Source: Saprospiraceae bacterium (GTDB lineage: Bacteria > Bacteroidota > Bacteroidia > Chitinophagales > Saprospiraceae). From it: DNA of 61,978 nt. This document shows, piece by piece, positions 1 to 61,978 of the stretch (within the stretch, counting starts at the first letter, position 1; the number at the start of each line of letters is the position of its first letter). Made by a program: the position numbers and the translations under genes. The stretch lies in assembly GCA_021739645.1 (NCBI GenBank), contig JAIPBL010000031.1:1-61978 (forward strand). Reading direction: 5' to 3'. The notes below the pieces were generated by a model. It searched no databases. It was not told where the DNA came from and worked only from the letters and a program-made list of their open reading frames with translations.

Positions 1-89
1 AATATTCGTTTGCTACGCTCATCCAAGTAAGGTGATACTTGTACCCATTTTTGTCTCAAATCTTCTACTAATTTTGCCCTGTTTCCCAT
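1..89 (-). CDS. Transposase, N-terminal part (ISAzo13-like), runs off the window
   Basis: Only 29 codons are present, starting with ATG at 89 and leaving the window at base 1. The peptide begins MGNRAKLVEDL and contains a KW...PYLDERSKRI stretch. From memory of the family, ISAzo13-type transposases begin with a short helix followed by a 'LDERxRR' motif, so this is my best assignment. It rests on about ten diagnostic residues. It would be transcribed leftwards, away from the rest of the window. No catalytic residues are visible because they lie further into the protein. Confidence 0.5.
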   Translation of the reverse strand, partial: MGNRAKLVEDLRQKWVQVSPYLDERSKRI

Positions 90-137
90 TGCGCAAATAT
101 AAACATAAATAGGAAGTTATTTTTGCGCAAACCCTAA
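1..137 (-). mobile_element. Insertion sequence, outer end only (ISAzo13-like)
   Basis: The first 137 bases look like the end of an insertion sequence that continues to the left of the window. It holds the start of a transposase reading leftwards, and the outer edge is placed just after TTTGCGCAAACCCTA. The palindrome TTGCGCAA occurs twice here, just before the transposase start codon and at the presumed tip. A near copy of the tip (GGGGTTGCGCAA against GGGTTTGCGCAA, 11 of 12 bases) lies at the extreme right end of the window. The coding sequence to the right resumes in the middle of a T9SS gene, as expected for an insertion. The exact tip and any target-site duplication cannot be fixed, because the far end of the element is not in view. 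Confidence 0.5.
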
Positions 138-868
138 GTGCCGACATGGCCAGCTTGAAGGACGAAATCAACGCCATCGAGTGGTTCACCCTGGAGCCGG
201 ACGGGTCGGGCACCATAAATGAGGCACAGAAGGCACTCAGGGACGCTAAAATAGCGGCACTGAAAGGCAAAATAGTTGACAAGGCAGCCATCGTGAATGC
301 CAAGAACCAGGCATTAGTGAACCAACTGGGCAGCTTGGCCGCAATCAACAACGGGGTGCAGCTCATGGCCACCGCTTCGGAGCAGAACCTGAAATCGGCC
401 AATGCCTACCTGTTGGCCATGCATGCACCCAGTTTTTCCGGCTTCACGGAAGCCGATATGTCGGCCCTTGCGGACATCGCCGACCAGTGCGTGGGCGAGG
501 GCGGCGAAGGGGTGTTGCTCGCAAGGGGGCTGCTGGCATCGGCCACGTGGGCCGTCACCGAGTACGACGACGCATGCGTGCAGGAACTTGGCGAGCGGGA
601 AGACGGTCAAGCTCCTGTGCCTGTCGTGGCACAGGGAAGCCTCCAAGTCTTTCCCAACCCGGCCAATGGCACGGCACATATCGTAGTGCCAGCGCACCTG
701 CAGGGACAGCCGGTTGCCATCCGCAACCTGTACGGCCATACCGTTGCACTGGTCGAAACCGTGCCGGGCCAGCCGTCGGTACGGCTCGACCTATCCGGTT
801 ATGCGCCGGGAATGTATTTTGCGGCCATGGAAGGGCAGAATACCGTTAGATTTGTGGTTGCCCGCTGA
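138..868 (+). pseudogene. T9SS-secreted protein, 5'-truncated remnant
   Basis: About 240 residues of open frame end in a clear T9SS sorting domain (FPNPANGTAHIV, then GYAPGMYFAAM and a basic end). The part before it is an alpha-helical, alanine-rich stretch with no recognised domain. There is no signal peptide. The first ATG (146) lies mid-sequence, and the frame stays open upstream to a stop at 110-112 inside the insertion sequence end. A T9SS substrate needs a Sec signal peptide, so this is best read as the 3' piece of a larger gene whose beginning was cut off by the insertion at about 137. It may be transcribed from the element but should not be exported. Confidence 0.7.
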
Positions 869-926
869 AAATAATTTCGGGGTCATGTGCCAGGCCTGGC
901 ACATGACCCCGTTAAACTTCCCGCTC

Positions 927-2492
927 ATGAAAAAACTTCCCTTGCTCCTTCCCCTGCTCTGCCTGCTGGCCAGCCCGTCGGCACATTCCCAAAAATGGGA
1001 CTACCAGTGGCCCATGGGCTACGGCAACAGCCCGCTGCCTGACATCAGCGTATTGGACTTCAACGACGGGGACGTCAGCACGGAGGTGGTTTTCCCGGTC
1101 GTCGAAAATTTCGGGATTGGTTCTTCCGGCAGCTTTATCTGTGACAAGTACAACGGGCAAGTGCTGCTGATTACCAATGGATGTAGGGCATACGACAGCA
1201 GTTTACAAGTGGTACCGGGAAGCGATACGTTATCGCCAGGAACGAGTTTCAATGCTAACTGCAGTAACGATGATTACATAGCTTATCAATCAAATATCAT
1301 ATTGCCAGAATTGACCAATGATACTGTGTTTTACGTTTTACATAAAGATCAGGAAGTCAACAGCAGTTTGCAGGATGTAGTCAGCAACAACTTCTACTTG
1401 ACAACGATAGTCCGAAAAGCTGATAGCGGTTTTGTCGTCGTCCAGAAAAAACTGCTGCTCAGTACGTTGATGGACTATGGAAAGGTCACTGCTTGTCTCA
1501 ATTTAGACAGCACCAAGTGGTGGACCTGGGTGGTGGGCTACGACACCAACATTTTCTACAAATTCCTCGTGGGCGGTGCCGACACCGTGCAAGGGCCCTT
1601 CGTGCAGGCCATCGGCGACCCGCTCTACAACAAGCAGCTCGGCATCGCACAGGCCGCCTTCTCGCCCGATGCCAAGACCCTCGCCATCAATGCGGACACG
1701 AAGCTGGCCAAAGTCTATGACTTCGACAACGCTACCGGGGAGCTGTCCAACTTCCGCAACCTTGCCTACCCCGACGACGGCGACTACGCACGGGGACTGG
1801 CCTTCTCACCGGACTCCAGGTACCTCTACGCCGGTACGGTGTTCAACCTCTACCAAATTGACCTGCTCGACTCCTCGGCGGTGCAGGTGGCGCACCACGA
1901 GAGCTACGACGAGTTCGGCTGGCCCGTCACCATCGGCTACTTGCACCTCGGCCCCGACTGCCGACTGTACGCCGACTGCGGCAGCACTTCGCATTTCATT
2001 CACGTCGTACACCACCCCAACGAGGAGGGGGAGGCCTGCCAGTTCCAGGAGCGGGCCATCACCACGCTGTCCACCATCCTGTTTGAGTTCCCCAACATGC
2101 CGATGTACCGCTTCGGCGGCCAGTGCGACAGCAGCATCACCTTCCCAACAACTAGCCTGGACGACAAACTTGATGAACAGCCTTATGCCGTGTCGCTGTC
2201 GCCTAACCCCTGCCGTGACGCCCTCACGGTGGCCTTCCCCGGCCCCGTGCCCCGGCAGGCCCATCTGCTGCTGTACGATGGGCTAGGCAGGCCCGTGCTG
2301 GAGCGGCGGCTGCCCGCCGCCAGCAACGGGCTCGATGTGGGTAGCCTCCCCCCCGGCCTCTATTTCTACGAAGTACGGGACGAAGACGAGGGGACGGGCC
2401 GCAGCGTCCACGGCTACGCCGCCCTCTATTTCTACGAAGTACGGGACGAAGGGAGGGTGCTGCAAACGGGCAAGCTGGTGAAAGTGGAGTGA
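927..2492 (+). CDS. T9SS-secreted beta-propeller-like protein
   Basis: A 521-residue protein. I chose the ATG at 927 because it opens a normal signal peptide (MKKLPLLLPLLCLLAS, cleavage near SAHS-Q); the frame is open further upstream but gives no export signal. The body has repeated blade-like stretches such as AAFSPDAKTLAI and GLAFSPDSRYLYAG, as in WD40/YVTN-type propellers of secreted Bacteroidota proteins. The C-terminus is a T9SS sorting domain (LSPNPCRDALTVAF... GLYFYEV... GKLVKVE). The domain is odd: its second-last strand, LYFYEVRDE, occurs twice because of a 66-base in-frame duplication. Expected location is the outer membrane surface. Ligand and function are unknown. Confidence 0.8.
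   Translation: MKKLPLLLPLLCLLASPSAHSQKWDYQWPMGYGNSPLPDISVLDFNDGDVSTEVVFPVVENFGIGSSGSFICDKYNGQVLLITNGCRAYDSSLQVVPGSDTLSPGTSFNANCSNDDYIAYQSNIILPELTNDTVFYVLHKDQEVNSSLQDVVSNNFYLTTIVRKADSGFVVVQKKLLLSTLMDYGKVTACLNLDSTKWWTWVVGYDTNIFYKFLVGGADTVQGPFVQAIGDPLYNKQLGIAQAAFSPDAKTLAINADTKLAKVYDFDNATGELSNFRNLAYPDDGDYARGLAFSPDSRYLYAGTVFNLYQIDLLDSSAVQVAHHESYDEFGWPVTIGYLHLGPDCRLYADCGSTSHFIHVVHHPNEEGEACQFQERAITTLSTILFEFPNMPMYRFGGQCDSSITFPTTSLDDKLDEQPYAVSLSPNPCRDALTVAFPGPVPRQAHLLLYDGLGRPVLERRLPAASNGLDVGSLPPGLYFYEVRDEDEGTGRSVHGYAALYFYEVRDEGRVLQTGKLVKVE
2357..2451 (+). repeat. 66-base in-frame duplication inside a sorting domain
   Basis: A 29-base segment starting CCTCTATTTCTACGAAGTAC occurs at 2357-2385 and again, without mismatch, at 2423-2451. 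The offset is 66 bases (22 codons), so the frame is kept and the residues LYFYEVRDE appear twice. The perfect identity suggests a recent event. The 37 bases between the copies encode a glycine- and histidine-containing linker of no recognised origin. Confidence 0.9.
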
Positions 2493-3205
2493 CAAGCAAG
2501 CACCATATTCTCGTTTTTGCGCCGTGGCGAATAATAATTTTACCTGCCAAAAAAATCAAAAATTACCACTCAAATGCTTGCTGTTCAATTTTTTACAAAT
2601 TACAATTCTAAAATATGTCGCCCTTTTCTGACCAACATGAATCAAAATTTATTTCACCGAAAATCCGCCACAGGGTACAATTGGCACAATTTTTTAAATT
2701 AACTTTAATGAAACTTTGAATTCCCGACAGCTACAAGATGGCTGACATACTATGAGAAAAGTCCGGAAACCGAGCTTACTAAGCTTTCCCACTTTTTTCC
2801 AGGAACCCTGGACCTTTCTCAACAAACAACAAGTCGAATCTTTAACCTAAGAACCCAGTGTGGTTCAATACAACACCGGGCATTGCTATGCCCCGTGCCG
2901 CCAAACGTGGTGGTGCGACCTTACTTTTCTTTTTTGCAAAACCTTACACACCAGATTTTCAAGCCTTTCTGAACGAATTGGAAGGCGATTTTTAAATGAA
3001 CCGGCGGCACGTAGCCGATTGGCCTTGGCATGTCTTTTTTCAAAGAAACAACGCAGACTGCCCAGCGCCGCTACAAGCCGCCCAGTGAAATGTACTCACT
3101 ATTAACATTTATAATCTCATGGTAAAAGGTAACGGTTTTGCTCCGCACAGAATAACATGTGAATCCCCCCACAATACCCCCCGGTATTTAGGAAGGTTCA
3201 AGTTC
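2493..3205 (+). other. Long intergenic leader with an ATGAGAAAA relic
   Basis: No convincing gene lies in this 713-base stretch; open frames here have no signal peptide or domain. At 2751 a short frame starts ATGAGAAAA and continues CCGAGCTTACTAAGC before a stop 32 codons on. The real start of the downstream paralogue at 7457 reads ATGAGAAAA followed by CGAGTTTACTAAGC. So this looks like the old 5' end of the 3206 gene, or a leader shared by both paralogues. The preceding GGCTGA(CA)TACT is also found before the ATGAGAAAA at 7155. Confidence 0.5.
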
Positions 3206-6200
3206 ATGATAAGGACAGTGCTATCAACGTCACTGTTGTTCTTGTGCGGGCAAACCGCCTCTTCCCAATGTGCCTTAGTTTGCAACAACAGCATCTCGGT
3301 GGCGCTCGACAACACGGGCAACACGACCATCTACCCACCGATGCTGCTCCAAAGCTCCAACGGTTGCTCCAACAATTTCACCATCACCATCGTGGACGAG
3401 AACGGTGGCCAGCACGGCCAGCAACTGAACGCTTCCCTGATTGACCAACTGCTCGTCGCTACGATTACGCACCCGGCCAGCGGCAATTCCTGCAACACGA
3501 ACATTACCTTGATTGACAACCTGCCGCCCGTCATTGATTGCAGCAACGACACGGTTTTCATCTGGTGCAACACCCCGCTCGACAGCCTTGAGACGCCTTC
3601 CGTTACCGACAATGTCAGCCCTTCCGACAGTATCACTTTTACCTACACGGATTTGTTTACTGACCTTGAATGTGACGATTCTATCGGCAACGTGCCAGTC
3701 ACTGCCTATTTGCAGCGCACCTGGACGGCCACCGATGAGCACGGCAACAGCACCACCTGCACCCAGCATATTTTCCTGAAAAAAGCAACGTTGATGATGG
3801 TGGAGTTTCCGAAGCACCGGGACGGCGTGCAGCGGCCAGCCCTCGAATGCAGCCTGCAAGACCCCCTCAACTTGTCCATCACTGGCTACCCGATGATTGA
3901 CAGCGTGTGGATGGACAACACGCTGAGCTGCGACCTGATAGTGTCTTTCAACGACCAGCAAATTGCGATTTGCGGCGGCAGCCGCAAAATCTTCCGCACT
4001 TGGTCCATCTTCGACCTTTGCACGGAAGATTTCAGGATTTTCACCCAAGTCATCCGGGTGGAAGACAAAACGCCACCTGCCATCACCTGCCCAGCCAACA
4101 TGGTTTTCACAACTTATCCGAGCGTTTGCACAGCACAGGTTTATTTGCCGCAGGCGAATGCAACGGACGGCTGCTCTGGTGCGACGGTAGCGCCATCCTG
4201 GCAGTTCGGTACGGGTTATGGCCCGTTTACCAGTGTGCCAGTTGGCAACTACACCGTCACTTTCACGGCCACGGACGGCTGCAACAACAGCAGCACCTGC
4301 CAGATGACCGTGAAAGTGAAGGACGAGGTGAAACCTGTGGCACTTTGCAACGGTCAAGTGCAAGCCAACCTACTCGATGACGGCACGACACTGATTTTTG
4401 CGACCACCTTCGATAATGGCAGCTATGACAACTGCGGCATCGACCACATGGAGGTGAGCTGGGGCGGCCAGCCCTTTGACACCTTCGTTTCTTTTGAATG
4501 CTCAGATATTGGCGCTCCCATTCCGGTGACCTTGAAAGTGGTGGACGCAGGCGGCCTTGCCAGCACCTGCCAAAGCTCGGCCATCGTGAAAGACCTGATC
4601 AAACCTGAAATTATCTGCCCCGGCCCGGTGACCATCGGCTGCGGACAGGATTTTAACAACCCGGCCCTGACCGGACAGCCCTTCGCCACCGACAACTGCG
4701 AAGTGGCTACCACGACCTACTCGAATCAAGTGAACCTGAACAACTGTGGCAACGGCATCGTGACCCGCACTTGGACTGCCAAGGACGTCAGCAACAACAC
4801 CGCCACCTGCCAGCAGCTAGTGACCGTTGCTGACAATACGCCGATTACCGTGATGTTCCCCGGAGACATACTTACTTACGAATGCGAGCCGAACACCGAC
4901 GTCAGCGTAACTGGCGACGTGGTGGTGCTTGGCAAGGATTGCGAGCAACTACAGATTACCCACACCGATTACTATTTTTACACAGCGCAGCCTGCCTGCT
5001 ACAAGCTCATTCGCAACTGGGCGGTGATTGATTGGTGTTCTTACCAGCCGAACGACCCAAACGGCGTGGGTTTTTGGGAGCAAACACAGGTGATTGAAGT
5101 GCGGGACAGTACCGCTCCGGTGCTTACTTGTCCAGCCAACTTGACAGCAGGCATTGAGGGTTTCAGTTGTCAAAAACTCGTGACCGTGCCACTGCCAAAT
5201 GTTGACGATTGCAGCTCAACTTTGACAATAACGAACACCTCGCAGTTTGCCCAAAGCCCAAACGGCGCAGCAAGCGGCACTTACCCGAAAGGCATCCACA
5301 CCGTGACCTACTCGGTAGCGGATGGCTGCGGTAACACTTCCACCTGCTCCATGCAAATTACGGTGGTGGACACCCAAGCGCCCAGCCCGATTTGCAACAG
5401 TGGCGTGGCAGTGACCATCCAACAAAACGGCTTTGTGACGGTGACGCCCACCATGATAAACAACGGCAGCAACGACAACTGCTCGCCAACACAGGGCCTG
5501 ATCATGCAGGTAAGCCCGAACACCTTCGATTGCCAGAGCATCGGCACCAAAGTCGTGACCCTCACGGTGACCGATCAAGCGGGCAACAGCGCCCTCTGCC
5601 AGACCAATGTGGTGGTGCAGGACAACTTCAATGTTTGCAGCACTGGCAACACGGCGACCATCGCCGGGAAGCTATCCCGCCAAAACGGCGACCCGCTTTC
5701 TGGCAAGCTGGTAGGCCTCAGCGGTGGCATCAACAATGCTGTGCAGACCAACGTGGACGGCACTTTTGCCTTCCCCAACCTTCCTTTGGGACAAGACTAC
5801 ACACTGACACCAAGTTATAACACTAAACCGCTGAACGGCGTCTCGACCTATGACATCGTGCTCATCCGTCGGCACATTCTCAACATCCAGCTTCTCGATA
5901 ACCCTTACGCCATCATCGCTGCCGATGTGAACCGCTCCGGCGTGGTATCGACGCTTGACTTGGTGGAACTGCAGAAGCTGATACTGAACATTACCACCTC
6001 GTTTCCGAACGGCAACACCTCTTGGCGCTTTGTGCCGGTGAGCCACAGCTTCCCAAACCCTGCGAACCCATTCAGCCAGCCCTTCCCGGAAACCATTGCC
6101 CTCGACGACATCGTGACGAACTATTGGACGGCCGATTTTATGGGGATAAAAGTGGGCGATGTGAACAACAGCGCCAGCCCGTCCACCTTCGGCGGTGACG

Positions 6201-6922
6201 AAAACGAGGAGCGGGGTGCATTTGACAACTCACTGATAATCAATACCAAAGACATTGAATTGGTTGCTGGCCATGAGTATGCCATCCCCTTCGTGGCGCA
6301 CCCAGAACGCATCATGGCCGGCTTCCAGTTTACCCTCGATTTTGATGAAAAAATGCTGGATTTTGTTGCCGTTGGCAATGGCGGGGAAAGCCTGCTGAAT
6401 GCCAGCAACTTCGGCCTTCCCAAGACGCTCGGCACCAGCGCCCTGACGGTGAGCTGGGTGAACGAAGCGGCGACTGACCTGAATGGATTGGGTGAAATTT
6501 CTACCCTGAAGTTTAAGGCAAAAACAAATGGCCGCCTTTCCAGTGCATTGAAAATCAACTCCTTGCAAACGCCTGCTGAGGCTTACGCCGGTGATTTTAG
6601 CACAAAAAATACGGAATTTGAAACTTGGGGAGTAGCACTCGAATACACGGAACCTGCGGCCACAGAGCCGATGCTTTTCAGCAACTTCCCCAACCCATTT
6701 TACCAAAAAACAACCGTGCAGTTCTACTTGCCGGAAACGGCGCAAGTCGGCTTCCGCCTCCACGACCAGTTCGGAAGGCTGCTGAAAGCCTGGGACGGCC
6801 CATTTGACCCGGGCCGCCACGAACTTCCACTTGACTTGGCCGACATTCCATCCGGCCTTCTGCTCCTCGAAATGGACGCAGGCAATTACCAAAGGCAGGT
6901 AATCAAATTGATAAAAAGTTAG
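3206..6922 (+). CDS. T9SS-secreted HYR/dockerin-like/cohesin-like protein A
   Basis: A 1238-residue surface protein. The start at 3206 opens a signal peptide (MIRTVLSTSLLFLCGQTASS). The N-terminal two thirds are Cys-rich beta-sandwich modules; those beginning DKTPPAITCPANM (~288) and DSTAPVLTCPANL (~634) match HYR domains. Around 810-900 is a prealbumin/SdrD-like module, then a dockerin-like loop-helix (DVNRSGVVSTLDLVELQKL, ~906) with a second half GIKVGDVNNSA. Residues ~1010-1130 resemble a cohesin fold (GFQFTLDFDEKML...). A T9SS sorting domain (FSNFPNPF... QRQVIKLIKS) ends the protein. It is paralogous, domain for domain, to the next gene. A role in surface adhesion or assembly is inference. 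Confidence 0.82.
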   Translation: MIRTVLSTSLLFLCGQTASSQCALVCNNSISVALDNTGNTTIYPPMLLQSSNGCSNNFTITIVDENGGQHGQQLNASLIDQLLVATITHPASGNSCNTNITLIDNLPPVIDCSNDTVFIWCNTPLDSLETPSVTDNVSPSDSITFTYTDLFTDLECDDSIGNVPVTAYLQRTWTATDEHGNSTTCTQHIFLKKATLMMVEFPKHRDGVQRPALECSLQDPLNLSITGYPMIDSVWMDNTLSCDLIVSFNDQQIAICGGSRKIFRTWSIFDLCTEDFRIFTQVIRVEDKTPPAITCPANMVFTTYPSVCTAQVYLPQANATDGCSGATVAPSWQFGTGYGPFTSVPVGNYTVTFTATDGCNNSSTCQMTVKVKDEVKPVALCNGQVQANLLDDGTTLIFATTFDNGSYDNCGIDHMEVSWGGQPFDTFVSFECSDIGAPIPVTLKVVDAGGLASTCQSSAIVKDLIKPEIICPGPVTIGCGQDFNNPALTGQPFATDNCEVATTTYSNQVNLNNCGNGIVTRTWTAKDVSNNTATCQQLVTVADNTPITVMFPGDILTYECEPNTDVSVTGDVVVLGKDCEQLQITHTDYYFYTAQPACYKLIRNWAVIDWCSYQPNDPNGVGFWEQTQVIEVRDSTAPVLTCPANLTAGIEGFSCQKLVTVPLPNVDDCSSTLTITNTSQFAQSPNGAASGTYPKGIHTVTYSVADGCGNTSTCSMQITVVDTQAPSPICNSGVAVTIQQNGFVTVTPTMINNGSNDNCSPTQGLIMQVSPNTFDCQSIGTKVVTLTVTDQAGNSALCQTNVVVQDNFNVCSTGNTATIAGKLSRQNGDPLSGKLVGLSGGINNAVQTNVDGTFAFPNLPLGQDYTLTPSYNTKPLNGVSTYDIVLIRRHILNIQLLDNPYAIIAADVNRSGVVSTLDLVELQKLILNITTSFPNGNTSWRFVPVSHSFPNPANPFSQPFPETIALDDIVTNYWTADFMGIKVGDVNNSASPSTFGGDENEERGAFDNSLIINTKDIELVAGHEYAIPFVAHPERIMAGFQFTLDFDEKMLDFVAVGNGGESLLNASNFGLPKTLGTSALTVSWVNEAATDLNGLGEISTLKFKAKTNGRLSSALKINSLQTPAEAYAGDFSTKNTEFETWGVALEYTEPAATEPMLFSNFPNPFYQKTTVQFYLPETAQVGFRLHDQFGRLLKAWDGPFDPGRHELPLDLADIPSGLLLLEMDAGNYQRQVIKLIKS

Positions 6923-6928
6923 TGAAAT

Positions 6929-7001
6929 GTGACTGGTGATTGGTGATTCGTGACTGGGAGAGGTCCCGTTCCAAATCACCAATCACAAGTCACCAATCAC
7001 C
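6929..7001. repeat. Heptamer-phased inverted repeat, GTGATTG type
   Basis: Left arm 6929-6957 is made of seven-base units (GTGACTG, GTGATTG, GTGATTC, GTGACTG). The right arm 6971-7001 carries the complementary units (AATCACC, AGTCACC). The arms flank a 13-base loop and start six bases after the stop codon of the preceding gene. The same unit family recurs before recN (59604-59674). A transcription-terminating hairpin is possible, but there is no T-run. Confidence 0.85.
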
Positions 7002-7274
7002 AAAAGATACCCATGTTCATATCGACAGTTCCGATAGTGAATCTACGATTCTATAGCCAGATAGAACATTCACTTTGACCAATTTACACACAACTACACA
7101 CACACATTTTTTGATCGGACTGTCACAATTAGGTAACCATCAAAAGGGCTGATACTATGAGAAAACGTCCCATGAACTTTTGAAAAGGTACCACCAACCA
7201 TAAGAGCCTGGCGGAGGGAGCCGACCACAAACATACTGTGGTAGCCCCTTCGCCATAGCTCGGGTTGGCAAACG

Positions 7275-7352
7275 GAGTTGCGAGTTTTGAGTTTTGAGTT
7301 TCGAGTGGCAACCCACCCCCAACTCAAAACTCGAAACCCAAAACTCGAAACT
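7275..7352. repeat. Heptamer-phased inverted repeat, GAGTTTT type
   Basis: Units of seven bases (GAGTTGC, GAGTTTT, GAGTTTT, GAGTTTC) run from 7275 to 7306; their complements (AAAACTC, GAAACCC, AAAACTC) fill 7321-7352. It lies about 100 bases upstream of the next gene. The rest of the 7002-7456 leader holds no gene. It contains a short ATGAGAAAA frame at 7155 and a duplicated TTTTAGTATC just before the start codon at 7457. The same heptamer type recurs at 39195-39238. Confidence 0.85.
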
Positions 7353-7456
7353 TTAGGAAGCAACAATCAAGACTTTACAATAGAAACAGAGCAAAAAAGC
7401 ACTGGACAACCATTAGCATTTTAGTATCTATCAATCATTAACAATTTTAGTATCCC

Positions 7457-10400
7457 ATGAGAAAATTCGAGTTTACTAAGCCCATCAAGCGCATCCCATT
7501 TATCTTGCGGGATGCTTCTACAAGCGGGTTGCAGGGTGCGGGTCGCCTACTTCGGGCGGCAGCGCTGATGTGCCTGCTGGTGTTCGCAAGTTGGGGTGAC
7601 AGTGCTTTTGCTCAATGCGCCCTTGTTTGCAACGACGATTTAAACGTATCGCTACCCGGCCCAAGCGAGTATTGTACGCTGGAAATGACCTCTGACATCT
7701 TGCTCGAAGATCCTTCGGCATGTGCTGGGCCATACACCATTTCGCTGTTTACGCTACAAGGCTTGCCTTTGCCATCAAGCCCTTACGTCAATGCGAGCCA
7801 TATCGGACACACTTATCTTTACTCCGTGGGCGAACCCGGCGGCAACTCCTGCTGGGGCACCATTAGCATCGAGGACAAACTCGGCCCGCAGATTACGATG
7901 TGTTCCAACCATACAATTACCTGTCTGTCCAACTACAAGCCAACTACCGACGGTGGCAATGTGCCAACGCCTACGGTGTACGACTGCTCAGGCGTGGCCA
8001 GTTTCAGCTACACCGATGTCATTGACCACGGTACTTGCAATTCCACTTATGTGGCAATTATTTACCGTACTTGGACGGCAGTGGATAACCTCGGCTACGT
8101 CAGTACCTGCACCCAAACCATCATTGTACAACGGGTGACACTTGCGAACCCAATATTTACGCCAGTTTGTCCTCCCATTGTGGAGCTGCAATGCGGCATT
8201 GGCCCACAGAGCACGGCTCCTTCGGTCACTGGTTACCCTATGATCACGGTGAACGGCATTGCCTACCCGGTGAAGCCAGGTGCCAACAATTTCTGTGAAA
8301 TTGCCGCTTCTTACACCGACGATGTGGTGTCCATTTGCGGCGGCAGCACAAAGATACTACGCACCTGGACCGTTTACGACTGGTGCCTACCGACCACGCC
8401 CGGCAACGGCAACCCGTGGTCTTGCATTCAAGTCATCAAGAAACTTGATAACACAGCGCCTTCGATTACCTGCCCGGCCCCCATCACGCAGGGCAGTTCC
8501 TCTGGCGGCTGCTACGCATCCTTCAATTTGCCTGCGGCAGTGGTTTTCGATTCCTGCTCGACCTTCACGGTCAAGGTGCTGACACCGTTCGGCATCGTGA
8601 ATGGCAACGGCGGCCCGATTTTGAACGTGCCAGTTGGTACGCATACCATCACCTACATCGCTACCGATGCCTGTGGCAACGTAGGCCAGTGCAACACGAC
8701 AATGACAGTCAAGGACGTGACCTCCCCAGTGGCGGTCTGTATCCAACATACCACGGTTTCTTTGACGGACGATGGAACGGCCATCGTTTCGGCCACCTCA
8801 TTCAACAACGGCAGCTCCGACAACTGCGGCATTGACCACATGTTCGTGAGCCGCATGCCTTCCGACTGCGATGTGGACGGTACGCCTTTTGACACTTTCG
8901 CACCTTTTAGCTGCTGTGACATTGGTGAACTGCTGATGGTTTCCATGCGGGTGTACGATGCCGCTGGCAATTTCAACACTTGCATGGTAGAGGTGGAGGT
9001 TCAGGATAAAATTGACCCAACCATCTCCTGCCCGCCCAACAAAACCATCGAGTGCGCCGACGCAGTTCCTGCCGTTTCAGTGCCGTTTTTCAGCGACAAC
9101 TGTCCTAACGTTACCTGGACACACACCGAAACCAACAACGTAACGAACTGTGGCACTGGGTTCATCTGGCGTGAATACACCGTCACTGATGCCAGTGGCA
9201 GGAAGGCTTCCTGTACCCAGACCATCACGGTTGTCAACTCCTTCCCATTCGGTTTGAGTAACATTGACTTCCCTGATGACTTCACCACCGACCAGTGCGA
9301 CCCCGACCTTGAGCCGAACGACCTGCCTGTTGGCTTCGACATCCCGATCATTACGGAAGATAATTGTGATTTAGTGGCTGTAACGCATACTGACCAACTG
9401 TTGCCCATCAACCCGCCCGCTTGCTTCAAGATTTTGAGGAAATGGATAGTGATTGACTGGTGCCAGTACAACCCGAACCAGCCCAACAGCCCTGGCTACT
9501 GGGAGCGCACACAGGTGATAAAAGTACAGGACAACCAAGCCCCGGTCATTGCCTGCCCAGGCAATATTACCGTGTCGAGTTTGGATGCCAACTGTGGGTA
9601 CGGTGCAGTCTCTGTGCCAGCCTTGACGGCTACCGATTGCAGCAACAACTTGCTTTGGACAGTAATTATTGACTTCAACTCAAATGGCACACCGGACCAG
9701 ACAGGCACCAGCCCTAACCTCAGCGGCAACTACCCGTTTGGCACCCATGCCGTTTCGGTAAAAGTGGAGGACAAATGCGGCAACCAGTCCACCTGTAATT
9801 TTACCATCACGGTGGTGGACGGCAAGAAGCCATCACCGATTTGCGTGAACGGCCTCGCCGTGGAACTGATGCCGATGAACGGCGGTGGCATGATTCAACT
9901 CACGCCCAGCATGTTCAACGCTGGTAGTTTCGACAACTGCACCAGCTCACAGAATCTGGCCTTTGAAATCGTACCATCGGTATTCGATTGCAACAACGTG
10001 GGCACCAACATCGTGACGATGTACGTGACTGACCAAGCTGGCAACACCGATTTCTGCGAAACCTACGTGATAATTCAGGACAACATGGTGGTTTGCCCAG
10101 CACCGCTGACTGCCAGCGTGAGTGGCAACATCGCAAATGCCGGCGGCAGCGGGATGAACGGCGTTACAATAAATGTGAGTGGAAACGGCCCATTGACCGC
10201 CCCTTCCAACACTTCGGTCAACGGCAACTTTGTGTTCTCGAACCTCAGCCTGAGCTACGATTACACCCTCACGCCAAACCACAACCTGGCTCCGATGAAC
10301 GGTGTGTCAACTTACGACCTCGTGCTGATGACCCGGCATATCCTGAACATCCAGCCGCTGGATTCACCGTACAAAATCATCGCTGGCGACGTGAATAAAA

Positions 10401-11374
10401 ACGGCTCGGTGACGACCGCCGACGTGGTGGAGCTTCGCAAGCTGATATTGCAGTTGATCCCGACTTTCCCGAACAATACTTCATGGCGATTCATTGACAA
10501 AAGTTACATCTTTCCGAATCCTGCGAACCCGTTTACACAGCCGTTCCCTGAGTTTTTCAACATCAACGACCTAGCTGCCAGCCAGAACGGGGTTGACTTC
10601 GTGGCGGTGAAAGTGGGCGACGTGAACGGCTCTGCCGTAACCAACTTCGGTGGTGGCAACACTAGCAACCGAAACCTCGTAGGCGAGCTTGATTTTGTGT
10701 TGGATGAAATGTCCATTGAGCCTGGCCAAACGTACCGTGTGCCATTCAAAGCAAGCAACTTTATCAACCTCACCGGCTACCAGTTCGCCCTTCAGTTCGA
10801 CCCTGAAGCGCTTTCACTGGAAGACATCGAGGTTGGCGAACTTGAGGGACTGAACGAGTCAAACTTCGGTTTGACGATGCTCGAAGACGGTATTATTACG
10901 ACAAGCTGGGACAATTCAAAAAACACACTACACGACAACAACACTGTTCTTTTTACGCTGGTTTTCAAGGCAAACATCAAGTCAAATTTGAGCAAAATGC
11001 TCCAAGTATCGGGTACTGTAATCCCTGCTGAGGCTTATCGCACCGCAGGCCAAGACGTTGAACTGCTTGATGTGCACCTCCGCTTCAACAACACCGAGCA
11101 AACGGTGGTCGCCGATGACTTCGAGCTGTTGCAAAACAATCCGAACCCGTTCCGTGAAACGACGGCAATTGGGTTCCGTTTGCCAGAAGCTGGCAAAGCC
11201 ACACTGACGGTGTACGACCTGTCGGGGAAAGTGCTTAAAACGATTTCTGAAGACTTTGCAAAAGGTTACAACGAAGTCATACTGAACCAGAACGAACTGG
11301 GCGCCGCTGGCATCCTGTTCTACCAGCTCGAAACTGCTACGCAAACTGCTACCCGCCGAATGGTGCGGCTGTAA
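7457..11374 (+). CDS. T9SS-secreted HYR/dockerin-like/cohesin-like protein B
   Basis: A 1305-residue paralogue of the preceding gene with the same order of modules. The N-terminus has an unusually long basic leader (MRKFEFTKPIKRIPF) before the hydrophobic core AAALMCLLVFASW and a cleavage site near AFA-Q. HYR-like modules start near residues 331 (DNTAPSITCP), 517 (DKIDPTISCP), 691 (DNQAPVIACP) and 787. A prealbumin-like module at ~874 is followed by a dockerin-like motif (DVNKNGSVTTADVVELRKL, ~977) and GVDFVAVKVGDVNGS. A cohesin-like sandwich spans ~1085-1208 (GYQFALQFDPEAL), and the sorting domain runs to RRMVRL. Tandem duplication with protein A is clear. Whether the dockerin and cohesin halves of the two proteins bind each other is untested. 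Confidence 0.82.
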   Translation: MRKFEFTKPIKRIPFILRDASTSGLQGAGRLLRAAALMCLLVFASWGDSAFAQCALVCNDDLNVSLPGPSEYCTLEMTSDILLEDPSACAGPYTISLFTLQGLPLPSSPYVNASHIGHTYLYSVGEPGGNSCWGTISIEDKLGPQITMCSNHTITCLSNYKPTTDGGNVPTPTVYDCSGVASFSYTDVIDHGTCNSTYVAIIYRTWTAVDNLGYVSTCTQTIIVQRVTLANPIFTPVCPPIVELQCGIGPQSTAPSVTGYPMITVNGIAYPVKPGANNFCEIAASYTDDVVSICGGSTKILRTWTVYDWCLPTTPGNGNPWSCIQVIKKLDNTAPSITCPAPITQGSSSGGCYASFNLPAAVVFDSCSTFTVKVLTPFGIVNGNGGPILNVPVGTHTITYIATDACGNVGQCNTTMTVKDVTSPVAVCIQHTTVSLTDDGTAIVSATSFNNGSSDNCGIDHMFVSRMPSDCDVDGTPFDTFAPFSCCDIGELLMVSMRVYDAAGNFNTCMVEVEVQDKIDPTISCPPNKTIECADAVPAVSVPFFSDNCPNVTWTHTETNNVTNCGTGFIWREYTVTDASGRKASCTQTITVVNSFPFGLSNIDFPDDFTTDQCDPDLEPNDLPVGFDIPIITEDNCDLVAVTHTDQLLPINPPACFKILRKWIVIDWCQYNPNQPNSPGYWERTQVIKVQDNQAPVIACPGNITVSSLDANCGYGAVSVPALTATDCSNNLLWTVIIDFNSNGTPDQTGTSPNLSGNYPFGTHAVSVKVEDKCGNQSTCNFTITVVDGKKPSPICVNGLAVELMPMNGGGMIQLTPSMFNAGSFDNCTSSQNLAFEIVPSVFDCNNVGTNIVTMYVTDQAGNTDFCETYVIIQDNMVVCPAPLTASVSGNIANAGGSGMNGVTINVSGNGPLTAPSNTSVNGNFVFSNLSLSYDYTLTPNHNLAPMNGVSTYDLVLMTRHILNIQPLDSPYKIIAGDVNKNGSVTTADVVELRKLILQLIPTFPNNTSWRFIDKSYIFPNPANPFTQPFPEFFNINDLAASQNGVDFVAVKVGDVNGSAVTNFGGGNTSNRNLVGELDFVLDEMSIEPGQTYRVPFKASNFINLTGYQFALQFDPEALSLEDIEVGELEGLNESNFGLTMLEDGIITTSWDNSKNTLHDNNTVLFTLVFKANIKSNLSKMLQVSGTVIPAEAYRTAGQDVELLDVHLRFNNTEQTVVADDFELLQNNPNPFRETTAIGFRLPEAGKATLTVYDLSGKVLKTISEDFAKGYNEVILNQNELGAAGILFYQLETATQTATRRMVRL

Positions 11375-11415
11375 AATTGGAATTGGGAATTTTGGGGTCA
11401 TTCCCAATTCCAATT
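11375..11415. terminator. Perfect 16-bp hairpin of GGGAATT-type heptamers
   Basis: AATTGGAATTGGGAAT (11375-11390) pairs perfectly with 11400-11415 around a 9-base loop. It begins directly after the TAA of the preceding gene. A single-armed form of the same unit (GGAATTGGGAATTGG) lies at 19650-19676. It is placed where a terminator would act, between a rightward gene and a leftward pseudogene, but lacks a T-run, so termination is inferred from position. Confidence 0.65.
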
Positions 11416-11574
11416 AGGGGTGTTAAGGACAATTTGTTTTATTTTTTTGTAAAAAATCTCAACAAATTCTGTTTTGTTCCAAGCCCCCGCTGTATTGAAT
11501 TTTTGCACAAATAGTTCCGATGGTTCTTTGAAAAGTAGGTTTTGCGACCAAAAGCAGCCCATGGCAAAAGTGAA

Positions 11575-12003
11575 ACCCGGTACAGCCGTTTGGCTTCGAG
11601 CTGTGCCCCAGCCGTTCCATCGAAGCGAGAGGTGAACACGATATTGGCGCCGAGTGCTTGAAGAATTCGCTTGCGCTCGGTGCTTGTATTTTCGGGCATG
11701 CAGAGCGTTAGCGGGATATTCAGTGCTGCGCAAAGCGGCGCCCGTGTTGCTGCTGGTGGCGTCGAGCAGGTGCTTGCCTTGGCCGAACTGGCCGTCCCGC
11801 ACAGCGTTTTTAATGCTATTGAAGGCCGGGCGTGACTTGACGCTGCCGCCAAGCTGCTGCCATTCCAGCTTGGCGAAGCTGCGGACGCCGGGCTTCCGGA
11901 AGACATTTCTCATTTCGTACATCGGCGTCTTGCCGACCAATTGGCCGACCTGCAGCGTTTTTTCGGCTGCGGAAACAGTTGGTAGAAGCAGGGATGTGGT
12001 CAT
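11575..12003 (-). pseudogene. Cysteine synthase-like gene, frameshifted and truncated
   Basis: From ATG at 12003 the frame encodes a PLP-dependent cysteine synthase start: LVGKTPMYEM, then KLEWQQLGGSVKSRPA (the K in GSVKSR is where the PLP lysine sits) and the substrate-loop motif LLDATSSNTG. Near 11731-11737 the reading frame shifts and a few codons appear lost. Homology then resumes in another frame with IPLTLCMPENTSTERKR and ALGANIVFTS. It stops around 11575 (LEAKRLYR), less than halfway through a normal ~300-residue enzyme. The remaining bases to 11420 show no recognised protein. The product cannot be functional. Confidence 0.8.
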
Positions 12004-12010
12004 GGTTTTC

Positions 12011-12047
12011 AAGTAAAAAGGTCAAAGTGAGAAGGTCAAAGTGAGAA
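12011..12047. repeat. Two-heptamer tandem repeat (AAGGTCAAAGTGAG)
   Basis: A 14-base unit (two seven-base halves) is repeated twice, eight bases upstream of the start codon of the cysteine synthase remnant. A related 14-base tandem (AAAAAGGCAAAAGT) sits at the matching place before dcd (15311-15345). Neither has a second arm. Confidence 0.75.
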
Positions 12048-12068
12048 GTTTGGTCAGTGCCAAAAACA

Positions 12069-12102
12069 AAAAAGCCTTTCCGTGGACACGGAAAGGCTTT
12101 TT
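12069..12102. terminator. Strong bidirectional terminator hairpin, orphan
   Basis: AAAAAGCCTTTCCGTG at 12069-12084 pairs perfectly with CACGGAAAGGCTTTTT at 12087-12102, giving A-rich and T-rich flanks on either strand. No intact gene feeds into it: the leftward gene starts at 12003 and nothing convincing lies to the right until 13632. It is probably left over from a gene lost from the 12.1-13.6 kb stretch. Confidence 0.75.
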
Positions 12103-13631
12103 GAAAAAACAGATTATTGCACGTTTCACCGCAATGTTCTGCAGCCCTTCCTTGTCGGAATAGTACAGCAACAACAGCATGCAATGAAATGGATTTGCGT
12201 CATTTTTGGAAGTTTGGAAACTAGGGAAATTCAAGTTTGCACCGTAAAAATTCAAAAGTTGTGCAGAGGTTTAAACTTATTCTTGACTTAGTGTATCAGT
12301 AGGCAGTGGGGTGGGGGAGCTTAAATTACTGATTTTCAGCATTGTACAGAATTGATAATTCACCTAACCAAGACTTGGTATTTTCTGCATTCCTAACAGA
12401 CTCATAAATATTTGTCAAAATAAGTATTAAAAAAATTGCTTTGGGACTATACAACAAATCAGAATTTCCATACCTTGCAGCCGATTTAAGACACACACAC
12501 CTTATAGACACTCGTAAAATTTGACATGCCGGAGGCCTACAAAGGCCAACACTCACCAGCAGCAAACTTGAGAATTTACACTAAGATTTCACTATTGAAC
12601 AAAGTGGGGTTACGATTCCCCTGCGAGTAAAAAATTTCCCAACTTCCGATTTCAGGCCCTAAAATAGGGCAGCTCAAGGCTTACATGTACGTTTGAGCCT
12701 GCATCCCTTTACCGATAAGAAGCAGCGTTGTCATTGCATCGTTATGCAAATCTCTGATGCCATCAATGCCAAAGATGCAATTTGTAATCCCTTGAGAACA
12801 CGCAAGACCTCTTTCCGGATTTCCGGGAAGGGGTTCTGTGTTTTTAGGGAGTAAGTGAACGTTGCTTAAAGGGATTGATGTTGCTGACGTTTTTTGGCTT
12901 GTATCGATTTGTCTATCCAAGTGGTTGATTTTCAATGATTTGATTTTTTTGGAAAGTATTTTCAACCCAAGCCTTTAATTCCTAGTTGTCAGCCTTTTGA
13001 AATTATTTTTTTACAAATATTTTGTGCTGTCACTTAGAGCATCTACTTTTGGCTCGATTTTTAAGTAATTGTTATTAAAATTCCTGTGAACATGAAAGGA
13101 CTGTTATTCAACTCAAGAGCGTGATGAGAAGCCGGAAAGGACATCTAACCAATTAGCAACACCGTTTTTTAAGTAAACTATCCTGACAGCCGATTTGTAG
13201 TACAAAGACATTTCAACAACCAATTGTAGTCCGAGCTTCTCATCCATTTTTTTCTTTCCCTCCACTGTTCACTAGCGTTTTTTTTATCGGTGGTGTTGCT
13301 TGCAATCTTGAAACTCATCTATCGTCGCTGTAATCGTAATTGCAGTATTGCCAATGCGTTGCCACCCAACAATGCAGGTTTCGGGAATCCTCGTCTTTTT
13401 CACCCCAATGAACAAAAGATGTAATCGGTTTTTGGGATAGCCTCTCTCCAGTTCTTTGGAGGGGGGTTTTTTTTTGCCCTGATTTTCAGCGGTTTCCATC
13501 CTAGGCTACGCTATGTTTAGTCGAAAAATGGCGTGACAACCTTAACTTCCCTTAGTCATTAGGCCATCGTTTTTTGTTTACTTTGCGCCGCTTTTCAAAA
13601 AGGGCCTGTACTTAACTCAAAATCATCCTTA
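12103..13631. other. 1.5-kb stretch without a recognisable gene
   Basis: No frame here has a signal peptide, domain or codon use like the neighbours. The longest candidate is a 71-codon leftward frame at 13284-13499 with a plausible-looking stretch (KTRIPETCIVGWQRIGNTAI) that I cannot assign; it could be a fragment of a lost gene. GATGAGAAGC at about 13123 is mirrored by GCTTCTCATC at about 13234. A Bacteroidota-like box, TACTTTG, is at 13579-13585, about 46 bases before the TerC gene, and may be its promoter. Confidence 0.5.
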
Positions 13632-14591
13632 ATGCTTGTCTGGATTGGCTTTATTTCACTGATAGGTGTATTCCTTGCGCTTGACTTGGGTGTTTTCAAC
13701 AAGGACCCACATAAGATTTCCACGAAGGAAGCTTTGCGATGGACGGCGCTATGGGTGAGCATGTCGTTGCTGTTCAGCATATTTATCTATTATGCCTACG
13801 AAAACAACTGGTTTGGCATCGGAAAAACAATAGGCCTACATTCCACAGGCTGGGATGCTGCCATTACCTACCTAACTGGCTACATCGTCGAACAGTCGCT
13901 CAGTTTGGACAATGTCTTCGTGATCGCCGTCATTTTCAGTTATTTCCATATTCCGATGAAGTACCAGCACCGAGTGCTGTTTTGGGGCATCATCGGGGCG
14001 CTGTTCTTTCGGGGCTTGATGATTGGTGCTGGCGCAATATTGGTTCAGCAGTTTGACTGGATCATGTACCTTTTCGGCCTCATCCTGTTATGGACGGCCT
14101 ACAAGATGCTCAAGTCTGACGATGAGCAAATACATCCTGAGAACAATCCAGTGGTCTTACAGCTTCGCAAAATTTTACCTGTGACAAAGTCTATTCGCAG
14201 GGAGCATTTCTTCGTAAAATGGAAGGGTAGGACCATCGCCATGACGCCGCTTTTCGTTGCCTTGGTGGTGGTGGAAACCACGGATATCATGTTTGCATTC
14301 GACAGTATCCCGGCCATTTTTTCCATCACGAAAGACCCTTTCATCGTCTTTACTTCCAACATATTCGCCATACTCGGCCTTCGCTCGCTCTACTTCGTGT
14401 TGGCCTCCATGCTTGACAAGTTCCAGTACGTAAAGTACAGTTTGGTCATCATCTTAACCTTTGTCGGCATAAAAATGCTAGTGTTTCACCCACTGCACAT
14501 TGTGTTGCCAGAGTGGGTTTCGTTGGCCTTCATCGTGTTGGTGCTGGGTAGCGGGATATTTTTCTCAATGTGGAAAGACAAGCAGGAATAG
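13632..14591 (+). CDS. TerC/Alx-family membrane transporter
   Basis: A 319-residue integral membrane protein with eight or nine hydrophobic segments. Family hallmarks are visible: the acidic helix VEQSLSLDNVFVIAVIF near residue 85, and VVVETTDIMFAFDSIPAIF near 215, whose Asp/Glu residues are thought to bind metal. The short loop RTIAMTPLFVAL and the end KMLVFHP...WKDKQE also fit. Proteins of this family (TerC, Alx, MeeF/MeeY) export Mn2+ and help metal loading of secreted proteins; the substrate here is not shown. It stands alone, preceded by a possible TACTTTG promoter box and followed at once by the 14595-14764 palindrome. The length is normal. Confidence 0.9.
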   Translation: MLVWIGFISLIGVFLALDLGVFNKDPHKISTKEALRWTALWVSMSLLFSIFIYYAYENNWFGIGKTIGLHSTGWDAAITYLTGYIVEQSLSLDNVFVIAVIFSYFHIPMKYQHRVLFWGIIGALFFRGLMIGAGAILVQQFDWIMYLFGLILLWTAYKMLKSDDEQIHPENNPVVLQLRKILPVTKSIRREHFFVKWKGRTIAMTPLFVALVVVETTDIMFAFDSIPAIFSITKDPFIVFTSNIFAILGLRSLYFVLASMLDKFQYVKYSLVIILTFVGIKMLVFHPLHIVLPEWVSLAFIVLVLGSGIFFSMWKDKQE

Positions 14592-14594
14592 AGA

Positions 14595-14764
14595 GCAGTT
14601 CGACAGTGGGCAGTTGGCAGTCAGGGTGCAGTTGTTTAGCCAGCTTGCTGCCCTGAACAATGAGAGGTGGTAACTTTTCCAAGTGTGCCACCTCTCTATA
14701 TTTTATGTAGTGCATGGGCTTTCAGGCTGTCGAACTGACTGCCAACTGCCCACTGTCGAACTGC
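14595..14764. repeat. 30-bp perfect inverted repeat of GGCAGTT-type heptamers
   Basis: Left arm 14595-14624 and right arm 14735-14764 are perfect reverse complements over 30 bases, built from seven-base units (GCAGTTC, GACAGTG, GGCAGTT). They span a 110-base loop with no gene. The left arm begins four bases after the stop codon of the TerC gene. The right arm ends four bases from the stop codon of dcd. A bidirectional terminator between convergent genes is the simplest role, but the length and phasing are unusual. Confidence 0.9.
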
Positions 14765-14768
14765 CAAC

Positions 14769-15305
14769 TCAAAATTTATTCTTCCACATCATGCTTTCCA
14801 CGGGCCTGTCGGTGCGGGTGTTGTACTTGGCATCCGATTTTTTGTTGTAAAAACGCTCAACGTCCCCTTCCACTATGAAGTAAATCAACTGGCCGATGGG
14901 CATACCGGCATAGACTCTGACGGGTTGGGTGGCAGAAATTTCGAGTGTCCAGTGATTGCAAAAGCCGACGTCACCCTTGCCTGCCGTGGCGTGGATGTCA
15001 ATGCCGAGCCGCCCAACGCTGCTCTTGCCTTCCAGGAAAGGCACCGTGTGATGGGTCTCCGTATATTCCAATGTGACACCGAGGTAGAGCACACCGGGTT
15101 GGAGCACGAAACCTGTTTCTGGTATTTCAAAATGGTCAATCTCGTTGTGCATCCTTGCGTCCAGCACGGGGTCACGGTAGTTGGCGAGCCATTTGCCGAG
15201 GTGCACGTCGTAGGAGTTGGTGCCAAGGCAAGCACGGTCATAAGGCTCAATAACGATGTCGCCAGACTCAACGGCTTCGAGGATTTTTCTATCGGAAAGA
15301 ATCAT
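14769..15305 (-). CDS. dcd: dCTP deaminase
   Basis: A 178-residue trimeric nucleotide hydrolase that converts dCTP to dUTP, supplying dTTP synthesis. Typical features are the N-terminal MILSDRKILEAVESGDIVIEPYD, the turn GTNSYDVHLG, the catalytic region FLEGKSSVGRLGIDIHATAGKGDVGF (catalytic Glu in the later part is seen as HWTLEISA), and the C-terminal lid near DAKYNTRTDRPVES. Length is as expected for a mono-functional Dcd; a bifunctional dCTP deaminase/dUTPase cannot be fully excluded by eye. The stop codon TGA overlaps the edge of the heptamer palindrome downstream, and a tandem heptamer repeat lies five bases before the start. Confidence 0.93.
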   Translation of the reverse strand: MILSDRKILEAVESGDIVIEPYDRACLGTNSYDVHLGKWLANYRDPVLDARMHNEIDHFEIPETGFVLQPGVLYLGVTLEYTETHHTVPFLEGKSSVGRLGIDIHATAGKGDVGFCNHWTLEISATQPVRVYAGMPIGQLIYFIVEGDVERFYNKKSDAKYNTRTDRPVESMMWKNKF

Positions 15306-15310
15306 AGGTT

Positions 15311-15345
15311 TAAGTAAAAAGGCAAAAGTAAAAAGGCAAAAGTGG
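15311..15345. repeat. Two-heptamer tandem repeat before dcd, with promoter-like box
   Basis: AAGTAAAAAGGC-type units repeat with a 14-base period directly upstream of dcd. Read on the dcd strand the repeat contains TACTTTTG (bases 15323-15330), an exact match to the Bacteroidota -7 consensus TAnnTTTG, about 18 bases before the ATG. No -33 TTTG is found at the usual distance, so promoter function is uncertain. Confidence 0.6.
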
Positions 15346-15590
15346 GTTGTTAGTTTGCCATTTCATGCTACCTGCTATTTATTTGAGGGGCAAAAATAGT
15401 TTTTTTTGAATGATGGTGGCTTTGGATTAATCACCGGGTGTGGCCGCGCTTGGCCCATTCTTTTCATGAAAATATTTGGTGAATGGCTTTTTAGACCAAC
15501 GGGTTGTCTTTTGAGTTTGTTTGGCCGTTTTTTTGCCGAAATTTGTACCGCAAACAATCAATATTCATTCAATTTTTCATTCAAACAATC

Positions 15591-16223
15591 ATGTCAAATC
15601 CATCGCAAACTAAGGAATCAACCGTCCCGAAAAAGAAAAAGAAAAAACGCTCCATCAACTGGCGGCAAATCCTCATCGTAGGAGGCCTATTGATAGCCTT
15701 GTTCAGTATGGTAGCACCAGATATTTCTCGGCTGTTTAGTAGCGCAGGTAGCAATCGAACGACCTATACGTCGGCTTCCTCCTCAAACTCAACTTCCAAC
15801 CCTGCACCTGTCAAAAACGCTGAACCCATGCCAGAACCCAAGTTTCAAAAAGAAGGGGAACTTTATTTTCAAAAGGCCGGAGGCGGCAAGGCCTTTTCGA
15901 AAATCGAAATAGAAAAGGCAGATACGGAGGTGGACCGGCAATTCGGCCTTATGTTCCGGAAGTCCATGCCAGAGGACCAGGGAATGCTGTTTCTTTTCGA
16001 GGCGAGCGAGCAGCAGTCCTTTTGGATGCGCAACACCTATATCCCACTCGACATCATGTTTGTGGATGAAAACGGCGTCATTACGACCATCCATGAAAAC
16101 GCTAAGCCGCAAAACGATACTTCGCTACCCTCGAATGGCCCGGCTAAGTATGTGGTGGAGGTGAACGGCGGGTATGCCAAGAAGTATGGAATCGAAGTAG
16201 GGGACAAGATTAGCTGGCAATAA
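15591..16223 (+). CDS. DUF192 domain protein, membrane-anchored
   Basis: A 210-residue protein. The ATG at 15591 is preferred over upstream frame extension because it gives a lysine-rich cytoplasmic tail (PKKKKKKRSINWR) followed by one transmembrane segment (ILIVGGLLIALFSMVA, ~30-45). After a Ser/Pro-rich linker, residues ~90-208 form a DUF192 domain: EVDRQFGLMFRKSMPEDQGMLF, FWMRNTYIPLDIMFVDENG and VVEVNGGYAKKYGIEVGDKI. The domain is common in envelope proteins of many bacteria and its biochemical role is not settled. It stands alone; the nearest terminator is 126 bases downstream. Confidence 0.88.
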   Translation: MSNPSQTKESTVPKKKKKKRSINWRQILIVGGLLIALFSMVAPDISRLFSSAGSNRTTYTSASSSNSTSNPAPVKNAEPMPEPKFQKEGELYFQKAGGGKAFSKIEIEKADTEVDRQFGLMFRKSMPEDQGMLFLFEASEQQSFWMRNTYIPLDIMFVDENGVITTIHENAKPQNDTSLPSNGPAKYVVEVNGGYAKKYGIEVGDKISWQ

Positions 16224-16348
16224 GCTCTATTTCCTATTTAATAAGTATGACCTTGGATTTCATTTAGATTATTCGAGACTGTACCCCCCGCTGGGGCAGG
16301 TCGAGCAACTTGAGCATAAGCTATGTTCATTTCAATGGACTACTTACG

Positions 16349-16383
16349 AAAGAGCCACTGGTATTTATCAGAGGCTCTTTTTT
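16349..16383 (+). terminator. Rho-independent terminator
   Basis: AAAGAGCC (16349-16356) pairs with GGCTCTTT (16373-16380), followed by further Ts. It lies 126 bases after the DUF192 gene and probably ends its transcript. The 16224-16609 gap holds no gene. The stretch 16290-16340 has a small CCCCGC/GGGG fold that I could not match to a known RNA. Confidence 0.7.
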
Positions 16384-16609
16384 ATGTGGCATGCCCTGTC
16401 CTGAAATATTCAAAATCAGCTTCAAAATCGCCAACGCTATTGACGACCGTAGCAAACTCCACAAGCTTCCTACCTCCCGGATTTTCCTTTTAGCAATTTC
16501 CTTTCACAAATTTATTTTCAAAAAATATCGAGCCCGTGGGTACCACCTTGCCCAATCCTGCACAAAGCAAGTGTCAATCATTTTTTTCAAACCTTTCAAT
16601 TTCATAAAA

Positions 16610-17674
16610 ATGAAAAATTCTATCGTCTTCAACTTGCTCGCAGCCATTGCTTTTATTTCCGTCCTCGCTTCTTGCCATAAAGAAGAAAGTGCCCCTTCAA
16701 CCGTCTATTTCTCTGACGAGGAACTGGCAGAAATCAAGGAAAGCACATGCCTCACGATAATGCCTGATGACTTTGCTACAACGCTCGACGATACTCCACC
16801 AACAGGAGCAATCGAAGAACGTGCCACCGGGATGAAAAACAAGTTCTGGTCGCCCGGCTCAACACTTCGGGTAAAATTTCTCGGGGGAAACAGCACCCTC
16901 CAGAACAAGGTGATGCAGTACGCCGAACAGTGGGAGCAGTTTGCTAATATCAACTTCGTGAAGGTTACTTCGGGTACTGCCGAAATTAGGGTGGCCTTCG
17001 ACGCGGTTGGGAGCTTCTCCTATATTGGGAAAGATAATCTTGGTATCGTTGCCAATCAAAAGACGATGAACCTGGACCTTGCGTCGCCAAGCACATCAGA
17101 AGCATACTTCAAATCCACGGTGATTCACGAATTCGGCCATGCGCTTGGCTTGGGGCATGAGCAACAGAGTCCTTTGAGCAGCATCCCGTGGAACGTACCC
17201 GCCGTCTATGCTTTCTATGCGCAGATGGGCTGGCCCCAACAACAGGTGAACCAAAATGTGCTAAACAAGTACCAATGGACACAGACACAGCACACGAGCC
17301 ATGATGCCCAGTCTATCATGCAGTACCCCGTTTCAGCCAGCCTGACCACCAACGGGTTCAGCATCCCGATGAATACACAGCTATCGGCCACCGATAAGGA
17401 CTTCATTGGTAAAATCTATTCCAACCAAAAAATCAAGGTGCGCCATGCCGCCAACGTTTCCTTCGCCATCACCTTCTGGCTCAACGGCATCTACCACACC
17501 ATCCAGCCCGGCGAGAGCTTATGGGTGCCCGCCAAGACGACCGGAAACCAGCTCAGCATCTGGGAGTGCCCCAACGGCAATTGTAGCTGGGACGGGTATG
17601 CGCCGCCTTACGGCTACAATTATAAAATTGTGTCTCAAGGGAGCAATGGGAATTTGACGCTGGCGTACGATTAA
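16610..17674 (+). CDS. Astacin-like zinc metallopeptidase, lipoprotein
   Basis: A 354-residue protein. ATG at 16610 opens a lipoprotein signal (MKNSIVFNLLAAIAF ... LASC, lipid on Cys21). The catalytic domain carries the full astacin zinc signature HEFGHALGLGHEQ (HExxHxxGxxHE) around residue 173, and the Met-turn SIMQYP at ~240; the helix before it (VMQYAEQWEQFANINF) is also typical of M12A. After the protease comes a ~90-residue C-terminal sandwich with a WECPNGNCSW motif that I cannot name. It probably acts at the outer membrane surface or in the periplasm. There is no sorting domain, so lipid anchoring replaces T9SS attachment. Confidence 0.88.
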   Translation: MKNSIVFNLLAAIAFISVLASCHKEESAPSTVYFSDEELAEIKESTCLTIMPDDFATTLDDTPPTGAIEERATGMKNKFWSPGSTLRVKFLGGNSTLQNKVMQYAEQWEQFANINFVKVTSGTAEIRVAFDAVGSFSYIGKDNLGIVANQKTMNLDLASPSTSEAYFKSTVIHEFGHALGLGHEQQSPLSSIPWNVPAVYAFYAQMGWPQQQVNQNVLNKYQWTQTQHTSHDAQSIMQYPVSASLTTNGFSIPMNTQLSATDKDFIGKIYSNQKIKVRHAANVSFAITFWLNGIYHTIQPGESLWVPAKTTGNQLSIWECPNGNCSWDGYAPPYGYNYKIVSQGSNGNLTLAYD

Positions 17675-17822
17675 CCAATGTCCTAGTTCATTAGAATACG
17701 CTTCTTTTTCTCCTAACAAAAAGGCTATTCGACCAAGCGGTATATCAGCAATCAATCAGATTGCCCTGGCACTGCTTTGACTTTTTTACCGCCCTTCCTC
17801 CGGGCAACAAACTATTTGTGCT

Positions 17823-18167
17823 ATGCTAAAAATCCTTGTATTGTTGCTGTATTTGCTGCCAGGCAGCATGCAGCCATTGACACCAACCAGCGAAGATTGC
17901 AACTGCCCTCCTGTAACAAACCTTCAGAAGGCTTGGCAGACTTCTTCGGCCTACACGTTATCTTGGACTGCAAATTCCGCCGCTGCTGGGTACATCGTAA
18001 AATACACCAGAGAGGAGGATAGCTACGCAAGCCAAGCGTTTTATACTTCAAGTTCCACTTTTACTTTTAACAACCTCCCGGCTGGGCACTACCAGTTCAA
18101 TGTAGCGGCTGATTGTGGGTCAACCACAAGTGATTTTGTCGGAATAGAGGATGTAATTGAAAATTAG
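17823..18167 (+). CDS. Small secreted fibronectin type III-like protein
   Basis: A 114-residue protein with a signal peptide (MLKILVLLLYLLPGS) and one beta-sandwich domain. The pattern CPPVTNL...YTLSWTANSAAAGYIVKYTRE...FTFNNLPAGHYQFNVAADCG is that of a fibronectin type III module as found in larger T9SS proteins. It ends soon after the domain and has no sorting signal. It could be a stand-alone periplasmic or secreted domain, or a shortened gene. Its stop codon is three bases from that of the convergent gene at 18170. Confidence 0.7.
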   Translation: MLKILVLLLYLLPGSMQPLTPTSEDCNCPPVTNLQKAWQTSSAYTLSWTANSAAAGYIVKYTREEDSYASQAFYTSSSTFTFNNLPAGHYQFNVAADCGSTTSDFVGIEDVIEN

Positions 18168-18169
18168 AC

Positions 18170-19648
18170 TTACTGGCGGAGGGACTTTTTTAGTTCCTCC
18201 GCCTTTAGCGCCAACCACACACGCAGGAAGACCTTGTTGTTTTCCAAAAGTTCTTTCAAATATTGGTCAACCATCGCTTTTGTTTTTTCGGGACGGCATT
18301 GCAGTCTGCACAAGCTCCTGAACCAGGAGAGAAAGCTTCGATACTCCTCCTTCTTCGACTTGGCGAGATTGCGGTTGCTTCGCAAATAGCTTTCAAAGTT
18401 CTTTACTTGCTTTTCAACGGCTTCAAGGTCGCCAGTTCCTCTAAGCAGCTCGAAGTATATCCTAATGGAAAGCGACCTAATCCGGAGGTTGTAAACCTCT
18501 TGGCTCCTTGGTGGGGCTAAATCGAGGAATTTAAGGGATGTTTGGTAGTCCTTGATATCGCCACTTTTCATACCCTGTTGGAAATGGATGGAGCCCAAGC
18601 AGAGGCATTCGACGATATCCATTTCTGAATCAGGAAGGTTTCGCTTGTATTGCCGGGTAAATTCCTGTGCCCAAGAAAATTCCCCAACCTTTGCTGCTGT
18701 GATAACGATATTGATAAAACGGTTTGGGTCAATGATGCCATTGGCACCCAGGAACAAACCATCTTCAACGGATTTCCTGTATAGCTCGTGCATCAACTGC
18801 GCCTGTTCTGCGCTTCCGGCCTTCAAGATGGTATTGGCCTTTGTAATAAGCAATTTGAGAAGCATTTTTTTCTCGTGCGCCTCCATTTTTGGCAGGCTTT
18901 CCAGCACCAAATTTTTTACTTGAAGAAAATGAGCCGCTGTGGTTTCATTTCTCAAGGCGTGGTGAAGCGCAAGAAAAGCCTGGAGGGGCAATACGTTATT
19001 GGACCGTTTTTTTGCGATATCAAGGGCCGTGTCAAGGAAGAGCAGTTGCTCTTCAATGTTGATAAATCGACCTCTTACCAGGCTTTCGGCGCTCGTCTCC
19101 AGATAATCCAGTGCAAAATAATTCTCAAGGTGCTCAACATGGCGGTCTAGGAAATCATTGCTTTGGTCTGCCCGCTCAGTTTCTGGATGGTAATAGAGGG
19201 ATTGGTATAAAAAGGACAATTCCCGAAAATGGATTTTTCCTTTGCTTTCTCCATTTTCCAATTTTCGCAAGCGTTTGGAAACGGTTTCTTTGTAAAGCTG
19301 GTAGTCGTTTCGGCCAGCTAGCGCATCAGTAAGCAATTCACTGCGCAGGTGCGAGGCAGCCCTTAATTGCTTTATTGCTAGAAAATCTTCCAACAGCCGG
19401 CACATCTCTGACTTGAGCCGGCGCAACTGCAAGTCGTCAAAGGCTGCTTCCCCAAAGGCGCTGGCAAATAATGACTGGTCAGTCAATTCGGCTTCCGCCA
19501 TAGCTGGATGAGCTGTCCTGAGGGCCTCAAAGCAAGCACCGTACACTGGCTTTGTGCAGTGCAAGGGGCATTGCAAAAACGCAGCGACTTCGTCAAGCTC
19601 CGCTTTTTTGAGTAGCCTCATCATGCTAAAAAGTGTATTGCGGGACAT
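18170..19648 (-). CDS. Uncharacterised alpha-helical repeat protein (paralogue of 39216-40625)
   Basis: A 492-residue soluble protein of almost continuous amphipathic helices, with no signal peptide or membrane segment. The N-terminus (MSRNTLFSMMRLLKKAELDEVAAFLQCPL) matches the pattern of its paralogue in this window (LIALLRTLSRTEQRELRKVATSPFF). Both share a helical array and a length near 490, a family I have seen widely in Saprospiria and related Bacteroidota without known function. TPR-like packing is likely but repeats are not regular enough to name. A single-armed GGGAATT heptamer repeat lies immediately before the start codon. Confidence 0.75.
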   Translation of the reverse strand: MSRNTLFSMMRLLKKAELDEVAAFLQCPLHCTKPVYGACFEALRTAHPAMAEAELTDQSLFASAFGEAAFDDLQLRRLKSEMCRLLEDFLAIKQLRAASHLRSELLTDALAGRNDYQLYKETVSKRLRKLENGESKGKIHFRELSFLYQSLYYHPETERADQSNDFLDRHVEHLENYFALDYLETSAESLVRGRFINIEEQLLFLDTALDIAKKRSNNVLPLQAFLALHHALRNETTAAHFLQVKNLVLESLPKMEAHEKKMLLKLLITKANTILKAGSAEQAQLMHELYRKSVEDGLFLGANGIIDPNRFINIVITAAKVGEFSWAQEFTRQYKRNLPDSEMDIVECLCLGSIHFQQGMKSGDIKDYQTSLKFLDLAPPRSQEVYNLRIRSLSIRIYFELLRGTGDLEAVEKQVKNFESYLRSNRNLAKSKKEEYRSFLSWFRSLCRLQCRPEKTKAMVDQYLKELLENNKVFLRVWLALKAEELKKSLRQ

Positions 19649-19649
19649 A

Positions 19650-19676
19650 AGTAGGAATTGGGAATTGGAAATTAGG
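19650..19676. repeat. Single-armed GGGAATT-type heptamer repeat
   Basis: TAGGAATTGGGAATTGGAAA lies two bases upstream of the start codon of the leftward gene. It uses the same seven-base unit as the perfect hairpin at 11375-11415 but here has no complementary arm. Confidence 0.7.
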
Positions 19677-19870
19677 TATTGTGTTGAAAACCAATTGTTT
19701 GCACAATTTATTCTCTAAACCAAATTTACGGAAGTACTTATTTTTTTTGATGCTAAGAAAACAAGAATTACCGACAAAGCCCCAATTGATGGATTTTTAT
19801 TTATGGTTGATTATCAATGAATTACGATGATTAAATCTACCGCCAACCTGGCTATTTAGCTGAATAAACT

Positions 19871-20311
19871 ATGTACAACCGACAATTTTCTTGGTTGTCG
19901 GCCTATTATCGAGCTATTACTTTCGCTTGTGCAATGGTAGTAAACGACCATGCAACCACAGCTACCAAATATGCAATGAACCTGCCTTCTGACAATACCG
20001 GAAAAACAGTTGTCTTCCCGGTAAGAAGAGGATACCGGATAGTCCGGTACGCAGACATTGTACGGTGTCAGGCAGCGGGCAATTATACAACGATTTTTCT
20101 GGCCAATGGCCAAGAGTTTTCGATTTGCAAGCGGCTGAAGGACACAGCGGCGATGCTGCCAAGTGAAGTGTTTTTTCGGGCGCACCAGTCGCATTTGGTG
20201 AACCTGTGGTGGGTGGAGCTGTGGGTGCGGGAGGGACTCGTGCTTTCCAACGGCGCCAAGGTTCCCGTGGCAAAAAGTAGAAGAGACGGGCTGAAAAGCC
20301 GGCTTATTTGA
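19871..20311 (+). CDS. LytTR-type DNA-binding regulator
   Basis: Up to 146 residues; the last ~100 form a LytTR DNA-binding domain (RGYRIVRYADIVRCQAAGNYTTIFLANGQ, then EVFFRAHQSHLVNLWWVEL and VPVAKSRRDGLKSRL). There is no receiver domain, so it is not a normal two-component response regulator. The start is uncertain: ATGs at 19871, 19934 and 19976 are all in frame. The last leaves little more than the DNA-binding domain. It is 42 bases upstream of a three-gene envelope cassette and may control it; that link is only positional. Confidence 0.82.
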   Translation: MYNRQFSWLSAYYRAITFACAMVVNDHATTATKYAMNLPSDNTGKTVVFPVRRGYRIVRYADIVRCQAAGNYTTIFLANGQEFSICKRLKDTAAMLPSEVFFRAHQSHLVNLWWVELWVREGLVLSNGAKVPVAKSRRDGLKSRLI

Positions 20312-20353
20312 TACTGATAAACCAGATTTTAGAAACCTAAAAATTATTTGATT

Positions 20354-20809
20354 ATGAAAAACGGATTTTTGAGATTTGCTTTTGTTGCTTCGTTAGCAAT
20401 GGTTCTTGTGTTGCCAGGATGTAAGAAGGAGGACACGTTTACTTTGGCCAAGTGCTTGAGCTCTACTGATTGGAACGCTACTTCTTTCAGAATTGATGGG
20501 CATGAATATATTGGTATAAATAATTATTATAGCTCACTCCAATTGGAGTTTGGGCAATACAATAAGGCTGACCAAAGGGGATCAATCACTATGACCAGAA
20601 TTCTTAGTTCGGGTAGCGTAGAGCCACCATATACTGGCACTTATGAAATTATTGAATCCACGCAAGAGATAGATATAACTTTCAATGGGTTTGCAACTAC
20701 AACTTTCATGACGGACTGTACAGAACAGGGACGGCTAAATCTGGAAGGAAACATTATCGCTGCGAATGGAATAAACTACTATTGGGAAATTAATACAAGG
20801 AAGAAATGA
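20354..20809 (+). CDS. Small lipoprotein, lipocalin-like
   Basis: A 151-residue protein with a lipobox (VLVLPGCKKED, Cys ~23). The remaining ~125 residues have the alternating pattern of a small beta-barrel (LQLEFGQYN, GSITMTRIL, GTYEIIESTQEIDITF). This resembles the lipocalin-like lipoproteins common in Bacteroidota, though no signature is strict enough to be certain. ATG at 20354 was chosen over a TTG two codons upstream. The stop overlaps the next start by four bases (ATGA), so the two genes are translationally coupled. Confidence 0.75.
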   Translation: MKNGFLRFAFVASLAMVLVLPGCKKEDTFTLAKCLSSTDWNATSFRIDGHEYIGINNYYSSLQLEFGQYNKADQRGSITMTRILSSGSVEPPYTGTYEIIESTQEIDITFNGFATTTFMTDCTEQGRLNLEGNIIAANGINYYWEINTRKK

Positions 20810-21279
20810 AACGCATATTGCTAACAATTATCTGTGTAGTTATCTGTAACCTACTCTTCAGCCAAACCACCGAAGAAGAATACCAATACGTCACCTACGG
20901 CTACCGGGAGCAACTACAAAAGGGTCTCGACGACAAAGACGGCTATTCTTGGAAGCCAATTTTCCAACACAAATTCTTGTACGAAAAGGACAAGTTCTTT
21001 GGCAAAGAGACGCATACCGGCTTGTTTGACTTTGAAGGCCTATACAGGAAGGGAGCTTCTACGCCCTGTGCCACGGTAGCTATTTACCGGGAAAAGGACA
21101 ATATGAGCAAGAAGGATGGGGTGTTTATCTGTCTTCCTCACCATGAGTCCACGCAAGGCATTTTCGCCAAGGCCGAGGACTACTTCAAGAAGGAGGTGTG
21201 TTTCTCAAAGCAAATCATGCACTTCTATATCATTGGCCTTGGCAAATTGGCCATGGCCTACTCAGCCTGTAAAAAATGA
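20806..21279 (+). CDS. Secreted protein of unknown function
   Basis: A 157-residue protein with a signal peptide (MKRILLTIICVVICNLLFSQ) and no recognised domain. The mature part is rich in charged and aromatic residues (EEEYQYVTYGYREQLQKG) and contains three cysteines. It overlaps the genes on both sides by four bases, so it belongs to the same operon as the lipoprotein before it and the barrel protein after it. A periplasmic location is inferred from the signal peptide. Confidence 0.7.
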   Translation: MKRILLTIICVVICNLLFSQTTEEEYQYVTYGYREQLQKGLDDKDGYSWKPIFQHKFLYEKDKFFGKETHTGLFDFEGLYRKGASTPCATVAIYREKDNMSKKDGVFICLPHHESTQGIFAKAEDYFKKEVCFSKQIMHFYIIGLGKLAMAYSACKK

Positions 21280-21824
21280 AAAACTCCAAACAATTTGGGA
21301 AGATGAACAGGGCTTGTATTTTAACGATGCTGGCAATTGTATGGGCGTTCTGCGTGAACGGACAGAGTGTGAATGTGCTCAAACTAAACCCTGGGGGGCT
21401 ATTGCTGGGCACAGGCAGTTTATCCTTTGAGCGTTTTGTGAATCAAAAATTATCAGTTCAGGCAGATGCGATTCTCCATTCTCGAAAACTGGATGGACTG
21501 GGATTTTCTGGGGCAGGGTTTGGTATTGCTGGCAGGTATTATATCACCGAACGGGAACGCCCTGGCGGGTTATTTGGCTCATTGGGGGTCGCCTATAATT
21601 TTGTTTCCTTTAATGATGTTCAGGATGAATTGTTCAATTATTCTTATCCATCATACGCTCTACAAATCGGGCACCAATGGAAGTTTTCACGGTTTTCGTT
21701 AGAATTGGGGGTGGGAGGGCAGTATGGCTATATCCGCAGCTTGCCCGATTCGCCGGATACGGATAGGTTTTATGGAGATGGTTTTTTCCCATTATTGAAT
21801 TTGGGAGTGGGTGTGATTTTCTGA
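21276..21824 (+). CDS. Outer membrane beta-barrel protein
   Basis: A 182-residue protein starting with a signal region (ILTMLAIVWAFCVNGQ). It continues with amphipathic strands alternating Gly and aromatic residues (NPGGLLLGTGSLSFERF, GFGIAGRYYI, LFGSLGVAYNFV, YALQIGHQWKF, LSLELGVGGQYGY), ending in the typical aromatic strand LNLGVGVIF. This resembles small 8-stranded barrels such as the DUF3575 group. It is the last gene of the overlapping three-gene cassette behind the LytTR regulator. MKNSKQF start at 21276 overlaps the previous stop; a second ATG lies 27 bases on. Confidence 0.75.
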   Translation: MKNSKQFGKMNRACILTMLAIVWAFCVNGQSVNVLKLNPGGLLLGTGSLSFERFVNQKLSVQADAILHSRKLDGLGFSGAGFGIAGRYYITERERPGGLFGSLGVAYNFVSFNDVQDELFNYSYPSYALQIGHQWKFSRFSLELGVGGQYGYIRSLPDSPDTDRFYGDGFFPLLNLGVGVIF

Positions 21825-21975
21825 CAAAGTTCAAATAGAAGTTACGAATACATTACTTCCTCGCACAACTGAAACACTCGATACACTTGGCGGCCAAGGT
21901 GGCGGGGTCGTGAGGGAATAAACACCTAAGCCCATATTTATACTTTGGAGCACCAGGTTTTGTCCATTTGAAATT

Positions 21976-22036
21976 GCCGTTAGCTTTTAGCTATTGGCCA
22001 TTGGCAAAAGCATATAGCCAAAAGCGAATGGCCAGA
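21976..22036. repeat. Heptamer-phased inverted repeat, GCCATTG type
   Basis: Seven-base units (GCCGTTA, GCTTTTA, GCTATTG, GCCATTG, GCAAAAG, then CCAAAAG, CGAATGG, CCAGAAG) can be read without a break from 21976. The two halves are imperfect reverse complements. It lies 54 bases before the next gene. Confidence 0.7.
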
Positions 22037-22089
22037 AGTATATATGCCTTTCAATTGATTCAACATTTTCGGATAAAATACATTCTGTT

Positions 22090-22593
22090 ATGCGGTTGAA
22101 AAAATTACTTATTCTCCTGCCCATAGTGGCTTCCTCCTTCTCCATTACCGCTCAAATCACTTTCGAACGACAGGTCATCGCCTGTGCAGGCTCCGTGGTT
22201 TCCACGGGAGGGCTGACGTTTTGCTATACCGTTGGTGAAACAGAAACATGGACGGGAACCCAGGGAGAATTTACATTTACCCAAGGTTTCCAGCAACCGC
22301 ACCAAGCAATTACGGCTGCTAAAGAAGCGCATTTTGATGTGGGTTACAAGATTTACCCCAACCCGGCAGTAAGCCAAGTACAGCTTGAACTAACTACACA
22401 AACACCAACCGAACTCATCATCAGCCTCTATGCGATGGATGGAATGCTTTTAGCAGAAATGTCTGCTACGGTAGTCGGCCAAGAAAGCCAGTATTTGGAT
22501 GTAAGCCAGTTGCCTTCCGGCAGTTATATCCTTTCCTTTTATGACATGAAGAAGGACGCTTTCGCAACGGAACGCTTGCAGGTAGCCCGTTGA
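22090..22593 (+). CDS. Small T9SS-secreted protein
   Basis: A 167-residue protein with a signal peptide (MRLKKLLILLPIVASSFSITA-Q). A short mature part of about 65 residues (ERQVIACAGSVVSTGGLTFCYTVGETET..FTFTQGFQQP) is of a type often found at the start of T9SS-sorted proteins. The T9SS sorting domain begins KIYPNPAVSQVQLEL and ends TERLQVAR. The stop codon nearly touches the next frame, and the same direction suggests co-transcription with the fibre protein at 22644. A possible promoter box (TATACTTTGG) is near 21947. Function is unknown. Confidence 0.8.
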   Translation: MRLKKLLILLPIVASSFSITAQITFERQVIACAGSVVSTGGLTFCYTVGETETWTGTQGEFTFTQGFQQPHQAITAAKEAHFDVGYKIYPNPAVSQVQLELTTQTPTELIISLYAMDGMLLAEMSATVVGQESQYLDVSQLPSGSYILSFYDMKKDAFATERLQVAR

Positions 22594-22643
22594 AGCTTCT
22601 CATTTTTTCAAAAAATATTATTCCACTATTAAAAATTCGAGCC

Positions 22644-24617
22644 ATGAAAATCTCCGGTTCTTGCTTCTTTATTTTCCTGTTTTGCCTTCAGATATTGAGT
22701 GCCCAGGCACCATTCAAGTTCAACTATCAGGCAGCCGTGCGTGACGGTGTTGGTATAGCTGCCAACAAAACGATGAACGTCCGGGTGAATATCCTTGACG
22801 CCAACCCAACTGGCGCAGTTTTGTACCAAGAGATACATGGCGGTAAATCCACCAATGAATTCGGACTGTTAAACCTAGAAATCGGTGGAGGATTACCCGT
22901 CACTGGAAGTATGTCAGGTATCGCTTGGGCGGCAGGAGCCAGGTACCTGAAAATCGAGGTGGATGCCGACAACACTGGCAATTTTCAAAACATTGGGTTG
23001 CCCGTGCAATTGGTGAGTGTACCGTATGCGCTGTATGCTGAAACAAGCGGGAATGGCGGCGGGGAAAACTATGCTGCTGGCAATGGCATCAGCATATCCA
23101 ACAACGTCATCAGCAATACGGGTGACAGCGACAACAACCCCGCCAACGAGCTGCAATCACTCGCCGTCAATGGCAACCAAATGAGCATCAGCAACGGCAA
23201 TACGGTAACATTGCCAAGCGGCACAGCCTACTTGCCCGGCAATGGTATCAACATATCTGGCAATACCATTAGCGCCATTGACCCGAGTCCAACGAACGAA
23301 TTGCAGAGCCTTGCCTTTGAAGGAACCCAATTGTCAATCAGTAATGGCAATTCGGTGACGATACCAGGAGGGACTACTTACAATGCTGGCACGGGCATCC
23401 AGATTACAGGCAACACTATCATCAACACGGGCGACAATGATAGCAACCCCACCAACGAAATACAATCATTGAGCATCAGCGGTAGCCAGTTGGCGCTGTC
23501 AAATGGGGGCGGCTCGGTCACTTTGCCCGCAGGTACAACTTACACGGCTGGCCAAGGCATCGCTATCAACAGTAACGCTATCACTAACACCGGCGACAAT
23601 GACAACAACCCCACCAACGAAATACAGTCATTGAGCATAAGCGGCAACCAGTTGGCGTTGTCCAACGGCGGCGGCTCGGTCACTTTACCCACTGGCACCA
23701 CTTATACAGCGGGTTCGGGCATCGCCATCAACGGGAATACCATTAGCGCAAACGATGCAAGTGCTTCGAATGAAATACAGTCATTAAGCATGAGTGGGAA
23801 TACACTGAACTTGTCAAACGGGGGAGGTTCAGTCACGTTGCCATCTGGCACCACCTATACCGCAGGGAATGGAATCAATATTTCGGGAAGCACCATCAGC
23901 AGTTCCACTTGGCAAAAATCGGGTACGGATGTATATTATGCCGCTGGAAAAGTAGGCATTGGAACACCTGACCCAACGAGTGCCCTGACTGTTGATTACA
24001 CCATAAAAGGAATAGATGGCTTTGAGGAACTTTATAGATTCGGCAAAACCGCATCTGGCGGTGGTATTCTTGAAACATTAGGCTCCGGGAGCAGAAACTT
24101 TGCAGCTACTAATTTGGCAGGCAACGAAGACCTTGGCTACGCAGCAGTCGGGGATGTTTTGGGGGATAACAAAGCTGGCATGTATGTAAATGCTTCTGGC
24201 ATTGGGGTTCTCTTCGCCAATGGCCCAAACGGTGGAATAAAAAATTTCCGGATGCCCCATCCGGCGCAGCCCGGCAAGCTCATCTGCTATGCCAGCCTTG
24301 AAGGCCCGGAAGCAGCCGCCTACTGCCGTGGCACAGGCACCCTTATCAATGGACAAGGCACTGTTTTTTTTACCGAAGACTTCACCATCGTAGCCAACGA
24401 AACAACCATGACCGTCATGCTCACCCCGCTCTCTGGTGATAGCAAAGGACTTGCTGTAATAGAAAAAACGGCAGTAGGCTTCAAGGTGAAGGAACTACTC
24501 AGCGGAACTGGCAGCTATCAATTCGACTGGGAGGTGAAAGCCGTCAGAAGCGGGCATGAGAATTATCAAGTCATTCAAGATAAACGAGATAGTATGCCAG
24601 CAGAAGAAAAGAAATAA
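22644..24617 (+). CDS. Secreted repetitive fibre/adhesin-like protein
   Basis: A 657-residue protein. ATG at 22644 gives a clean signal peptide (MKISGSCFFIFLFCLQILSA-Q); the frame upstream does not. Residues ~25-135 form a globular head (FNYQAAVRDGVGIAANKTMNVRVNI) common at the start of Bacteroidota tail-fibre-like proteins. Five degenerate repeats of about 52 residues follow (motifs NEIQSLSISG, LALSNGGGSVTLP, GTTYTAGxGIxI). The C-terminal ~130 residues (FRMPHPAQPGKLICYASLEGPEAAAYCRGTG) make a separate domain seen in similar fibres. No T9SS sorting domain is present, so export beyond the periplasm is unexplained. Trimeric beta-helix structure is inference. Confidence 0.75.
   Translation: MKISGSCFFIFLFCLQILSAQAPFKFNYQAAVRDGVGIAANKTMNVRVNILDANPTGAVLYQEIHGGKSTNEFGLLNLEIGGGLPVTGSMSGIAWAAGARYLKIEVDADNTGNFQNIGLPVQLVSVPYALYAETSGNGGGENYAAGNGISISNNVISNTGDSDNNPANELQSLAVNGNQMSISNGNTVTLPSGTAYLPGNGINISGNTISAIDPSPTNELQSLAFEGTQLSISNGNSVTIPGGTTYNAGTGIQITGNTIINTGDNDSNPTNEIQSLSISGSQLALSNGGGSVTLPAGTTYTAGQGIAINSNAITNTGDNDNNPTNEIQSLSISGNQLALSNGGGSVTLPTGTTYTAGSGIAINGNTISANDASASNEIQSLSMSGNTLNLSNGGGSVTLPSGTTYTAGNGINISGSTISSSTWQKSGTDVYYAAGKVGIGTPDPTSALTVDYTIKGIDGFEELYRFGKTASGGGILETLGSGSRNFAATNLAGNEDLGYAAVGDVLGDNKAGMYVNASGIGVLFANGPNGGIKNFRMPHPAQPGKLICYASLEGPEAAAYCRGTGTLINGQGTVFFTEDFTIVANETTMTVMLTPLSGDSKGLAVIEKTAVGFKVKELLSGTGSYQFDWEVKAVRSGHENYQVIQDKRDSMPAEEKK
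23110..23890 (+). repeat. Five tandem ~157-base coding repeats
   Basis: The repeats inside the fibre gene have a period close to 157 bases; for example the AACGAAATACA word recurs at about 23454 and 23613. The middle two units are nearly identical and the outer ones more diverged, as expected if the array grew from the centre by unequal recombination. Confidence 0.8.
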
Positions 24618-24696
24618 GGATAATATCGCATTGACATCTTTTAACTGGCGCAGCCATTTTAGCTCGGAATTGCGGTAGTTTCTAAACCACGACCTA

Positions 24697-27600
24697 ATGA
24701 AAAAGTCTATCATTTTTTCAATATTGCTGATTTGCCCATTTTTCATAAAAGCACAGCAGTTTACCACCCATACACCTGATGGTGTGGTAGAACTGGCGCT
24801 TTCAACAGAAAAAATGGTGGCCCGTTTCAAAAAAGATGTCCCGCCTTCGGATATAAAAGAAATATTATCAGGCTACCGGGAACTGGTTTTAACCGAACCG
24901 TTCAGCCCAGTGGATACGGGCGGTACTTACGTCATCAACTTCCAGCCGAATACTACCAGTTTTGACGTGAACAGGGTGGTGGCTTTTTTGAAAAAAAATC
25001 CATCTGTGGTTTTTGCCAACCCCGTGCTGGTAAGCCCTGGCGGCATTTCACAGGCGTTCCTCGATGAAATTGCAGTCGGCGTACATGGTGGAACAGCTTT
25101 GCTTGAAATATATGCAGCAATATATGGTTTGAAAATAGCACGGGCGGACGAATTCATGGGTAGCATCTACTACCTAAAAACCACCGCCACCTCACAATTT
25201 GATGCCATTGAAACTGCCAACCGACTTAGCGAAACAGGGCATTTTGCATTTGCAGAGCCAGTCTGGATGCGCTTCCTTAAACCTTATACCAACGACCCTT
25301 TGTTTTATGCGCAATGGGCCATCAACAACACCGGCAACTGGCAAAACAGTACACCCGGTGCCGATATGAAAGTGGACGACGCCTGGAACATTACAACAGG
25401 CTCGTCCAGCATAAAAATCGCCATCATTGACGATGGTGTGCAACTGAACCACCCAGACCTTTCCCCAAATCTTTTGACAGGGTACGACGCTACCGGATAT
25501 GGAAGCGCAGGAGCGCCCACGGTTATTGATGCCCACGGGACGGCTTGTGCGGGTATTGCGGCAGCAAAAGGGAACAACAATATCGGCGTGGCGGGTGTGG
25601 CTTATAATTGTAAAATCATCCCGATAAGGATTTATTATACAGCAAATAATGGCAGCTTTGTTTTTTTTGACACTTGGATGGCGAATGGTATCAACTGGGC
25701 TTGGCAAACAGCAGGGGCAGACGTATTGAGTAATTCCTGGGGGCTTGGCATCGGCACTTCCTCATCTGTTATAAATACAGCCATTTCTGGAGCAGTCAAC
25801 AATGGCCGGAACAACAAAGGATGCCCCGTGCTTTTCGCAACAGGAAACGACAACGAAGGTACCGTGGCCTATCCCGCCTCCAATTCAAACGTGATAGCGG
25901 TCGGCGCAACCAGCCCTTGCGATCAACGAAAGAGTCCTTCTTCCTGTGATGGGGAAAACTGGTGGGGCAGCAACTACGGCTCAGCCCTTGATGTGACAGC
26001 TCCTGGCGTACTCATCACCACTACCGACCTGACAGGAACAAATGGCGACAACTCAAGCAACAGCGGGTTCCCAAATGACAATAATTACAATGGCTACTTC
26101 AACGGCACTTCCTCCGCTTGCCCCAATGCGGCAGGTGTCATGGCGCTCATCCTTTCCGTCAACCCAAACCTGACACAGGTTCAGGCACGTCAGATACTGG
26201 AATCAACCTGTGACAAAGTAGGTGGATACACTTATTCAACGGTAAGCGGGCATCCAAATGGTACATGGACAAACCAACTTGGATATGGAAGATTGAATGC
26301 ACTTGCAGCCGTGCAAGCTGCCGGGGCAGGAAGTGGCGGCTGTTCCACACCGACAGGGCTTACTACCACTAATTTAAAGCCACGGACCGCAACCCTGAAC
26401 TGGAGTACGGTGACGGGAGCTACATCCTACACGCTTGAGCTGAGGGAAGTGGGTGCCTCCACTTGGAATTCTTTTCCCAACATGACCAGCAACTCCCAAT
26501 TCTTCTATTATTTCATTCCTTGCAAGAACTACGAATTCAGGGTGCGGGCGCATTGCAGCAGTACGGCAGGGTCTTTTTCCACCGCCAAACAGTTTACAAC
26601 AACAGGATGCGGGAGCTATTGCACAGCTTATGGCTATGATTCGACCATAGAACCACTGCCCGATGAGTGGATTGAGAGAGTGACTATTGGTAGCATCAAT
26701 AACACTTCCGGCAACGATTGGGGGTACAATGATTTCACCAACCTTTCCACCAACCTGACCAAGGGCAACAGCTATACCATCACATTGACGCCAGGTTTTT
26801 CCAGCAGTGCTTACCCCGAATATTGGACAGTGTGGGTTGATTACAACAAGGACAACGATTTCAACGATACGGGCGAGAAGGTATATACCTCAAGCAACGG
26901 AAGTTCCAGCACCGTCACGGCCAGTTTTACAGTGCCAGCAAGCGCTGTCACAGGCGCTACAAGAATGCGGGTTGCCATGATGTATGACGCAGCGCCTTTA
27001 CCTTGCGGCGAATTTGAATTTGGCGAAGTGGAAGACTATTCCGTAAATATATCCGGCTGCGCCCCGCCCGCCGCCCCTACCCTCAGCCAAACCGGCACCA
27101 TCAACCTATGCAGCGGCAGCTCTCAAACGCTCACGGCAACGGCCTGCTCCGGCTGCACCATCAACTGGTCGAACGGGCAAACAGGCAGTTCCATTTCAGT
27201 GAGCACTAACGGCACCTACACGGCCACCGCCTCTAACAGTTGTGGTGCCAGTGCAGCTTCCACCGCCGCCACGGTCGTTGTGGCAAACGCCCCTTCGGTG
27301 CCATCCATTACGGCCAATGGTACGACTTCGCTCTGTCCCGGCCAAAGTGTCACGTTCAGCGCAAACAACATTTGCCAGGGCTGCACCATCAATTGGTCGA
27401 ACGGCCAGCAAGGTGCCAGCATCACGGTCAACGCCAACGCCCCTGGCACTTATACCGCAACGGCCTCGACTCCGAACTGCGGTACGAGTGCAGCTTCCAA
27501 TGCAATCACCGTGACCACTGCATCCCAGCCCTCCACACCGTTCATCATTGCCGAAGGGCAAACAGCGCTTTGTCAGGGTGGCTCCGTGACATTGAGCGCT

Positions 27601-29616
27601 ACGGGTGTTTGCAATGGCTGCACGGTCACCTGGTCGAACACGCAGACTGGCCCCTCCATCACAGTATCCAATGCCGGGACTTACACCGCTACCGTTGTTG
27701 GTAGTTGCGGCATGAGCAGTGCCTCCAATGCTATCGTAGTAAACCTGCTCGCACAGCCTTTTGCACCTACCATTTCTGCATCATCCAGCAACCCGCTTTG
27801 CTCCGGTCAATCGGTCACGCTCACGGCATCCAATATATGCCAAGGCTGCACAGTGAACTGGTCGAATGGCAGCACGGGGCTTTCGACGACCGTCTCTGGT
27901 GCTGGCAATTATTCTGCCACGACATCCAATAATTGTGGTATAAGTGGCACCTCAAACACGGTGGCCGTCACCTCTGAGGCACAGGCTTTCGCACCGTTTG
28001 TGACCATTTTAGGGTCATCCGCATTGTGTCCCAACGAATCCACAACCTTGTCTGCCACCAACATCTGTCCCGGCTGCACGGTCACCTGGTCGAACGGACA
28101 GACTGGACTCTCCATAAATGTTTCCAACCCCGGCAACTATTATGCTACGGCAACCAACGCCTGTGGGCCAAGTGGTGCATCGAACATTGTGAATGTCACC
28201 GCCAATACTGTTCCATCCGGTGGCACGGCAACCCTATCTGGTCCAAACCCATTTTGTGAGGGACAATCAACCACACTCATGGCAAATATTGGCACTTGCA
28301 GCAATTGCACGGTCACTTGGTCGAATGGACAAACGGGCAACACGCTCAACGTGGCAACCCCGGGCAATTATTCTTTTACCCTCACCAACAATTGTGGTAC
28401 AAGCCCGCCGTCGAATGTTATTTCCATTACTATGAACTCGTTGCCTCAAACCTTGAACATCACGGCCAACGGGCCAACAGTGCTATGCCCGGGCCAATCC
28501 GTGACACTGACCGCCGCCAATGTTTGCGCAGGATGTACGGTCAACTGGTCCAATGTGCAAACAGGAAACCCTATCACGGTTACATCGCCCGGTAATTACA
28601 CGGCCACGGCCTCCAACAGTTGCGGCACGGGCAATCCGTCCAACAGCATCTTCGTCGAAGCGGAGGCACTGCCGCCCATTCCGCAACTCACCCCATCGGG
28701 AACAGTCGCTTGGTGCCCCGGTCAGGTTACCACCATTGTTGTTTCCAATATTTGTACGGGCTGTACGGTGAACTGGTCGAACGGGCAAACCGGGAACTCC
28801 ATCACAGTCACGGCACTTGGAACTTACACGGCTACCATGACAAACCCCTGTGGCCAACAAGGCCCTGCATCCAGCCAAACCATCCTGGTAGAAGGCCCAT
28901 TAGCACCTCAGGCAGTCATATTGCCTGCTGGCACGGTTGGTATATGCCCGGGCCAATCCGTGACGCTGACCGCCACTGGCTGCGGCAACTGCACGGGCGT
29001 CACCTGGTCGAACGGGGCAACTGGCACATCCATTTCCGTCAATTCACCCGGCAGCTATACTGCCATCTACACCAATAGCTGCGGCCCTGGTCTGGCCTCT
29101 GCACCTACGCAAGTCACCGTGGCGGACTATGTACCTGAAGTTATGGTCAACAACCAGTGCTACCTCGCCGCACCCGTGGGCACCAATTTTCAATGGTTTT
29201 TCAACGGTAATGCCATCACTGGAGCCACCACACAGTTTTTGGTAGCCAACCAAACTGGGTACTACACAATAACGATGACGGCAAATAATGGATGTTTGGG
29301 GACATCTGCGCCTTTGTTTATACAGGGTTGTACAACAGCCACAAAAGAATGGGCTGCAATATCAGCATTGGAAGTATTCCCTAATCCTGCTCAGGATATA
29401 CTTAATTTCCGCTTTGAATTCTTCCAATCCAACAACCTTCGGCTCGACCTGCTCACCGTGGACGGGCGGCTGGTAAAAACTGCCCTTGATGGCAAAATGG
29501 CGAGTGGGAACCATCTGGTGAAAGTAAATGTAGCAGACCTAGCGGGTGGTGTTTATCTTTATCGCTTGAGAAGCGAAGAGGGAGTGTCGGTTGGATGGAT
29601 TTTAGTGGTTCAGTGA
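24697..29616 (+). CDS. T9SS-secreted subtilase with Ig-like repeats
   Basis: A 1639-residue S8 peptidase. The signal peptide is MKKSIIFSILLICPFFIKA. A ~200-residue propeptide-like region precedes the catalytic domain with the full triad: D245 in IAIIDDGV, H280 in DAHGTACAG, S472 in NGTSSACPNAAG. A fibronectin III module (~550-640) follows. A GEVED domain (WTVWVDYNKDNDFNDTGE ... FGEVEDYSV, ~665-785) comes next. Nine ~78-residue Ig-like repeats (CPGQSVTL...GCTVNWSNGQTG) and a partial tenth lead to a T9SS sorting domain (LEVFPNPAQDIL ... VGWILVVQ). It should be a cell-surface or released protease. A terminator-like hairpin follows before the CHAT gene, so co-transcription is unlikely to be complete. 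Confidence 0.93.
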   Translation: MKKSIIFSILLICPFFIKAQQFTTHTPDGVVELALSTEKMVARFKKDVPPSDIKEILSGYRELVLTEPFSPVDTGGTYVINFQPNTTSFDVNRVVAFLKKNPSVVFANPVLVSPGGISQAFLDEIAVGVHGGTALLEIYAAIYGLKIARADEFMGSIYYLKTTATSQFDAIETANRLSETGHFAFAEPVWMRFLKPYTNDPLFYAQWAINNTGNWQNSTPGADMKVDDAWNITTGSSSIKIAIIDDGVQLNHPDLSPNLLTGYDATGYGSAGAPTVIDAHGTACAGIAAAKGNNNIGVAGVAYNCKIIPIRIYYTANNGSFVFFDTWMANGINWAWQTAGADVLSNSWGLGIGTSSSVINTAISGAVNNGRNNKGCPVLFATGNDNEGTVAYPASNSNVIAVGATSPCDQRKSPSSCDGENWWGSNYGSALDVTAPGVLITTTDLTGTNGDNSSNSGFPNDNNYNGYFNGTSSACPNAAGVMALILSVNPNLTQVQARQILESTCDKVGGYTYSTVSGHPNGTWTNQLGYGRLNALAAVQAAGAGSGGCSTPTGLTTTNLKPRTATLNWSTVTGATSYTLELREVGASTWNSFPNMTSNSQFFYYFIPCKNYEFRVRAHCSSTAGSFSTAKQFTTTGCGSYCTAYGYDSTIEPLPDEWIERVTIGSINNTSGNDWGYNDFTNLSTNLTKGNSYTITLTPGFSSSAYPEYWTVWVDYNKDNDFNDTGEKVYTSSNGSSSTVTASFTVPASAVTGATRMRVAMMYDAAPLPCGEFEFGEVEDYSVNISGCAPPAAPTLSQTGTINLCSGSSQTLTATACSGCTINWSNGQTGSSISVSTNGTYTATASNSCGASAASTAATVVVANAPSVPSITANGTTSLCPGQSVTFSANNICQGCTINWSNGQQGASITVNANAPGTYTATASTPNCGTSAASNAITVTTASQPSTPFIIAEGQTALCQGGSVTLSATGVCNGCTVTWSNTQTGPSITVSNAGTYTATVVGSCGMSSASNAIVVNLLAQPFAPTISASSSNPLCSGQSVTLTASNICQGCTVNWSNGSTGLSTTVSGAGNYSATTSNNCGISGTSNTVAVTSEAQAFAPFVTILGSSALCPNESTTLSATNICPGCTVTWSNGQTGLSINVSNPGNYYATATNACGPSGASNIVNVTANTVPSGGTATLSGPNPFCEGQSTTLMANIGTCSNCTVTWSNGQTGNTLNVATPGNYSFTLTNNCGTSPPSNVISITMNSLPQTLNITANGPTVLCPGQSVTLTAANVCAGCTVNWSNVQTGNPITVTSPGNYTATASNSCGTGNPSNSIFVEAEALPPIPQLTPSGTVAWCPGQVTTIVVSNICTGCTVNWSNGQTGNSITVTALGTYTATMTNPCGQQGPASSQTILVEGPLAPQAVILPAGTVGICPGQSVTLTATGCGNCTGVTWSNGATGTSISVNSPGSYTAIYTNSCGPGLASAPTQVTVADYVPEVMVNNQCYLAAPVGTNFQWFFNGNAITGATTQFLVANQTGYYTITMTANNGCLGTSAPLFIQGCTTATKEWAAISALEVFPNPAQDILNFRFEFFQSNNLRLDLLTVDGRLVKTALDGKMASGNHLVKVNVADLAGGVYLYRLRSEEGVSVGWILVVQ
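27061..29130 (+). repeat. Nine tandem Ig-like coding repeats (~230 bases each)
   Basis: Nine consecutive units each encode a short strand, CPGQSVTL, a central GCTVNWSNGQTG and a GTYTATxxNxCG end. The two internal cysteine pairs per unit suggest disulfides. Codon choice differs between units, so the array is old at DNA level although WSNGQTG is almost fixed in protein. The GC-rich repeats also create many false open frames on both strands. Confidence 0.88.
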
Positions 29617-29650
29617 TGAAAAATGTGCCATCGCAGTTATATTAATGGAA

Positions 29651-29693
29651 AATAGCAGCCGGGGAGGTCTTTTACTGCCCGGCTTTGCTATTT
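29651..29693 (+). terminator. Hairpin after the subtilase gene
   Basis: AATAGCAGCCGGG pairs with CCCGGCTTTGCTATT with one unpaired base, followed by TTGGGGGTTCGTTT. It sits between the subtilase stop (29616) and the chosen start of the CHAT gene (29726). This also argues against the longer CHAT frame that begins at 29645. Confidence 0.6.
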
Positions 29694-29725
29694 GGGGGTT
29701 CGTTTCACGTTTAAAACCATTGATT

Positions 29726-32707
29726 ATGGGTATGTTAGCTTCGTCTTCATTGAGAATTTCATTTTGGATTTTTTTGATACTATCATATGAAATTTTATCG
29801 GCCCAAACCCTCGACACCCACCAGTTCTCCCAACTTTTCGATTCCATCGAAATACTAAACCACAGCGGGCGATACCCGGAAGCCTTTCAGCTTTCTAATG
29901 ACCTTTATCAAAAATCTTTAGACAGTTTTGGTGACAAAGACCCACTCACTGCCAACGCATGCCAGGCATTGGCAGTAGCTTATTTATATGACAGCCAATT
30001 CAGTGAGGCAGAACCCTTACTCCAGAAATGTATCAGTATCAGAAAGGCCCTGTATGGGAATGACCATGTCGAACTTTCAACGACTTACAATTCGTTGGCA
30101 ACCTTGTACTCAGATGCTGGAGAGCCACAAAAAGCCGTGCCAGTGTTGGAAGAGGCGCTAAGAATACTGAAAATCTATTACTCTCCTGGCCATTCCAGTT
30201 TTGCGCAAACGTTGAATAACTTGGGCGTTGCTTATGATTTACTCGGTAATCCACAAAAGGCGATTGAAATGTACCAGCAATCCCTGGCTATAAAATTGGC
30301 AAGCGACAATACTTCGCCCCTGAAAATTTCCAATTCCTACAACAACATCGCTGCCGTTTATGAATATAACAACGAATTGGAAAAGGCCATTGAATATTAC
30401 CAAATTTCGTTGGGTTTGCTCGAAGACAATGGCATGCAAAACAGCCAAGATTATGCCTTGAGCCTGATGAACCTCGGAGTAGTCTGGACGCATGCAAAGA
30501 ATTACACAAAAGCTGAAAAATTCCTGTTGGCTGCAAGAGAAAGTGCCAATAAGGTTTTCAGTGAGACCCATTTCAAGAAAGGCTTTATCCTTTTCAACAT
30601 TGGCATAAACCTACTGGAGACTGGCGACCATACCGCTGCAAAACCACTTATTTATGAAGCCTTGAACATTTTTAGGGCCAATTTTGGAGAGGGCAGCTAT
30701 TATGAAATGCCCTGCTTCATGGCATTAGGGAATATTCAACAGCATTGGGGCGGCCCGGATTCAAGCTTGTATTATTTCAAAACTGCATTAGAAATTGGGG
30801 AGCAAAATCTTGGCGAAACTCATGCAGAAGTCATTGTTGCTTTGAACAATGTTGGAGCGGCTTATGACAAGTTGGGTAATTTTGAATCGGCCATCCATAC
30901 TTTTCGAACAGCAAAAGAAAGGCATCAAAAAAAATTTATGGAAAACGGACAAGCTGTCCTACCCTCAGTTGATTACCTGGATGCCCATGTGAATATTTCA
31001 AACATACTGCTCGGCACCTACCTACAAACGAGAAATACAGAAATATTTCAAGCTTTGAACGATGAGCTTTCAAAAGCCTTATATATCTTCAATGAACTAA
31101 AAACTGGTGCAAAGGATGGGTTAACCGGGCAAGTTTTGATTGGCAGCAGTTATAATCTTTTCGAAATAGCTCTCAAAACCGCATTGCTCCAAGATATGAC
31201 GAAAGCATTCGGTTTCGCAGAGTTGGGCAAAGCCAATAATTTGCTTGCCACCTTTGCTGAACAAAAGGCTGTAAAAGTGGCTGGTATCCCGTCCGATGTA
31301 CTTGAGGAAGAGTACCAACTAGAACTCCAAACAAGCTTCTTAGAAAAACAGATTGCAATCAAAATTGACAACCTTGATTTTTCCAACCTTGCAGTATCCA
31401 GCCATCAACTCGATTCTATTAAATTGACCTTAGCGGAATTTAAGTCAAAACTAGAAAAAGACTACCCCCATTACTACCGCCTCAAATACGACCTCTCCAC
31501 CGCCAGCCTAGCCTACGTGCAGGACACCCTCCTCTCTTCAAGCCAAACCCTCCTAGAATACTTCGTCGGCGACAGCAGCATCTTCATCTTCACCGTCGGA
31601 AAGGGCAAGTACGACGTGGTGGAGGTCAAGAAAGACTTCCCGTTGGAAGACTGGGTGAAGCAGTTGCAGCAGGGGCTGTACGGCTACTACGGCAAAAACC
31701 GCACAGAACAAAATGACGGGCTCTACCGCCAGACCCTCATCCAGTACGCCAACATCGCCCCAAAGCTCTATGAAAAGCTCATCGCCCCAATCCAAGATAA
31801 GCTCACCGATGACCTTGTCATCGTTCCCGATGGCGTGCTTGGCTACGTCCCCTTCGAGGCGCTGTTGAAGGAAAAACCCGCACAGGCCACCAACTTCGCC
31901 ACCTACCCCTTCCTCGTTCGTGACCACAGAATCAGCTACTGCTACTCCGCCACACTGCTGCGGGAGATGAAGGAGAAGCGGCACAAGCAGGAACCAACCA
32001 AATCCTTCGTCGCCTTTGCACCGTTCTACGAGGGCAGCTACGAGAAGGCTGAAAGCACCGTGGACATCCGCTTCGATACCCTCGCCGATGGGCGGGACAC
32101 GGTCATCATTGACGACGTCGTTACCCGCAAAGAGTTCAAAGCCCTACCAGCCAGCGGCGAGGAGACGGCCACCGCCGCCAAGCTCTGGAAGGGCGACTAT
32201 TTCCTCAATTCGGATGCCACCGAGCAGCGTTTCAACGACGTGGCGGGCGACTACCGCATCGTCCACCTCAGCACCCACGGCATCGCCGACGCACGGGTGG
32301 GGGATTATTCCTACCTCGCCTTTGCGGAGCAAAAGGACAGTATCGAGAACGAGTTTCTCTATGTGCGTGACCTTTACAACACCCAACTGAACGCCGACCT
32401 CGTGGTGCTATCCGCCTGCGAGACCGCCCAAGGCGAACTGCAACGGGGAGAGGGCATCATCAGCCTCGCACGGGCTTTCGCCTATGCGGGGGCAAAAAGC
32501 ATCGTCACCACGCTGTGGACGGTGGATGACTCGGCTTCGAAAGATTTGACGAAGGAGTTTTACCTGCAACTGAGAAAGGGAAAGACGAAAGATGCCGCAC
32601 TGCAATCGGCGAAAATGAAACTGGTGAATGGCAAGGACGCCAAGCGGCAGCACCCGTTCTTCTGGGCGGGGTTTATTGGTGTGGGTGATATGAGCGATAT
32701 CAAATGA
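29726..32707 (+). CDS. Exported TPR-CHAT caspase-like protein
   Basis: A 993-residue protein. The ATG at 29726 gives a signal peptide (ISFWIFLILSYEILSA-Q); the frame upstream runs through a terminator hairpin. Residues ~60-450 hold tandem kinesin-light-chain-type TPRs with ~42-residue spacing (TANACQALAVAYLYDSQFSEAEPLL, STTYNSLATLYSDAGEPQKAV). After a helical linker, residues ~690-990 form a CHAT domain of the caspase/separase clan. The catalytic pair is His851 in IVHLSTHGIAD and Cys898 in ADLVVLSACETA; the domain ends QHPFFWAGFIGVGD. CHAT proteases are usually cytoplasmic and switched on by their TPRs, so an exported form is notable. It faces the anti-sigma gene tail to tail, six bases apart. 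Its substrate is unknown. Confidence 0.9.
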   Translation: MGMLASSSLRISFWIFLILSYEILSAQTLDTHQFSQLFDSIEILNHSGRYPEAFQLSNDLYQKSLDSFGDKDPLTANACQALAVAYLYDSQFSEAEPLLQKCISIRKALYGNDHVELSTTYNSLATLYSDAGEPQKAVPVLEEALRILKIYYSPGHSSFAQTLNNLGVAYDLLGNPQKAIEMYQQSLAIKLASDNTSPLKISNSYNNIAAVYEYNNELEKAIEYYQISLGLLEDNGMQNSQDYALSLMNLGVVWTHAKNYTKAEKFLLAARESANKVFSETHFKKGFILFNIGINLLETGDHTAAKPLIYEALNIFRANFGEGSYYEMPCFMALGNIQQHWGGPDSSLYYFKTALEIGEQNLGETHAEVIVALNNVGAAYDKLGNFESAIHTFRTAKERHQKKFMENGQAVLPSVDYLDAHVNISNILLGTYLQTRNTEIFQALNDELSKALYIFNELKTGAKDGLTGQVLIGSSYNLFEIALKTALLQDMTKAFGFAELGKANNLLATFAEQKAVKVAGIPSDVLEEEYQLELQTSFLEKQIAIKIDNLDFSNLAVSSHQLDSIKLTLAEFKSKLEKDYPHYYRLKYDLSTASLAYVQDTLLSSSQTLLEYFVGDSSIFIFTVGKGKYDVVEVKKDFPLEDWVKQLQQGLYGYYGKNRTEQNDGLYRQTLIQYANIAPKLYEKLIAPIQDKLTDDLVIVPDGVLGYVPFEALLKEKPAQATNFATYPFLVRDHRISYCYSATLLREMKEKRHKQEPTKSFVAFAPFYEGSYEKAESTVDIRFDTLADGRDTVIIDDVVTRKEFKALPASGEETATAAKLWKGDYFLNSDATEQRFNDVAGDYRIVHLSTHGIADARVGDYSYLAFAEQKDSIENEFLYVRDLYNTQLNADLVVLSACETAQGELQRGEGIISLARAFAYAGAKSIVTTLWTVDDSASKDLTKEFYLQLRKGKTKDAALQSAKMKLVNGKDAKRQHPFFWAGFIGVGDMSDIK

Positions 32708-32713
32708 AGTACG

Positions 32714-33652
32714 TTATTTCAAAACTTTGACCTGTGCTAACAATTTGGCAGCTTCTGTTTGGCGGGCGTGTTTGTTCTTTTGGTCAGCTATTTCCTCTGC
32801 CAGTTTATGAAACCGGGAACGCTCATCCGGCACTTGCGCCAGATAGGTCAGCATGAGGTACCATTTTGCATCTTGGCTGCTGGGCGCAAAGCCATTTGCA
32901 GCAACTGGCTCGAATTCCGTGGCTGCCTGCTTGTATTTTTTTAGTTTAAAATAGGCGTGGCCACGCAGGTAACGTACTTGACTTTCATTTCCCGCCTCTT
33001 GCCTTGCCAGCAGTTCGATGGTTTTTGAATACCGCTTTTCATCGAAGGCAGCCTCCGCCTCCTCCAACAAAGACAACTCGGTGCCATTGCCACGCTGGCC
33101 ACTATTGAAGGTTGGCGTTTCGTATTCGTTGATGGCCAAGGCAAGATAGGCGCTTCCCTGCTGTGGCTTTTGTTTTTCAACCTTGGGTTCGGCAGGAGTT
33201 CCTGAAGGAGGGGAAGTTTGTTCTATTTCCGCCGGCTCATTTGCAATGGGAACCGAGGGCGTTTGCTCTTGTTTTGGCGTCTCAGAAGCGGGCGTATCAA
33301 CTGGCTGGTTGTTAGCTGTTTTTGAAAAATAATAGACACTTCCCAACACTAAAACGGCTACTCCAAGCAAGGGGAGCCACCGCCTCCAACTATTTTTAAC
33401 TGGCAGTGGAACTGGCGTAGGATTTTCTTCAAACGGGTTGGGCGGTGGGTTGTCTTTCCACTTGCCCATTTTGGACTTTAAATCCTTTTCCAGCATCAAT
33501 TCCATGGCGTCGTGTTCCAGCCGTTGCATCTCCACCTCCATTGCAAGGTTTTCGTCTTTCGCTATCGCTTGCTCGAACAGTTGAGCCTCCGCTGGAACTA
33601 ATTGCCCAGTTAGGTATGCCTCTATTTTTTCGGTATGTTGACGTTTATCCAT
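32714..33652 (-). CDS. Membrane anti-sigma-like protein with TPR tail
   Basis: A 312-residue protein with one transmembrane segment (WLPLLGVAVLVLGSVYYF, ~92-109). The ~90 residues before it are acidic and helical (HTEKIEAYLTGQLVPAEAQLFEQAI), the usual layout of an anti-sigma domain that holds an ECF sigma factor; no zinc-binding HxxxCxxC is present. The outer part has a Pro/Thr/Glu-rich linker (~115-170) and a short TPR region (YLRGHAYFKLKKYKQAATEF). It begins five bases after the sigma gene stops, so the pair is co-transcribed and probably translationally coupled. Anti-sigma function is inferred from layout and position. The TPR tail may sense the exported TPR-CHAT protein next door. Confidence 0.78.
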   Translation of the reverse strand: MDKRQHTEKIEAYLTGQLVPAEAQLFEQAIAKDENLAMEVEMQRLEHDAMELMLEKDLKSKMGKWKDNPPPNPFEENPTPVPLPVKNSWRRWLPLLGVAVLVLGSVYYFSKTANNQPVDTPASETPKQEQTPSVPIANEPAEIEQTSPPSGTPAEPKVEKQKPQQGSAYLALAINEYETPTFNSGQRGNGTELSLLEEAEAAFDEKRYSKTIELLARQEAGNESQVRYLRGHAYFKLKKYKQAATEFEPVAANGFAPSSQDAKWYLMLTYLAQVPDERSRFHKLAEEIADQKNKHARQTEAAKLLAQVKVLK

Positions 33653-33657
33653 CTATT

Positions 33658-34239
33658 TCAGCGATTGATTGCATGGAGCAAATGGGGATTGCGCTCGAAG
33701 ACATCCCGCAACCGTTCCCGGCAGCGGTAGGCCTGTTTTTTGGCCATTTCCGAGCTACTGAACCCCAGCAGCTCCTTGATTTCCTTCATGGAATAATCAA
33801 GTTTGTAGTATTGAAGCAGCGCTTGACAACGGGTATCGAGTTCAGCGATAGCCCTTTCTAGAATTTCCTTTTTCTCTCCTTCGAAAATTTGCGCCTCCAC
33901 ACTTGCCACTTCACCATCGTAATGCTCCGGTTTTAGCTCCGAAACCGGGCTTTTTTTTCGGCGGTACGTCACCCAGTGCCATTTGGCTATCGCAAAAAAA
34001 TAGGTGCGGAGGGTGCTTTTCCCATCAAACCGTCCCTGCCGGATGTTTCGGTCAAAAATCACCGCTACCTCCTGAAAAACATCCTCCCCATCCTCAACTT
34101 CACCGCCGTGGGTTTTCACGTAGTTCAGCACCCAGCCCTGCAAGGAATCTTCGTTGCAAAACTGGTAAAGCGCCCACTCCCGTTTCCGGGGGTCGCCGCT
34201 GCTAATGGCTTCAATGATTTGTTGGTCGGAGTACTTCAT
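33658..34239 (-). CDS. ECF-type RNA polymerase sigma factor
   Basis: A 193-residue sigma-70 family protein lacking regions 1 and 3. Region 2 spans ~20-95 (DGEDVFQEVAVIFDRNIRQGRF, FFAIAKWHWVTYRRKK). Region 4 spans ~125-185 (AIAELDTRCQALLQYYKLDYSMKEIKELLGFSSSEMAKKQAYRCRERL). The length is normal for ECF factors. It leads a two-gene operon with the membrane anti-sigma-like protein. A TATTTTTG box about 45 bases upstream fits the housekeeping Bacteroidota -7 element. A complex palindrome (34310-34392) lies just beyond. The likely regulon includes the neighbouring envelope genes, but that is not shown. Confidence 0.92.
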   Translation of the reverse strand: MKYSDQQIIEAISSGDPRKREWALYQFCNEDSLQGWVLNYVKTHGGEVEDGEDVFQEVAVIFDRNIRQGRFDGKSTLRTYFFAIAKWHWVTYRRKKSPVSELKPEHYDGEVASVEAQIFEGEKKEILERAIAELDTRCQALLQYYKLDYSMKEIKELLGFSSSEMAKKQAYRCRERLRDVFERNPHLLHAINR

Positions 34240-34282
34240 TGGTTTAGTGCAGGAATCAGGAGGTTGGTACCCAATCAGGATT

Positions 34283-34316
34283 CAAAAATAGAAAAATATT
34301 TTAGCTGAACCTTCAA
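34283..34316 (-). promoter_or_regulatory. Candidate promoter of the sigma/anti-sigma operon
   Basis: On the minus strand TATTTTTG (34290-34283) matches the Bacteroidota -7 consensus TAnnTTTG exactly. A TTG 23 bases further upstream (34316-34314) could serve as the -33 element; the spacing is at the long end of the usual range. The start codon is about 44 bases downstream. Confidence 0.45.
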
Positions 34317-34392
34317 CCCTTCAAAAACTGAACTGTACGCTGCGTACACTTTTTGAAAATTAGGTAGCGATGCTTAAATGAAGGGCTGAAGG
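34310..34392. repeat. Nested palindrome upstream of the ECF sigma gene
   Basis: Three nested inverted repeats share one centre: CCTTCAACCCTTCA (34310) with TGAAGGGCTGAAGG (34379), TCAAAAA with TTTTTGA, and an inner GTACGC-T-GCGTAC (34335-34347). Together they could form an 83-base branched hairpin or a cruciform. It lies between the tRNA and the sigma gene. A role as operator or as a mobile palindrome cannot be told apart here. Confidence 0.7.
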
Positions 34393-34432
34393 TAAGCCGA
34401 TTCGAGTTCGTGTACGCTTTTGTTTAACCCAA

Positions 34433-34468
34433 GAAAAAAGGACTCACGAATCCAATTCGTAAGTCCTT
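34433..34468 (-). terminator. Terminator of tRNA-Gly
   Basis: AAGGACTCACGAAT pairs with ATTCGTAAGTCCTT with one mismatch; on the minus strand the stem is followed by TTTTTTC. It sits 12 bases after the tRNA 3' end. Confidence 0.8.
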
Positions 34469-34479
34469 GATTATCAGTG

Positions 34480-34552
34480 AGCGGAAAATGGGACTCGAAC
34501 CCACGGCCCTCAGCTTGGGAAGCTGATGCTCTACCAACTGAGCTACTTCCGC
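34480..34552 (-). tRNA. tRNA-Gly (anticodon CCC)
   Basis: The 73-base minus-strand sequence folds as a standard cloverleaf: acceptor GCGGAAG/TTTCCGC (one G-U pair), D arm GCTC...GAGC, anticodon stem TCAGC/GCTGA around loop TTCCCAA with anticodon CCC, and T arm GTGGG-TTCGAGT-CCCAT. Discriminator base is U, as usual for glycine tRNAs. The 3' CCA is not encoded. The gene stands alone with its own terminator. Confidence 0.95.
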
Positions 34553-34644
34553 TTGTTTAGGGAGGCAAATTTATAGCCGGGCGGCGAATCATTCACAACA
34601 AAGCTGGTTTTTTTTGTGAAAAATTCGCTGCCCGGTTCAAATTG

Positions 34645-36600
34645 TTATTCCACTACTATCTTTTGCAGGATAACTTCCTTCCCGGAATTCATTTTGAGGA
34701 TATAGACACCTGCCGGATAACTGCTCACAGGCATGCTCAGGTTGGTGGTGCCTGCGGCAAATTCCCGCTGAAGCAGTAGCTGTCCTGTAGCTGTGACCAA
34801 TGTGACGCTAACAGCCTTTGGCATTGGCGCTGAACTGGTGATAGTCACAAAATAATGGGCTGGGTTCGGAAAAACTTCCAGTTCGACGCCTTCCAAACTT
34901 CCTACCGCATTGACACCCTCCGTTTTGAAAGTGCGAATGGCAGAAGCCGTCTGGCCGCACTCGTTTTTGGAAGAAACCCGCCAGTAGTAGTTTTTGCCCA
35001 CTGCTAGGCTGTTTGACAGGGTGAAATTAGTCGCTGCCGTATTCGCACTGTACACGATATGGCCATCAAAGTCAGCGAGGTCGTCGGCCACTTGTAGCTT
35101 GTAGCTCGTCGCGCCTGCCGCTGCCTGCCATTCAAAGCTGGCATTTACCGACACCCCCGTGGCGTTTTCAGCTGGTGAAGTCTGTGCTGCTGCCACTGGC
35201 ATTTCGGTTACGGCAAAGGCTACTTCTGTCGTGCTGCCATCCGTGCCATCGTTGGCCATGATGACCAAGTTTTCTGCCACCCCTTGGGTGGAAGCGATGT
35301 TGCTAACGGTCACTTGAACCGTTGTGCCCGGCATCGCAGGGTTTTGGCTGAACTGCACGTCGGCAGCTAAGCTTCCTGGGCCTACGCTCAGGTTCACGCC
35401 ATCTGTCGAAAACCCGTTGCCGATGACAAGGTTGAAGGTCACTGTTTCACCCAAACAAATATTGAACTCGTTCTGGCTTGGGAAAATGTTGAAGTTTGGA
35501 GTCCCGCCATCCACTGCTGCAAAGACAAAGAGACCGCCCTGCATGTCAGAAATCAGGATATTGCCACTTGGCAAATTGGGGTTTATGCCCCAAGCACCTG
35601 CGTAGGAAGCTACATTATTACCTGGATAGGTATCATAGTAATAAGCACGTTGAGGGTTCAATGGATTGGAGATGTCCCAAACCTCAAGGCCGTCATAGTA
35701 GTAGGAAAAATAGGCATAATTGCCCCGGGTAATGACGTTGTGCGGAATTTCGCTGGTCCAGATGCCCGGCTCAATAGTGGCTACCTCCACGGGTTCAGTC
35801 AGGTCGGTGATGTCCAAGATTTTGACCCTTGCGCCGTGCGTTTCATCGCAGAGAATATAGTAGTTGCCGTCGGGCGTCATCCAGCCGGAGTGGTTGTAGC
35901 CTGGGTCGGAATAAGCCGTGAGTGTAGACAGCGTGACCGGGGCGGTCGGGACGGTGAAGTCAATTATCCAAAGGCCAGACCCGCCGCAGTTGAAAAAACC
36001 GATATTGTCTTTGATGAAACCATCGTGCGTGTAAGGCATGTAGTAGTTGGCATTGGGATAAGTGGCCAATAGTACTGGTTGAGCTGGATTGGAGATGTCG
36101 AGCACTTTGGTCTGCCCCCCAGCACCGAGCAGGTATAGCTTTGCCTGGGAAGTATCAATGTAGAGGTCATGAGCAGTCACCACGAACTCGTTCGAGCTAT
36201 AGACTTGGTTCACGTTGTTGGGCAGGTCGGTCATGTCAATGATTTGCAATTTGGCAGAAGAGCCTTCATCGGCTACGCAATAGAGGTAGCCATGATAGTC
36301 CTTCATGTCCCGGTGCACGAGGTTGGCGCCGGAGGATGCACCTGCCACCTTAAACGCTTCGAACACGTTGGACGGGTTGGTCACGTCAATGAAGTGGATA
36401 CCTGCCGTGGAGCCAATGATGCCGTACTCGTGCCCATTGATGCCCACACCCCAGCACTCATTGTAGCGGTTGTTGTAAAAAGAGGTGGGAATGATGCTGT
36501 CGTCGTGCCAATTGTCCAGCAGGGTGGCTTGTGTGGCTTGACCGAAACACAGCGATAGCGGCAGCATTGCGAAGCAAATGAACTGTATTACTTTTTTCAT
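34645..36600 (-). CDS. T9SS-secreted LVIVD-repeat (choice-of-anchor B) protein
   Basis: A 651-residue protein. ATG at 36600 opens a signal peptide (MKKVIQFICFAMLPLSLCFG-Q). The N-terminal ~370 residues are a beta-propeller of LVIVD-type blades (GIHFIDVTNPSNVFEAF, LQIIDMTDLPNNVNQVY, VKILDITDLTEPVEVATI, LEVWDISNPLNPQRAYYY), the hallmark of the 'choice-of-anchor B' family. A beta-sandwich (~385-480) and a fibronectin-like module (PAENATGVSVNASFEWQAAAGATSYKLQV) follow. The T9SS sorting domain is VFPNPAHYFVTI ... EVILQKIVVE. Anchor type A/B switching in this family explains its name. The substrate is unknown. Confidence 0.9.
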   Translation of the reverse strand: MKKVIQFICFAMLPLSLCFGQATQATLLDNWHDDSIIPTSFYNNRYNECWGVGINGHEYGIIGSTAGIHFIDVTNPSNVFEAFKVAGASSGANLVHRDMKDYHGYLYCVADEGSSAKLQIIDMTDLPNNVNQVYSSNEFVVTAHDLYIDTSQAKLYLLGAGGQTKVLDISNPAQPVLLATYPNANYYMPYTHDGFIKDNIGFFNCGGSGLWIIDFTVPTAPVTLSTLTAYSDPGYNHSGWMTPDGNYYILCDETHGARVKILDITDLTEPVEVATIEPGIWTSEIPHNVITRGNYAYFSYYYDGLEVWDISNPLNPQRAYYYDTYPGNNVASYAGAWGINPNLPSGNILISDMQGGLFVFAAVDGGTPNFNIFPSQNEFNICLGETVTFNLVIGNGFSTDGVNLSVGPGSLAADVQFSQNPAMPGTTVQVTVSNIASTQGVAENLVIMANDGTDGSTTEVAFAVTEMPVAAAQTSPAENATGVSVNASFEWQAAAGATSYKLQVADDLADFDGHIVYSANTAATNFTLSNSLAVGKNYYWRVSSKNECGQTASAIRTFKTEGVNAVGSLEGVELEVFPNPAHYFVTITSSAPMPKAVSVTLVTATGQLLLQREFAAGTTNLSMPVSSYPAGVYILKMNSGKEVILQKIVVE

Positions 36601-36713
36601 AAAATGCATTTTAATTTTTTGTGAAACAACGGGGCGCAAGTTCGCCATTTTAATACGAAAACGGTGTCACGAAATGACAAAAACCGGATACAGCGATTTT
36701 TTTTGGTGAAAAA

Positions 36714-37124
36714 TCAACCCAAGTAGCGCATCAGGTAGGTGATGATGCTGTCCACATTCTCTCGTGCGTAGGTGGCAGTTGCCTTGTCAATCAGGTAGTC
36801 GTCCTCTGAGTAGAGGCTCATGGTGGTCAGGAAAATCACGTTGCTCACCAAGGTGATGAACATGAGGCGGCGTTCGTTGTAGGGGATTTCATACTTGCGG
36901 AAATGCCCCATCAGGTGGCGGCAAATATAGATGGCCATGGCTCGCACGTTATCGGCTTTCATCTGTTCGATGGGAATGTTGTGGGTGGAAATATACGTGC
37001 CGTAATACTGCTTTAGGCTGCGGTGAGCCAGCTTCATGGCAAGGTTGTATCGACCTGCGACAATGGCACCGTCAATGCGGCCCAGTTCCCTGTTCAATTT
37101 TTCTGTATTCCAGTGGATAGTCAT
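36714..37124 (-). CDS. Conserved-looking cytoplasmic protein, unknown function
   Basis: A 136-residue helical protein without signal peptide or membrane segment. It begins MTIHWNTEKLNRELGRIDGA, has helices such as YNLAMKLAHRSLKQYYGTYI and ends IITYLMRYLG. Codon use is like its neighbours and the frame is well formed, so I regard it as real, but I recognise no family. It lies 113 bases upstream of the LVIVD gene in the same direction. The 180 bases upstream contain no clear promoter motif. Confidence 0.6.
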   Translation of the reverse strand: MTIHWNTEKLNRELGRIDGAIVAGRYNLAMKLAHRSLKQYYGTYISTHNIPIEQMKADNVRAMAIYICRHLMGHFRKYEIPYNERRLMFITLVSNVIFLTTMSLYSEDDYLIDKATATYARENVDSIITYLMRYLG

Positions 37125-37305
37125 GCGAAACTATTTCTTGAGGTTGCTTGCTGAAAAAATTGCGCCAAATGCACTTTCCACCTAACGCATCAAAGTGGCA
37201 AAACGCCGCATGGTGGTGTCTTTTTTTTTAGTTTTTTGAAAAAAACTTTCGATAAAATGCTAGCGCAGTTTTTTGTGCTCTGAAACCAAATGTAGTTCTG
37301 AAAAA

Positions 37306-37896
37306 TCACAGCCAGCGGCGCACTTTTTTCAAGTAGTCAAAATAGGGCGCACCCTGCACTTTTGATAAATATTCCTCCTCCATCCGCACCTGTATTTGAA
37401 GCACCACCCAGGTCATCACCATTGAGAGCAGCGTTAGTGCATTCGGTAGCACGAGAAACAGCCCGAGCATAGTCATCAACATTCCCACGAAAACCGGGTT
37501 TCGGCTGTAGCGGAACAGCCCGACTGAAACCAGTTCCGTCTTTTGGTTTTCATCAAAACCCACCCGCCACGAGGCGGCCATTTGTGCTTGCGCAACGAGT
37601 ACCAGCAACAAGGAAATGTGCAGCAGCGAGAGACCTGCCAATCGCGCTGGGTTGTTCTGTAAAAATTTGGCAGGCAGCAGGTATGACCCCCATTGCGGAG
37701 CAAAGGCATTAACCGCCAGCACCACAAAAGCCAACCCGAACAGCAACTTGAAGATGCGCCCGATGAAGCCCTGCGCCGAGTCGTCACGGGGTACCACAAA
37801 CACCTCCTGTCCGGTTGCCCGCTTCATCCGCCAGCGGGGCAGCAGCATGGTGAGCACGACATAGGCAAGGAAGAAAATGAAGAGGTAGAATGACAT
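37306..37896 (-). CDS. Isoprenylcysteine methyltransferase-like membrane protein
   Basis: A 196-residue protein with about five membrane segments. The ATG at 37896 starts at the first membrane helix (FYLFIFFLAYVVLTMLL). The C-terminal third has the motif set of the ICMT/PEMT methyltransferase-like family: LVSVGLFRYSRNPVFVGMLM, then RMEEEYLSKVQGAPYFDYLKKVRR, which in relatives bind S-adenosylmethionine. Bacterial members are widespread and mostly without a known substrate; lipids or small isoprenoids are plausible. The gene diverges from mqnC with 147 bases between the start codons. Confidence 0.82.
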   Translation of the reverse strand: MSFYLFIFFLAYVVLTMLLPRWRMKRATGQEVFVVPRDDSAQGFIGRIFKLLFGLAFVVLAVNAFAPQWGSYLLPAKFLQNNPARLAGLSLLHISLLLVLVAQAQMAASWRVGFDENQKTELVSVGLFRYSRNPVFVGMLMTMLGLFLVLPNALTLLSMVMTWVVLQIQVRMEEEYLSKVQGAPYFDYLKKVRRWL

Positions 37897-37970
37897 ACGG
37901 ATTTTTGTTTTGAAGCAAAAGAACGGCAATTTGTTCTAAATAAAAACATCTTCCAACAACCCTCCCTGTC

Positions 37971-37978
37971 TATCTTTG
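37971..37978 (+). promoter_or_regulatory. Candidate -7 promoter box of mqnC
   Basis: TATCTTTG matches TAnnTTTG and lies 66 bases before the ATG at 38044. A TTG start at 37987 would leave almost no leader, which supports the ATG. No good -33 element is seen. Confidence 0.4.
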
Positions 37979-38043
37979 TTGCTCCTTTGAAAAATCAACT
38001 GCCCCAAAATCACACAATCACTCAATATCTTAATCACCACCGT

Positions 38044-39186
38044 ATGCATACCGACGACCTCCTCCACCGTGCCCTCCGCCTCGATTTCCTCACTGCCGAG
38101 GAAGGCGTTTTCCTTTTCGAAAATGCGGCCACCGCCGAACTGATGTACGTGGGCAACGCCCTGCGCCAACACCACGTCCCCGGCAGCACGGTCACGTGGA
38201 TCATTGACCGCAACTCGAACACGACCAACGTCTGCATCGCCAACTGCAAGTTCTGCAACTTCTTCCGCAGACCGGGGCACGAGGAGAGCTATATCACGAG
38301 CATTGAGGAGTACAAGGTGAAAATCGAGGAGACATTTGCCTATGGCGGCGAGCAATTGTTGTTGCAAGGTGGCCACCACCCCGACCTCGGGCTTGATTTT
38401 TATACCAACCTCTTCCGTCAACTAAAAGAACTTTACCCGAACCTAAAACTCCACGCCCTCGGCCCGCCGGAGATTGCGCACATCACCAAACTGGAAAAAT
38501 CCACGCATTACGAAGTACTGAAAGCCCTGAAAGAATCGGGCCTCGACAGCCTGCCCGGTGCTGGTGCTGAGATTTTGGACGACCGGGTGCGCCGCCTCAT
38601 CTCCGCCGGAAAATGCGGGGGGAAGGAGTGGCTCGACGTAATGCGGGCCGCCCATCAACTGCACCTGACCACCTCCGCCACCATGATGTTCGGCCACATA
38701 GAAACAAACTTGGAGCGGATGCAGCACCTCGTCATGCTGCGGGAAGTGCAGTCCGAAAAGCCCGCCGATGCGAAGGGCTTCCTTGCTTTCATCCCGTGGC
38801 CGTTCCAGGACGAGGACACGATTTTGAAAAAACTGAAACGTGCTCGCAACTCCGTCACCGGCGACGAATATGTGCGCATGATTGCCATGAGCCGTATCAT
38901 GCTGCCAAACGTCGTAAACATCCAAGCCTCTTGGCTGACGGTCGGCAAGCCCGTGGCACAGCTCTGCCTCCACGCTGGAGCGAACGATTTCGGCAGCATC
39001 ATGATTGAGGAAAACGTGGTGTCAGCGGCCGGTGCCAAGTTCCGGTTCACTGCCGATGGCATCCAGCAGGCCATTCGGGATGCGGGTTTCGTGCCGCAAC
39101 TTCGGAACCAGCAGTACGAGGCGAGGGAATTGCCGAAGGTGATGAAGCAGCAGGAATTGAACAGGGAGACGATGATGGTGGATTGA
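38044..39186 (+). CDS. mqnC: Dehypoxanthine futalosine cyclase (radical SAM)
   Basis: A 380-residue enzyme of the futalosine route to menaquinone; it cyclises dehypoxanthine futalosine using a [4Fe-4S] cluster and S-adenosylmethionine. The cluster motif is C64-x3-C68-x2-C71 (NVCIANCKFCNFF). MqnC-type signatures are LLQGGHHPDLGLDFY, PPEIAHI, SLPGAGAEILDDRVRRLIS, TTSATMMFGHIET, FIPWPFQDEDT and IMIEENVVSAAGA. The GGHHPDL motif separates it from MqnE, which has GGLHPDL in its place. ATG 38044 was chosen; an upstream TTG would add 19 residues that look unrelated. No other mqn gene lies in the window. Confidence 0.92.
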   Translation: MHTDDLLHRALRLDFLTAEEGVFLFENAATAELMYVGNALRQHHVPGSTVTWIIDRNSNTTNVCIANCKFCNFFRRPGHEESYITSIEEYKVKIEETFAYGGEQLLLQGGHHPDLGLDFYTNLFRQLKELYPNLKLHALGPPEIAHITKLEKSTHYEVLKALKESGLDSLPGAGAEILDDRVRRLISAGKCGGKEWLDVMRAAHQLHLTTSATMMFGHIETNLERMQHLVMLREVQSEKPADAKGFLAFIPWPFQDEDTILKKLKRARNSVTGDEYVRMIAMSRIMLPNVVNIQASWLTVGKPVAQLCLHAGANDFGSIMIEENVVSAAGAKFRFTADGIQQAIRDAGFVPQLRNQQYEARELPKVMKQQELNRETMMVD

Positions 39187-39194
39187 AAAGTACC

Positions 39195-39238
39195 GAGTTT
39201 CGAGCGACTTGGAACTCAAAACTCGTAGCTCAAAACTC
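39195..39238. repeat. GAGTTTT-type heptamer repeat overlapping a coding end
   Basis: CGAGTTTCGAG on the left is answered by ACTCAAAACTC-type units up to 39238, between two convergent genes. On the minus strand the units encode the last residues (VLSYEF) and the TGA stop of the helical-repeat gene. So the repeat has become part of a protein end. Confidence 0.8.
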
Positions 39239-40625
39239 TTCCCAACAACCACTCCTTCTCCGCCACTGATTTCGTCCCTTCAATCTCCGCCCGCAGCGCG
39301 GCCAGTGCCGTTTTTTCCTGTGTTTCCATCAGTTTTTTCGTGAAAACGGCGAGGTTCAGGTAGTTCTCCCGGTGGTAGCCCATGATTTTCTTGCGACGGA
39401 TGAACTTTTGCATAGCCGAAAGATGACTGTCCAGCGCATCCAGCTCACCCGTTTCGAAGAAGATTTTCAGCATCAGCGCCTTGGCAGCCAGGTTCAGCAG
39501 CAGGTCGGCGTACTCCGATTTTTGGAGGAGTTGGAGAGCGTCGCCGAGCTGACGGCGCTCGTAGGCCAACCGGGCGAGGCTGAAGCTGTACATGCTCTCC
39601 CGGTGCTTCGGCTCCAGGTTTTCCTTGAACTCGTTCACGAAATTTTCCACCCAATCGAAGGCTTTCAACTTGAGTCCCACCGTCACTACATTGCGGTAGG
39701 TGAAACGGCTGAGGGTGCCGTTGTTCAGGAAATAGGAGCGCTTCAGCCCCTCCCGGTACAGGTCGAACTCATCAGCCACGTATGCCGGATTGCCGAGGTT
39801 GTAGTGCCGGATGCAGTAGTTGATGGCGAGGAGGTAGAGGTCGGCGATTTCGTGGGGCGGGAACTTCTCGCACTCCTCCACCAGCAGTTTTTTCAGTTGG
39901 TGAAAATGCTCGGGCTGCTCCGGCTGCGTGAGTGCCCGGTAGCAAAAATAATAGACCGCAATGGCCGGAATACTCAGCAATTGCTGGTTTTCCACATGCA
40001 CCAGCACCTCGTCCAGCATCCCGAACTGGTAGTCGGTTTTATAGACGGCCTGGTGCGAGAGCAGTAGGCAAGCCTGCCGCAGTTTTTGCGCAAAATAGGC
40101 CGTGTCGAGGTTGTCGGTGATGGCCTGGAGATTGTGCGCCGCCGTGCGGCTGCCCGATGCGGCGAAGCGGTACTGCTCCATCTGCACATGGTAGTCGTCC
40201 CTGAAAAATTCGGCGTTTCGGTGGGGTGCTTGAGCTTGCATTTCCTGTGCTTCCCGCATCGTCCGGTCGAAATGTTTGGTCAGGTTGCGGCGGCGATATA
40301 CCTCGGCGAGCTTGGTTTTCACCTTCACCTCGTCGGCAAAAAACGCCGTGTGCACGAGGTATTGCTCCGCAATTTTCAACAAAAAACTCATGGCCATGCG
40401 CACCCGATGGTCGTCGAATTCAACATCTGGGCCGTAGAGTTGGAGGTGCGCCTCGGCTTTGTCGGGCAGCGGTTTTTCCTCGTTGATGCAGTTGAGCAGC
40501 AGGTTCAGAAGGTCGGGCACATCCTGCCGCTGGTTGAAAAACGGCGAAGTGGCCACCTTGCGCAGCTCCCGCTGTTCGGTGCGGGAGAGGGTGCGGAGGA
40601 GGGCGATGAGTCGGGAGTCTTGCAT
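39216..40625 (-). CDS. Uncharacterised alpha-helical repeat protein (paralogue of 18170-19648)
   Basis: A 469-residue helical protein without export signal. The start was set at 40625 (MQDSRLIALLRTLSRTEQREL) because the frame upstream runs into a palindrome and aligns with nothing; the paralogue begins at the same point. The 'LLRTLS..E..EL.K...SPFFN' opening is shared, followed by regular helix pairs (FDWVENFVNEFKENL, ALQLLQKSEYADLLLNLAAKALML). Function is unknown; the fold suggests a protein-protein interaction scaffold. The last residues and stop are supplied by a heptamer repeat. A 113-base palindrome starts seven bases before the ATG. Confidence 0.75.
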   Translation of the reverse strand: MQDSRLIALLRTLSRTEQRELRKVATSPFFNQRQDVPDLLNLLLNCINEEKPLPDKAEAHLQLYGPDVEFDDHRVRMAMSFLLKIAEQYLVHTAFFADEVKVKTKLAEVYRRRNLTKHFDRTMREAQEMQAQAPHRNAEFFRDDYHVQMEQYRFAASGSRTAAHNLQAITDNLDTAYFAQKLRQACLLLSHQAVYKTDYQFGMLDEVLVHVENQQLLSIPAIAVYYFCYRALTQPEQPEHFHQLKKLLVEECEKFPPHEIADLYLLAINYCIRHYNLGNPAYVADEFDLYREGLKRSYFLNNGTLSRFTYRNVVTVGLKLKAFDWVENFVNEFKENLEPKHRESMYSFSLARLAYERRQLGDALQLLQKSEYADLLLNLAAKALMLKIFFETGELDALDSHLSAMQKFIRRKKIMGYHRENYLNLAVFTKKLMETQEKTALAALRAEIEGTKSVAEKEWLLGRVLSYEF

Positions 40626-40631
40626 GGTGTA

Positions 40632-40744
40632 GCCCCTGACCCCTGAAGGGGAACCTGAAAAATTCTTACTTCGGAACTTCAAAAACTGATGAACAGAATG
40701 GCTGAGAATTTTCCATTTTAGGTTCCCTTTTAAGGGTCAGGGGC
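40632..40744. repeat. Imperfect 30-bp inverted repeat (CCCCTGACCC type)
   Basis: GCCCCTGACCCCTGAAGGGG (40632) and its near complement ending AAGGGTCAGGGGC (40744) form ~30-bp arms around a 50-base loop, with an AACCT/AGGTT extension on each. It lies directly 5' of the helical-repeat gene. The ACCCCTGAAGGGG core suggests a dispersed repeat family. Confidence 0.8.
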
Positions 40745-40785
40745 GAGTTCGTTGTGCAAGCCGTTCAAGTTTAGGTGCTCGTCCC

Positions 40786-40899
40786 GCTGTGCGCCGCTTT
40801 TGTCATTCCCGAAGGGAACCTGTCTACGCCATTCGGGCAATCATGGTGGCTCGGATGGCATGGACGGATTGCTGCGCAATGACAAAAGCGGCGCACAGC
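40786..40899. repeat. 114-base MITE-like palindrome with perfect 22-bp ends
   Basis: The 22-base ends (starting GCTGTGCGCCGCTTTTGTCA at 40786; complement ending at 40899) match perfectly. Inside are further small stems: CCCGAAGGG and GCAATC/GATTGC. It has no coding capacity. Terminal inverted repeats, small size and intergenic position resemble a non-autonomous mobile element or a REP-type repeat. The flanks show no obvious target duplication. The rest of the 40626-41155 gap has no gene. Confidence 0.75.
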
Positions 40900-41155
40900 A
40901 GGGCGAATTGCGGAATATTTACAGCTTGTCAATCAACCACAAAAACTTGGCAGCAGCTTTTTTTAGAAAATCAGACTAATTGGTTTTAGTTTTTCTAGAC
41001 AAAATTATTCCAAAAATCCTTTAAAAATAACTACTTCATTCGTCTTCTTCTAAAATTCTATTTTACAAACGCCTTTTTTTGTACTTGCACACTTAAATGC
41101 CTGCTCGCATTTTTGTAGCATGAAGTTATATTCACAACAAAACCCTTTTCCCATG

Positions 41156-44100
41156 ATGAGTTTATCCAATTTTAAAACCGCTTTACAAAAGTTTGCGCTC
41201 GCTGTCTCTTTCGCCATTTGCCTTCCCTTTTTGGCGAAGGCTGACTTGGGCATTACTGTTGTCACCACCCAAGTTGGGGACGAGGTGACGGCGGATTTCT
41301 TGGTTTACAATTTTGAAGAAATATCGTCCATGCAATTCACAGTTCAATGGTTAAATACAGAACTGGAATATGGATATGTAGCCAATCAAAACCTAACTGG
41401 CCTCGGAGCCGGCAATTTTGGTACTACCCAAGTAAGTAATGGGGCGCTATCATTAAGTTGGGTAGACCCGCTAGCAGAGGGGCAAACTATTGGCGATTGT
41501 AGCCGGATTTTTTCCATCGTGTTTCAATCCGTCAACGGGCAAATTCCTCCAATTTTAATAAATGGAGCTATTACCTCCATCGAAGTTTACAATGGTAGTG
41601 GTCAACAAATTGGCCTAACCCAAACCCCATTCTGCGCAGATGCAGCCCTCATCTCTGGCAATATCTTCAACGACACCTCCAACAACTGCCTCAAGGACAA
41701 TGGTGAACCCGGCCTCCAAGACTGGAAACTAAAATTCGAACAAAACGGCAACACCTTTTACAGCAGCACCAATGCCAATGGCGACTACAGTTTCTTCGCC
41801 CTGCCCGGCGATTACGATGTCACGCTGATTTTACCCCAAAATAACCTCTGGACGGCCTGCCAAACCACGCAAACCATTAACATTCCTGACAATCAGCCGG
41901 TTACACTGGATTTTGCGGCGCAAGCCCTCTTTGACTGTCCCCAAATGCAAGTGGACATCGCCGCCCCCTTCCTCCGCCGCTGTTTCAATTCCACCTACAA
42001 CGTCCACTACTGCAACCAAGGCACCATCCCTGCCGAAAACGCCTACGTGGAGGTGACGCTCGACCCCTTCCTCACGGCGGTGAGTAGCAGCATCCCGTGG
42101 ACGACGGTGAATGGGCAGACCTACACTTTCCCCATCGGCGACGTGGCGGTGGGCCAGTGCGGCAGCTTCTCGGTGACGGTGCTGGTGAACTGCGACGCCG
42201 TGCTCGGGCAGACGCATTGCACCGAGGCGCATATTTTCCCGGATGAAATCTGCCAGCCCGTGAACCCGCTCTGGGATGGCTCCATCCTCGATGTGACGGG
42301 CAGTTGCGACGGCGATTCCGTCCGTTTCACCATCACCAATATCGGCGACGACATGGACTCGCCCGTCCCGTTCATCGTCATCGAGGACGATATGGTGAAC
42401 TTCTCCGGCAGCCCCATCCAGCTCGATGCGGGCGGGAGTTTTGTGGTGGCCGTTCCGGCCAATGGCGCTACATGGCGGGTGCAGGTGGAAAATGCGCCGA
42501 CCAACCCGTTCAGCGGCAGCGCCAGCGTGAGCGTGGAGGGCTGCGGCGTCAATGGCAGCGGCAGTTTCAGCCTCGGCTTTGTGACGCAGTTCCCTCAGGG
42601 CGACCCCAGCCCTTTCACCGACGTGGACTGCCAGCCGAACGTCGGCAGCTACGACCCCAACGACAAGACAGGCTATCCCAACGGCTTTTGTGCGGCCCAT
42701 TTCATCGAGTCGGGCCAGGACATCGAATATCGAATCCGCTTTCAGAACACCGGCACCGACACCACCTTCACGGTAGTCGTGCGGGACACGCTCCCGCTCT
42801 CGCTTGACCCCGCCACGGTGCAGCCGGGCGCTTCCAGCCATGCTTACGATTTTGAATTGCTGGGAAATGGCGTCGTACAGTTTACCTTTCCCGACATCAT
42901 GCTACCTGACAGCAACGTGAACGAAATGGCCTCGCACGGCTTCGTGAACTTCACGGTAGGGCAGGCCAGCACCAACGCCAATGGTACACTGGTGCAGAAC
43001 CAGGCGGCCATCTATTTCGACTTCAATGCTCCTGTTTTGACCAATACCTACACGCACACGGTGGCCAACGACTTCGTGCAGTCGGCTGGCTCGGATGGCG
43101 ACCTAAGCGTGACAGGATTCGTGCATACTTGGTACGGTGAACCTACGGAAGACGTGGAAGTGACGCTGGTGCCGACCTGTCCGGTTTACACGGATGCGAA
43201 CGGGTACTTTGAGTTTTTGCAGTTGGATACGGCGGATTATACGCTGATTGCGAGCAAGCCAAACTCGAATAAGCAGGTAGGGGTGACGGTATTGGATTTA
43301 TGTGCAATAAGGCAACATATTCTTTTTGAAACACTGATTGCATCGCCCTACCAAATGTTGGCTGCGGACGTCAATAAAAGCAACTCCATCAGCACATTTG
43401 ACATGGTACTGCAAGCAAAAATGGCACTCGGAGAAACCCTGCCAGGGCAGGCTGAACAATGGCTGTTTATAGCCGGCGATTACAATGCCCCACTACCTGC
43501 GACCCTAAGCTCGTTCTTCACTTTCGATAATTTGACCGAGAACGTGGATACCGCAAATTTCATTGCCATCAAACCCGGTGATGTACTGGACGAGCACCTC
43601 GTGGATTCTTCTGACATAAATCCGCAGTTTTATTTTTTGACCCACCCGGTGTCGAATGGAAAGATTAAAGTAGCAGTAAAGGCCAATGGTTTTGTTGAGG
43701 TGAATGGCTTTCAGTACGGTTTAAACTGGGACGAAAATATCTTGGCGTTTTCAGATTTTGAAGCCGGGGCATTTTCTGTGGTCAATAGCAATTCGAGTGC
43801 AGTTGGCAAACTGCAACTGCTGGTATTGGTTCAATCTGAAGCACTCAAAACGCTACCCGACAGCACCACCCTTTTCACCTTGGTCTTCGATGCCCTTGCC
43901 CCCATTGGAACCAGCACACTGCTCACGCTCGACGAAACATTGCTACCCTTCCAAGTCGTCGTGGAGGACTGCAAGCTGGCCGGAGCTACGATGGAAAACA
44001 CCACCATCACCATTGAAGAAGTCAGCTCGACAACGGAACTGGAAACCGCTAATTTTTTGGTAAAAATAGCACCGAATCCGGTCAAGTCCGGCCAGCCCAT

Positions 44101-44308
44101 TTTCATCGAAACAACAACCAAGCTACCCCGTTCGCTCACGCTGCAGGTGTTTGATGTGAATGGTAAGCTGCTCCGCAATTGGGAGCGGGAAGCGCCGACA
44201 GGCACTACCCGTTTCAACTTACAACCATCCCTGGAGAAGGGCCTGTACCTATTGAAAATCAAGGACGAGAACGGCCAAAGTCAAGCCATGCGATTGGTCG
44301 TTTATTGA
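41156..44308 (+). CDS. T9SS-secreted protein with two cohesin-like domains and a dockerin-like motif
   Basis: A 1050-residue protein. The ATG at 41156 is chosen by comparison with the tandem paralogue at 44430; the signal peptide ends ICLPFLAKA-D. Domains in order: cohesin-like sandwich (~35-165, EISSMQFTVQWLN); prealbumin/SdrD-like module (~175-255); Cys-rich sandwiches (~260-500); a DUF7619-like repeat domain (GSYDPNDKTGYPNG ... IEYRIRFQNTGTDT, ~505-645); a second prealbumin-like module; a dockerin-like segment (AADVNKSNSISTFDMVLQAKMAL, ~740). A second cohesin-like sandwich (VNGFQYGLNWDENIL) and a sorting domain (IAPNPVKSGQPIFI ... QAMRLVVY) follow. Surface assembly is a fair guess, not shown. 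Confidence 0.85.
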   Translation: MSLSNFKTALQKFALAVSFAICLPFLAKADLGITVVTTQVGDEVTADFLVYNFEEISSMQFTVQWLNTELEYGYVANQNLTGLGAGNFGTTQVSNGALSLSWVDPLAEGQTIGDCSRIFSIVFQSVNGQIPPILINGAITSIEVYNGSGQQIGLTQTPFCADAALISGNIFNDTSNNCLKDNGEPGLQDWKLKFEQNGNTFYSSTNANGDYSFFALPGDYDVTLILPQNNLWTACQTTQTINIPDNQPVTLDFAAQALFDCPQMQVDIAAPFLRRCFNSTYNVHYCNQGTIPAENAYVEVTLDPFLTAVSSSIPWTTVNGQTYTFPIGDVAVGQCGSFSVTVLVNCDAVLGQTHCTEAHIFPDEICQPVNPLWDGSILDVTGSCDGDSVRFTITNIGDDMDSPVPFIVIEDDMVNFSGSPIQLDAGGSFVVAVPANGATWRVQVENAPTNPFSGSASVSVEGCGVNGSGSFSLGFVTQFPQGDPSPFTDVDCQPNVGSYDPNDKTGYPNGFCAAHFIESGQDIEYRIRFQNTGTDTTFTVVVRDTLPLSLDPATVQPGASSHAYDFELLGNGVVQFTFPDIMLPDSNVNEMASHGFVNFTVGQASTNANGTLVQNQAAIYFDFNAPVLTNTYTHTVANDFVQSAGSDGDLSVTGFVHTWYGEPTEDVEVTLVPTCPVYTDANGYFEFLQLDTADYTLIASKPNSNKQVGVTVLDLCAIRQHILFETLIASPYQMLAADVNKSNSISTFDMVLQAKMALGETLPGQAEQWLFIAGDYNAPLPATLSSFFTFDNLTENVDTANFIAIKPGDVLDEHLVDSSDINPQFYFLTHPVSNGKIKVAVKANGFVEVNGFQYGLNWDENILAFSDFEAGAFSVVNSNSSAVGKLQLLVLVQSEALKTLPDSTTLFTLVFDALAPIGTSTLLTLDETLLPFQVVVEDCKLAGATMENTTITIEEVSSTTELETANFLVKIAPNPVKSGQPIFIETTTKLPRSLTLQVFDVNGKLLRNWEREAPTGTTRFNLQPSLEKGLYLLKIKDENGQSQAMRLVVY

Positions 44309-44320
44309 GCATTGGAGCCA

Positions 44321-44351
44321 GACCTTCCAAGTTTTCCTTGCTTGGAAGGTC
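44321..44351. terminator. Perfect 11-bp hairpin between tandem cohesin-like genes
   Basis: GACCTTCCAAG pairs with CTTGGAAGGTC around a nine-base loop, 13 bases after the preceding stop codon. There is no T-run, so it may stabilise the 3' end or attenuate read-through into the following gene. Confidence 0.6.
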
Positions 44352-44429
44352 GTATGGCTTGCTTCCCCCGAAAATCGTTTGCATATTTGCAAAGCCTACT
44401 ATTTTATAATCCTTCAATCCTATTTCCTA

Positions 44430-45523
44430 TGTCGAGAACACCAACTTTCCAAACGGCCATGCGCCGCCATGTGCTTCCACTCTTTTTTGCCATCTGCCTT
44501 CCATTTTTTGCAAAGGCTGATTTGGGCGTCACCTTCCAAATGAACCAAAACGGTAGCCAAGTAACGGCGGACGTGTTGGTTTACAATTTCACGGACATTC
44601 TTTCCATGCAATTCACCATACAATGGGATCCGAACGAACTCTAATTCGTATCTGTCAGTGACTTTAACTTGCCAGAATTGGCGATGTCTAGTTTTGGAAC
44701 TCCCCCAAATACGGTCGGCGGTGATGATGTGCTGACTTTTTCATGGATTGACCCAGACGCAATGGGTGGCATTACGGTATCTGATTGTAGTTCTATTTTT
44801 AGAATAACCTTTAACACTGTTAATGGTCAAATTCCACCCCTAACTTTTGTGAGTTTTCCCACACCGACTGAAATTATGAACAACAATATTGAATTTTTAG
44901 ACATCACCCAAAACCTCGGTTGCGCTGACCTCGGCAGGGTATCTGGCAAGCTCTTCCGAGACGACAATACCAACTGCACCAATGACGGCGGCGACCTGAA
45001 CCTCGAAGGTTGGGAGATAAAATTTGTGGTGAACAAATTACCGTACTACGCCGCTACGGACTCAAACGGCAACTTCGATATTGAATGCCCAGCGGGCTAT
45101 TGCGAAGCCTCGGTTTTGTTCCCTGCTGATGGTCATCTTTGGGAAGTTTGCGAAACCGTTTCTGGGTTTCAATTGACTGAGGGACAAGAAGTTGCATTAG
45201 ATTTTGCTACCCACGACCTGGGGCCAATCGAAAACCCTTCTGGCGTTTTTGACTTGGACAAAAATGGTGTTTCAGTAAAAATATTGCCCAATCCGGTCCA
45301 GTCCGGTGCGCCTATTTTCATCGAAACGATGACGGAAACAGCACGTCAGCTTTCACTCCAAATCTTCGATACGAGTGGTAGGTTGCTTCGCAATTGGGCG
45401 CAAGAAACGGCTGCTGGCACTTCCCAATTCACTGCTCCAACTTCCTTGGGAGCTGGGCTTTACTTCTTGAAAATCGCTGACGAAAACGGCGTTGGACAGG
45501 CGGTGAGGTTGGTGGTTTATTGA
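44430..45523 (+). pseudogene. T9SS cohesin-like protein with an in-frame TAA
   Basis: The frame codes a 363-residue protein apart from one TAA at 44642-44644, codon 72. Before it are a signal peptide (PLFFAICLPFFAKA) and half of a cohesin-like domain (ILSMQFTIQWDPNEL). After it the same frame goes on (FVSVSDFNLPELAMSSFG) through the rest of the domain, a prealbumin-like module and a sorting domain (ILPNPVQSGAPIFI ... VGQAVRLVVY). In the tandem paralogue the matching stretch reads NTELEYGYV, so the stop probably replaced a sense codon by a single base. A fresh nonsense mutation, a sequencing error or read-through are all possible. The gene looks otherwise intact. Confidence 0.85.
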
Positions 45524-45545
45524 TAGCCCTAAAGATTTCTAGTAT

Positions 45546-45583
45546 AAAAAAACGCCACGGCGCAGCAGCGCCGTGGCGTTTTT
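45546..45583. terminator. Strong bidirectional terminator
   Basis: AAAACGCCACGGCGC and GCGCCGTGGCGTTTTT form a 15-bp perfect stem with an AGCA loop and A/T tails on each side. It separates the rightward cohesin-like gene from the leftward lipoprotein gene and can serve both. Confidence 0.92.
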
Positions 45584-45601
45584 AGTTTCGATGAAAACCT
45601 G

Positions 45602-46021
45602 CTACTCAATCTCAATTTCAACCACATAATCCTTCTGGGCGATAGGGCTGCCATCAGGGTAGGGTGTCACTTCGTTTAACTTGACCAAATGGCCAAATGC
45701 CGTGAAAGAAGTTGAAAGCGTCGGGTCGTTCTCGGGGTTGTCAGTGAGGGTCTTAATCAAGGACTCTCCAGCTTTTTCCACCTTGAACTCTGCGATGACC
45801 CTTCCTGCCCAAAAACAATCGGCATTGCTGGGGCAGCGGCTGTCCTCGGTGATTTCAAGCAGGGTGATCTTCCAGTCCTCCGAGGAAAGCTCGGCGGTTT
45901 GGTTGACCTTCAGTGAGAAAACTTCTTTGAGTTGAACGGTCTTGGTGTTCGAGTTGTCGTCTTTTTTGCAAGCAAAAAGCAGTGTTGCGACAGCGACAAA
46001 AGCAAAAATGAAATTTTTCAT
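45602..46021 (-). CDS. Small lipoprotein with a SRCP...CFWAG motif
   Basis: A 139-residue lipoprotein (lipobox ATLLFACKKDD, Cys18). The mature domain is a compact beta-sandwich with WKITLLEITEDSRCPSNADCFWAGRVIAEFKV. The SRCP/CxWAG pair probably forms a disulfide and marks a group of small periplasmic proteins seen across Bacteroidota and Proteobacteria whose role I do not know. It shares the bidirectional terminator at 45546. Confidence 0.75.
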   Translation of the reverse strand: MKNFIFAFVAVATLLFACKKDDNSNTKTVQLKEVFSLKVNQTAELSSEDWKITLLEITEDSRCPSNADCFWAGRVIAEFKVEKAGESLIKTLTDNPENDPTLSTSFTAFGHLVKLNEVTPYPDGSPIAQKDYVVEIEIE

Positions 46022-46341
46022 GGCAATAGATTTAAGTGGTGATTTGTCAAGATAGACAGTAAATACAACCCGCTGCGTTGGGGTCGAGTTGTTAAGGAGA
46101 TGCTAAAAGGTTACACCCATCTTGTTCCTTTTTAAAAAAAAACAAAGTCCCACCCCGAGAAGGATTTAAAATTAGAGGTGGGCTTCCAACGAAGCATACT
46201 CAGTAGGATTTTTCGCATACCACAATAGTACAGGGCCAGAACTTTGCGGAATGGCAGCCTTTTTGAAATTTAAGGCAAAAAATACTTCTTGCAGTTGAAT
46301 ACCCCAAAGAAGATACTTTTGCCAAAAAAATTGATTCCCCC
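46022..46341. other. 320-base divergent intergenic region
   Basis: No gene is seen between the divergent starts of the lipoprotein and the AraC regulator. CCCACC near 46150 pairs with GGTGGG near 46178 over a ~22-base loop, and on the minus strand this is followed by a T-run, so it could be a terminator or attenuator for leftward transcription. The AraC promoter lies at its right end. Confidence 0.5.
46289..46321 (+). promoter_or_regulatory. Candidate promoter of the AraC-type regulator
   Basis: TACTTTTG (46314-46321) matches the -7 consensus TAnnTTTG exactly; TTG at 46289 lies 22 bases and TTG at 46295 lies 16 bases upstream. The GTG start codon follows 20 bases later, which means a very short leader. 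Confidence 0.55.
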
Positions 46342-47460
46342 GTGCAATACCTATCAGGAATTATCCTCTCGTTTTTCCTTTTTTCGCTGTTATTGTTGAA
46401 AAAAGGAAAGTCCGCCGCCGATACCATTCTGACGGTCTGGATGGCGGTGATGGGGGTACACCAGCTCCTGTTTTACCTCGATTTTTCTGGCGTTTTACTT
46501 CAATGCCCACACTTGTTGGGCGTGGCCATCCCGTTCCCGTTGTTGCATGGTGTACTGTTGTTTTTCTATGTGTCGGCACTGACGAAAGGGCGGCTCATGA
46601 GAAGGAAGACAACCCTGCTGCATTTCATTCCGTTTTTGGGGTTGTATTTGCTGGCAATCCCTTTCTACCGGCTTTCCGGTGCGGAAAAAATCAGGGTTTT
46701 TGAAAACCAGGGGGCGGGCTTTGAATGGGTTCAGGCGGTGCAGGCGGTGTTCATTATGGCGTCGGGATTGGGCTACACGGCCTGGTCGCTTTGGCTGATT
46801 CGGAAGCACCGAAGGAAAGTGCAGGATATTTTTTCCAATACCGATAAAAAAGAACTCCAATGGCTGCAATACCTCTCGATAGGGTTAGGCTTGATATGGC
46901 TGCTGGTACTTTTTTTCGACGATAAAATCATCTTCACGGGTGCTGCGGCACTCGTGCTGTTCATTGGTTTTTTCGGCATCAACCAGTTGCCCATCTTTCA
47001 ATCCGGCAAAGTGGCGGCGAGGGATTCCCAGCCTTTGCCGCTGGTGGATTTTGCAGAAAACGAGCAGCCGGAACAGGAGTCCGTCCGCTATGCCAAATCG
47101 GGTTTAAAAGAAGACGATGCCCACCTTTTGTACCAACGCCTGACCTCCCTTATGCAGACCGAAGCACCCTTCAAAAACAACGAACTCACCCTCGCCGACC
47201 TTGCCAAATCGCTCGGCATCCATTCCAACTACCTGTCGCAGGTGGTCAACGAAAAGGAGGGGAAGAATTTCTACAACTACATCAATACGCTGCGGGTGGA
47301 GGAGTTCATCCGCTTGGCTTCCCTGCCCGAAAACCAAAAATACACCCTGCTTTCCCTTGCCTACGATTGTGGTTTCAACTCAAAATCAACCTTCAACAAG
47401 TATTTCCGCACCGTGACCGGCAAAACTCCTTCCGAGTATTTTGATTTTCTAAAAGACTGA
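46342..47460 (+). CDS. AraC-family regulator with membrane-embedded N-terminus
   Basis: A 372-residue protein starting at GTG. The first ~225 residues hold seven hydrophobic segments (YLSGIILSFFLFSLLLL, FPLLHGVLLFFYVSAL, FIMASGLGYTAWSLWLI, IGLGLIWLLVLFF, AALVLFIGFFGI). The C-terminal ~100 residues are an AraC/XylS DNA-binding domain with both helix-turn-helix units (TLADLAKSLGIHSNYLSQVVNEKEGKNFYNYI and LLSLAYDCGFNSKSTFNKYFRTVTGKTPSEY). This 7TM-AraC layout is common in Bacteroidota and suggests direct membrane signal sensing. The gene is 116 bases upstream of a lipoprotein hydrolase/barrel pair that it may control. Confidence 0.9.
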   Translation: MQYLSGIILSFFLFSLLLLKKGKSAADTILTVWMAVMGVHQLLFYLDFSGVLLQCPHLLGVAIPFPLLHGVLLFFYVSALTKGRLMRRKTTLLHFIPFLGLYLLAIPFYRLSGAEKIRVFENQGAGFEWVQAVQAVFIMASGLGYTAWSLWLIRKHRRKVQDIFSNTDKKELQWLQYLSIGLGLIWLLVLFFDDKIIFTGAAALVLFIGFFGINQLPIFQSGKVAARDSQPLPLVDFAENEQPEQESVRYAKSGLKEDDAHLLYQRLTSLMQTEAPFKNNELTLADLAKSLGIHSNYLSQVVNEKEGKNFYNYINTLRVEEFIRLASLPENQKYTLLSLAYDCGFNSKSTFNKYFRTVTGKTPSEYFDFLKD

Positions 47461-47576
47461 TTTTCAGTGACTTAAATTTCATCCTTGTAAGCACGTACCC
47501 ATGTTCAGTCCTTCCTTGCAAGCAGGGGCGCTTCCCCTTTGCGCTTGGCTTTCCTTTGCAGAAAAAATTTTAAAAC

Positions 47577-48560
47577 ATGAAGCAACTCATTTTTGTGGCG
47601 CTGATATTGAGCCTTTTTTCCTGTAAAAAGGAAGACCCAACCACACCCGGTCTGCTGGTGCCCCTCACGGTGGCAGAAGACCCTACCCTACCCTCCATTG
47701 AAGTCAATGGCACACGTCTGCATTCCGAGACATTTGGTTCGCCCGCTGACCCGATGGTGGTACTCATCCACGGCGGCCCAGGCGGCGACTATCGTTCTTT
47801 GCTGAAAGCCAAAGATTTGGTGGCGGATGGATTTTACGTCGTCTTTTACGACCAGCGGGGCACGGGGTTGTCCGAGCGGGTGGACAGAAGCCAGTTCGAA
47901 GGAAAGGAAGCTGTTCAACTGATGATTGACGACCTTGACGCCATCATCCAGTACTACCAGATGCAGGACACGCAGAAGGTTTTCCTCTTTGGGCATTCGT
48001 GGGGTGCAATGCTTGCCACGGCTTACATCAACCAGCATCCCGGCCAAATCAGCGGGGCCGTGCTGGCCGAACCGGGCGGATTTACCTGGCCGCAGGTGAC
48101 GGACTACCTCAGCCGTTCCAACAAAATCCACCTGTTTGAGGAGGAATTAAACGACGCCATTTTCCCCGACCAAATCTTTTCGGGGAGGGGGGAGCATGAA
48201 GTCCTGGACTACAAAGCCGCCTATTTCGCTGCCATCGAAAATGCGCCAGGCAACAACATCGGCAACGCCGGACCTTACCCGTTCTGGCGAAACGGAGCGG
48301 TGGCTTTCGACGCATTGTTTAATGTTGGAGAAAAATACGGCATTGACTTCACCGCCAACCTGTCCGGCTTCCAGCCAAAAGTGCTGTTCATGTACAGTGA
48401 GTTGAACAAGGCTTACGGCAAAAGTTGGGCGGAAAAAGTTTCCGCACCATTCCCGAACCCACAGCTTGAAATCGTGAAAAACACCGGCCACGAAATGCTC
48501 TGGTTCGGCTGGGACGACATGTATCCAAAGGCACTCACCTATTTAAATGAATTGAAATGA
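47577..48560 (+). CDS. Alpha/beta hydrolase lipoprotein, proline iminopeptidase-like
   Basis: A 327-residue lipoprotein (LSLFSCKKED, Cys16). The alpha/beta hydrolase fold is clear: oxyanion strand-loop VVLIHGGPGGD (65-70), FYDQRGTGLSERVD, nucleophile elbow LFGHSWGAM with Ser141, and likely catalytic His305 in KNTGHEML. HGGPGG and DQRGxG are the signature of the S33 prolyl aminopeptidase group, but sequence alone does not fix the substrate; an esterase is possible. Its stop overlaps the next start by four bases (ATGA), coupling it to the barrel protein. Confidence 0.88.
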   Translation: MKQLIFVALILSLFSCKKEDPTTPGLLVPLTVAEDPTLPSIEVNGTRLHSETFGSPADPMVVLIHGGPGGDYRSLLKAKDLVADGFYVVFYDQRGTGLSERVDRSQFEGKEAVQLMIDDLDAIIQYYQMQDTQKVFLFGHSWGAMLATAYINQHPGQISGAVLAEPGGFTWPQVTDYLSRSNKIHLFEEELNDAIFPDQIFSGRGEHEVLDYKAAYFAAIENAPGNNIGNAGPYPFWRNGAVAFDALFNVGEKYGIDFTANLSGFQPKVLFMYSELNKAYGKSWAEKVSAPFPNPQLEIVKNTGHEMLWFGWDDMYPKALTYLNELK

Positions 48561-49228
48561 AGAAATTAACATTGACCATCGGCTATCTTATTTGGTTTGT
48601 AATTAACCACACTGCCGCTCAGGACATCAACTGGCGGGCGGTTCAGGACCATCATCGGCATTTTGCAAATGCAGGGATAGGGGCTGATTTCAACACTGTG
48701 GCAAGCTTGGCATACGGGCAAAAAATAACGAGCCGTCTGCCCATCGTTGTAGGTGCAGGATTCACAGTGCCCTTTGGCAAAACCTTGTTGGATGACTGGA
48801 AACTAAACCTCACCGCCCAAGGCGAACTTTGGCACAACGAGCAGTTTTCCTTTGGCTTGAAACCGGGAATTGTCATGCGGCGGTTTGAGTCACCCATTGC
48901 CAGATTCTACAACATCAGTGCGGAAGCGACCGCAACTGTGGGCTATTTGCGTTCGAAATGGGGCGTCGCCGCCGAATCCACCTACGACCGCAGCCTCGCC
49001 ACCCATTTGAAGCACGACCTGCTGAAGGAATATTACCCAGGAATAAAAGACGGCTGGTACGACGCTACTGGTGGAACGATAAAGTTCGGCCTGGCGGCCA
49101 ATTATTCATTTCGCAGCACCAGCATTTTTTTGAAAGTGGGGAAAGCCTACGGGCAGAATTTCAAGGACAACCCGACCTTGCCATTCTATTTTGACATAAC
49201 TGTTTCCCAATATTTTGGGGAGAGATAA
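48557..49228 (+). CDS. Outer membrane beta-barrel-like protein
   Basis: A 223-residue protein with signal peptide (MKKLTLTIGYLIWFVINHTAA-Q) and barrel-like strands (PIVVGAGFTVPFG, LNLTAQGELWHN, FSFGLKPGIVMRRF, FGLAANYSFRSTSIFLKVGKAYG). It ends in an aromatic strand, FDITVSQYFGER. It is translationally coupled to the hydrolase before it, so it may be an outer membrane partner or channel for it. No named family is recognised. A terminator follows 18 bases after the stop. Confidence 0.7.
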   Translation: MKKLTLTIGYLIWFVINHTAAQDINWRAVQDHHRHFANAGIGADFNTVASLAYGQKITSRLPIVVGAGFTVPFGKTLLDDWKLNLTAQGELWHNEQFSFGLKPGIVMRRFESPIARFYNISAEATATVGYLRSKWGVAAESTYDRSLATHLKHDLLKEYYPGIKDGWYDATGGTIKFGLAANYSFRSTSIFLKVGKAYGQNFKDNPTLPFYFDITVSQYFGER

Positions 49229-49246
49229 ATATGAAATTGAAGACAG

Positions 49247-49286
49247 AAATCAGGGATGGCACTCAAAATGCCATTTCTGATTTTTT
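49247..49286 (+). terminator. Rho-independent terminator
   Basis: AAATCAGGGATGGCA and TGCCATTTCTGATTT pair (one internal loop) and are followed by TTTT. It ends the hydrolase/barrel operon. Confidence 0.8.
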
Positions 49287-49362
49287 AAGACAATAAAGTA
49301 AGTGATGGACAACATCGTTTTGCAGTTATTTCATGGGGAAATGCTACTTGATAATGCCTCAG

Positions 49363-49782
49363 TTACCCGCGCTTGTTCCCCCGTTTATCATCAGATGGCG
49401 GATTTTTGTACACAAACCGATGGTCTTCTACCAATTGAAGCAGGTCAAAAGAACTCAGCACTCCCACGATTTCATTCTCGTGCGTGACGACCAAATGATG
49501 GATGTGGTGATTGCGCATGATGCGGGCGGCGACATGGACATCGCTGTAGGCAGGTACTGAAAAAACTTGGGTAGGCATGATTTTGCTGACCGGCGTCCCA
49601 TCGTCGTGACCTTTTACAAGGTCGGAAATGGTGATGATTCCCACCACTTCATTTTCGCTGTTGACAACGGGAACGGAACTGATATGGTTGTTGGCCATGA
49701 TATCCCGCACATGGCCGAGCGACTTATGCGGGACAGTAGTCACCACGCTTTTGTGCATGATGTCAGCAATCTTGATGTTCAT
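49363..49782 (-). CDS. CBS-pair domain protein
   Basis: A 139-residue protein consisting of two CBS motifs (IADIMHKSVVTT ... ISSVPVVNSENEVVGIITISDLV and VSKIMPTQVFSV ... IHHLVVTHENEIVGVLSSFDLLQLV). Such Bateman modules bind adenine nucleotides and sense energy state. There is no attached enzyme or channel domain, so it probably acts on a partner. The C-terminal tail (DDKRGNKRG) is basic and disordered. It stands alone, and its upstream region contains a fragment of recN-like sequence. Confidence 0.88.
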   Translation of the reverse strand: MNIKIADIMHKSVVTTVPHKSLGHVRDIMANNHISSVPVVNSENEVVGIITISDLVKGHDDGTPVSKIMPTQVFSVPAYSDVHVAARIMRNHHIHHLVVTHENEIVGVLSSFDLLQLVEDHRFVYKNPPSDDKRGNKRG

Positions 49783-49863
49783 TTAAGTTCAATTAACAGA
49801 ATTAACAAAACAGGATTTTCTGCAATTGAGAGGTGGGCGGCAAAGGTAAAAAACTTCTTACAA

Positions 49864-49910
49864 CATCAAACCCCCATCAATTCCCCCGCGTTCGTCAGCG
49901 CAACTTCCAT
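49864..49910 (-). pseudogene. Relic of a recN 3' end
   Basis: These 47 bases match the last 47 bases around the end of recN (57941-57987) at about 38 positions, including an uninterrupted 16-base start CATCAAACCCCCATCA. On the minus strand it reads ALTNAGELMGV-stop, against ALTNARELMGV-stop in recN. No further recN sequence surrounds it. It is either the stump of a second recN copy or the result of a short-fragment duplication. Confidence 0.65.
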
Positions 49911-49924
49911 GCACCAACCTTGAG

Positions 49925-49955
49925 TTGGGGTGAAAGTAGAAGTTGAGTATTTTTG
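49925..49955 (+). promoter_or_regulatory. Candidate promoter of the DUF2141 gene
   Basis: TTG at 49925 and TATTTTTG at 49948-49955 are separated by 20 bases, which fits the Bacteroidota TTTG/TAnnTTTG pattern well. The start codon is 35 bases downstream. Confidence 0.55.
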
Positions 49956-49989
49956 CATACTTCCAAAATCAGAAATCAACTGTACAATT

Positions 49990-50406
49990 ATGAAAGGAGT
50001 ATTGCTCTATTTATTGAGTTTCATTTTTAGCGTTGCAAGTTTTGCCCAAGACGGGCATGAGTTAAAGGTAACGGTGAAGAACATAGAAAAGAAGGTGGGA
50101 AATATCAGGGTTTGCCTGGCAAACAAGAAATCAGATTTCCTAAAAGACTGCTTTAGCTCAAAGGATATACCTGCCAATAACACCATAGTCTCTGCAGGTT
50201 TCAAAAATATTCCCGCCGGGGAATGCGCCGTAGCAGTGTTTCACGACGAAGACAAAAACGGGGAACTCACCAAAGGTGGAATATTCGGCATACCGACGGA
50301 GGACTACGGATTCTCCAACAACCCCAATGCCTATTTTGGGCCGCCCCGTTTTGAAAAATGCACTTTCCGGGTAGGCTCGGACACTTCCATTGTCATTAAT
50401 CTTTGA
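49990..50406 (+). CDS. DUF2141 periplasmic protein
   Basis: A 138-residue protein with signal peptide (MKGVLLYLLSFIFSVASFA-Q). The mature part fits DUF2141: ELKVTVKNIEKKVGNIRVCLANK, AGFKNIPAGECAVAVFHDEDKNGELTKGGIFGIPTEDYGFSNN, ending RFEKCTFRVGSDTSIVINL. The family is often found next to carotenoid genes in Bacteroidota, which is also the case here; its role is unknown. The 3' end overlaps the convergent lycopene cyclase gene by 11 bases. ATG at 49990 was preferred because the upstream extension lacks an export signal. Confidence 0.85.
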   Translation: MKGVLLYLLSFIFSVASFAQDGHELKVTVKNIEKKVGNIRVCLANKKSDFLKDCFSSKDIPANNTIVSAGFKNIPAGECAVAVFHDEDKNGELTKGGIFGIPTEDYGFSNNPNAYFGPPRFEKCTFRVGSDTSIVINL

Positions 50407-51091
50407 TGCTTTTGAGGCGCCACTCATACGCCGTCACCACCAACAGCAGTAGCAAAAAGCCGTAAACAAAATCCTCAAATGGGATAGTGCCAACCCGGAT
50501 GCCAAGGTTTTCAGCATTGTTGTACCAGACCACCTGTTCCTCAATCCATGAGCCAGTCAGGATGCCGTTTGTGAGCAGAAAAAAAGGAGTCACCAGAAGA
50601 TAAGTCAGGAAATAATAGCCCAAATACCAGCTTTTCAGCACAAATACATGCCACAGAAGAACGGTAGCGGTGAGCAGGAAGGTCAGCGAAGTGTACCATT
50701 TACCAAAGTTAAAAACGGCAACAACCACAAGCACGATGGCCAATAAAACGGAGGCGGTTGGAGCAAAATCCCGAAGCAAATCCTTTTTCACCAACACCTT
50801 CAAACAGTGATAAGTAAAGGTGCAAGCATAAGGTATGCACCCAAAAAACAAGACTTCCTCCAGTGGTAGGTTGAACAAATAGGCGCCTGTCAGGTACCGT
50901 TCCGTAAAGCCCCAAACGCCCATATCCGTGAACCAAATATCCCAGAGAACAAACCCCGCCCCCACCAAAATACAGGTAGGGAAGAAAGCCCTCCAGGTCT
51001 TGTCAAACCGCAGTTTTGGATGAAAACTGAAGAGCAACGGGAGCGAAAGGACTCCCAAATTGACCATCAAATAGGTGTAAGCGTCAGGCAT
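50396..51091 (-). CDS. Lycopene cyclase (CrtYcd-type membrane protein)
   Basis: A 231-residue protein with seven hydrophobic segments. It contains two lycopene cyclase domain repeats: YTYLMVNLGVLSLPLLFSF ... YLFNLPLEEVLFFGCIPYACTF in the first, and WYLGYYFLTYLLVTPFFLLTNGILTG ... IPFEDFVYGFLLLLLVVT in the second. The (P)xE(E/D) motifs PLEE and PFED are the proposed catalytic acids in the CrtYc/CrtYd fused type. It would convert lycopene to beta-carotene in the cytoplasmic membrane. It is 17 bases downstream of crtZ in the same direction, forming a carotenoid pair. Confidence 0.88.
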   Translation of the reverse strand: MPDAYTYLMVNLGVLSLPLLFSFHPKLRFDKTWRAFFPTCILVGAGFVLWDIWFTDMGVWGFTERYLTGAYLFNLPLEEVLFFGCIPYACTFTYHCLKVLVKKDLLRDFAPTASVLLAIVLVVVAVFNFGKWYTSLTFLLTATVLLWHVFVLKSWYLGYYFLTYLLVTPFFLLTNGILTGSWIEEQVVWYNNAENLGIRVGTIPFEDFVYGFLLLLLVVTAYEWRLKSIKD

Positions 51092-51108
51092 TGAAATGAT
51101 TGAAAAAT

Positions 51109-51570
51109 TTAGTTTTTAGCGGCTTCCCGAAAATATTTCCACGGCACCCACAGCATTCCGAAACACTCACCATCTTCCTTTCCCAAATGCTTGTGGTGCA
51201 TTTTGTGCGCCCTGCGTATGGCTTTGAAATACGGATGCTCTGTCCGGCGGAAAATCTTGAACCGCTGGTGGATGAAAATGTCATGAACGAAAAAGTAGGC
51301 GAAGCCATACAGCGTGATGCCCGCCCCTATCCAAAGCTTGGGATCCGCCCAGCCTTCCTGGGAGCCGAGGTACATCAAGAGTATTCCGGGTACGGCGAAA
51401 ATCAGGAAGAAGAAGTCGTTTTTTTCAAAAAAACCTTCGTTGTCCCGGTGATGGTGGTCTCGATGGAAAATCCATAATAGGCCGTGCATGACGTATTTGT
51501 GGGTGAACCACGCAACGCCTTCCATGCAAAGGGCGGTGAAAAGGGCGATGAGGATGGATTGAAGTATCAT
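51109..51570 (-). CDS. crtZ: Beta-carotene hydroxylase
   Basis: A 153-residue member of the fatty acid hydroxylase/sterol desaturase superfamily with four membrane segments. The di-iron histidine motifs are all present: HKYVMH (24-29), HRDHHH (36-41), HDIFIHQR (~96-103) and HKMHHKH (~122-128). Size and motif spacing match bacterial CrtZ, which adds 3-hydroxyl groups to beta-carotene to give zeaxanthin. The downstream cyclase supports this. The genes for phytoene synthase and desaturase are not in the window. Confidence 0.9.
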   Translation of the reverse strand: MILQSILIALFTALCMEGVAWFTHKYVMHGLLWIFHRDHHHRDNEGFFEKNDFFFLIFAVPGILLMYLGSQEGWADPKLWIGAGITLYGFAYFFVHDIFIHQRFKIFRRTEHPYFKAIRRAHKMHHKHLGKEDGECFGMLWVPWKYFREAAKN

Positions 51571-51587
51571 GCGTTCTATTTTTAAAT

Positions 51588-51992
51588 TCAGTTGTTAGAC
51601 AATGCAAATTTATAGGTTTTGAGTGCTCGTTCCCTCGCAAACTGGTGGTCCACTATGGGCTGTGGATAATCTGGAGTATCCAATTCCGGCACCCATTTTC
51701 GAACATAAACTCCAGCTGGGTCAAATTTTTTGGCCTGACTGGCCGGGTTGAAGATGCGGAAATACGGCGCTGCATCACAGCCCGTACCCGCCGCCCACTG
51801 CCAGTTGCCGTTGTTGCTGGCCAGTTCGAAGTCGAGCAGTTTGGTGGCAAAATATGCCTCACCCCAGCGCCAGTCTATTAGCAGGTGCTTGGTCAAAAAG
51901 CTGGCAGTGACCATGCGCACCCGGTTGTGCATGAAGCCGGTGGCGTTCAGTTCCCGCATCCCGGCATATACCAAGTTTTGGGTTGGAAAATA
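51588..51992 (-). pseudogene. DNA photolyase, C-terminal remnant
   Basis: About 130 residues match the FAD-binding end of a cryptochrome/photolyase: [62 protein letters not shown] and [15 protein letters not shown]. The first ~300 residues (antenna domain and half of the FAD site) are missing. No ATG is available upstream; the frame reaches back to the stop codon of the neighbouring barrel gene at 51993, with which it is in phase. The break lies just before AGMREL. It sits directly upstream of crtZ, a place where Bacteroidota often carry a whole photolyase gene, so it is a deletion scar rather than a new gene. Confidence 0.85.
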
Positions 51993-52652
51993 TTATTTGA
52001 CAAGGAAGTTAAATTTTGCCAAGAAAAGCAAGTCTTTGGCAAAAGCAACTTTTGGCCTAATTGAATAAGATTCATTGCTTCCTGAATCCGAACTCAAATG
52101 TTGGAATTCCAAAGCGAAGGCCATGGAACCTTGAAATCTTAGCCCAATCCCTCCGCCAAATGATTTCTCAATGGTAGTCAGGTTTTCTCCAATATCAAGC
52201 CTATTATCTATACAACATGGGTAAGCCTCATAAACAGTGCGGCTCCAGACGATACCAGCTTGCACATATCCGAAATACCGTTTCCCTATATCCGTTCTTA
52301 ACCGTGGCGAAAGGCCAATGAAGAACTGGTGCATCTTTAACTCACCAATTTCATCTATCAAAAGGGGGGGCCAAGAGGGGCCAGGAGGTTTTATCCATGT
52401 CAAATTAATATAAGACTGCTTGGTCTTATATCCTAAGTCCGTTTCAACTGATAAATACTTGCTTGCCCGCCACTCCATAAAAATGCTATGCACGGGTGTC
52501 ATGGTAGCATTTCTAGATTCATTGGATACGGGTAGTTTGAATTTTACCGATAATTCCGAGGACGAATAACCGGTTTTAAGCCCAACCGCAAACTTTTGAG
52601 TAAAGGCGGGGCAAGATTGGAACAACAATAAAATCAAGATTGGGTACTTCAT
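51993..52652 (-). CDS. Outer membrane beta-barrel protein
   Basis: A 219-residue protein. ATG at 52652 gives a signal peptide (MKYPILILLLFQSCPAFTQ); the longer frame overlaps the next gene and is unlikely. Strands alternate polar and hydrophobic residues (AVGLKTGYSSSELSVKF, FMEWRASKYLSVETDLGY, FIGLSPRLRTDIGKRYFGYVQAGIVW, GIGLRFQGSMAFALEFQHL) and the protein ends with KFNFLVK. This is the style of PorT-like/OMP_b-brl barrels. It follows a deletion boundary: its stop codon is immediately before the photolyase remnant. Confidence 0.75.
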   Translation of the reverse strand: MKYPILILLLFQSCPAFTQKFAVGLKTGYSSSELSVKFKLPVSNESRNATMTPVHSIFMEWRASKYLSVETDLGYKTKQSYINLTWIKPPGPSWPPLLIDEIGELKMHQFFIGLSPRLRTDIGKRYFGYVQAGIVWSRTVYEAYPCCIDNRLDIGENLTTIEKSFGGGIGLRFQGSMAFALEFQHLSSDSGSNESYSIRPKVAFAKDLLFLAKFNFLVK

Positions 52653-52740
52653 ATAAAATCGAAGTTTATGGAAGTTTGAAAATCCGATTATAGAGGCAGT
52701 ATTCAATAGGAACCCACACAATAGTAAGTGACCAACTTCA

Positions 52741-53994
52741 TCAATGCTCGGGCAACTTGATGCACAATGCAAAGAAACTATCGGTCGTGTAAAGCACGTT
52801 TTTGACCGTATCAATGGCAATCCCTCCATAGAAGCCTGCATCGGAGTCGATGTAGTGGTTGGGTGGTTCGTCTGCCCATATCTGCTCGCCATTGCTGGCC
52901 CGAATGGCGTATATTTTGCCGTTGCCCTTTGAAGTATAATATAACAGACCATCGTGGTAAACCATAGGATTACAGGTTTCTCCACTGTTTTTGTGCCACC
53001 AGATTTCTGCCCCCGTGTGAGGGTCCAAGGCCATGATGAGGTCGTTGTCAGGTTTGACTATTAATTTACCCTCTGCCATCAGTAAGTTGGTAAAGAGGCA
53101 ATCATGTGGCAGTCGCTTCGACCAGAGGATATGGTGCGTGACGGCGTCAATACAGTAAACGGTTCTTGCTCCTTTAAAATAAATCTTGTTGTCCCAAATC
53201 AAGGGCGTCCAGACGCTGGAGTTGCCGTCGGCGTCAATGTTCGGGATTTCCCACTCCATTGTGTCACGGGTCATGTTGTAGGCGTGGAGGTCTATCCTTA
53301 CATCAACCGTATCCCAGTTCAACGACCGGTTCTGGAAAACGAGAATGCTGTCGCCCTGTGGATTGACCCAAAGCGCTACGGATTCTATCGTGGGCGAATA
53401 GCCGTCCTCCTTGTGCAAGGTACAAATGTCTTCGACCATGCCTGTATTGATGTCTATCTTTGCAAGAGTTGAGAAGTCGTTAACATTGCCGCAGGTTTCA
53501 TACATATCGTAAAGATAGCTGCCAATCTGGACTGAACGCGGCGAACCACAGTTTGGAGAGGCAAGGTATTGCCAATTTGTGCTGCCAGTACCTGCGTTGA
53601 TGGCATAGACATCATGCCAACTGTCGAACAAAATGGTTTCATTCCAGTGGTGTAACCCCAGTGGTTCGGCGCTTCTACCATTATTTTGTTGGCTCCAGGT
53701 CCATATCCATTCCTTGGAGCCCGTATCCAGCATTACAAGTACCTCTTTATCAAGGCAGAATCGTTGAGAGAAAAGCACTTTATTTCCGAAGATAATTGGT
53801 CGGACAGAGATACAATTAAGACTGTCCTCGTGTAAGGGCACTTGCCAGAGTACAGTCACCCGCGATGAGTCACACCCGCCCCATAGACAGGGATCCGGTT
53901 CAGGCGGATTCGGCGTGGTCGGCAAATCGTCATCTTTGGTGCATGAGCCAATTAATAGGCAACAGGAAATTAATATAGCAGTCATCTTTTTCAT
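52741..53994 (-). CDS. PQQ-like beta-propeller lipoprotein
   Basis: A 417-residue lipoprotein. ATG at 53994 gives the lipobox LLIGSCTKDDD (Cys ~17). The body is a PQQ-type propeller with blade ends such as EWIWTWSQQNN, VYAINAGTGSTNWQYL, VYCIDAVTHHILWSKRL, IMALDPHTGAEIWWHK and IYAIRASNGEQIWADE. Proteins of this fold without a dehydrogenase domain often act as scaffolds (BamB-like) rather than enzymes. A perfect hairpin separates it from the upstream hydrolase gene in the same direction. Confidence 0.85.
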   Translation of the reverse strand: MKKMTAILISCCLLIGSCTKDDDLPTTPNPPEPDPCLWGGCDSSRVTVLWQVPLHEDSLNCISVRPIIFGNKVLFSQRFCLDKEVLVMLDTGSKEWIWTWSQQNNGRSAEPLGLHHWNETILFDSWHDVYAINAGTGSTNWQYLASPNCGSPRSVQIGSYLYDMYETCGNVNDFSTLAKIDINTGMVEDICTLHKEDGYSPTIESVALWVNPQGDSILVFQNRSLNWDTVDVRIDLHAYNMTRDTMEWEIPNIDADGNSSVWTPLIWDNKIYFKGARTVYCIDAVTHHILWSKRLPHDCLFTNLLMAEGKLIVKPDNDLIMALDPHTGAEIWWHKNSGETCNPMVYHDGLLYYTSKGNGKIYAIRASNGEQIWADEPPNHYIDSDAGFYGGIAIDTVKNVLYTTDSFFALCIKLPEH

Positions 53995-54010
53995 TTCGAA
54001 AAGTTTTGAA

Positions 54011-54041
54011 GAGGATGTTTGGAACATCTCCAAACATCCTC
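54011..54041 (-). terminator. Perfect 13-bp hairpin between two leftward genes
   Basis: GAGGATGTTTGGA pairs exactly with TCCAAACATCCTC around a five-base loop. It lies 20 bases after the hydrolase stop and 17 bases before the propeller start codon. It can end the first transcript or act as a leader structure of the second. Confidence 0.65.
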
Positions 54042-54060
54042 GAACTCCAATCAACGAAAA

Positions 54061-55596
54061 CTAGTGGTTTTCAGTTATAAACCACGGGTCTGAACCGCCA
54101 CCGAAAAGGAAATCTAAAGCATCTTTCGTTTGAGGGTTATTCCGCATTTCCAAGTGATTGGAGTGCTCCATCTTAATCGGATTGCCCGTAGCCCCCGGGA
54201 GGTTGGAAGCAGATTCCACTGTCACGATGCCGTCGCTGGGTGTCTCAATAACGTAGTAGAAAGTCCCATTCGTCATGCAACTTGTGAAGGGAGGCAAATT
54301 GGGAACATCCAAGCATCCTGTTGGGCCTCCATTGGCAGGAAAAGTGTACTGAAAAGTGCCATTTGAATTGTACACATAGCAAGTACAAGTTTCACCTTCA
54401 AAAACTGTTGCCGCTCCGATGATTACTTTCCAAGAAAGGTCAACGCTGTTCAACCAATTGTAACCCTTCATGTACCCGTAACTTGCATCATCGTTGCCTT
54501 CCTCCTCGTATGCCATTGCCTTCAACAAGTACGTATTTGCGAGTTCTTCGGCCTTGGCGGGTAAGGTTTCATCATCCGCTTCAAACACATCAGCATTGGT
54601 TGGGTTGTCGGCAAAGAAGGAAGACATCGTGTGCCAAACCACGGGGTCTTCATCTTCTTCGGCATAGATGGCAACTTTCCTCAAGGAAGAACTGTAACTG
54701 TTCAGCGAATTCAAAAATGGGGAGCCAACTGCGTAATCCTGCGTTGCCCCAGCAAGGTATGGTTCAAAGAAAATGGGTATTGCCTTCGGGAGCGTTGCCT
54801 CACATGCAAACTCAACCACACCGTTTGGAAGTGGGATTTGAATATTTTCAGGTATAACCAATTCATACAATGGGTGGCCAATAGCGGCTGCAAATGGGCT
54901 CGCAACAAAACTCACGAATTTGACGAAAAATGGCACCTCGTCGTGAAGATTTACCTGTAGTTCATCTTCAAGCACTTCTTTTGGTCCCGCCAGCAAGGCC
55001 TCGCAACCGTCAACGGCAAGGTTGACGGCCATGTTTGCACCAAGCGGGTTCACGTTGTTCAAAATCTGCGCCCCTTGGTTCGGGCTGCCATAAGTGACGA
55101 TGCCGCCAATCCGGTAGCCGTCGCTGCCTTCCACGTTGTTGTTGCCCTGCACATGCAGCATATCGAGCGACCTGCTGGCCATGCCACCCTGGCTGTGTCC
55201 AATCACAAAATTCTGTGCAGGTTCTATGTCATGCTCTTCACATTCTTCATCGCCCCAAAGGTCCATGTATTGGAAAAGCTCGATTGCAGCGCCTTCAAGT
55301 GAGGCTTCCGTGTAGTCAGGCCGCATGGATATCATTTTCCGCTCATTTCCGTAAAAGTTGGACACAGGCTCCCAGCCCACAGGCTCGCCCCCCAGCCCAT
55401 GCACCCAAAAGACGATTCGGTCTTCTTCGGGAGGCGGGGTAGTGGGAGGTGGCACTACGGTAGGAGGCAGCGTTGGAGGCAGTTTGATGGGGCCTCCATT
55501 GATGATTGGGTATTGGGAGGGCGGGCAGACCTGCGGTTGGGCCTGCAGGAACTGGCAAGTCATTGCCAAAGCGAGTATAGGAAGTATACGTTTCAT
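54061..55596 (-). CDS. Secreted alpha/beta hydrolase, PGAP1-like
   Basis: A 511-residue protein with signal peptide (MKRILPILALAMTCQFLQA-Q) and a Pro/Thr-rich linker (LPPTLPPTVVPPPTTPPP). The hydrolase core begins IVFWVHGLGGEPVGWEPV, with nucleophile elbow FVIGHSQGGMASR (Ser ~135) and GGIVTYGSPNQGAQI, like PGAP1/lipase-type enzymes. A late EHSNHLEMRN may hold the catalytic His. There is no sorting domain, so a periplasmic or released form is expected. The true substrate (ester or lipid) cannot be read from the sequence. Confidence 0.85.
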   Translation of the reverse strand: MKRILPILALAMTCQFLQAQPQVCPPSQYPIINGGPIKLPPTLPPTVVPPPTTPPPEEDRIVFWVHGLGGEPVGWEPVSNFYGNERKMISMRPDYTEASLEGAAIELFQYMDLWGDEECEEHDIEPAQNFVIGHSQGGMASRSLDMLHVQGNNNVEGSDGYRIGGIVTYGSPNQGAQILNNVNPLGANMAVNLAVDGCEALLAGPKEVLEDELQVNLHDEVPFFVKFVSFVASPFAAAIGHPLYELVIPENIQIPLPNGVVEFACEATLPKAIPIFFEPYLAGATQDYAVGSPFLNSLNSYSSSLRKVAIYAEEDEDPVVWHTMSSFFADNPTNADVFEADDETLPAKAEELANTYLLKAMAYEEEGNDDASYGYMKGYNWLNSVDLSWKVIIGAATVFEGETCTCYVYNSNGTFQYTFPANGGPTGCLDVPNLPPFTSCMTNGTFYYVIETPSDGIVTVESASNLPGATGNPIKMEHSNHLEMRNNPQTKDALDFLFGGGSDPWFITENH

Positions 55597-55654
55597 TTTA
55601 TTTTAATTTTGAGTTGAACGTTTTGGGTGAATGCGTTGGAAGCAACTTGCTATC

Positions 55655-56719
55655 CTACACCTTAACAAACTTCGAGGTGTGGGCATAACCTTCTACCTCC
55701 GTTACTAGCAAGTAGGTGCCTGCGGTTAGCTGACTAACATCCAAGGCAAAAATGCTCCCCGTTTCAACATGCTCATGCACAGCTTTTAGTTTACCATAAA
55801 TGGTCATGACCTTCACCGTCGCAAAGGCATCAACATTGGACTGAGGCATTTGAACAAAAACCTTGTCGGTTGCAGGATTGGGAGTTGCCAGCAAAGCCTT
55901 GTTGAGCGTATTGCTCGCATGGCCAGTATCCCCACCATCCCTCAGCCACATTCCTCCTGTTGTTCGGGTGTAGTTCGAATATCGCTTGATTTTGGTATCC
56001 TTCACGCAGACACCACAGTACGGAAGGGTTCTTGTTGCCTCGAAGACACTAAACTCCGGCGCAAAGTTTGGAGTGGATTTGTACCGCGTTTCCGTTCGGT
56101 TCTACATGGCACCATCCTCCATCACAAGGTGCGTAATCGAAAGGGATGTAGGGCTGATAGTTACCGTTTCGTTGGGTTTTGTGCCGATGAAACCACCAGT
56201 AGCTTCCGGGCTAAAGGAAAAACCTTCATCCTCAAATTTTTCCATTTCTTTTAAGGACACGGCGTTGAAACTTGATGGAGTTTCCAGCCCGTATTGCATT
56301 TCGAAGCCAGCAAAGGTGTTGTAGTAGGATTTTGAAGTTAGCCCGCGGGCTGTTCTCAATATTACCACATCATTTGCGTTCAGCCACTTGAGGCTATCCC
56401 TGCTCAAAATTGCGGTAGTGGGTTTGTCTTGAACCCATTCAGGGAATATCTCCTCGGGGTTTAGCAACTGTATCTCCATCAAGACCTCTCCGCTTACCGT
56501 CAGACATTTTTTTACAAGGCGTTCTGAGCGGTGAAGCTGAAACTGTAATTTCTCCAATTCTGTCAGGTTCGCTTTTTCTTCCTCGTCAGGTATGCTAGTA
56601 AAGCTAATGACCTCAAGGTCATATTCAACTGACTCAAAGCAGGGCTGCTGTGCAACTCCAAAGGTTGAACAAAGGAGCAAACCCCACACGAGCCATGCGG
56701 GTCGAATGTTCGCATTCAT
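55655..56719 (-). pseudogene. T9SS-secreted protein with an in-frame TAG
   Basis: The frame from ATG 56719 codes a signal peptide (PAWLVWGLLLCSTFGVA-Q), a ~180-residue domain of unknown family, and then meets TAG at 56102-56104. Without a frame change it continues for 149 codons (NRTETRYKSTPNFAPEFSVF ... LPYCGVCVKD) into a T9SS sorting domain (ATPNPATDKVFVQM ... AHTSKFVKV). A TGG-to-TAG change is the simplest cause. The part after the stop has normal codon use, so the lesion is recent, an error, or read through. Truncated at the TAG the protein would keep its signal peptide but lose the sorting domain. Confidence 0.82.
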
Positions 56720-56912
56720 GGTGAAATAGTTTAGTTGTTAGTGAATAAGAAACTTCGGTGCAAGAACCAAAACCCGGTCTTTTTCTTGACAATGCAAAAA
56801 TGACGTACACTGAACTCCTTTTCAAGCACTACTTCGCTTGTGTTTTTTCTTGTTTCTACAACAAGGGTAATAGTTTTTGCTACTTTAGCAAAAAATTCCC
56901 AAACTTCTACAC

Positions 56913-57902
56913 ATGAATGGACAGAACATCCAAAACTCCATCATTGAATGTATCCGAGAACAGATTCCGAAAGAAAAAAGCATAGCTCGTGAATTGGCCG
57001 GAGTACTTGGCCTCGGCATCAACGCCGTGTACAAACGGATTGAAGGAAAAACCGCACTGACCATAGAAGACCTTGCAAGGATTTTGGAATACTATCAATT
57101 GCCTTGGCATCGCATCTTTCGCCCTGAAGATAACTTGCTGACGATTCAGTTTTCGGGTTTCAGCACACAGGGTTCTTGTAAGCAATATCTCCTGCTGTTG
57201 GAACAGGAATTGATGGCGCTCCAGCGTGACAATATGCCCGAAATATGGTTTCTCACCGTGGGCCTGCCCGACTTCCACCTCTTCCATTTTGAGGAACTGG
57301 CACACTTCCAGCTCTACTTTTGGGAGCGCATAACTTGGGGAAACGCCGATTGGCAAGGCAAGAAATTCAACCTTCAGCAAAACGGTAGGCAGGACTTGCT
57401 CCCGGTCACAAAACGGCTCGTACACCTCTACGCCAGCATCCCTGCCACCGAGATATGGAACGAACACATCCTCGACAGCTACCTGCACCAGTTGGTGTAC
57501 GCCAAGGAAAGCAACCTGTTTGAAGACCCCGGCGACCTCTCGCTCATCCTTGAGAAACTGCACCAGCTCGTTGACCACCTTGAACAGATGGCCGGGCAGG
57601 AGCGACGCTTCCCCGTGGGTGGCAGCCCCAGCCCAACTGCAGCGTCGTGGCACCTGCACTTCAACGAAATCATGCGGAACAACATCCTGCTCGTCGTGAA
57701 AACGGCGGACGGAGAGTCATTTTACGCCGTGATGGACAACCCCAACTTCATCAAATCGGACGACCCCGCCATGTTGGACTATGCCAAGTCGCTCATCAAC
57801 ACGCAATTGAGCAGGTCGTTCCCATTGGGAAAAACAGGCGAGCGCAGCCGGGGGGTTTTCTTCGAAAAATTGAGATTTAAAATCCAAGTGATGATTCCCT
57901 GA
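56913..57902 (+). CDS. Helix-turn-helix transcriptional regulator
   Basis: A 329-residue cytoplasmic protein. The N-terminal ~65 residues form an XRE/BetR-like helix-turn-helix (SIARELAGVLGLGINAVYKRIEGKTALTIEDLARILEYYQL). The rest is a helical effector part without a named domain (LLLLEQELMALQRD, FHFEELAHFQLYFWERITWG, ILDSYLHQLVYAKESNL). Such BetR-like regulators are frequent in Saprospiria. It diverges from the interrupted T9SS gene (start codons 193 bases apart) and may regulate it. A TACTTTAG box is 33 bases before the start codon. Confidence 0.82.
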   Translation: MNGQNIQNSIIECIREQIPKEKSIARELAGVLGLGINAVYKRIEGKTALTIEDLARILEYYQLPWHRIFRPEDNLLTIQFSGFSTQGSCKQYLLLLEQELMALQRDNMPEIWFLTVGLPDFHLFHFEELAHFQLYFWERITWGNADWQGKKFNLQQNGRQDLLPVTKRLVHLYASIPATEIWNEHILDSYLHQLVYAKESNLFEDPGDLSLILEKLHQLVDHLEQMAGQERRFPVGGSPSPTAASWHLHFNEIMRNNILLVVKTADGESFYAVMDNPNFIKSDDPAMLDYAKSLINTQLSRSFPLGKTGERSRGVFFEKLRFKIQVMIP

Positions 57903-57942
57903 GCAGCAATTTTTACAAAACTACAAAATAAAATGCCTCCCA

Positions 57943-59598
57943 TCAAACCCCCATCAGCTCCCTCGCATTCGTCAGCGCAGCCTCGCTCGGTGGGTTTTGG
58001 CTCAGCATGACAGCGATGGAGCGCACCCGCTCATCAGGGGTGAGCAGTTTTACCTTGGTCTCGGTCGAGTTGCCGTCCACTTTTTTGTAAACAAAGTAGT
58101 GCGCATCGGCCTTGGCCGACACCTGCGGCGAGTGGGTAATGACGACCACCTGGTGGTGGTTGGAAAGTTGGCGGAGGATATTGCCCATTTTCAGGGACAC
58201 ATCGCCGGAGACCCCGGCGTCAATTTCATCGAAAATCAGGGTGGGCAACGGGATGGCACTGGCCACCAGCGACTTTGTCACCAACGTCAAACGGCTCAAT
58301 TCACCGCCACTGGCCACGTCTTTGATGAGCTGCATCCGGCTGCCGGGGTTGGCAGCGAAGAGGAAGTTCACGTCGTCGGTGCCAGTGAGCATCAGGTTGG
58401 CAGCTTCCTTGAAGTCCACCTCGAAACGGGTGTGCGGCATGGAGAGTTGCGCCAAGAGTTCGAGTATTTTTTTGGTAAAGCCTGGGGCAGTCTTTTTGCG
58501 GCGCTCTGAGAGTTTCGAGGCAAGCTCCTTAAGCTGCTTTTCCTGTCCCAATATCTCAATTTCCAATTTCTCAATCTCTCCTGAAAGGTCGCCAATCTCG
58601 TCCAGCTTCGTCTGCATAACCGCCTCAATATCAAGCAGTTCCTTCACGCTTCCCACCCGGTGCTTGCTTTGTAGCCGGTAAATCACATCGAGGCGCTGTT
58701 CCACTTCCATCAGCCGCTCCGGGTTGGCTTCGGTGCTTTCTGCCACCCGCTCGAATTCCCCGGCCAGGTCGTCCAGTTCCACCGACAAGCTCTCCAATCG
58801 GCGGTACAGTTCGGGGATGGTCGGGTGGAATTTTTTCACCTCGCCCACGTTGCGGAGCAGGTCGTTCAATTGTCCTGTGAGGGGCATTTCGCCATCGGTC
58901 AGGTGATGGAACGCCGCCGACAGCGTCCGCTTGATTTCCTCGGCGTGGGTCAGGCTGTCCCGCTCTGCTTCAAGGCGCTCCTGCTCACCTTCCTTAAGCT
59001 CCGCTTTTTCAAATTCGGAAATTTGGAAATTGAGAAATTCGAGGTCCTGTGCGGTGCGGGCGCTTTGCTCCCGCATTTGCGCCAGCTTTTTTTTGTTTTG
59101 GGTAAAAATGCGGTAGGCGGCTTGGTACTCGTTGAGCAACTGCTTATTGCCCGCCAGGGCATCCACCATGCGAAACTGAAATGAAACATTGTGAATGTCC
59201 AGCGTGTCGAACTGGAGGTGGAGGTCAACAAGTGCCCCAGTCAATTGGCGCAGCACGTCGAGCGTGACGGGCGTGTCGTTGACGAAGGCACGGGACTTGC
59301 CCGCCGGGGTCAGCTCCCGCCGTACCACGCACTCCTTTTCAAAATCAATATCGTTTTCTTCGAAAAAATCCTTCAAATCATACGGCGACACGTCGAAAAT
59401 GCCCTCGATGACGCATTTCTCGGCTTCGTTGTACAATGATTTGGAGTCCGCCCGCTCGCCCATGATGAGGCCGAGCGCACCCAACAGGATGGACTTGCCA
59501 GCCCCGGTCTCCCCGGTGATGATGGTCAGGCCCCCGGGGAAGTTGATTTCGAGTTCCTCGATGATGGCGTAGTTGCGGACGGAAAGGCGCTTTATCAT
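57943..59598 (-). CDS. recN: DNA repair protein RecN
   Basis: A 551-residue SMC-like ATPase acting in double-strand break repair. The start is MIKRLSVRNYAIIEELEINF at 59598; the longer frame reads through a heptamer palindrome. Walker A is GETGAGKS (29-36); two long coiled coils flank a central dimerisation region (residues ~150-370); the ABC signature SGGELSRL and Walker B LIFDEIDAGVSG follow, with the His-switch region VVITHSPQ. Length is as in other RecNs. The 3' end is duplicated as a relic at 49864. The start codon is only six bases from the palindrome. Confidence 0.95.
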   Translation of the reverse strand: MIKRLSVRNYAIIEELEINFPGGLTIITGETGAGKSILLGALGLIMGERADSKSLYNEAEKCVIEGIFDVSPYDLKDFFEENDIDFEKECVVRRELTPAGKSRAFVNDTPVTLDVLRQLTGALVDLHLQFDTLDIHNVSFQFRMVDALAGNKQLLNEYQAAYRIFTQNKKKLAQMREQSARTAQDLEFLNFQISEFEKAELKEGEQERLEAERDSLTHAEEIKRTLSAAFHHLTDGEMPLTGQLNDLLRNVGEVKKFHPTIPELYRRLESLSVELDDLAGEFERVAESTEANPERLMEVEQRLDVIYRLQSKHRVGSVKELLDIEAVMQTKLDEIGDLSGEIEKLEIEILGQEKQLKELASKLSERRKKTAPGFTKKILELLAQLSMPHTRFEVDFKEAANLMLTGTDDVNFLFAANPGSRMQLIKDVASGGELSRLTLVTKSLVASAIPLPTLIFDEIDAGVSGDVSLKMGNILRQLSNHHQVVVITHSPQVSAKADAHYFVYKKVDGNSTETKVKLLTPDERVRSIAVMLSQNPPSEAALTNARELMGV

Positions 59599-59603
59599 TG
59601 CTC

Positions 59604-59674
59604 GGTGATTAGTGATTGGTGATTGGTGATTGGATTGGACGGCCCAATCACTAATCACCAAGCACCAGTCACCA
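59604..59674. repeat. Heptamer-phased inverted repeat, GTGATTG type
   Basis: Left arm 59604-59636 is GTGATTA/GTGATTG units in a row; the right arm 59643-59674 carries AATCACT, AATCACC and AGTCACC. It lies six bases upstream of the recN start codon and so would be in its leader RNA. Its units are the same as those at 6929-7001. Confidence 0.85.
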
Positions 59675-59740
59675 ACAAGTTTTTAAAACATTTTGGTGGG
59701 CAAAGGTAAGGCTTGTTTTGAAAAATCGTTGCGGAGCGAA

Positions 59741-59780
59741 AACAAAAGGCGCAACTGGGTTGCCCCGGTTGCGCCTTAGC
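59741..59780 (-). terminator. Terminator after the T9SS relic
   Basis: AAGGCGCAAC (59746) pairs with GTTGCGCCTT (59768-59777); on the minus strand it is followed by TTGTTTTC. It once ended the gene whose sorting-domain relic lies just upstream, and now would insulate recN. Confidence 0.75.
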
Positions 59781-59835
59781 ATAAATCAATTGCTTTTTTT
59801 ATGTTTAACATCTTGTTTTTGGGTTCGTACCGGTA

Positions 59836-60105
59836 TTATTCGATAACCAGTTTCCGAAAGATTTCCTCCATGTCATTTCCCATTTTTACGGAGTAAACCC
59901 CCGAAGCCAGACTTGCCACATCAAAGTTCAGCAAGTTGTTGCCTTTGGTGACGAGGCGGGTTTCAATCCAGTGCACCGTCCATTGAGGTCTGAAAATTGA
60001 ATTCGCAACTCGCCGTCCGCTTTTGCTGCAAGGTTGAGCGAAACAGTTGTTGATGCTGATGGATTGGGGTAAAATTCGCTGACAGCGGCCCTGTCTCCAT
60101 TAAAT
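59836..60105 (-). pseudogene. Orphan T9SS sorting domain, frameshifted
   Basis: Minus-strand translation gives AAVSEFYPNPSASTTVSLNL ... GELRIQFSDLNG, then a one-base shift, and continues in the next frame as VHWIETRLVTKGNNLL ... LASGVYSVKMG ... FRKLVIE-stop. Together this is a whole sorting domain, but nothing precedes it: a stop codon lies about 15 codons upstream, and then the end of the next gene. It is the tail of a lost T9SS gene, deleted up to the start of its sorting domain. Confidence 0.85.
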
Positions 60106-60119
60106 CATTCCCCCTTTTG

Positions 60120-61217
60120 CTATCGCTTCCAAAATTTCAGCCCAACAACGCCGCCTGGGTTCAGAAAATACCAGCCAGTAGGCAATCCATTCAAAGACAA
60201 AACCGCCCGCTCTCCTTCCACTTGGAATGACCGAACTGCACGTCCCAAACCATCATATAACCGCAACTGCAACGAACCGCCAGCGCTGTTTTCCACCGTC
60301 AAAAAATCGCTCGCAGGATTGGGAAAAATGGAAATCGGCAACACCTCCCGTTCCCCGTTTGCAGCCACCCCGCAAGCAACGCCGTCCCGTGGATATTGGC
60401 ACACCGTCCGCCAAGCAATGCGTTGAAGCATCGCCGCCAATGCGGGCGAAGGCGCATCGAAAGGCCCTCCGAAACTATCATAAAGCTGGTGGGGCAAACC
60501 TTCCGGGGATTCACCATGAATGACGGCGAACATCACGCAAGCGACGAGATAATTGCCCTTGTCGTTCAGGTGGATGTCGTCAAAGAAAAAGTCGTGGATG
60601 TCGGCAGCACCCGCCGCATTCCCGACGGCAATGCTGTCGAAAAGCATGGCCAGCGCTTGTCCGGCTGGGGCAAGAAAAATGTTTTCGCCCGGATGCAAAG
60701 CAAGCAGCGAGTCGGCGATGCTTTCCCAAAGCGGCAAATCCTGCATCAGACGGGTCCGCCACGGCACGTCGTCGTGGTCGTCAAAATCGCAGCCAGCGGG
60801 CGTGCCGGAGTTGACACAATGCCAGGTTTCATAGATGTATGTGCGGATGCCGGAATTGTGCAGTGCGGCATAATTGTAGAATTTATTGGCAAAGCCGTAG
60901 GTGTCCGACCATGTGAGGTGGTTGACCAAAGGCACGGCTTCCGTAAAGATAAAATGGGTGTAGCCGCCATTGGGCAGCGTGGTGTCCCAGATGTCGCCCT
61001 GTGCGGTATTGGGGTTCGTCCATTGCCAGCCGAGGTTGGCGCCGATACCCACTTGCAGGTCGTAATCATAAGCCTTTCCCGACGCCACGCTCAGGCCTTC
61101 TATCATGGCGGGCATATCGAAATTGACGAGGGAGTGGCCGAGGAGATAGGCTTTGGGCTGGGCCTGCACTACTTGAGAAGCAAAGAGTAACAAGAGGGGG
61201 AAAAAGTATTTTTTCAT
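60120..61217 (-). CDS. T9SS-secreted SGNH-hydrolase-like protein
   Basis: A 365-residue protein. ATG at 61217 gives the signal peptide MKKYFFPLLLLFASQVVQA-Q. The core resembles SGNH/GDSL hydrolases: the first block YLLGHSLVNFDMP has Ser in a GHSL context, and the last block FFDDIHLNDKGNYL carries the Asp-x-x-His pair. The oxyanion Gly and Asn blocks are not obvious, so catalysis is uncertain. A T9SS sorting domain ends the protein (IFPNPASDFLTV ... GWYFLNPGGVVGLKFWKR). It would be a surface esterase or carbohydrate-modifying enzyme. It may have been followed by the gene whose relic lies 15 bases downstream. Confidence 0.78.
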   Translation of the reverse strand: MKKYFFPLLLLFASQVVQAQPKAYLLGHSLVNFDMPAMIEGLSVASGKAYDYDLQVGIGANLGWQWTNPNTAQGDIWDTTLPNGGYTHFIFTEAVPLVNHLTWSDTYGFANKFYNYAALHNSGIRTYIYETWHCVNSGTPAGCDFDDHDDVPWRTRLMQDLPLWESIADSLLALHPGENIFLAPAGQALAMLFDSIAVGNAAGAADIHDFFFDDIHLNDKGNYLVACVMFAVIHGESPEGLPHQLYDSFGGPFDAPSPALAAMLQRIAWRTVCQYPRDGVACGVAANGEREVLPISIFPNPASDFLTVENSAGGSLQLRLYDGLGRAVRSFQVEGERAVLSLNGLPTGWYFLNPGGVVGLKFWKR

Positions 61218-61272
61218 CGATTTATTTTGAGATGATTTTATTACAAGGGTATAAGATGGTCTGAAACAAGCG

Positions 61273-61836
61273 TTAATCGAACCATATCCTTTTGATACCA
61301 AAAGATTCGGCATAAGCCACCCCGAGCGGCTGGATTCCAATATGGACACCTTTAACATTTTTTGGTGTAAATGAATCCACGCCTCCATTTATTAACGATT
61401 CCAAAGGGATGGTGAGCGTGTATGGAATATCAACCGCAGTCAAGTTTTCCGCATAACTATTGCGACCTTGCTGCCCATAAACGACCACACTAAGGTTCAA
61501 TGGTTTGTTAGCACCATCAAACTCAATATTCATTCGTTTATATTTAGTTAAGTCTAAGTTTAAAGGCTTTGAATTTCCTTTAGTATCAAGTCCGTAAAAA
61601 AGCTCAATGCCATTCGAGGCCTTATAGCCGCTACTAACGACGAATATGCCAGGCTTTGTCAATATCGTAACGGACACCTTTTGGCCATAAGGATTGGAAC
61701 TATTGTAGTAAATAACTCTCCGAACGCCTCCAAGAATAGATGTGCCCGATTGAAATCGGACAGATTTATTGACATTGTCAACAACCGATGTTTCAGATAA
61801 TGATAGTTCACCTGTCTTGAAATCATCAATGAGCAA
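61273..61836 (-). CDS. Beta-sandwich protein, possibly 5'-damaged
   Basis: About 187 residues from a TTG at 61836. It begins LIDDFKTGELSLSETS, a common start of mature secreted carbohydrate-binding-like sandwiches, and continues with strands such as VRRVIYYNSSNPYGQKVSV, MNIEFDGANKPLNLSVVVYG and GIQPLGVAYAESFGIKRIWF. The frame stays open ~35 codons upstream (FFKELFVGQLKIVQSLKTL) but has no ATG and no proper signal peptide before a stop near 61946. The start may therefore be lost by a frameshift. It lies 55 bases upstream of the SGNH-like gene and could be in an operon with it. Confidence 0.55.
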   Translation of the reverse strand: MLIDDFKTGELSLSETSVVDNVNKSVRFQSGTSILGGVRRVIYYNSSNPYGQKVSVTILTKPGIFVVSSGYKASNGIELFYGLDTKGNSKPLNLDLTKYKRMNIEFDGANKPLNLSVVVYGQQGRNSYAENLTAVDIPYTLTIPLESLINGGVDSFTPKNVKGVHIGIQPLGVAYAESFGIKRIWFD

Positions 61837-61916
61837 GGTTTTTAGACTTTGGACAATTTTTAGCTGCCCGACAAAAAGTTCTTTGAAAAAAGACAGACTG
61901 GTTGCAATTTGATGGT

Positions 61917-61978
61917 ATGAAAAATCAAAAAAAAGCTACCAGTTCTGCCTCGATCTTCTTCAATTGGGGTTGCGCAAC
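61917..61978 (+). CDS. Possible start of a rightward gene (runs off the window)
   Basis: From ATG at 61917, 20 codons read MKNQKKATSSASIFFNWGCA before the window ends. A basic leader followed by an aromatic, small-residue stretch recalls the start of GldL/PorL-type T9SS motor proteins (membrane helix beginning with a Gly-Ala pair), which would fit the T9SS content. The evidence is very thin. The last 13 bases could instead be an insertion-sequence tip, in which case the frame is accidental. Confidence 0.2.
   Translation, partial: MKNQKKATSSASIFFNWGCA
61966..61978. mobile_element. Possible insertion-sequence tip at the right edge
   Basis: The final bases GGGGTTGCGCAAC resemble the tip of the left-edge element read inwards (GGGTTTGCGCAA, one mismatch). 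If real, the window ends in two copies of the same element, which would also explain why assembly stopped here. Thirteen bases alone could match by chance. Confidence 0.25.

Follow-up and report, generated by a model that had tools for sequence, protein, structure and literature searches.

The DNA analysed here, called the window throughout, is a stretch of 61,978 nucleotides that forms one contig of the 6.16-Mb host genome (G000). T9SS sorting domains are consistent with Bacteroidota. Gene borders were taken from a simple caller based on open reading frames and codon usage that was made for this analysis. An initial annotation had described ten places in the window as one family of palindromes with a strict seven-base period at gene borders, and the sequences it quoted are all present. 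The features at these places, none of which has an assigned strand, are the following.

6929 to 7003, unstranded: GTGATTG palindrome with G-arm at 6929-6953 and C-arm at 6974-7003; RNA MFE z −7.3
7275 to 7352, unstranded: GAGTTTT palindrome, G-arm first, mid-intergenic
11375 to 11415, unstranded: short GGAATTG hairpin abutting the stop at 11374; lag-7 p 0.01, MFE z −6.7
12011 to 12047, unstranded: period-14 direct repeat AAGGTCAAAGTGAG without inverted arm and without 7-base phasing
14595 to 14764, unstranded: palindromic element of 170 nt with arms phased 7-8-7 and an inner hairpin
15311 to 15345, unstranded: AAGTAAA single-arm array at a divergent border, 6 nt upstream of a dCTP-deaminase-like start
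19650 to 19681, unstranded: one arm of GGAATTG units close to the start of minus-strand gene 18170-19648
21976 to 22036, unstranded: mixed-word palindrome inside a dispersed element (21930-22060)
39195 to 39238, unstranded: short GAGTTTT palindrome at a convergent border, stop of the MqnC-like gene at 39186; MFE z −2.8
59604 to 59674, unstranded: GTGATTG palindrome 6 nt upstream of a RecF/RecN/SMC-type ATPase gene (start 59598, minus strand)

Scored at lag 7 against 200 single-letter shuffles of each locus, eight of the ten exceed their shuffles at p ≤0.01; the locus at 39195 is marginal by this score (p 0.025) and that at 12011 gives p 0.28. The ten loci are of mixed kinds and not one thing. 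Phased palindromes of the textbook kind lie at 6929, 7275 and 59604 and short ones at 11375 and 39195, and 15311 and 19650 are single arms. A mirrored second arm, said to be usual, was read by eye at seven loci (6929, 7275, 11375, 14595, 21976, 39195 and 59604) and is missing at 12011, 15311 and 19650. Contact with a start or stop codon, taken as a distance of no more than 10 nt from the end of a called gene, is found at seven of the ten, the gene at 12011 being a weak call; the 6929 palindrome, for instance, begins 7 nt past the stop of an HYR/dockerin gene (end 6922). The loci at 21976 and 7275 lie 54 and 105 nt from gene ends, and the distance of 19650 depends on the caller (26 nt from its chosen start, 2 nt from the longest-ORF start). 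What stands of the proposed common architecture is the word-independent, phased arm at a gene border.

By the shuffling test that the initial annotation had set, the phasing itself lies far above that of shuffled sequence in the window and in the genome sample. Nine segments of the window score at least 10 at lag 7 and ten at lag 14, against 0.1 and 0.2 in shuffles, and each remaining lag between 4 and 30 yields 0-2 segments. Over 461,978 bases of the host genome the prominent lags are 7 (31 segments), 8 (21), 14 (25), 16 (12) and 24 (11), compared with 0-2 at every lag in the one shuffle that served as control. In a sample of 1,225,078 bases each 100 kb holds 4.7 segments at lag 7 and 3.4 at lag 8, against 0 in shuffles, densities that may lean high because its contigs were partly picked for a GTGATTG or GCAGTT match. 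A chance origin of the phasing is ruled out by these comparisons in the window, the genome sample and the single loci. The strictness of the seven-base period did not survive: a period-8 class exists beside the period-7 class and is nearly as common, a period-10 palindrome occupies such a border slot in one relative, and the repeat at 12011 has period 14. Lag-7 segments also occur in genomes G002 and G004, at 10.6 and 7.7 per 100 kb, together with no GTGATT matches; heptamers there, such as AGGGATG and AGGGAGT, mostly form direct arrays.

A limited vocabulary had also been proposed. GTGATTG, which contains no GGG, is indeed the commonest word in the host genome (15 arrays), but the 119 arrays in its 1.225 Mb use 57 distinct words. 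Four units are the most frequent array size (47 of 119). The border hairpins of this genome are up to about 80 nt long and consist of two convergent arrays with about four copies each of a 7- or 8-base word, separated by a variable spacer (loop lengths of approx. 1-43 nt). A vocabulary common to phyla was not apparent, with 3 words shared where 1.9 would be expected (p 0.29). Stop codons in all three frames as the purpose of the G-arm were considered and rejected, since no set was enriched when counted by distinct word. By array, such stops are found in 71 of 119 cases in the host genome (77.6 expected), in 42 of 46 in G002 and G004 together (29.4 expected) and in 179 of 251 in other phyla (142.9 expected), the last set having been selected for one stop-bearing word.

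Palindromes and single arrays differ in where they lie. Among 27 palindromes of the host genome, 22 are found between co-directional genes, two at convergent and one at a divergent border, one within a gene and one at a contig edge. The corresponding numbers for 77 single arrays are 29, 9, 9, 29 and 1, and some of the 29 inside called genes are probably miscalls. The co-directional share of the intergenic palindromes (22 of 25) exceeds the 62% of intergenic bases that lie between such genes (p 0.006); the lower number of divergent palindromes relative to divergent single arrays falls short of significance (p 0.15). By our own count, 17 of the 22 co-directional palindromes start at most 20 nt past the stop of the upstream gene and 11 are at most 20 nt from a start. 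Selection for pairing at the RNA level, visible as G.U wobble, is unsupported. The sense RNAs of 30 co-directional host palindromes hold 27 G.U and 40 A.C mismatches (p 0.14), and two further palindromes of G006 add 2 and 1; A.C mismatches are not rarer than G.U, so there is no sign of selected RNA pairing. Rfam models at gathering thresholds returned only a tRNA, and at E values up to 1 weak microRNA models, far under their cut-offs, fell on palindromes.

The most regular property of the palindromes is the order of their arms. One arm is G-rich and nearly free of C (3.2% C in the host genome) and the other is its mirror. Arm order is unaffected by the strand that is read, and both orders are possible a priori. 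Overall, 57 of 58 palindromes begin with the G-rich arm, where the share from other phyla derives from the matches listed. This applies to 27 of 27 in G000, 9 of 10 in G006, 4 of 4 in G016 and 1 of 1 in G002; the examined sequence of G004 contained no palindrome. The only C-first palindrome is L305:9688 of G006. In other phyla all 16 pairs among the 80 GGTGATT-tandem loci examined, out of at least 108 stretches, are G-first, and they include different words in Cyanobacteria and Proteobacteria. Strongly skewed ordinary intergenic hairpins of the host genome served as control; 26 of these are G-first and 19 C-first (Fisher 1.4e-7), a class that belongs to 68 : 52 ordinary hairpins under later settings. 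A laxer control with stems of at least 9, looser array removal and any skew gave 58:29 in favour of G-first, so that a mild general lean in this direction is possible under the looser hairpin finder. In single arrays the G strand points outward from the nearest gene in 22 cases and towards it in 9, a weak orientation bias given that start regions already have an outward G skew of approx. 0.24. As an idea only, the polarity might come from co-transcriptional masking of C-rich Rho sites.

Comparison with relatives shows that a border often keeps its hairpin while the word that builds it is exchanged. Ten slots from three syntenic stretches, all chosen for a palindrome in the host genome, gave 50 slot-by-genome cases in which the flanks could be aligned on either side. 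Occupants were called phased at a period of 7-10 and a shuffle p ≤0.05, and hairpin-forming at an MFE z of −3 or less. Cases were left out if their flanks ended at a distance of over 60 nt from the element or their interval measured at least 400 nt; among them are the phased palindromes of G006, G007 and G011 at 6929 and the 908-nt interval of G012 at 39195. Of the 50 occupants, 33 are phased, 34 are hairpin-forming and 29 are both. Only five reach a global identity of 0.6 to the host occupant, between flanks that are 70-94% identical. As a small control, 16 borders without arrays were taken from these stretches; their 17 cases contained two phased and two hairpin-forming intervals and one that was both (Fisher 1.5e-4 and 6e-5). 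The 29 phased hairpins have 270 G-C against 92 C-G pairs, a count blurred by rows with long extra inserts, and 22 of them go beyond two to one.

At 6929, the interval from the stop codon to a conserved AGATACCC motif holds a G-first palindrome in same-genus genomes. The word is GTGATTG in the host, GTGATTC/G in G006, AATTGAG in G003, G008, G012 and G013, AAATGAT in G011 and ATGATGA in G007, and the palindrome is decayed in G005. Slot L046:14196 has GGTATGA in the host, GAGGGATGA in G008, GAGTTAT in G012, an AATGATA-type word in G003 and GAGGTATG in G006, and at L041:15208 even the period differs, with a 7-mer in the host and an 8-mer in G013 and G008. Behind the equivalent of the stop at 11374, other words were seen by eye in G003, G006, G008, G011 and G012. 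The slot at 59604 is occupied by GTGATTG on two arms in G006, as in the host, by one arm of four TACGATT units in G008 and G012, by GACGGCA in G011 and by no array in G005. The border at 15311 has AATGATG in G011, an 8-mer in G012 and related words in G005 and G006, that at 14595 the same element as the host in G011 and G005 and other words in G008, G012 and G006. At 7275 the nearest relative, G013, has GAGTTAT and elsewhere there is mostly no palindrome. Ordinary structures can also take the place, as an unphased hairpin does at 39195 in G005 and, by eye, a hairpin resembling an intrinsic terminator, T run included, at L041:2684 in the same genome. Even in G013, three of eight slots differ in word, four have the same or a related one and one lacks the palindrome. 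The initial annotation had weighed ordinary terminators, fixed and alignable between relatives, as the alternative to its proposal; the loci are indeed fixed but mostly unalignable, because the word has been replaced. What endures in evolution, judged from these alignments, is the slot with its polarised hairpin; the words are rewritten wholesale and even the period can be replaced. Alignment by sequence can miss such orthologous border hairpins.

The replacing word at 6929 follows the rest of the genome. GTGATT, with at most one mismatch, has 58 matches in G000, 128 in G006, 9 in G003, 16 in G008 and 2 each in G012 and G013; AATTGAR has 20, 2, 86, 52, 83 and 21 in the same order. In all six genomes the slot holds whichever of the two words is the commoner genome-wide, an agreement for one slot and two words. 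If replacement towards the common word holds at many slots, active copying between non-coding loci is implied.

Much of the architecture has precedents. The likeness to the heptamer STRRs of Cyanobacteria, noted from the start, is borne out by tandem heptamers above chance, about four units and an intergenic position near ORF ends. The accompanying remark, that no mechanism was known to have been described in Bacteroidota, is unsupported if taken to mean a lack of earlier work, as MacGregor 2015 (PMC4679880) reports TAACTGA arrays in Beggiatoaceae, Cyanobacteria and five Bacteroidetes. Those arrays resemble ours in being intergenic, patchy among relatives and accompanied by other heptamers in the same regions; unlike ours, they are described as mostly direct repeats before start codons with one word and one indirect repeat. 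Rehm 2015 (PMC4692102) describes GGGAATC and GGGGA(C/T)T heptamer arrays in Xanthomonas and Nostoc, with 70 and 75 convergent inverted pairs in two Xanthomonas genomes, 83% of array positions kept between two species, and G-strand repeats placed closer to the ORF that lies 5′ of them. Heptamers, the four-unit mode, the intergenic position near ORF ends and mostly aligned ORFs are common to both sets, and the convergent pairs of Xanthomonas have the same G-first polarity as 57 of 58 here. According to that report, however, each genome has one GGG (quadruplex) word that is kept between species, whereas the arrays studied here use dozens of words with a period of 7 or 8, mostly lack GGG and have their words replaced between species. 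A parallel to replacement comes from the trnL intron of Nostoc, whose P6b stem is built from Class I (TDNGATT) or Class II (NNTGAGT) heptamers (Kaasalainen 2015, PMC4476775) and where one hairpin position has held differing words and undergone whole replacement several times; that case concerns one group I intron locus and two words, in contrast to the many words and the ten or more intergenic slots here. Heptamer arrays, the four-unit mode, the border position, convergent pairs and whole stem replacement are thus already known from these sources. The published heptamer arrays are extended here by the large number of words, by a second period and by turnover across the genus, and in the open-access literature we found no report of word-independent polarity or of words turning over throughout a genus at fixed borders. 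Three testable rules for heptamer repeats follow: G-first pairs, persistent border slots and replacement towards the common word.

To account for the phased and polarised arms, the persistence of slots, the replacement of words and the one-slot agreement with the commoner word, we propose that border hairpins are rewritten by DNA-level copying towards the common word of the genome at slots where they are tolerated or favoured, a reading for which we regard the case as evenly balanced. Replication slippage in steps of approx. 7-8 nt would rewrite the arms, and copying between dispersed arrays would pull them towards the common word; a candidate template-copying process of this sort would accord with a slot word that tracks the dominant word of the genome. 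The hairpin would be tolerated or favoured at 3′ ends, and slots may be retained by selection for a 3′-end or spacer hairpin. Templating of one arm by the other is unsupported: in 13 GTGATT palindromes the arms within a locus are no more alike than same-word arms elsewhere (p 0.515). Homologous dispersal of whole GTGATT palindromes reached no better than p 0.075. With the RNA-hairpin, fold-back and RAYT accounts weak, DNA-level rewriting with donors elsewhere remains the best explanation.

It is doubtful that replication slippage in place explains everything, with variants sweeping through arrays and fold-back copying mirroring the arms. A polymerase footprint has been suggested for tandem 7-8-mers (Mrazek 2007, as cited in PMC4679880 and PMC4692102), 7-nt indels separate Cyanothece strains (MacGregor 2015, PMC4679880), and four units are the commonest size here. 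At 59604, moreover, the TACGATT units of G012 and G008 are in register with the GGTGATT first arm of the host and share GATT with it. Slippage alone, however, yields no G-first rule, arm similarity within a locus is not raised, and the slot word follows the genome-wide word.

Mobile palindromes resembling REPINs or MITEs, moved by a hairpin-recognising transposase whose recognition sets the polarity and leaves single arms as remnants, are an unlikely general explanation, although one family in the window is clearly dispersed. The element at 14595-14764, which fills the convergent border between TerC and a dCTP-deaminase-like gene, is a member of a dispersed palindromic (GCAGTT) family. Its 105 matches in the host correspond, by our own count from the match list, to approx. 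59 arms at approx. 41 places. The 28-base arms, aligned by eye, often stand as inverted pairs around variable interiors, so that the copies, as in MITEs, are scattered and keep their terminal inverted repeats. The element around 21976 occurs at eight places, its own copy counted. GTGATT matches range from 0 to 128 across the genus, as expected of lineage expansions, and REPINs too are convergent repeat hairpins with a variable spacer and singlets as remnants (Bertels and Rainey 2011, PMC3116915). REP arms as described there are, in contrast, without tandem heptamers and lie beside RAYT genes. An association with RAYTs is unsupported here: among seven PF01797 (Y1-transposase) loci with flanks of approx. 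1-2 kb, a phased pair lies near one and a single array near another. REPINs are reported to have a hairpin-foot tag, GTAG or CGTC (PMC3733652), and GTGATT flanks and loops revealed no common tag by eye. Replacement at the same spot would, in addition, need excision followed by re-insertion.

Least probable are ordinary terminators or mRNA 3′-end hairpins with drifting sequence and phasing as a slippage by-product in an unconstrained stem, since location behind stop codons and the ordinary hairpins that fill some slots in relatives are outweighed by a T-tract terminator-like site at only one of the eight listed loci in 3000-22600 (where such sites are at chance level, 26 vs 24.0), phased arrays upstream of starts too (15311, 19650 and 59604), ordinary hairpins without polarity (26:19) and no G.U excess.

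Copying towards the common word would permit a further, tentative step, which is possible but less probable than the copying itself: words may compete, spread from slot to slot and displace each other through a copying activity with a register of approx. 7-8 bases, directed at a particular arm of the polarised hairpin, with architecture, polarity and position at gene borders inherited and the word not. If true, the polarity common to Bacteroidota, Cyanobacteria and Proteobacteria would reflect a shared, still unnamed copying mechanism.

Loss of SbcD as a cause was considered and discarded: G000 and most other members of the genus have the gene with scores above cut-off, and it is absent or weak in G004, G011 and G013, a distribution without pattern. 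Within the GTGATT palindromes, a GTGACT variant occupies the loop-proximal unit in 6 of 12 left and 0 of 13 right arms, a post hoc observation on which we do not rely. GGTGATT tandems are also present in 11 phage stretches of IMG/VR.

The intergenic stretch between window positions 7010 and 7265 may be a new cis-acting RNA, a candidate suggested by its conservation and predicted structure. It lies upstream of the gene at 7457 and is strongly conserved across nine genomes. Compensatory changes affect nine of the 59 pairs of the predicted structure, for example CCACA/TGTGG to CTGCA/GCAG, and comparison of the stretch with Rfam returned no match. The features considered here include:

Window 7010-7265, conserved intergenic stretch
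Window 14595-14764, palindromic element with an inner hairpin, from a family dispersed in the genome
Window 21930-22060, dispersed element
Window 23412-23732, a 162-base unit present twice in tandem within the ORF 22590-24617
Window 3206-6922 and 7568-11374, two neighbouring large HYR-domain proteins
L283 (a stretch of genome G002) 1549-2118, 3902-4037 and 12697-12974, clustered long arrays of heptamers and octamers with several words

The palindromic family represented at 14595-14764 comprises about 59 arms in the source genome, and at the same border an element of this family is also present in two other genomes, G005 and G011. The element at 21930-22060 occupies eight places in the source genome, its own included, and has several matching places in G008.

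Word length differs within a single gene-border slot (L046:14757), where the source genome and G013 carry an 8-mer whereas G012 has a palindrome built of the 10-base word GGTTGATGAA (stretch L260; minimum-free-energy z-score −14.6). In the array clusters of G002, G-strand and C-strand runs alternate. Across the whole genome of G035, which belongs to the same order, the GTGATTG pattern read backwards as a control gave 32 + 26 matches, indicating that TTAGTGG-type tandems are plentiful there; reversed patterns are an unclean control for this class of heptamer arrays.

One protein of the HYR-domain pair has a dockerin-like match; the other combines cohesin- and dockerin-like matches with a T9SS sorting tail.
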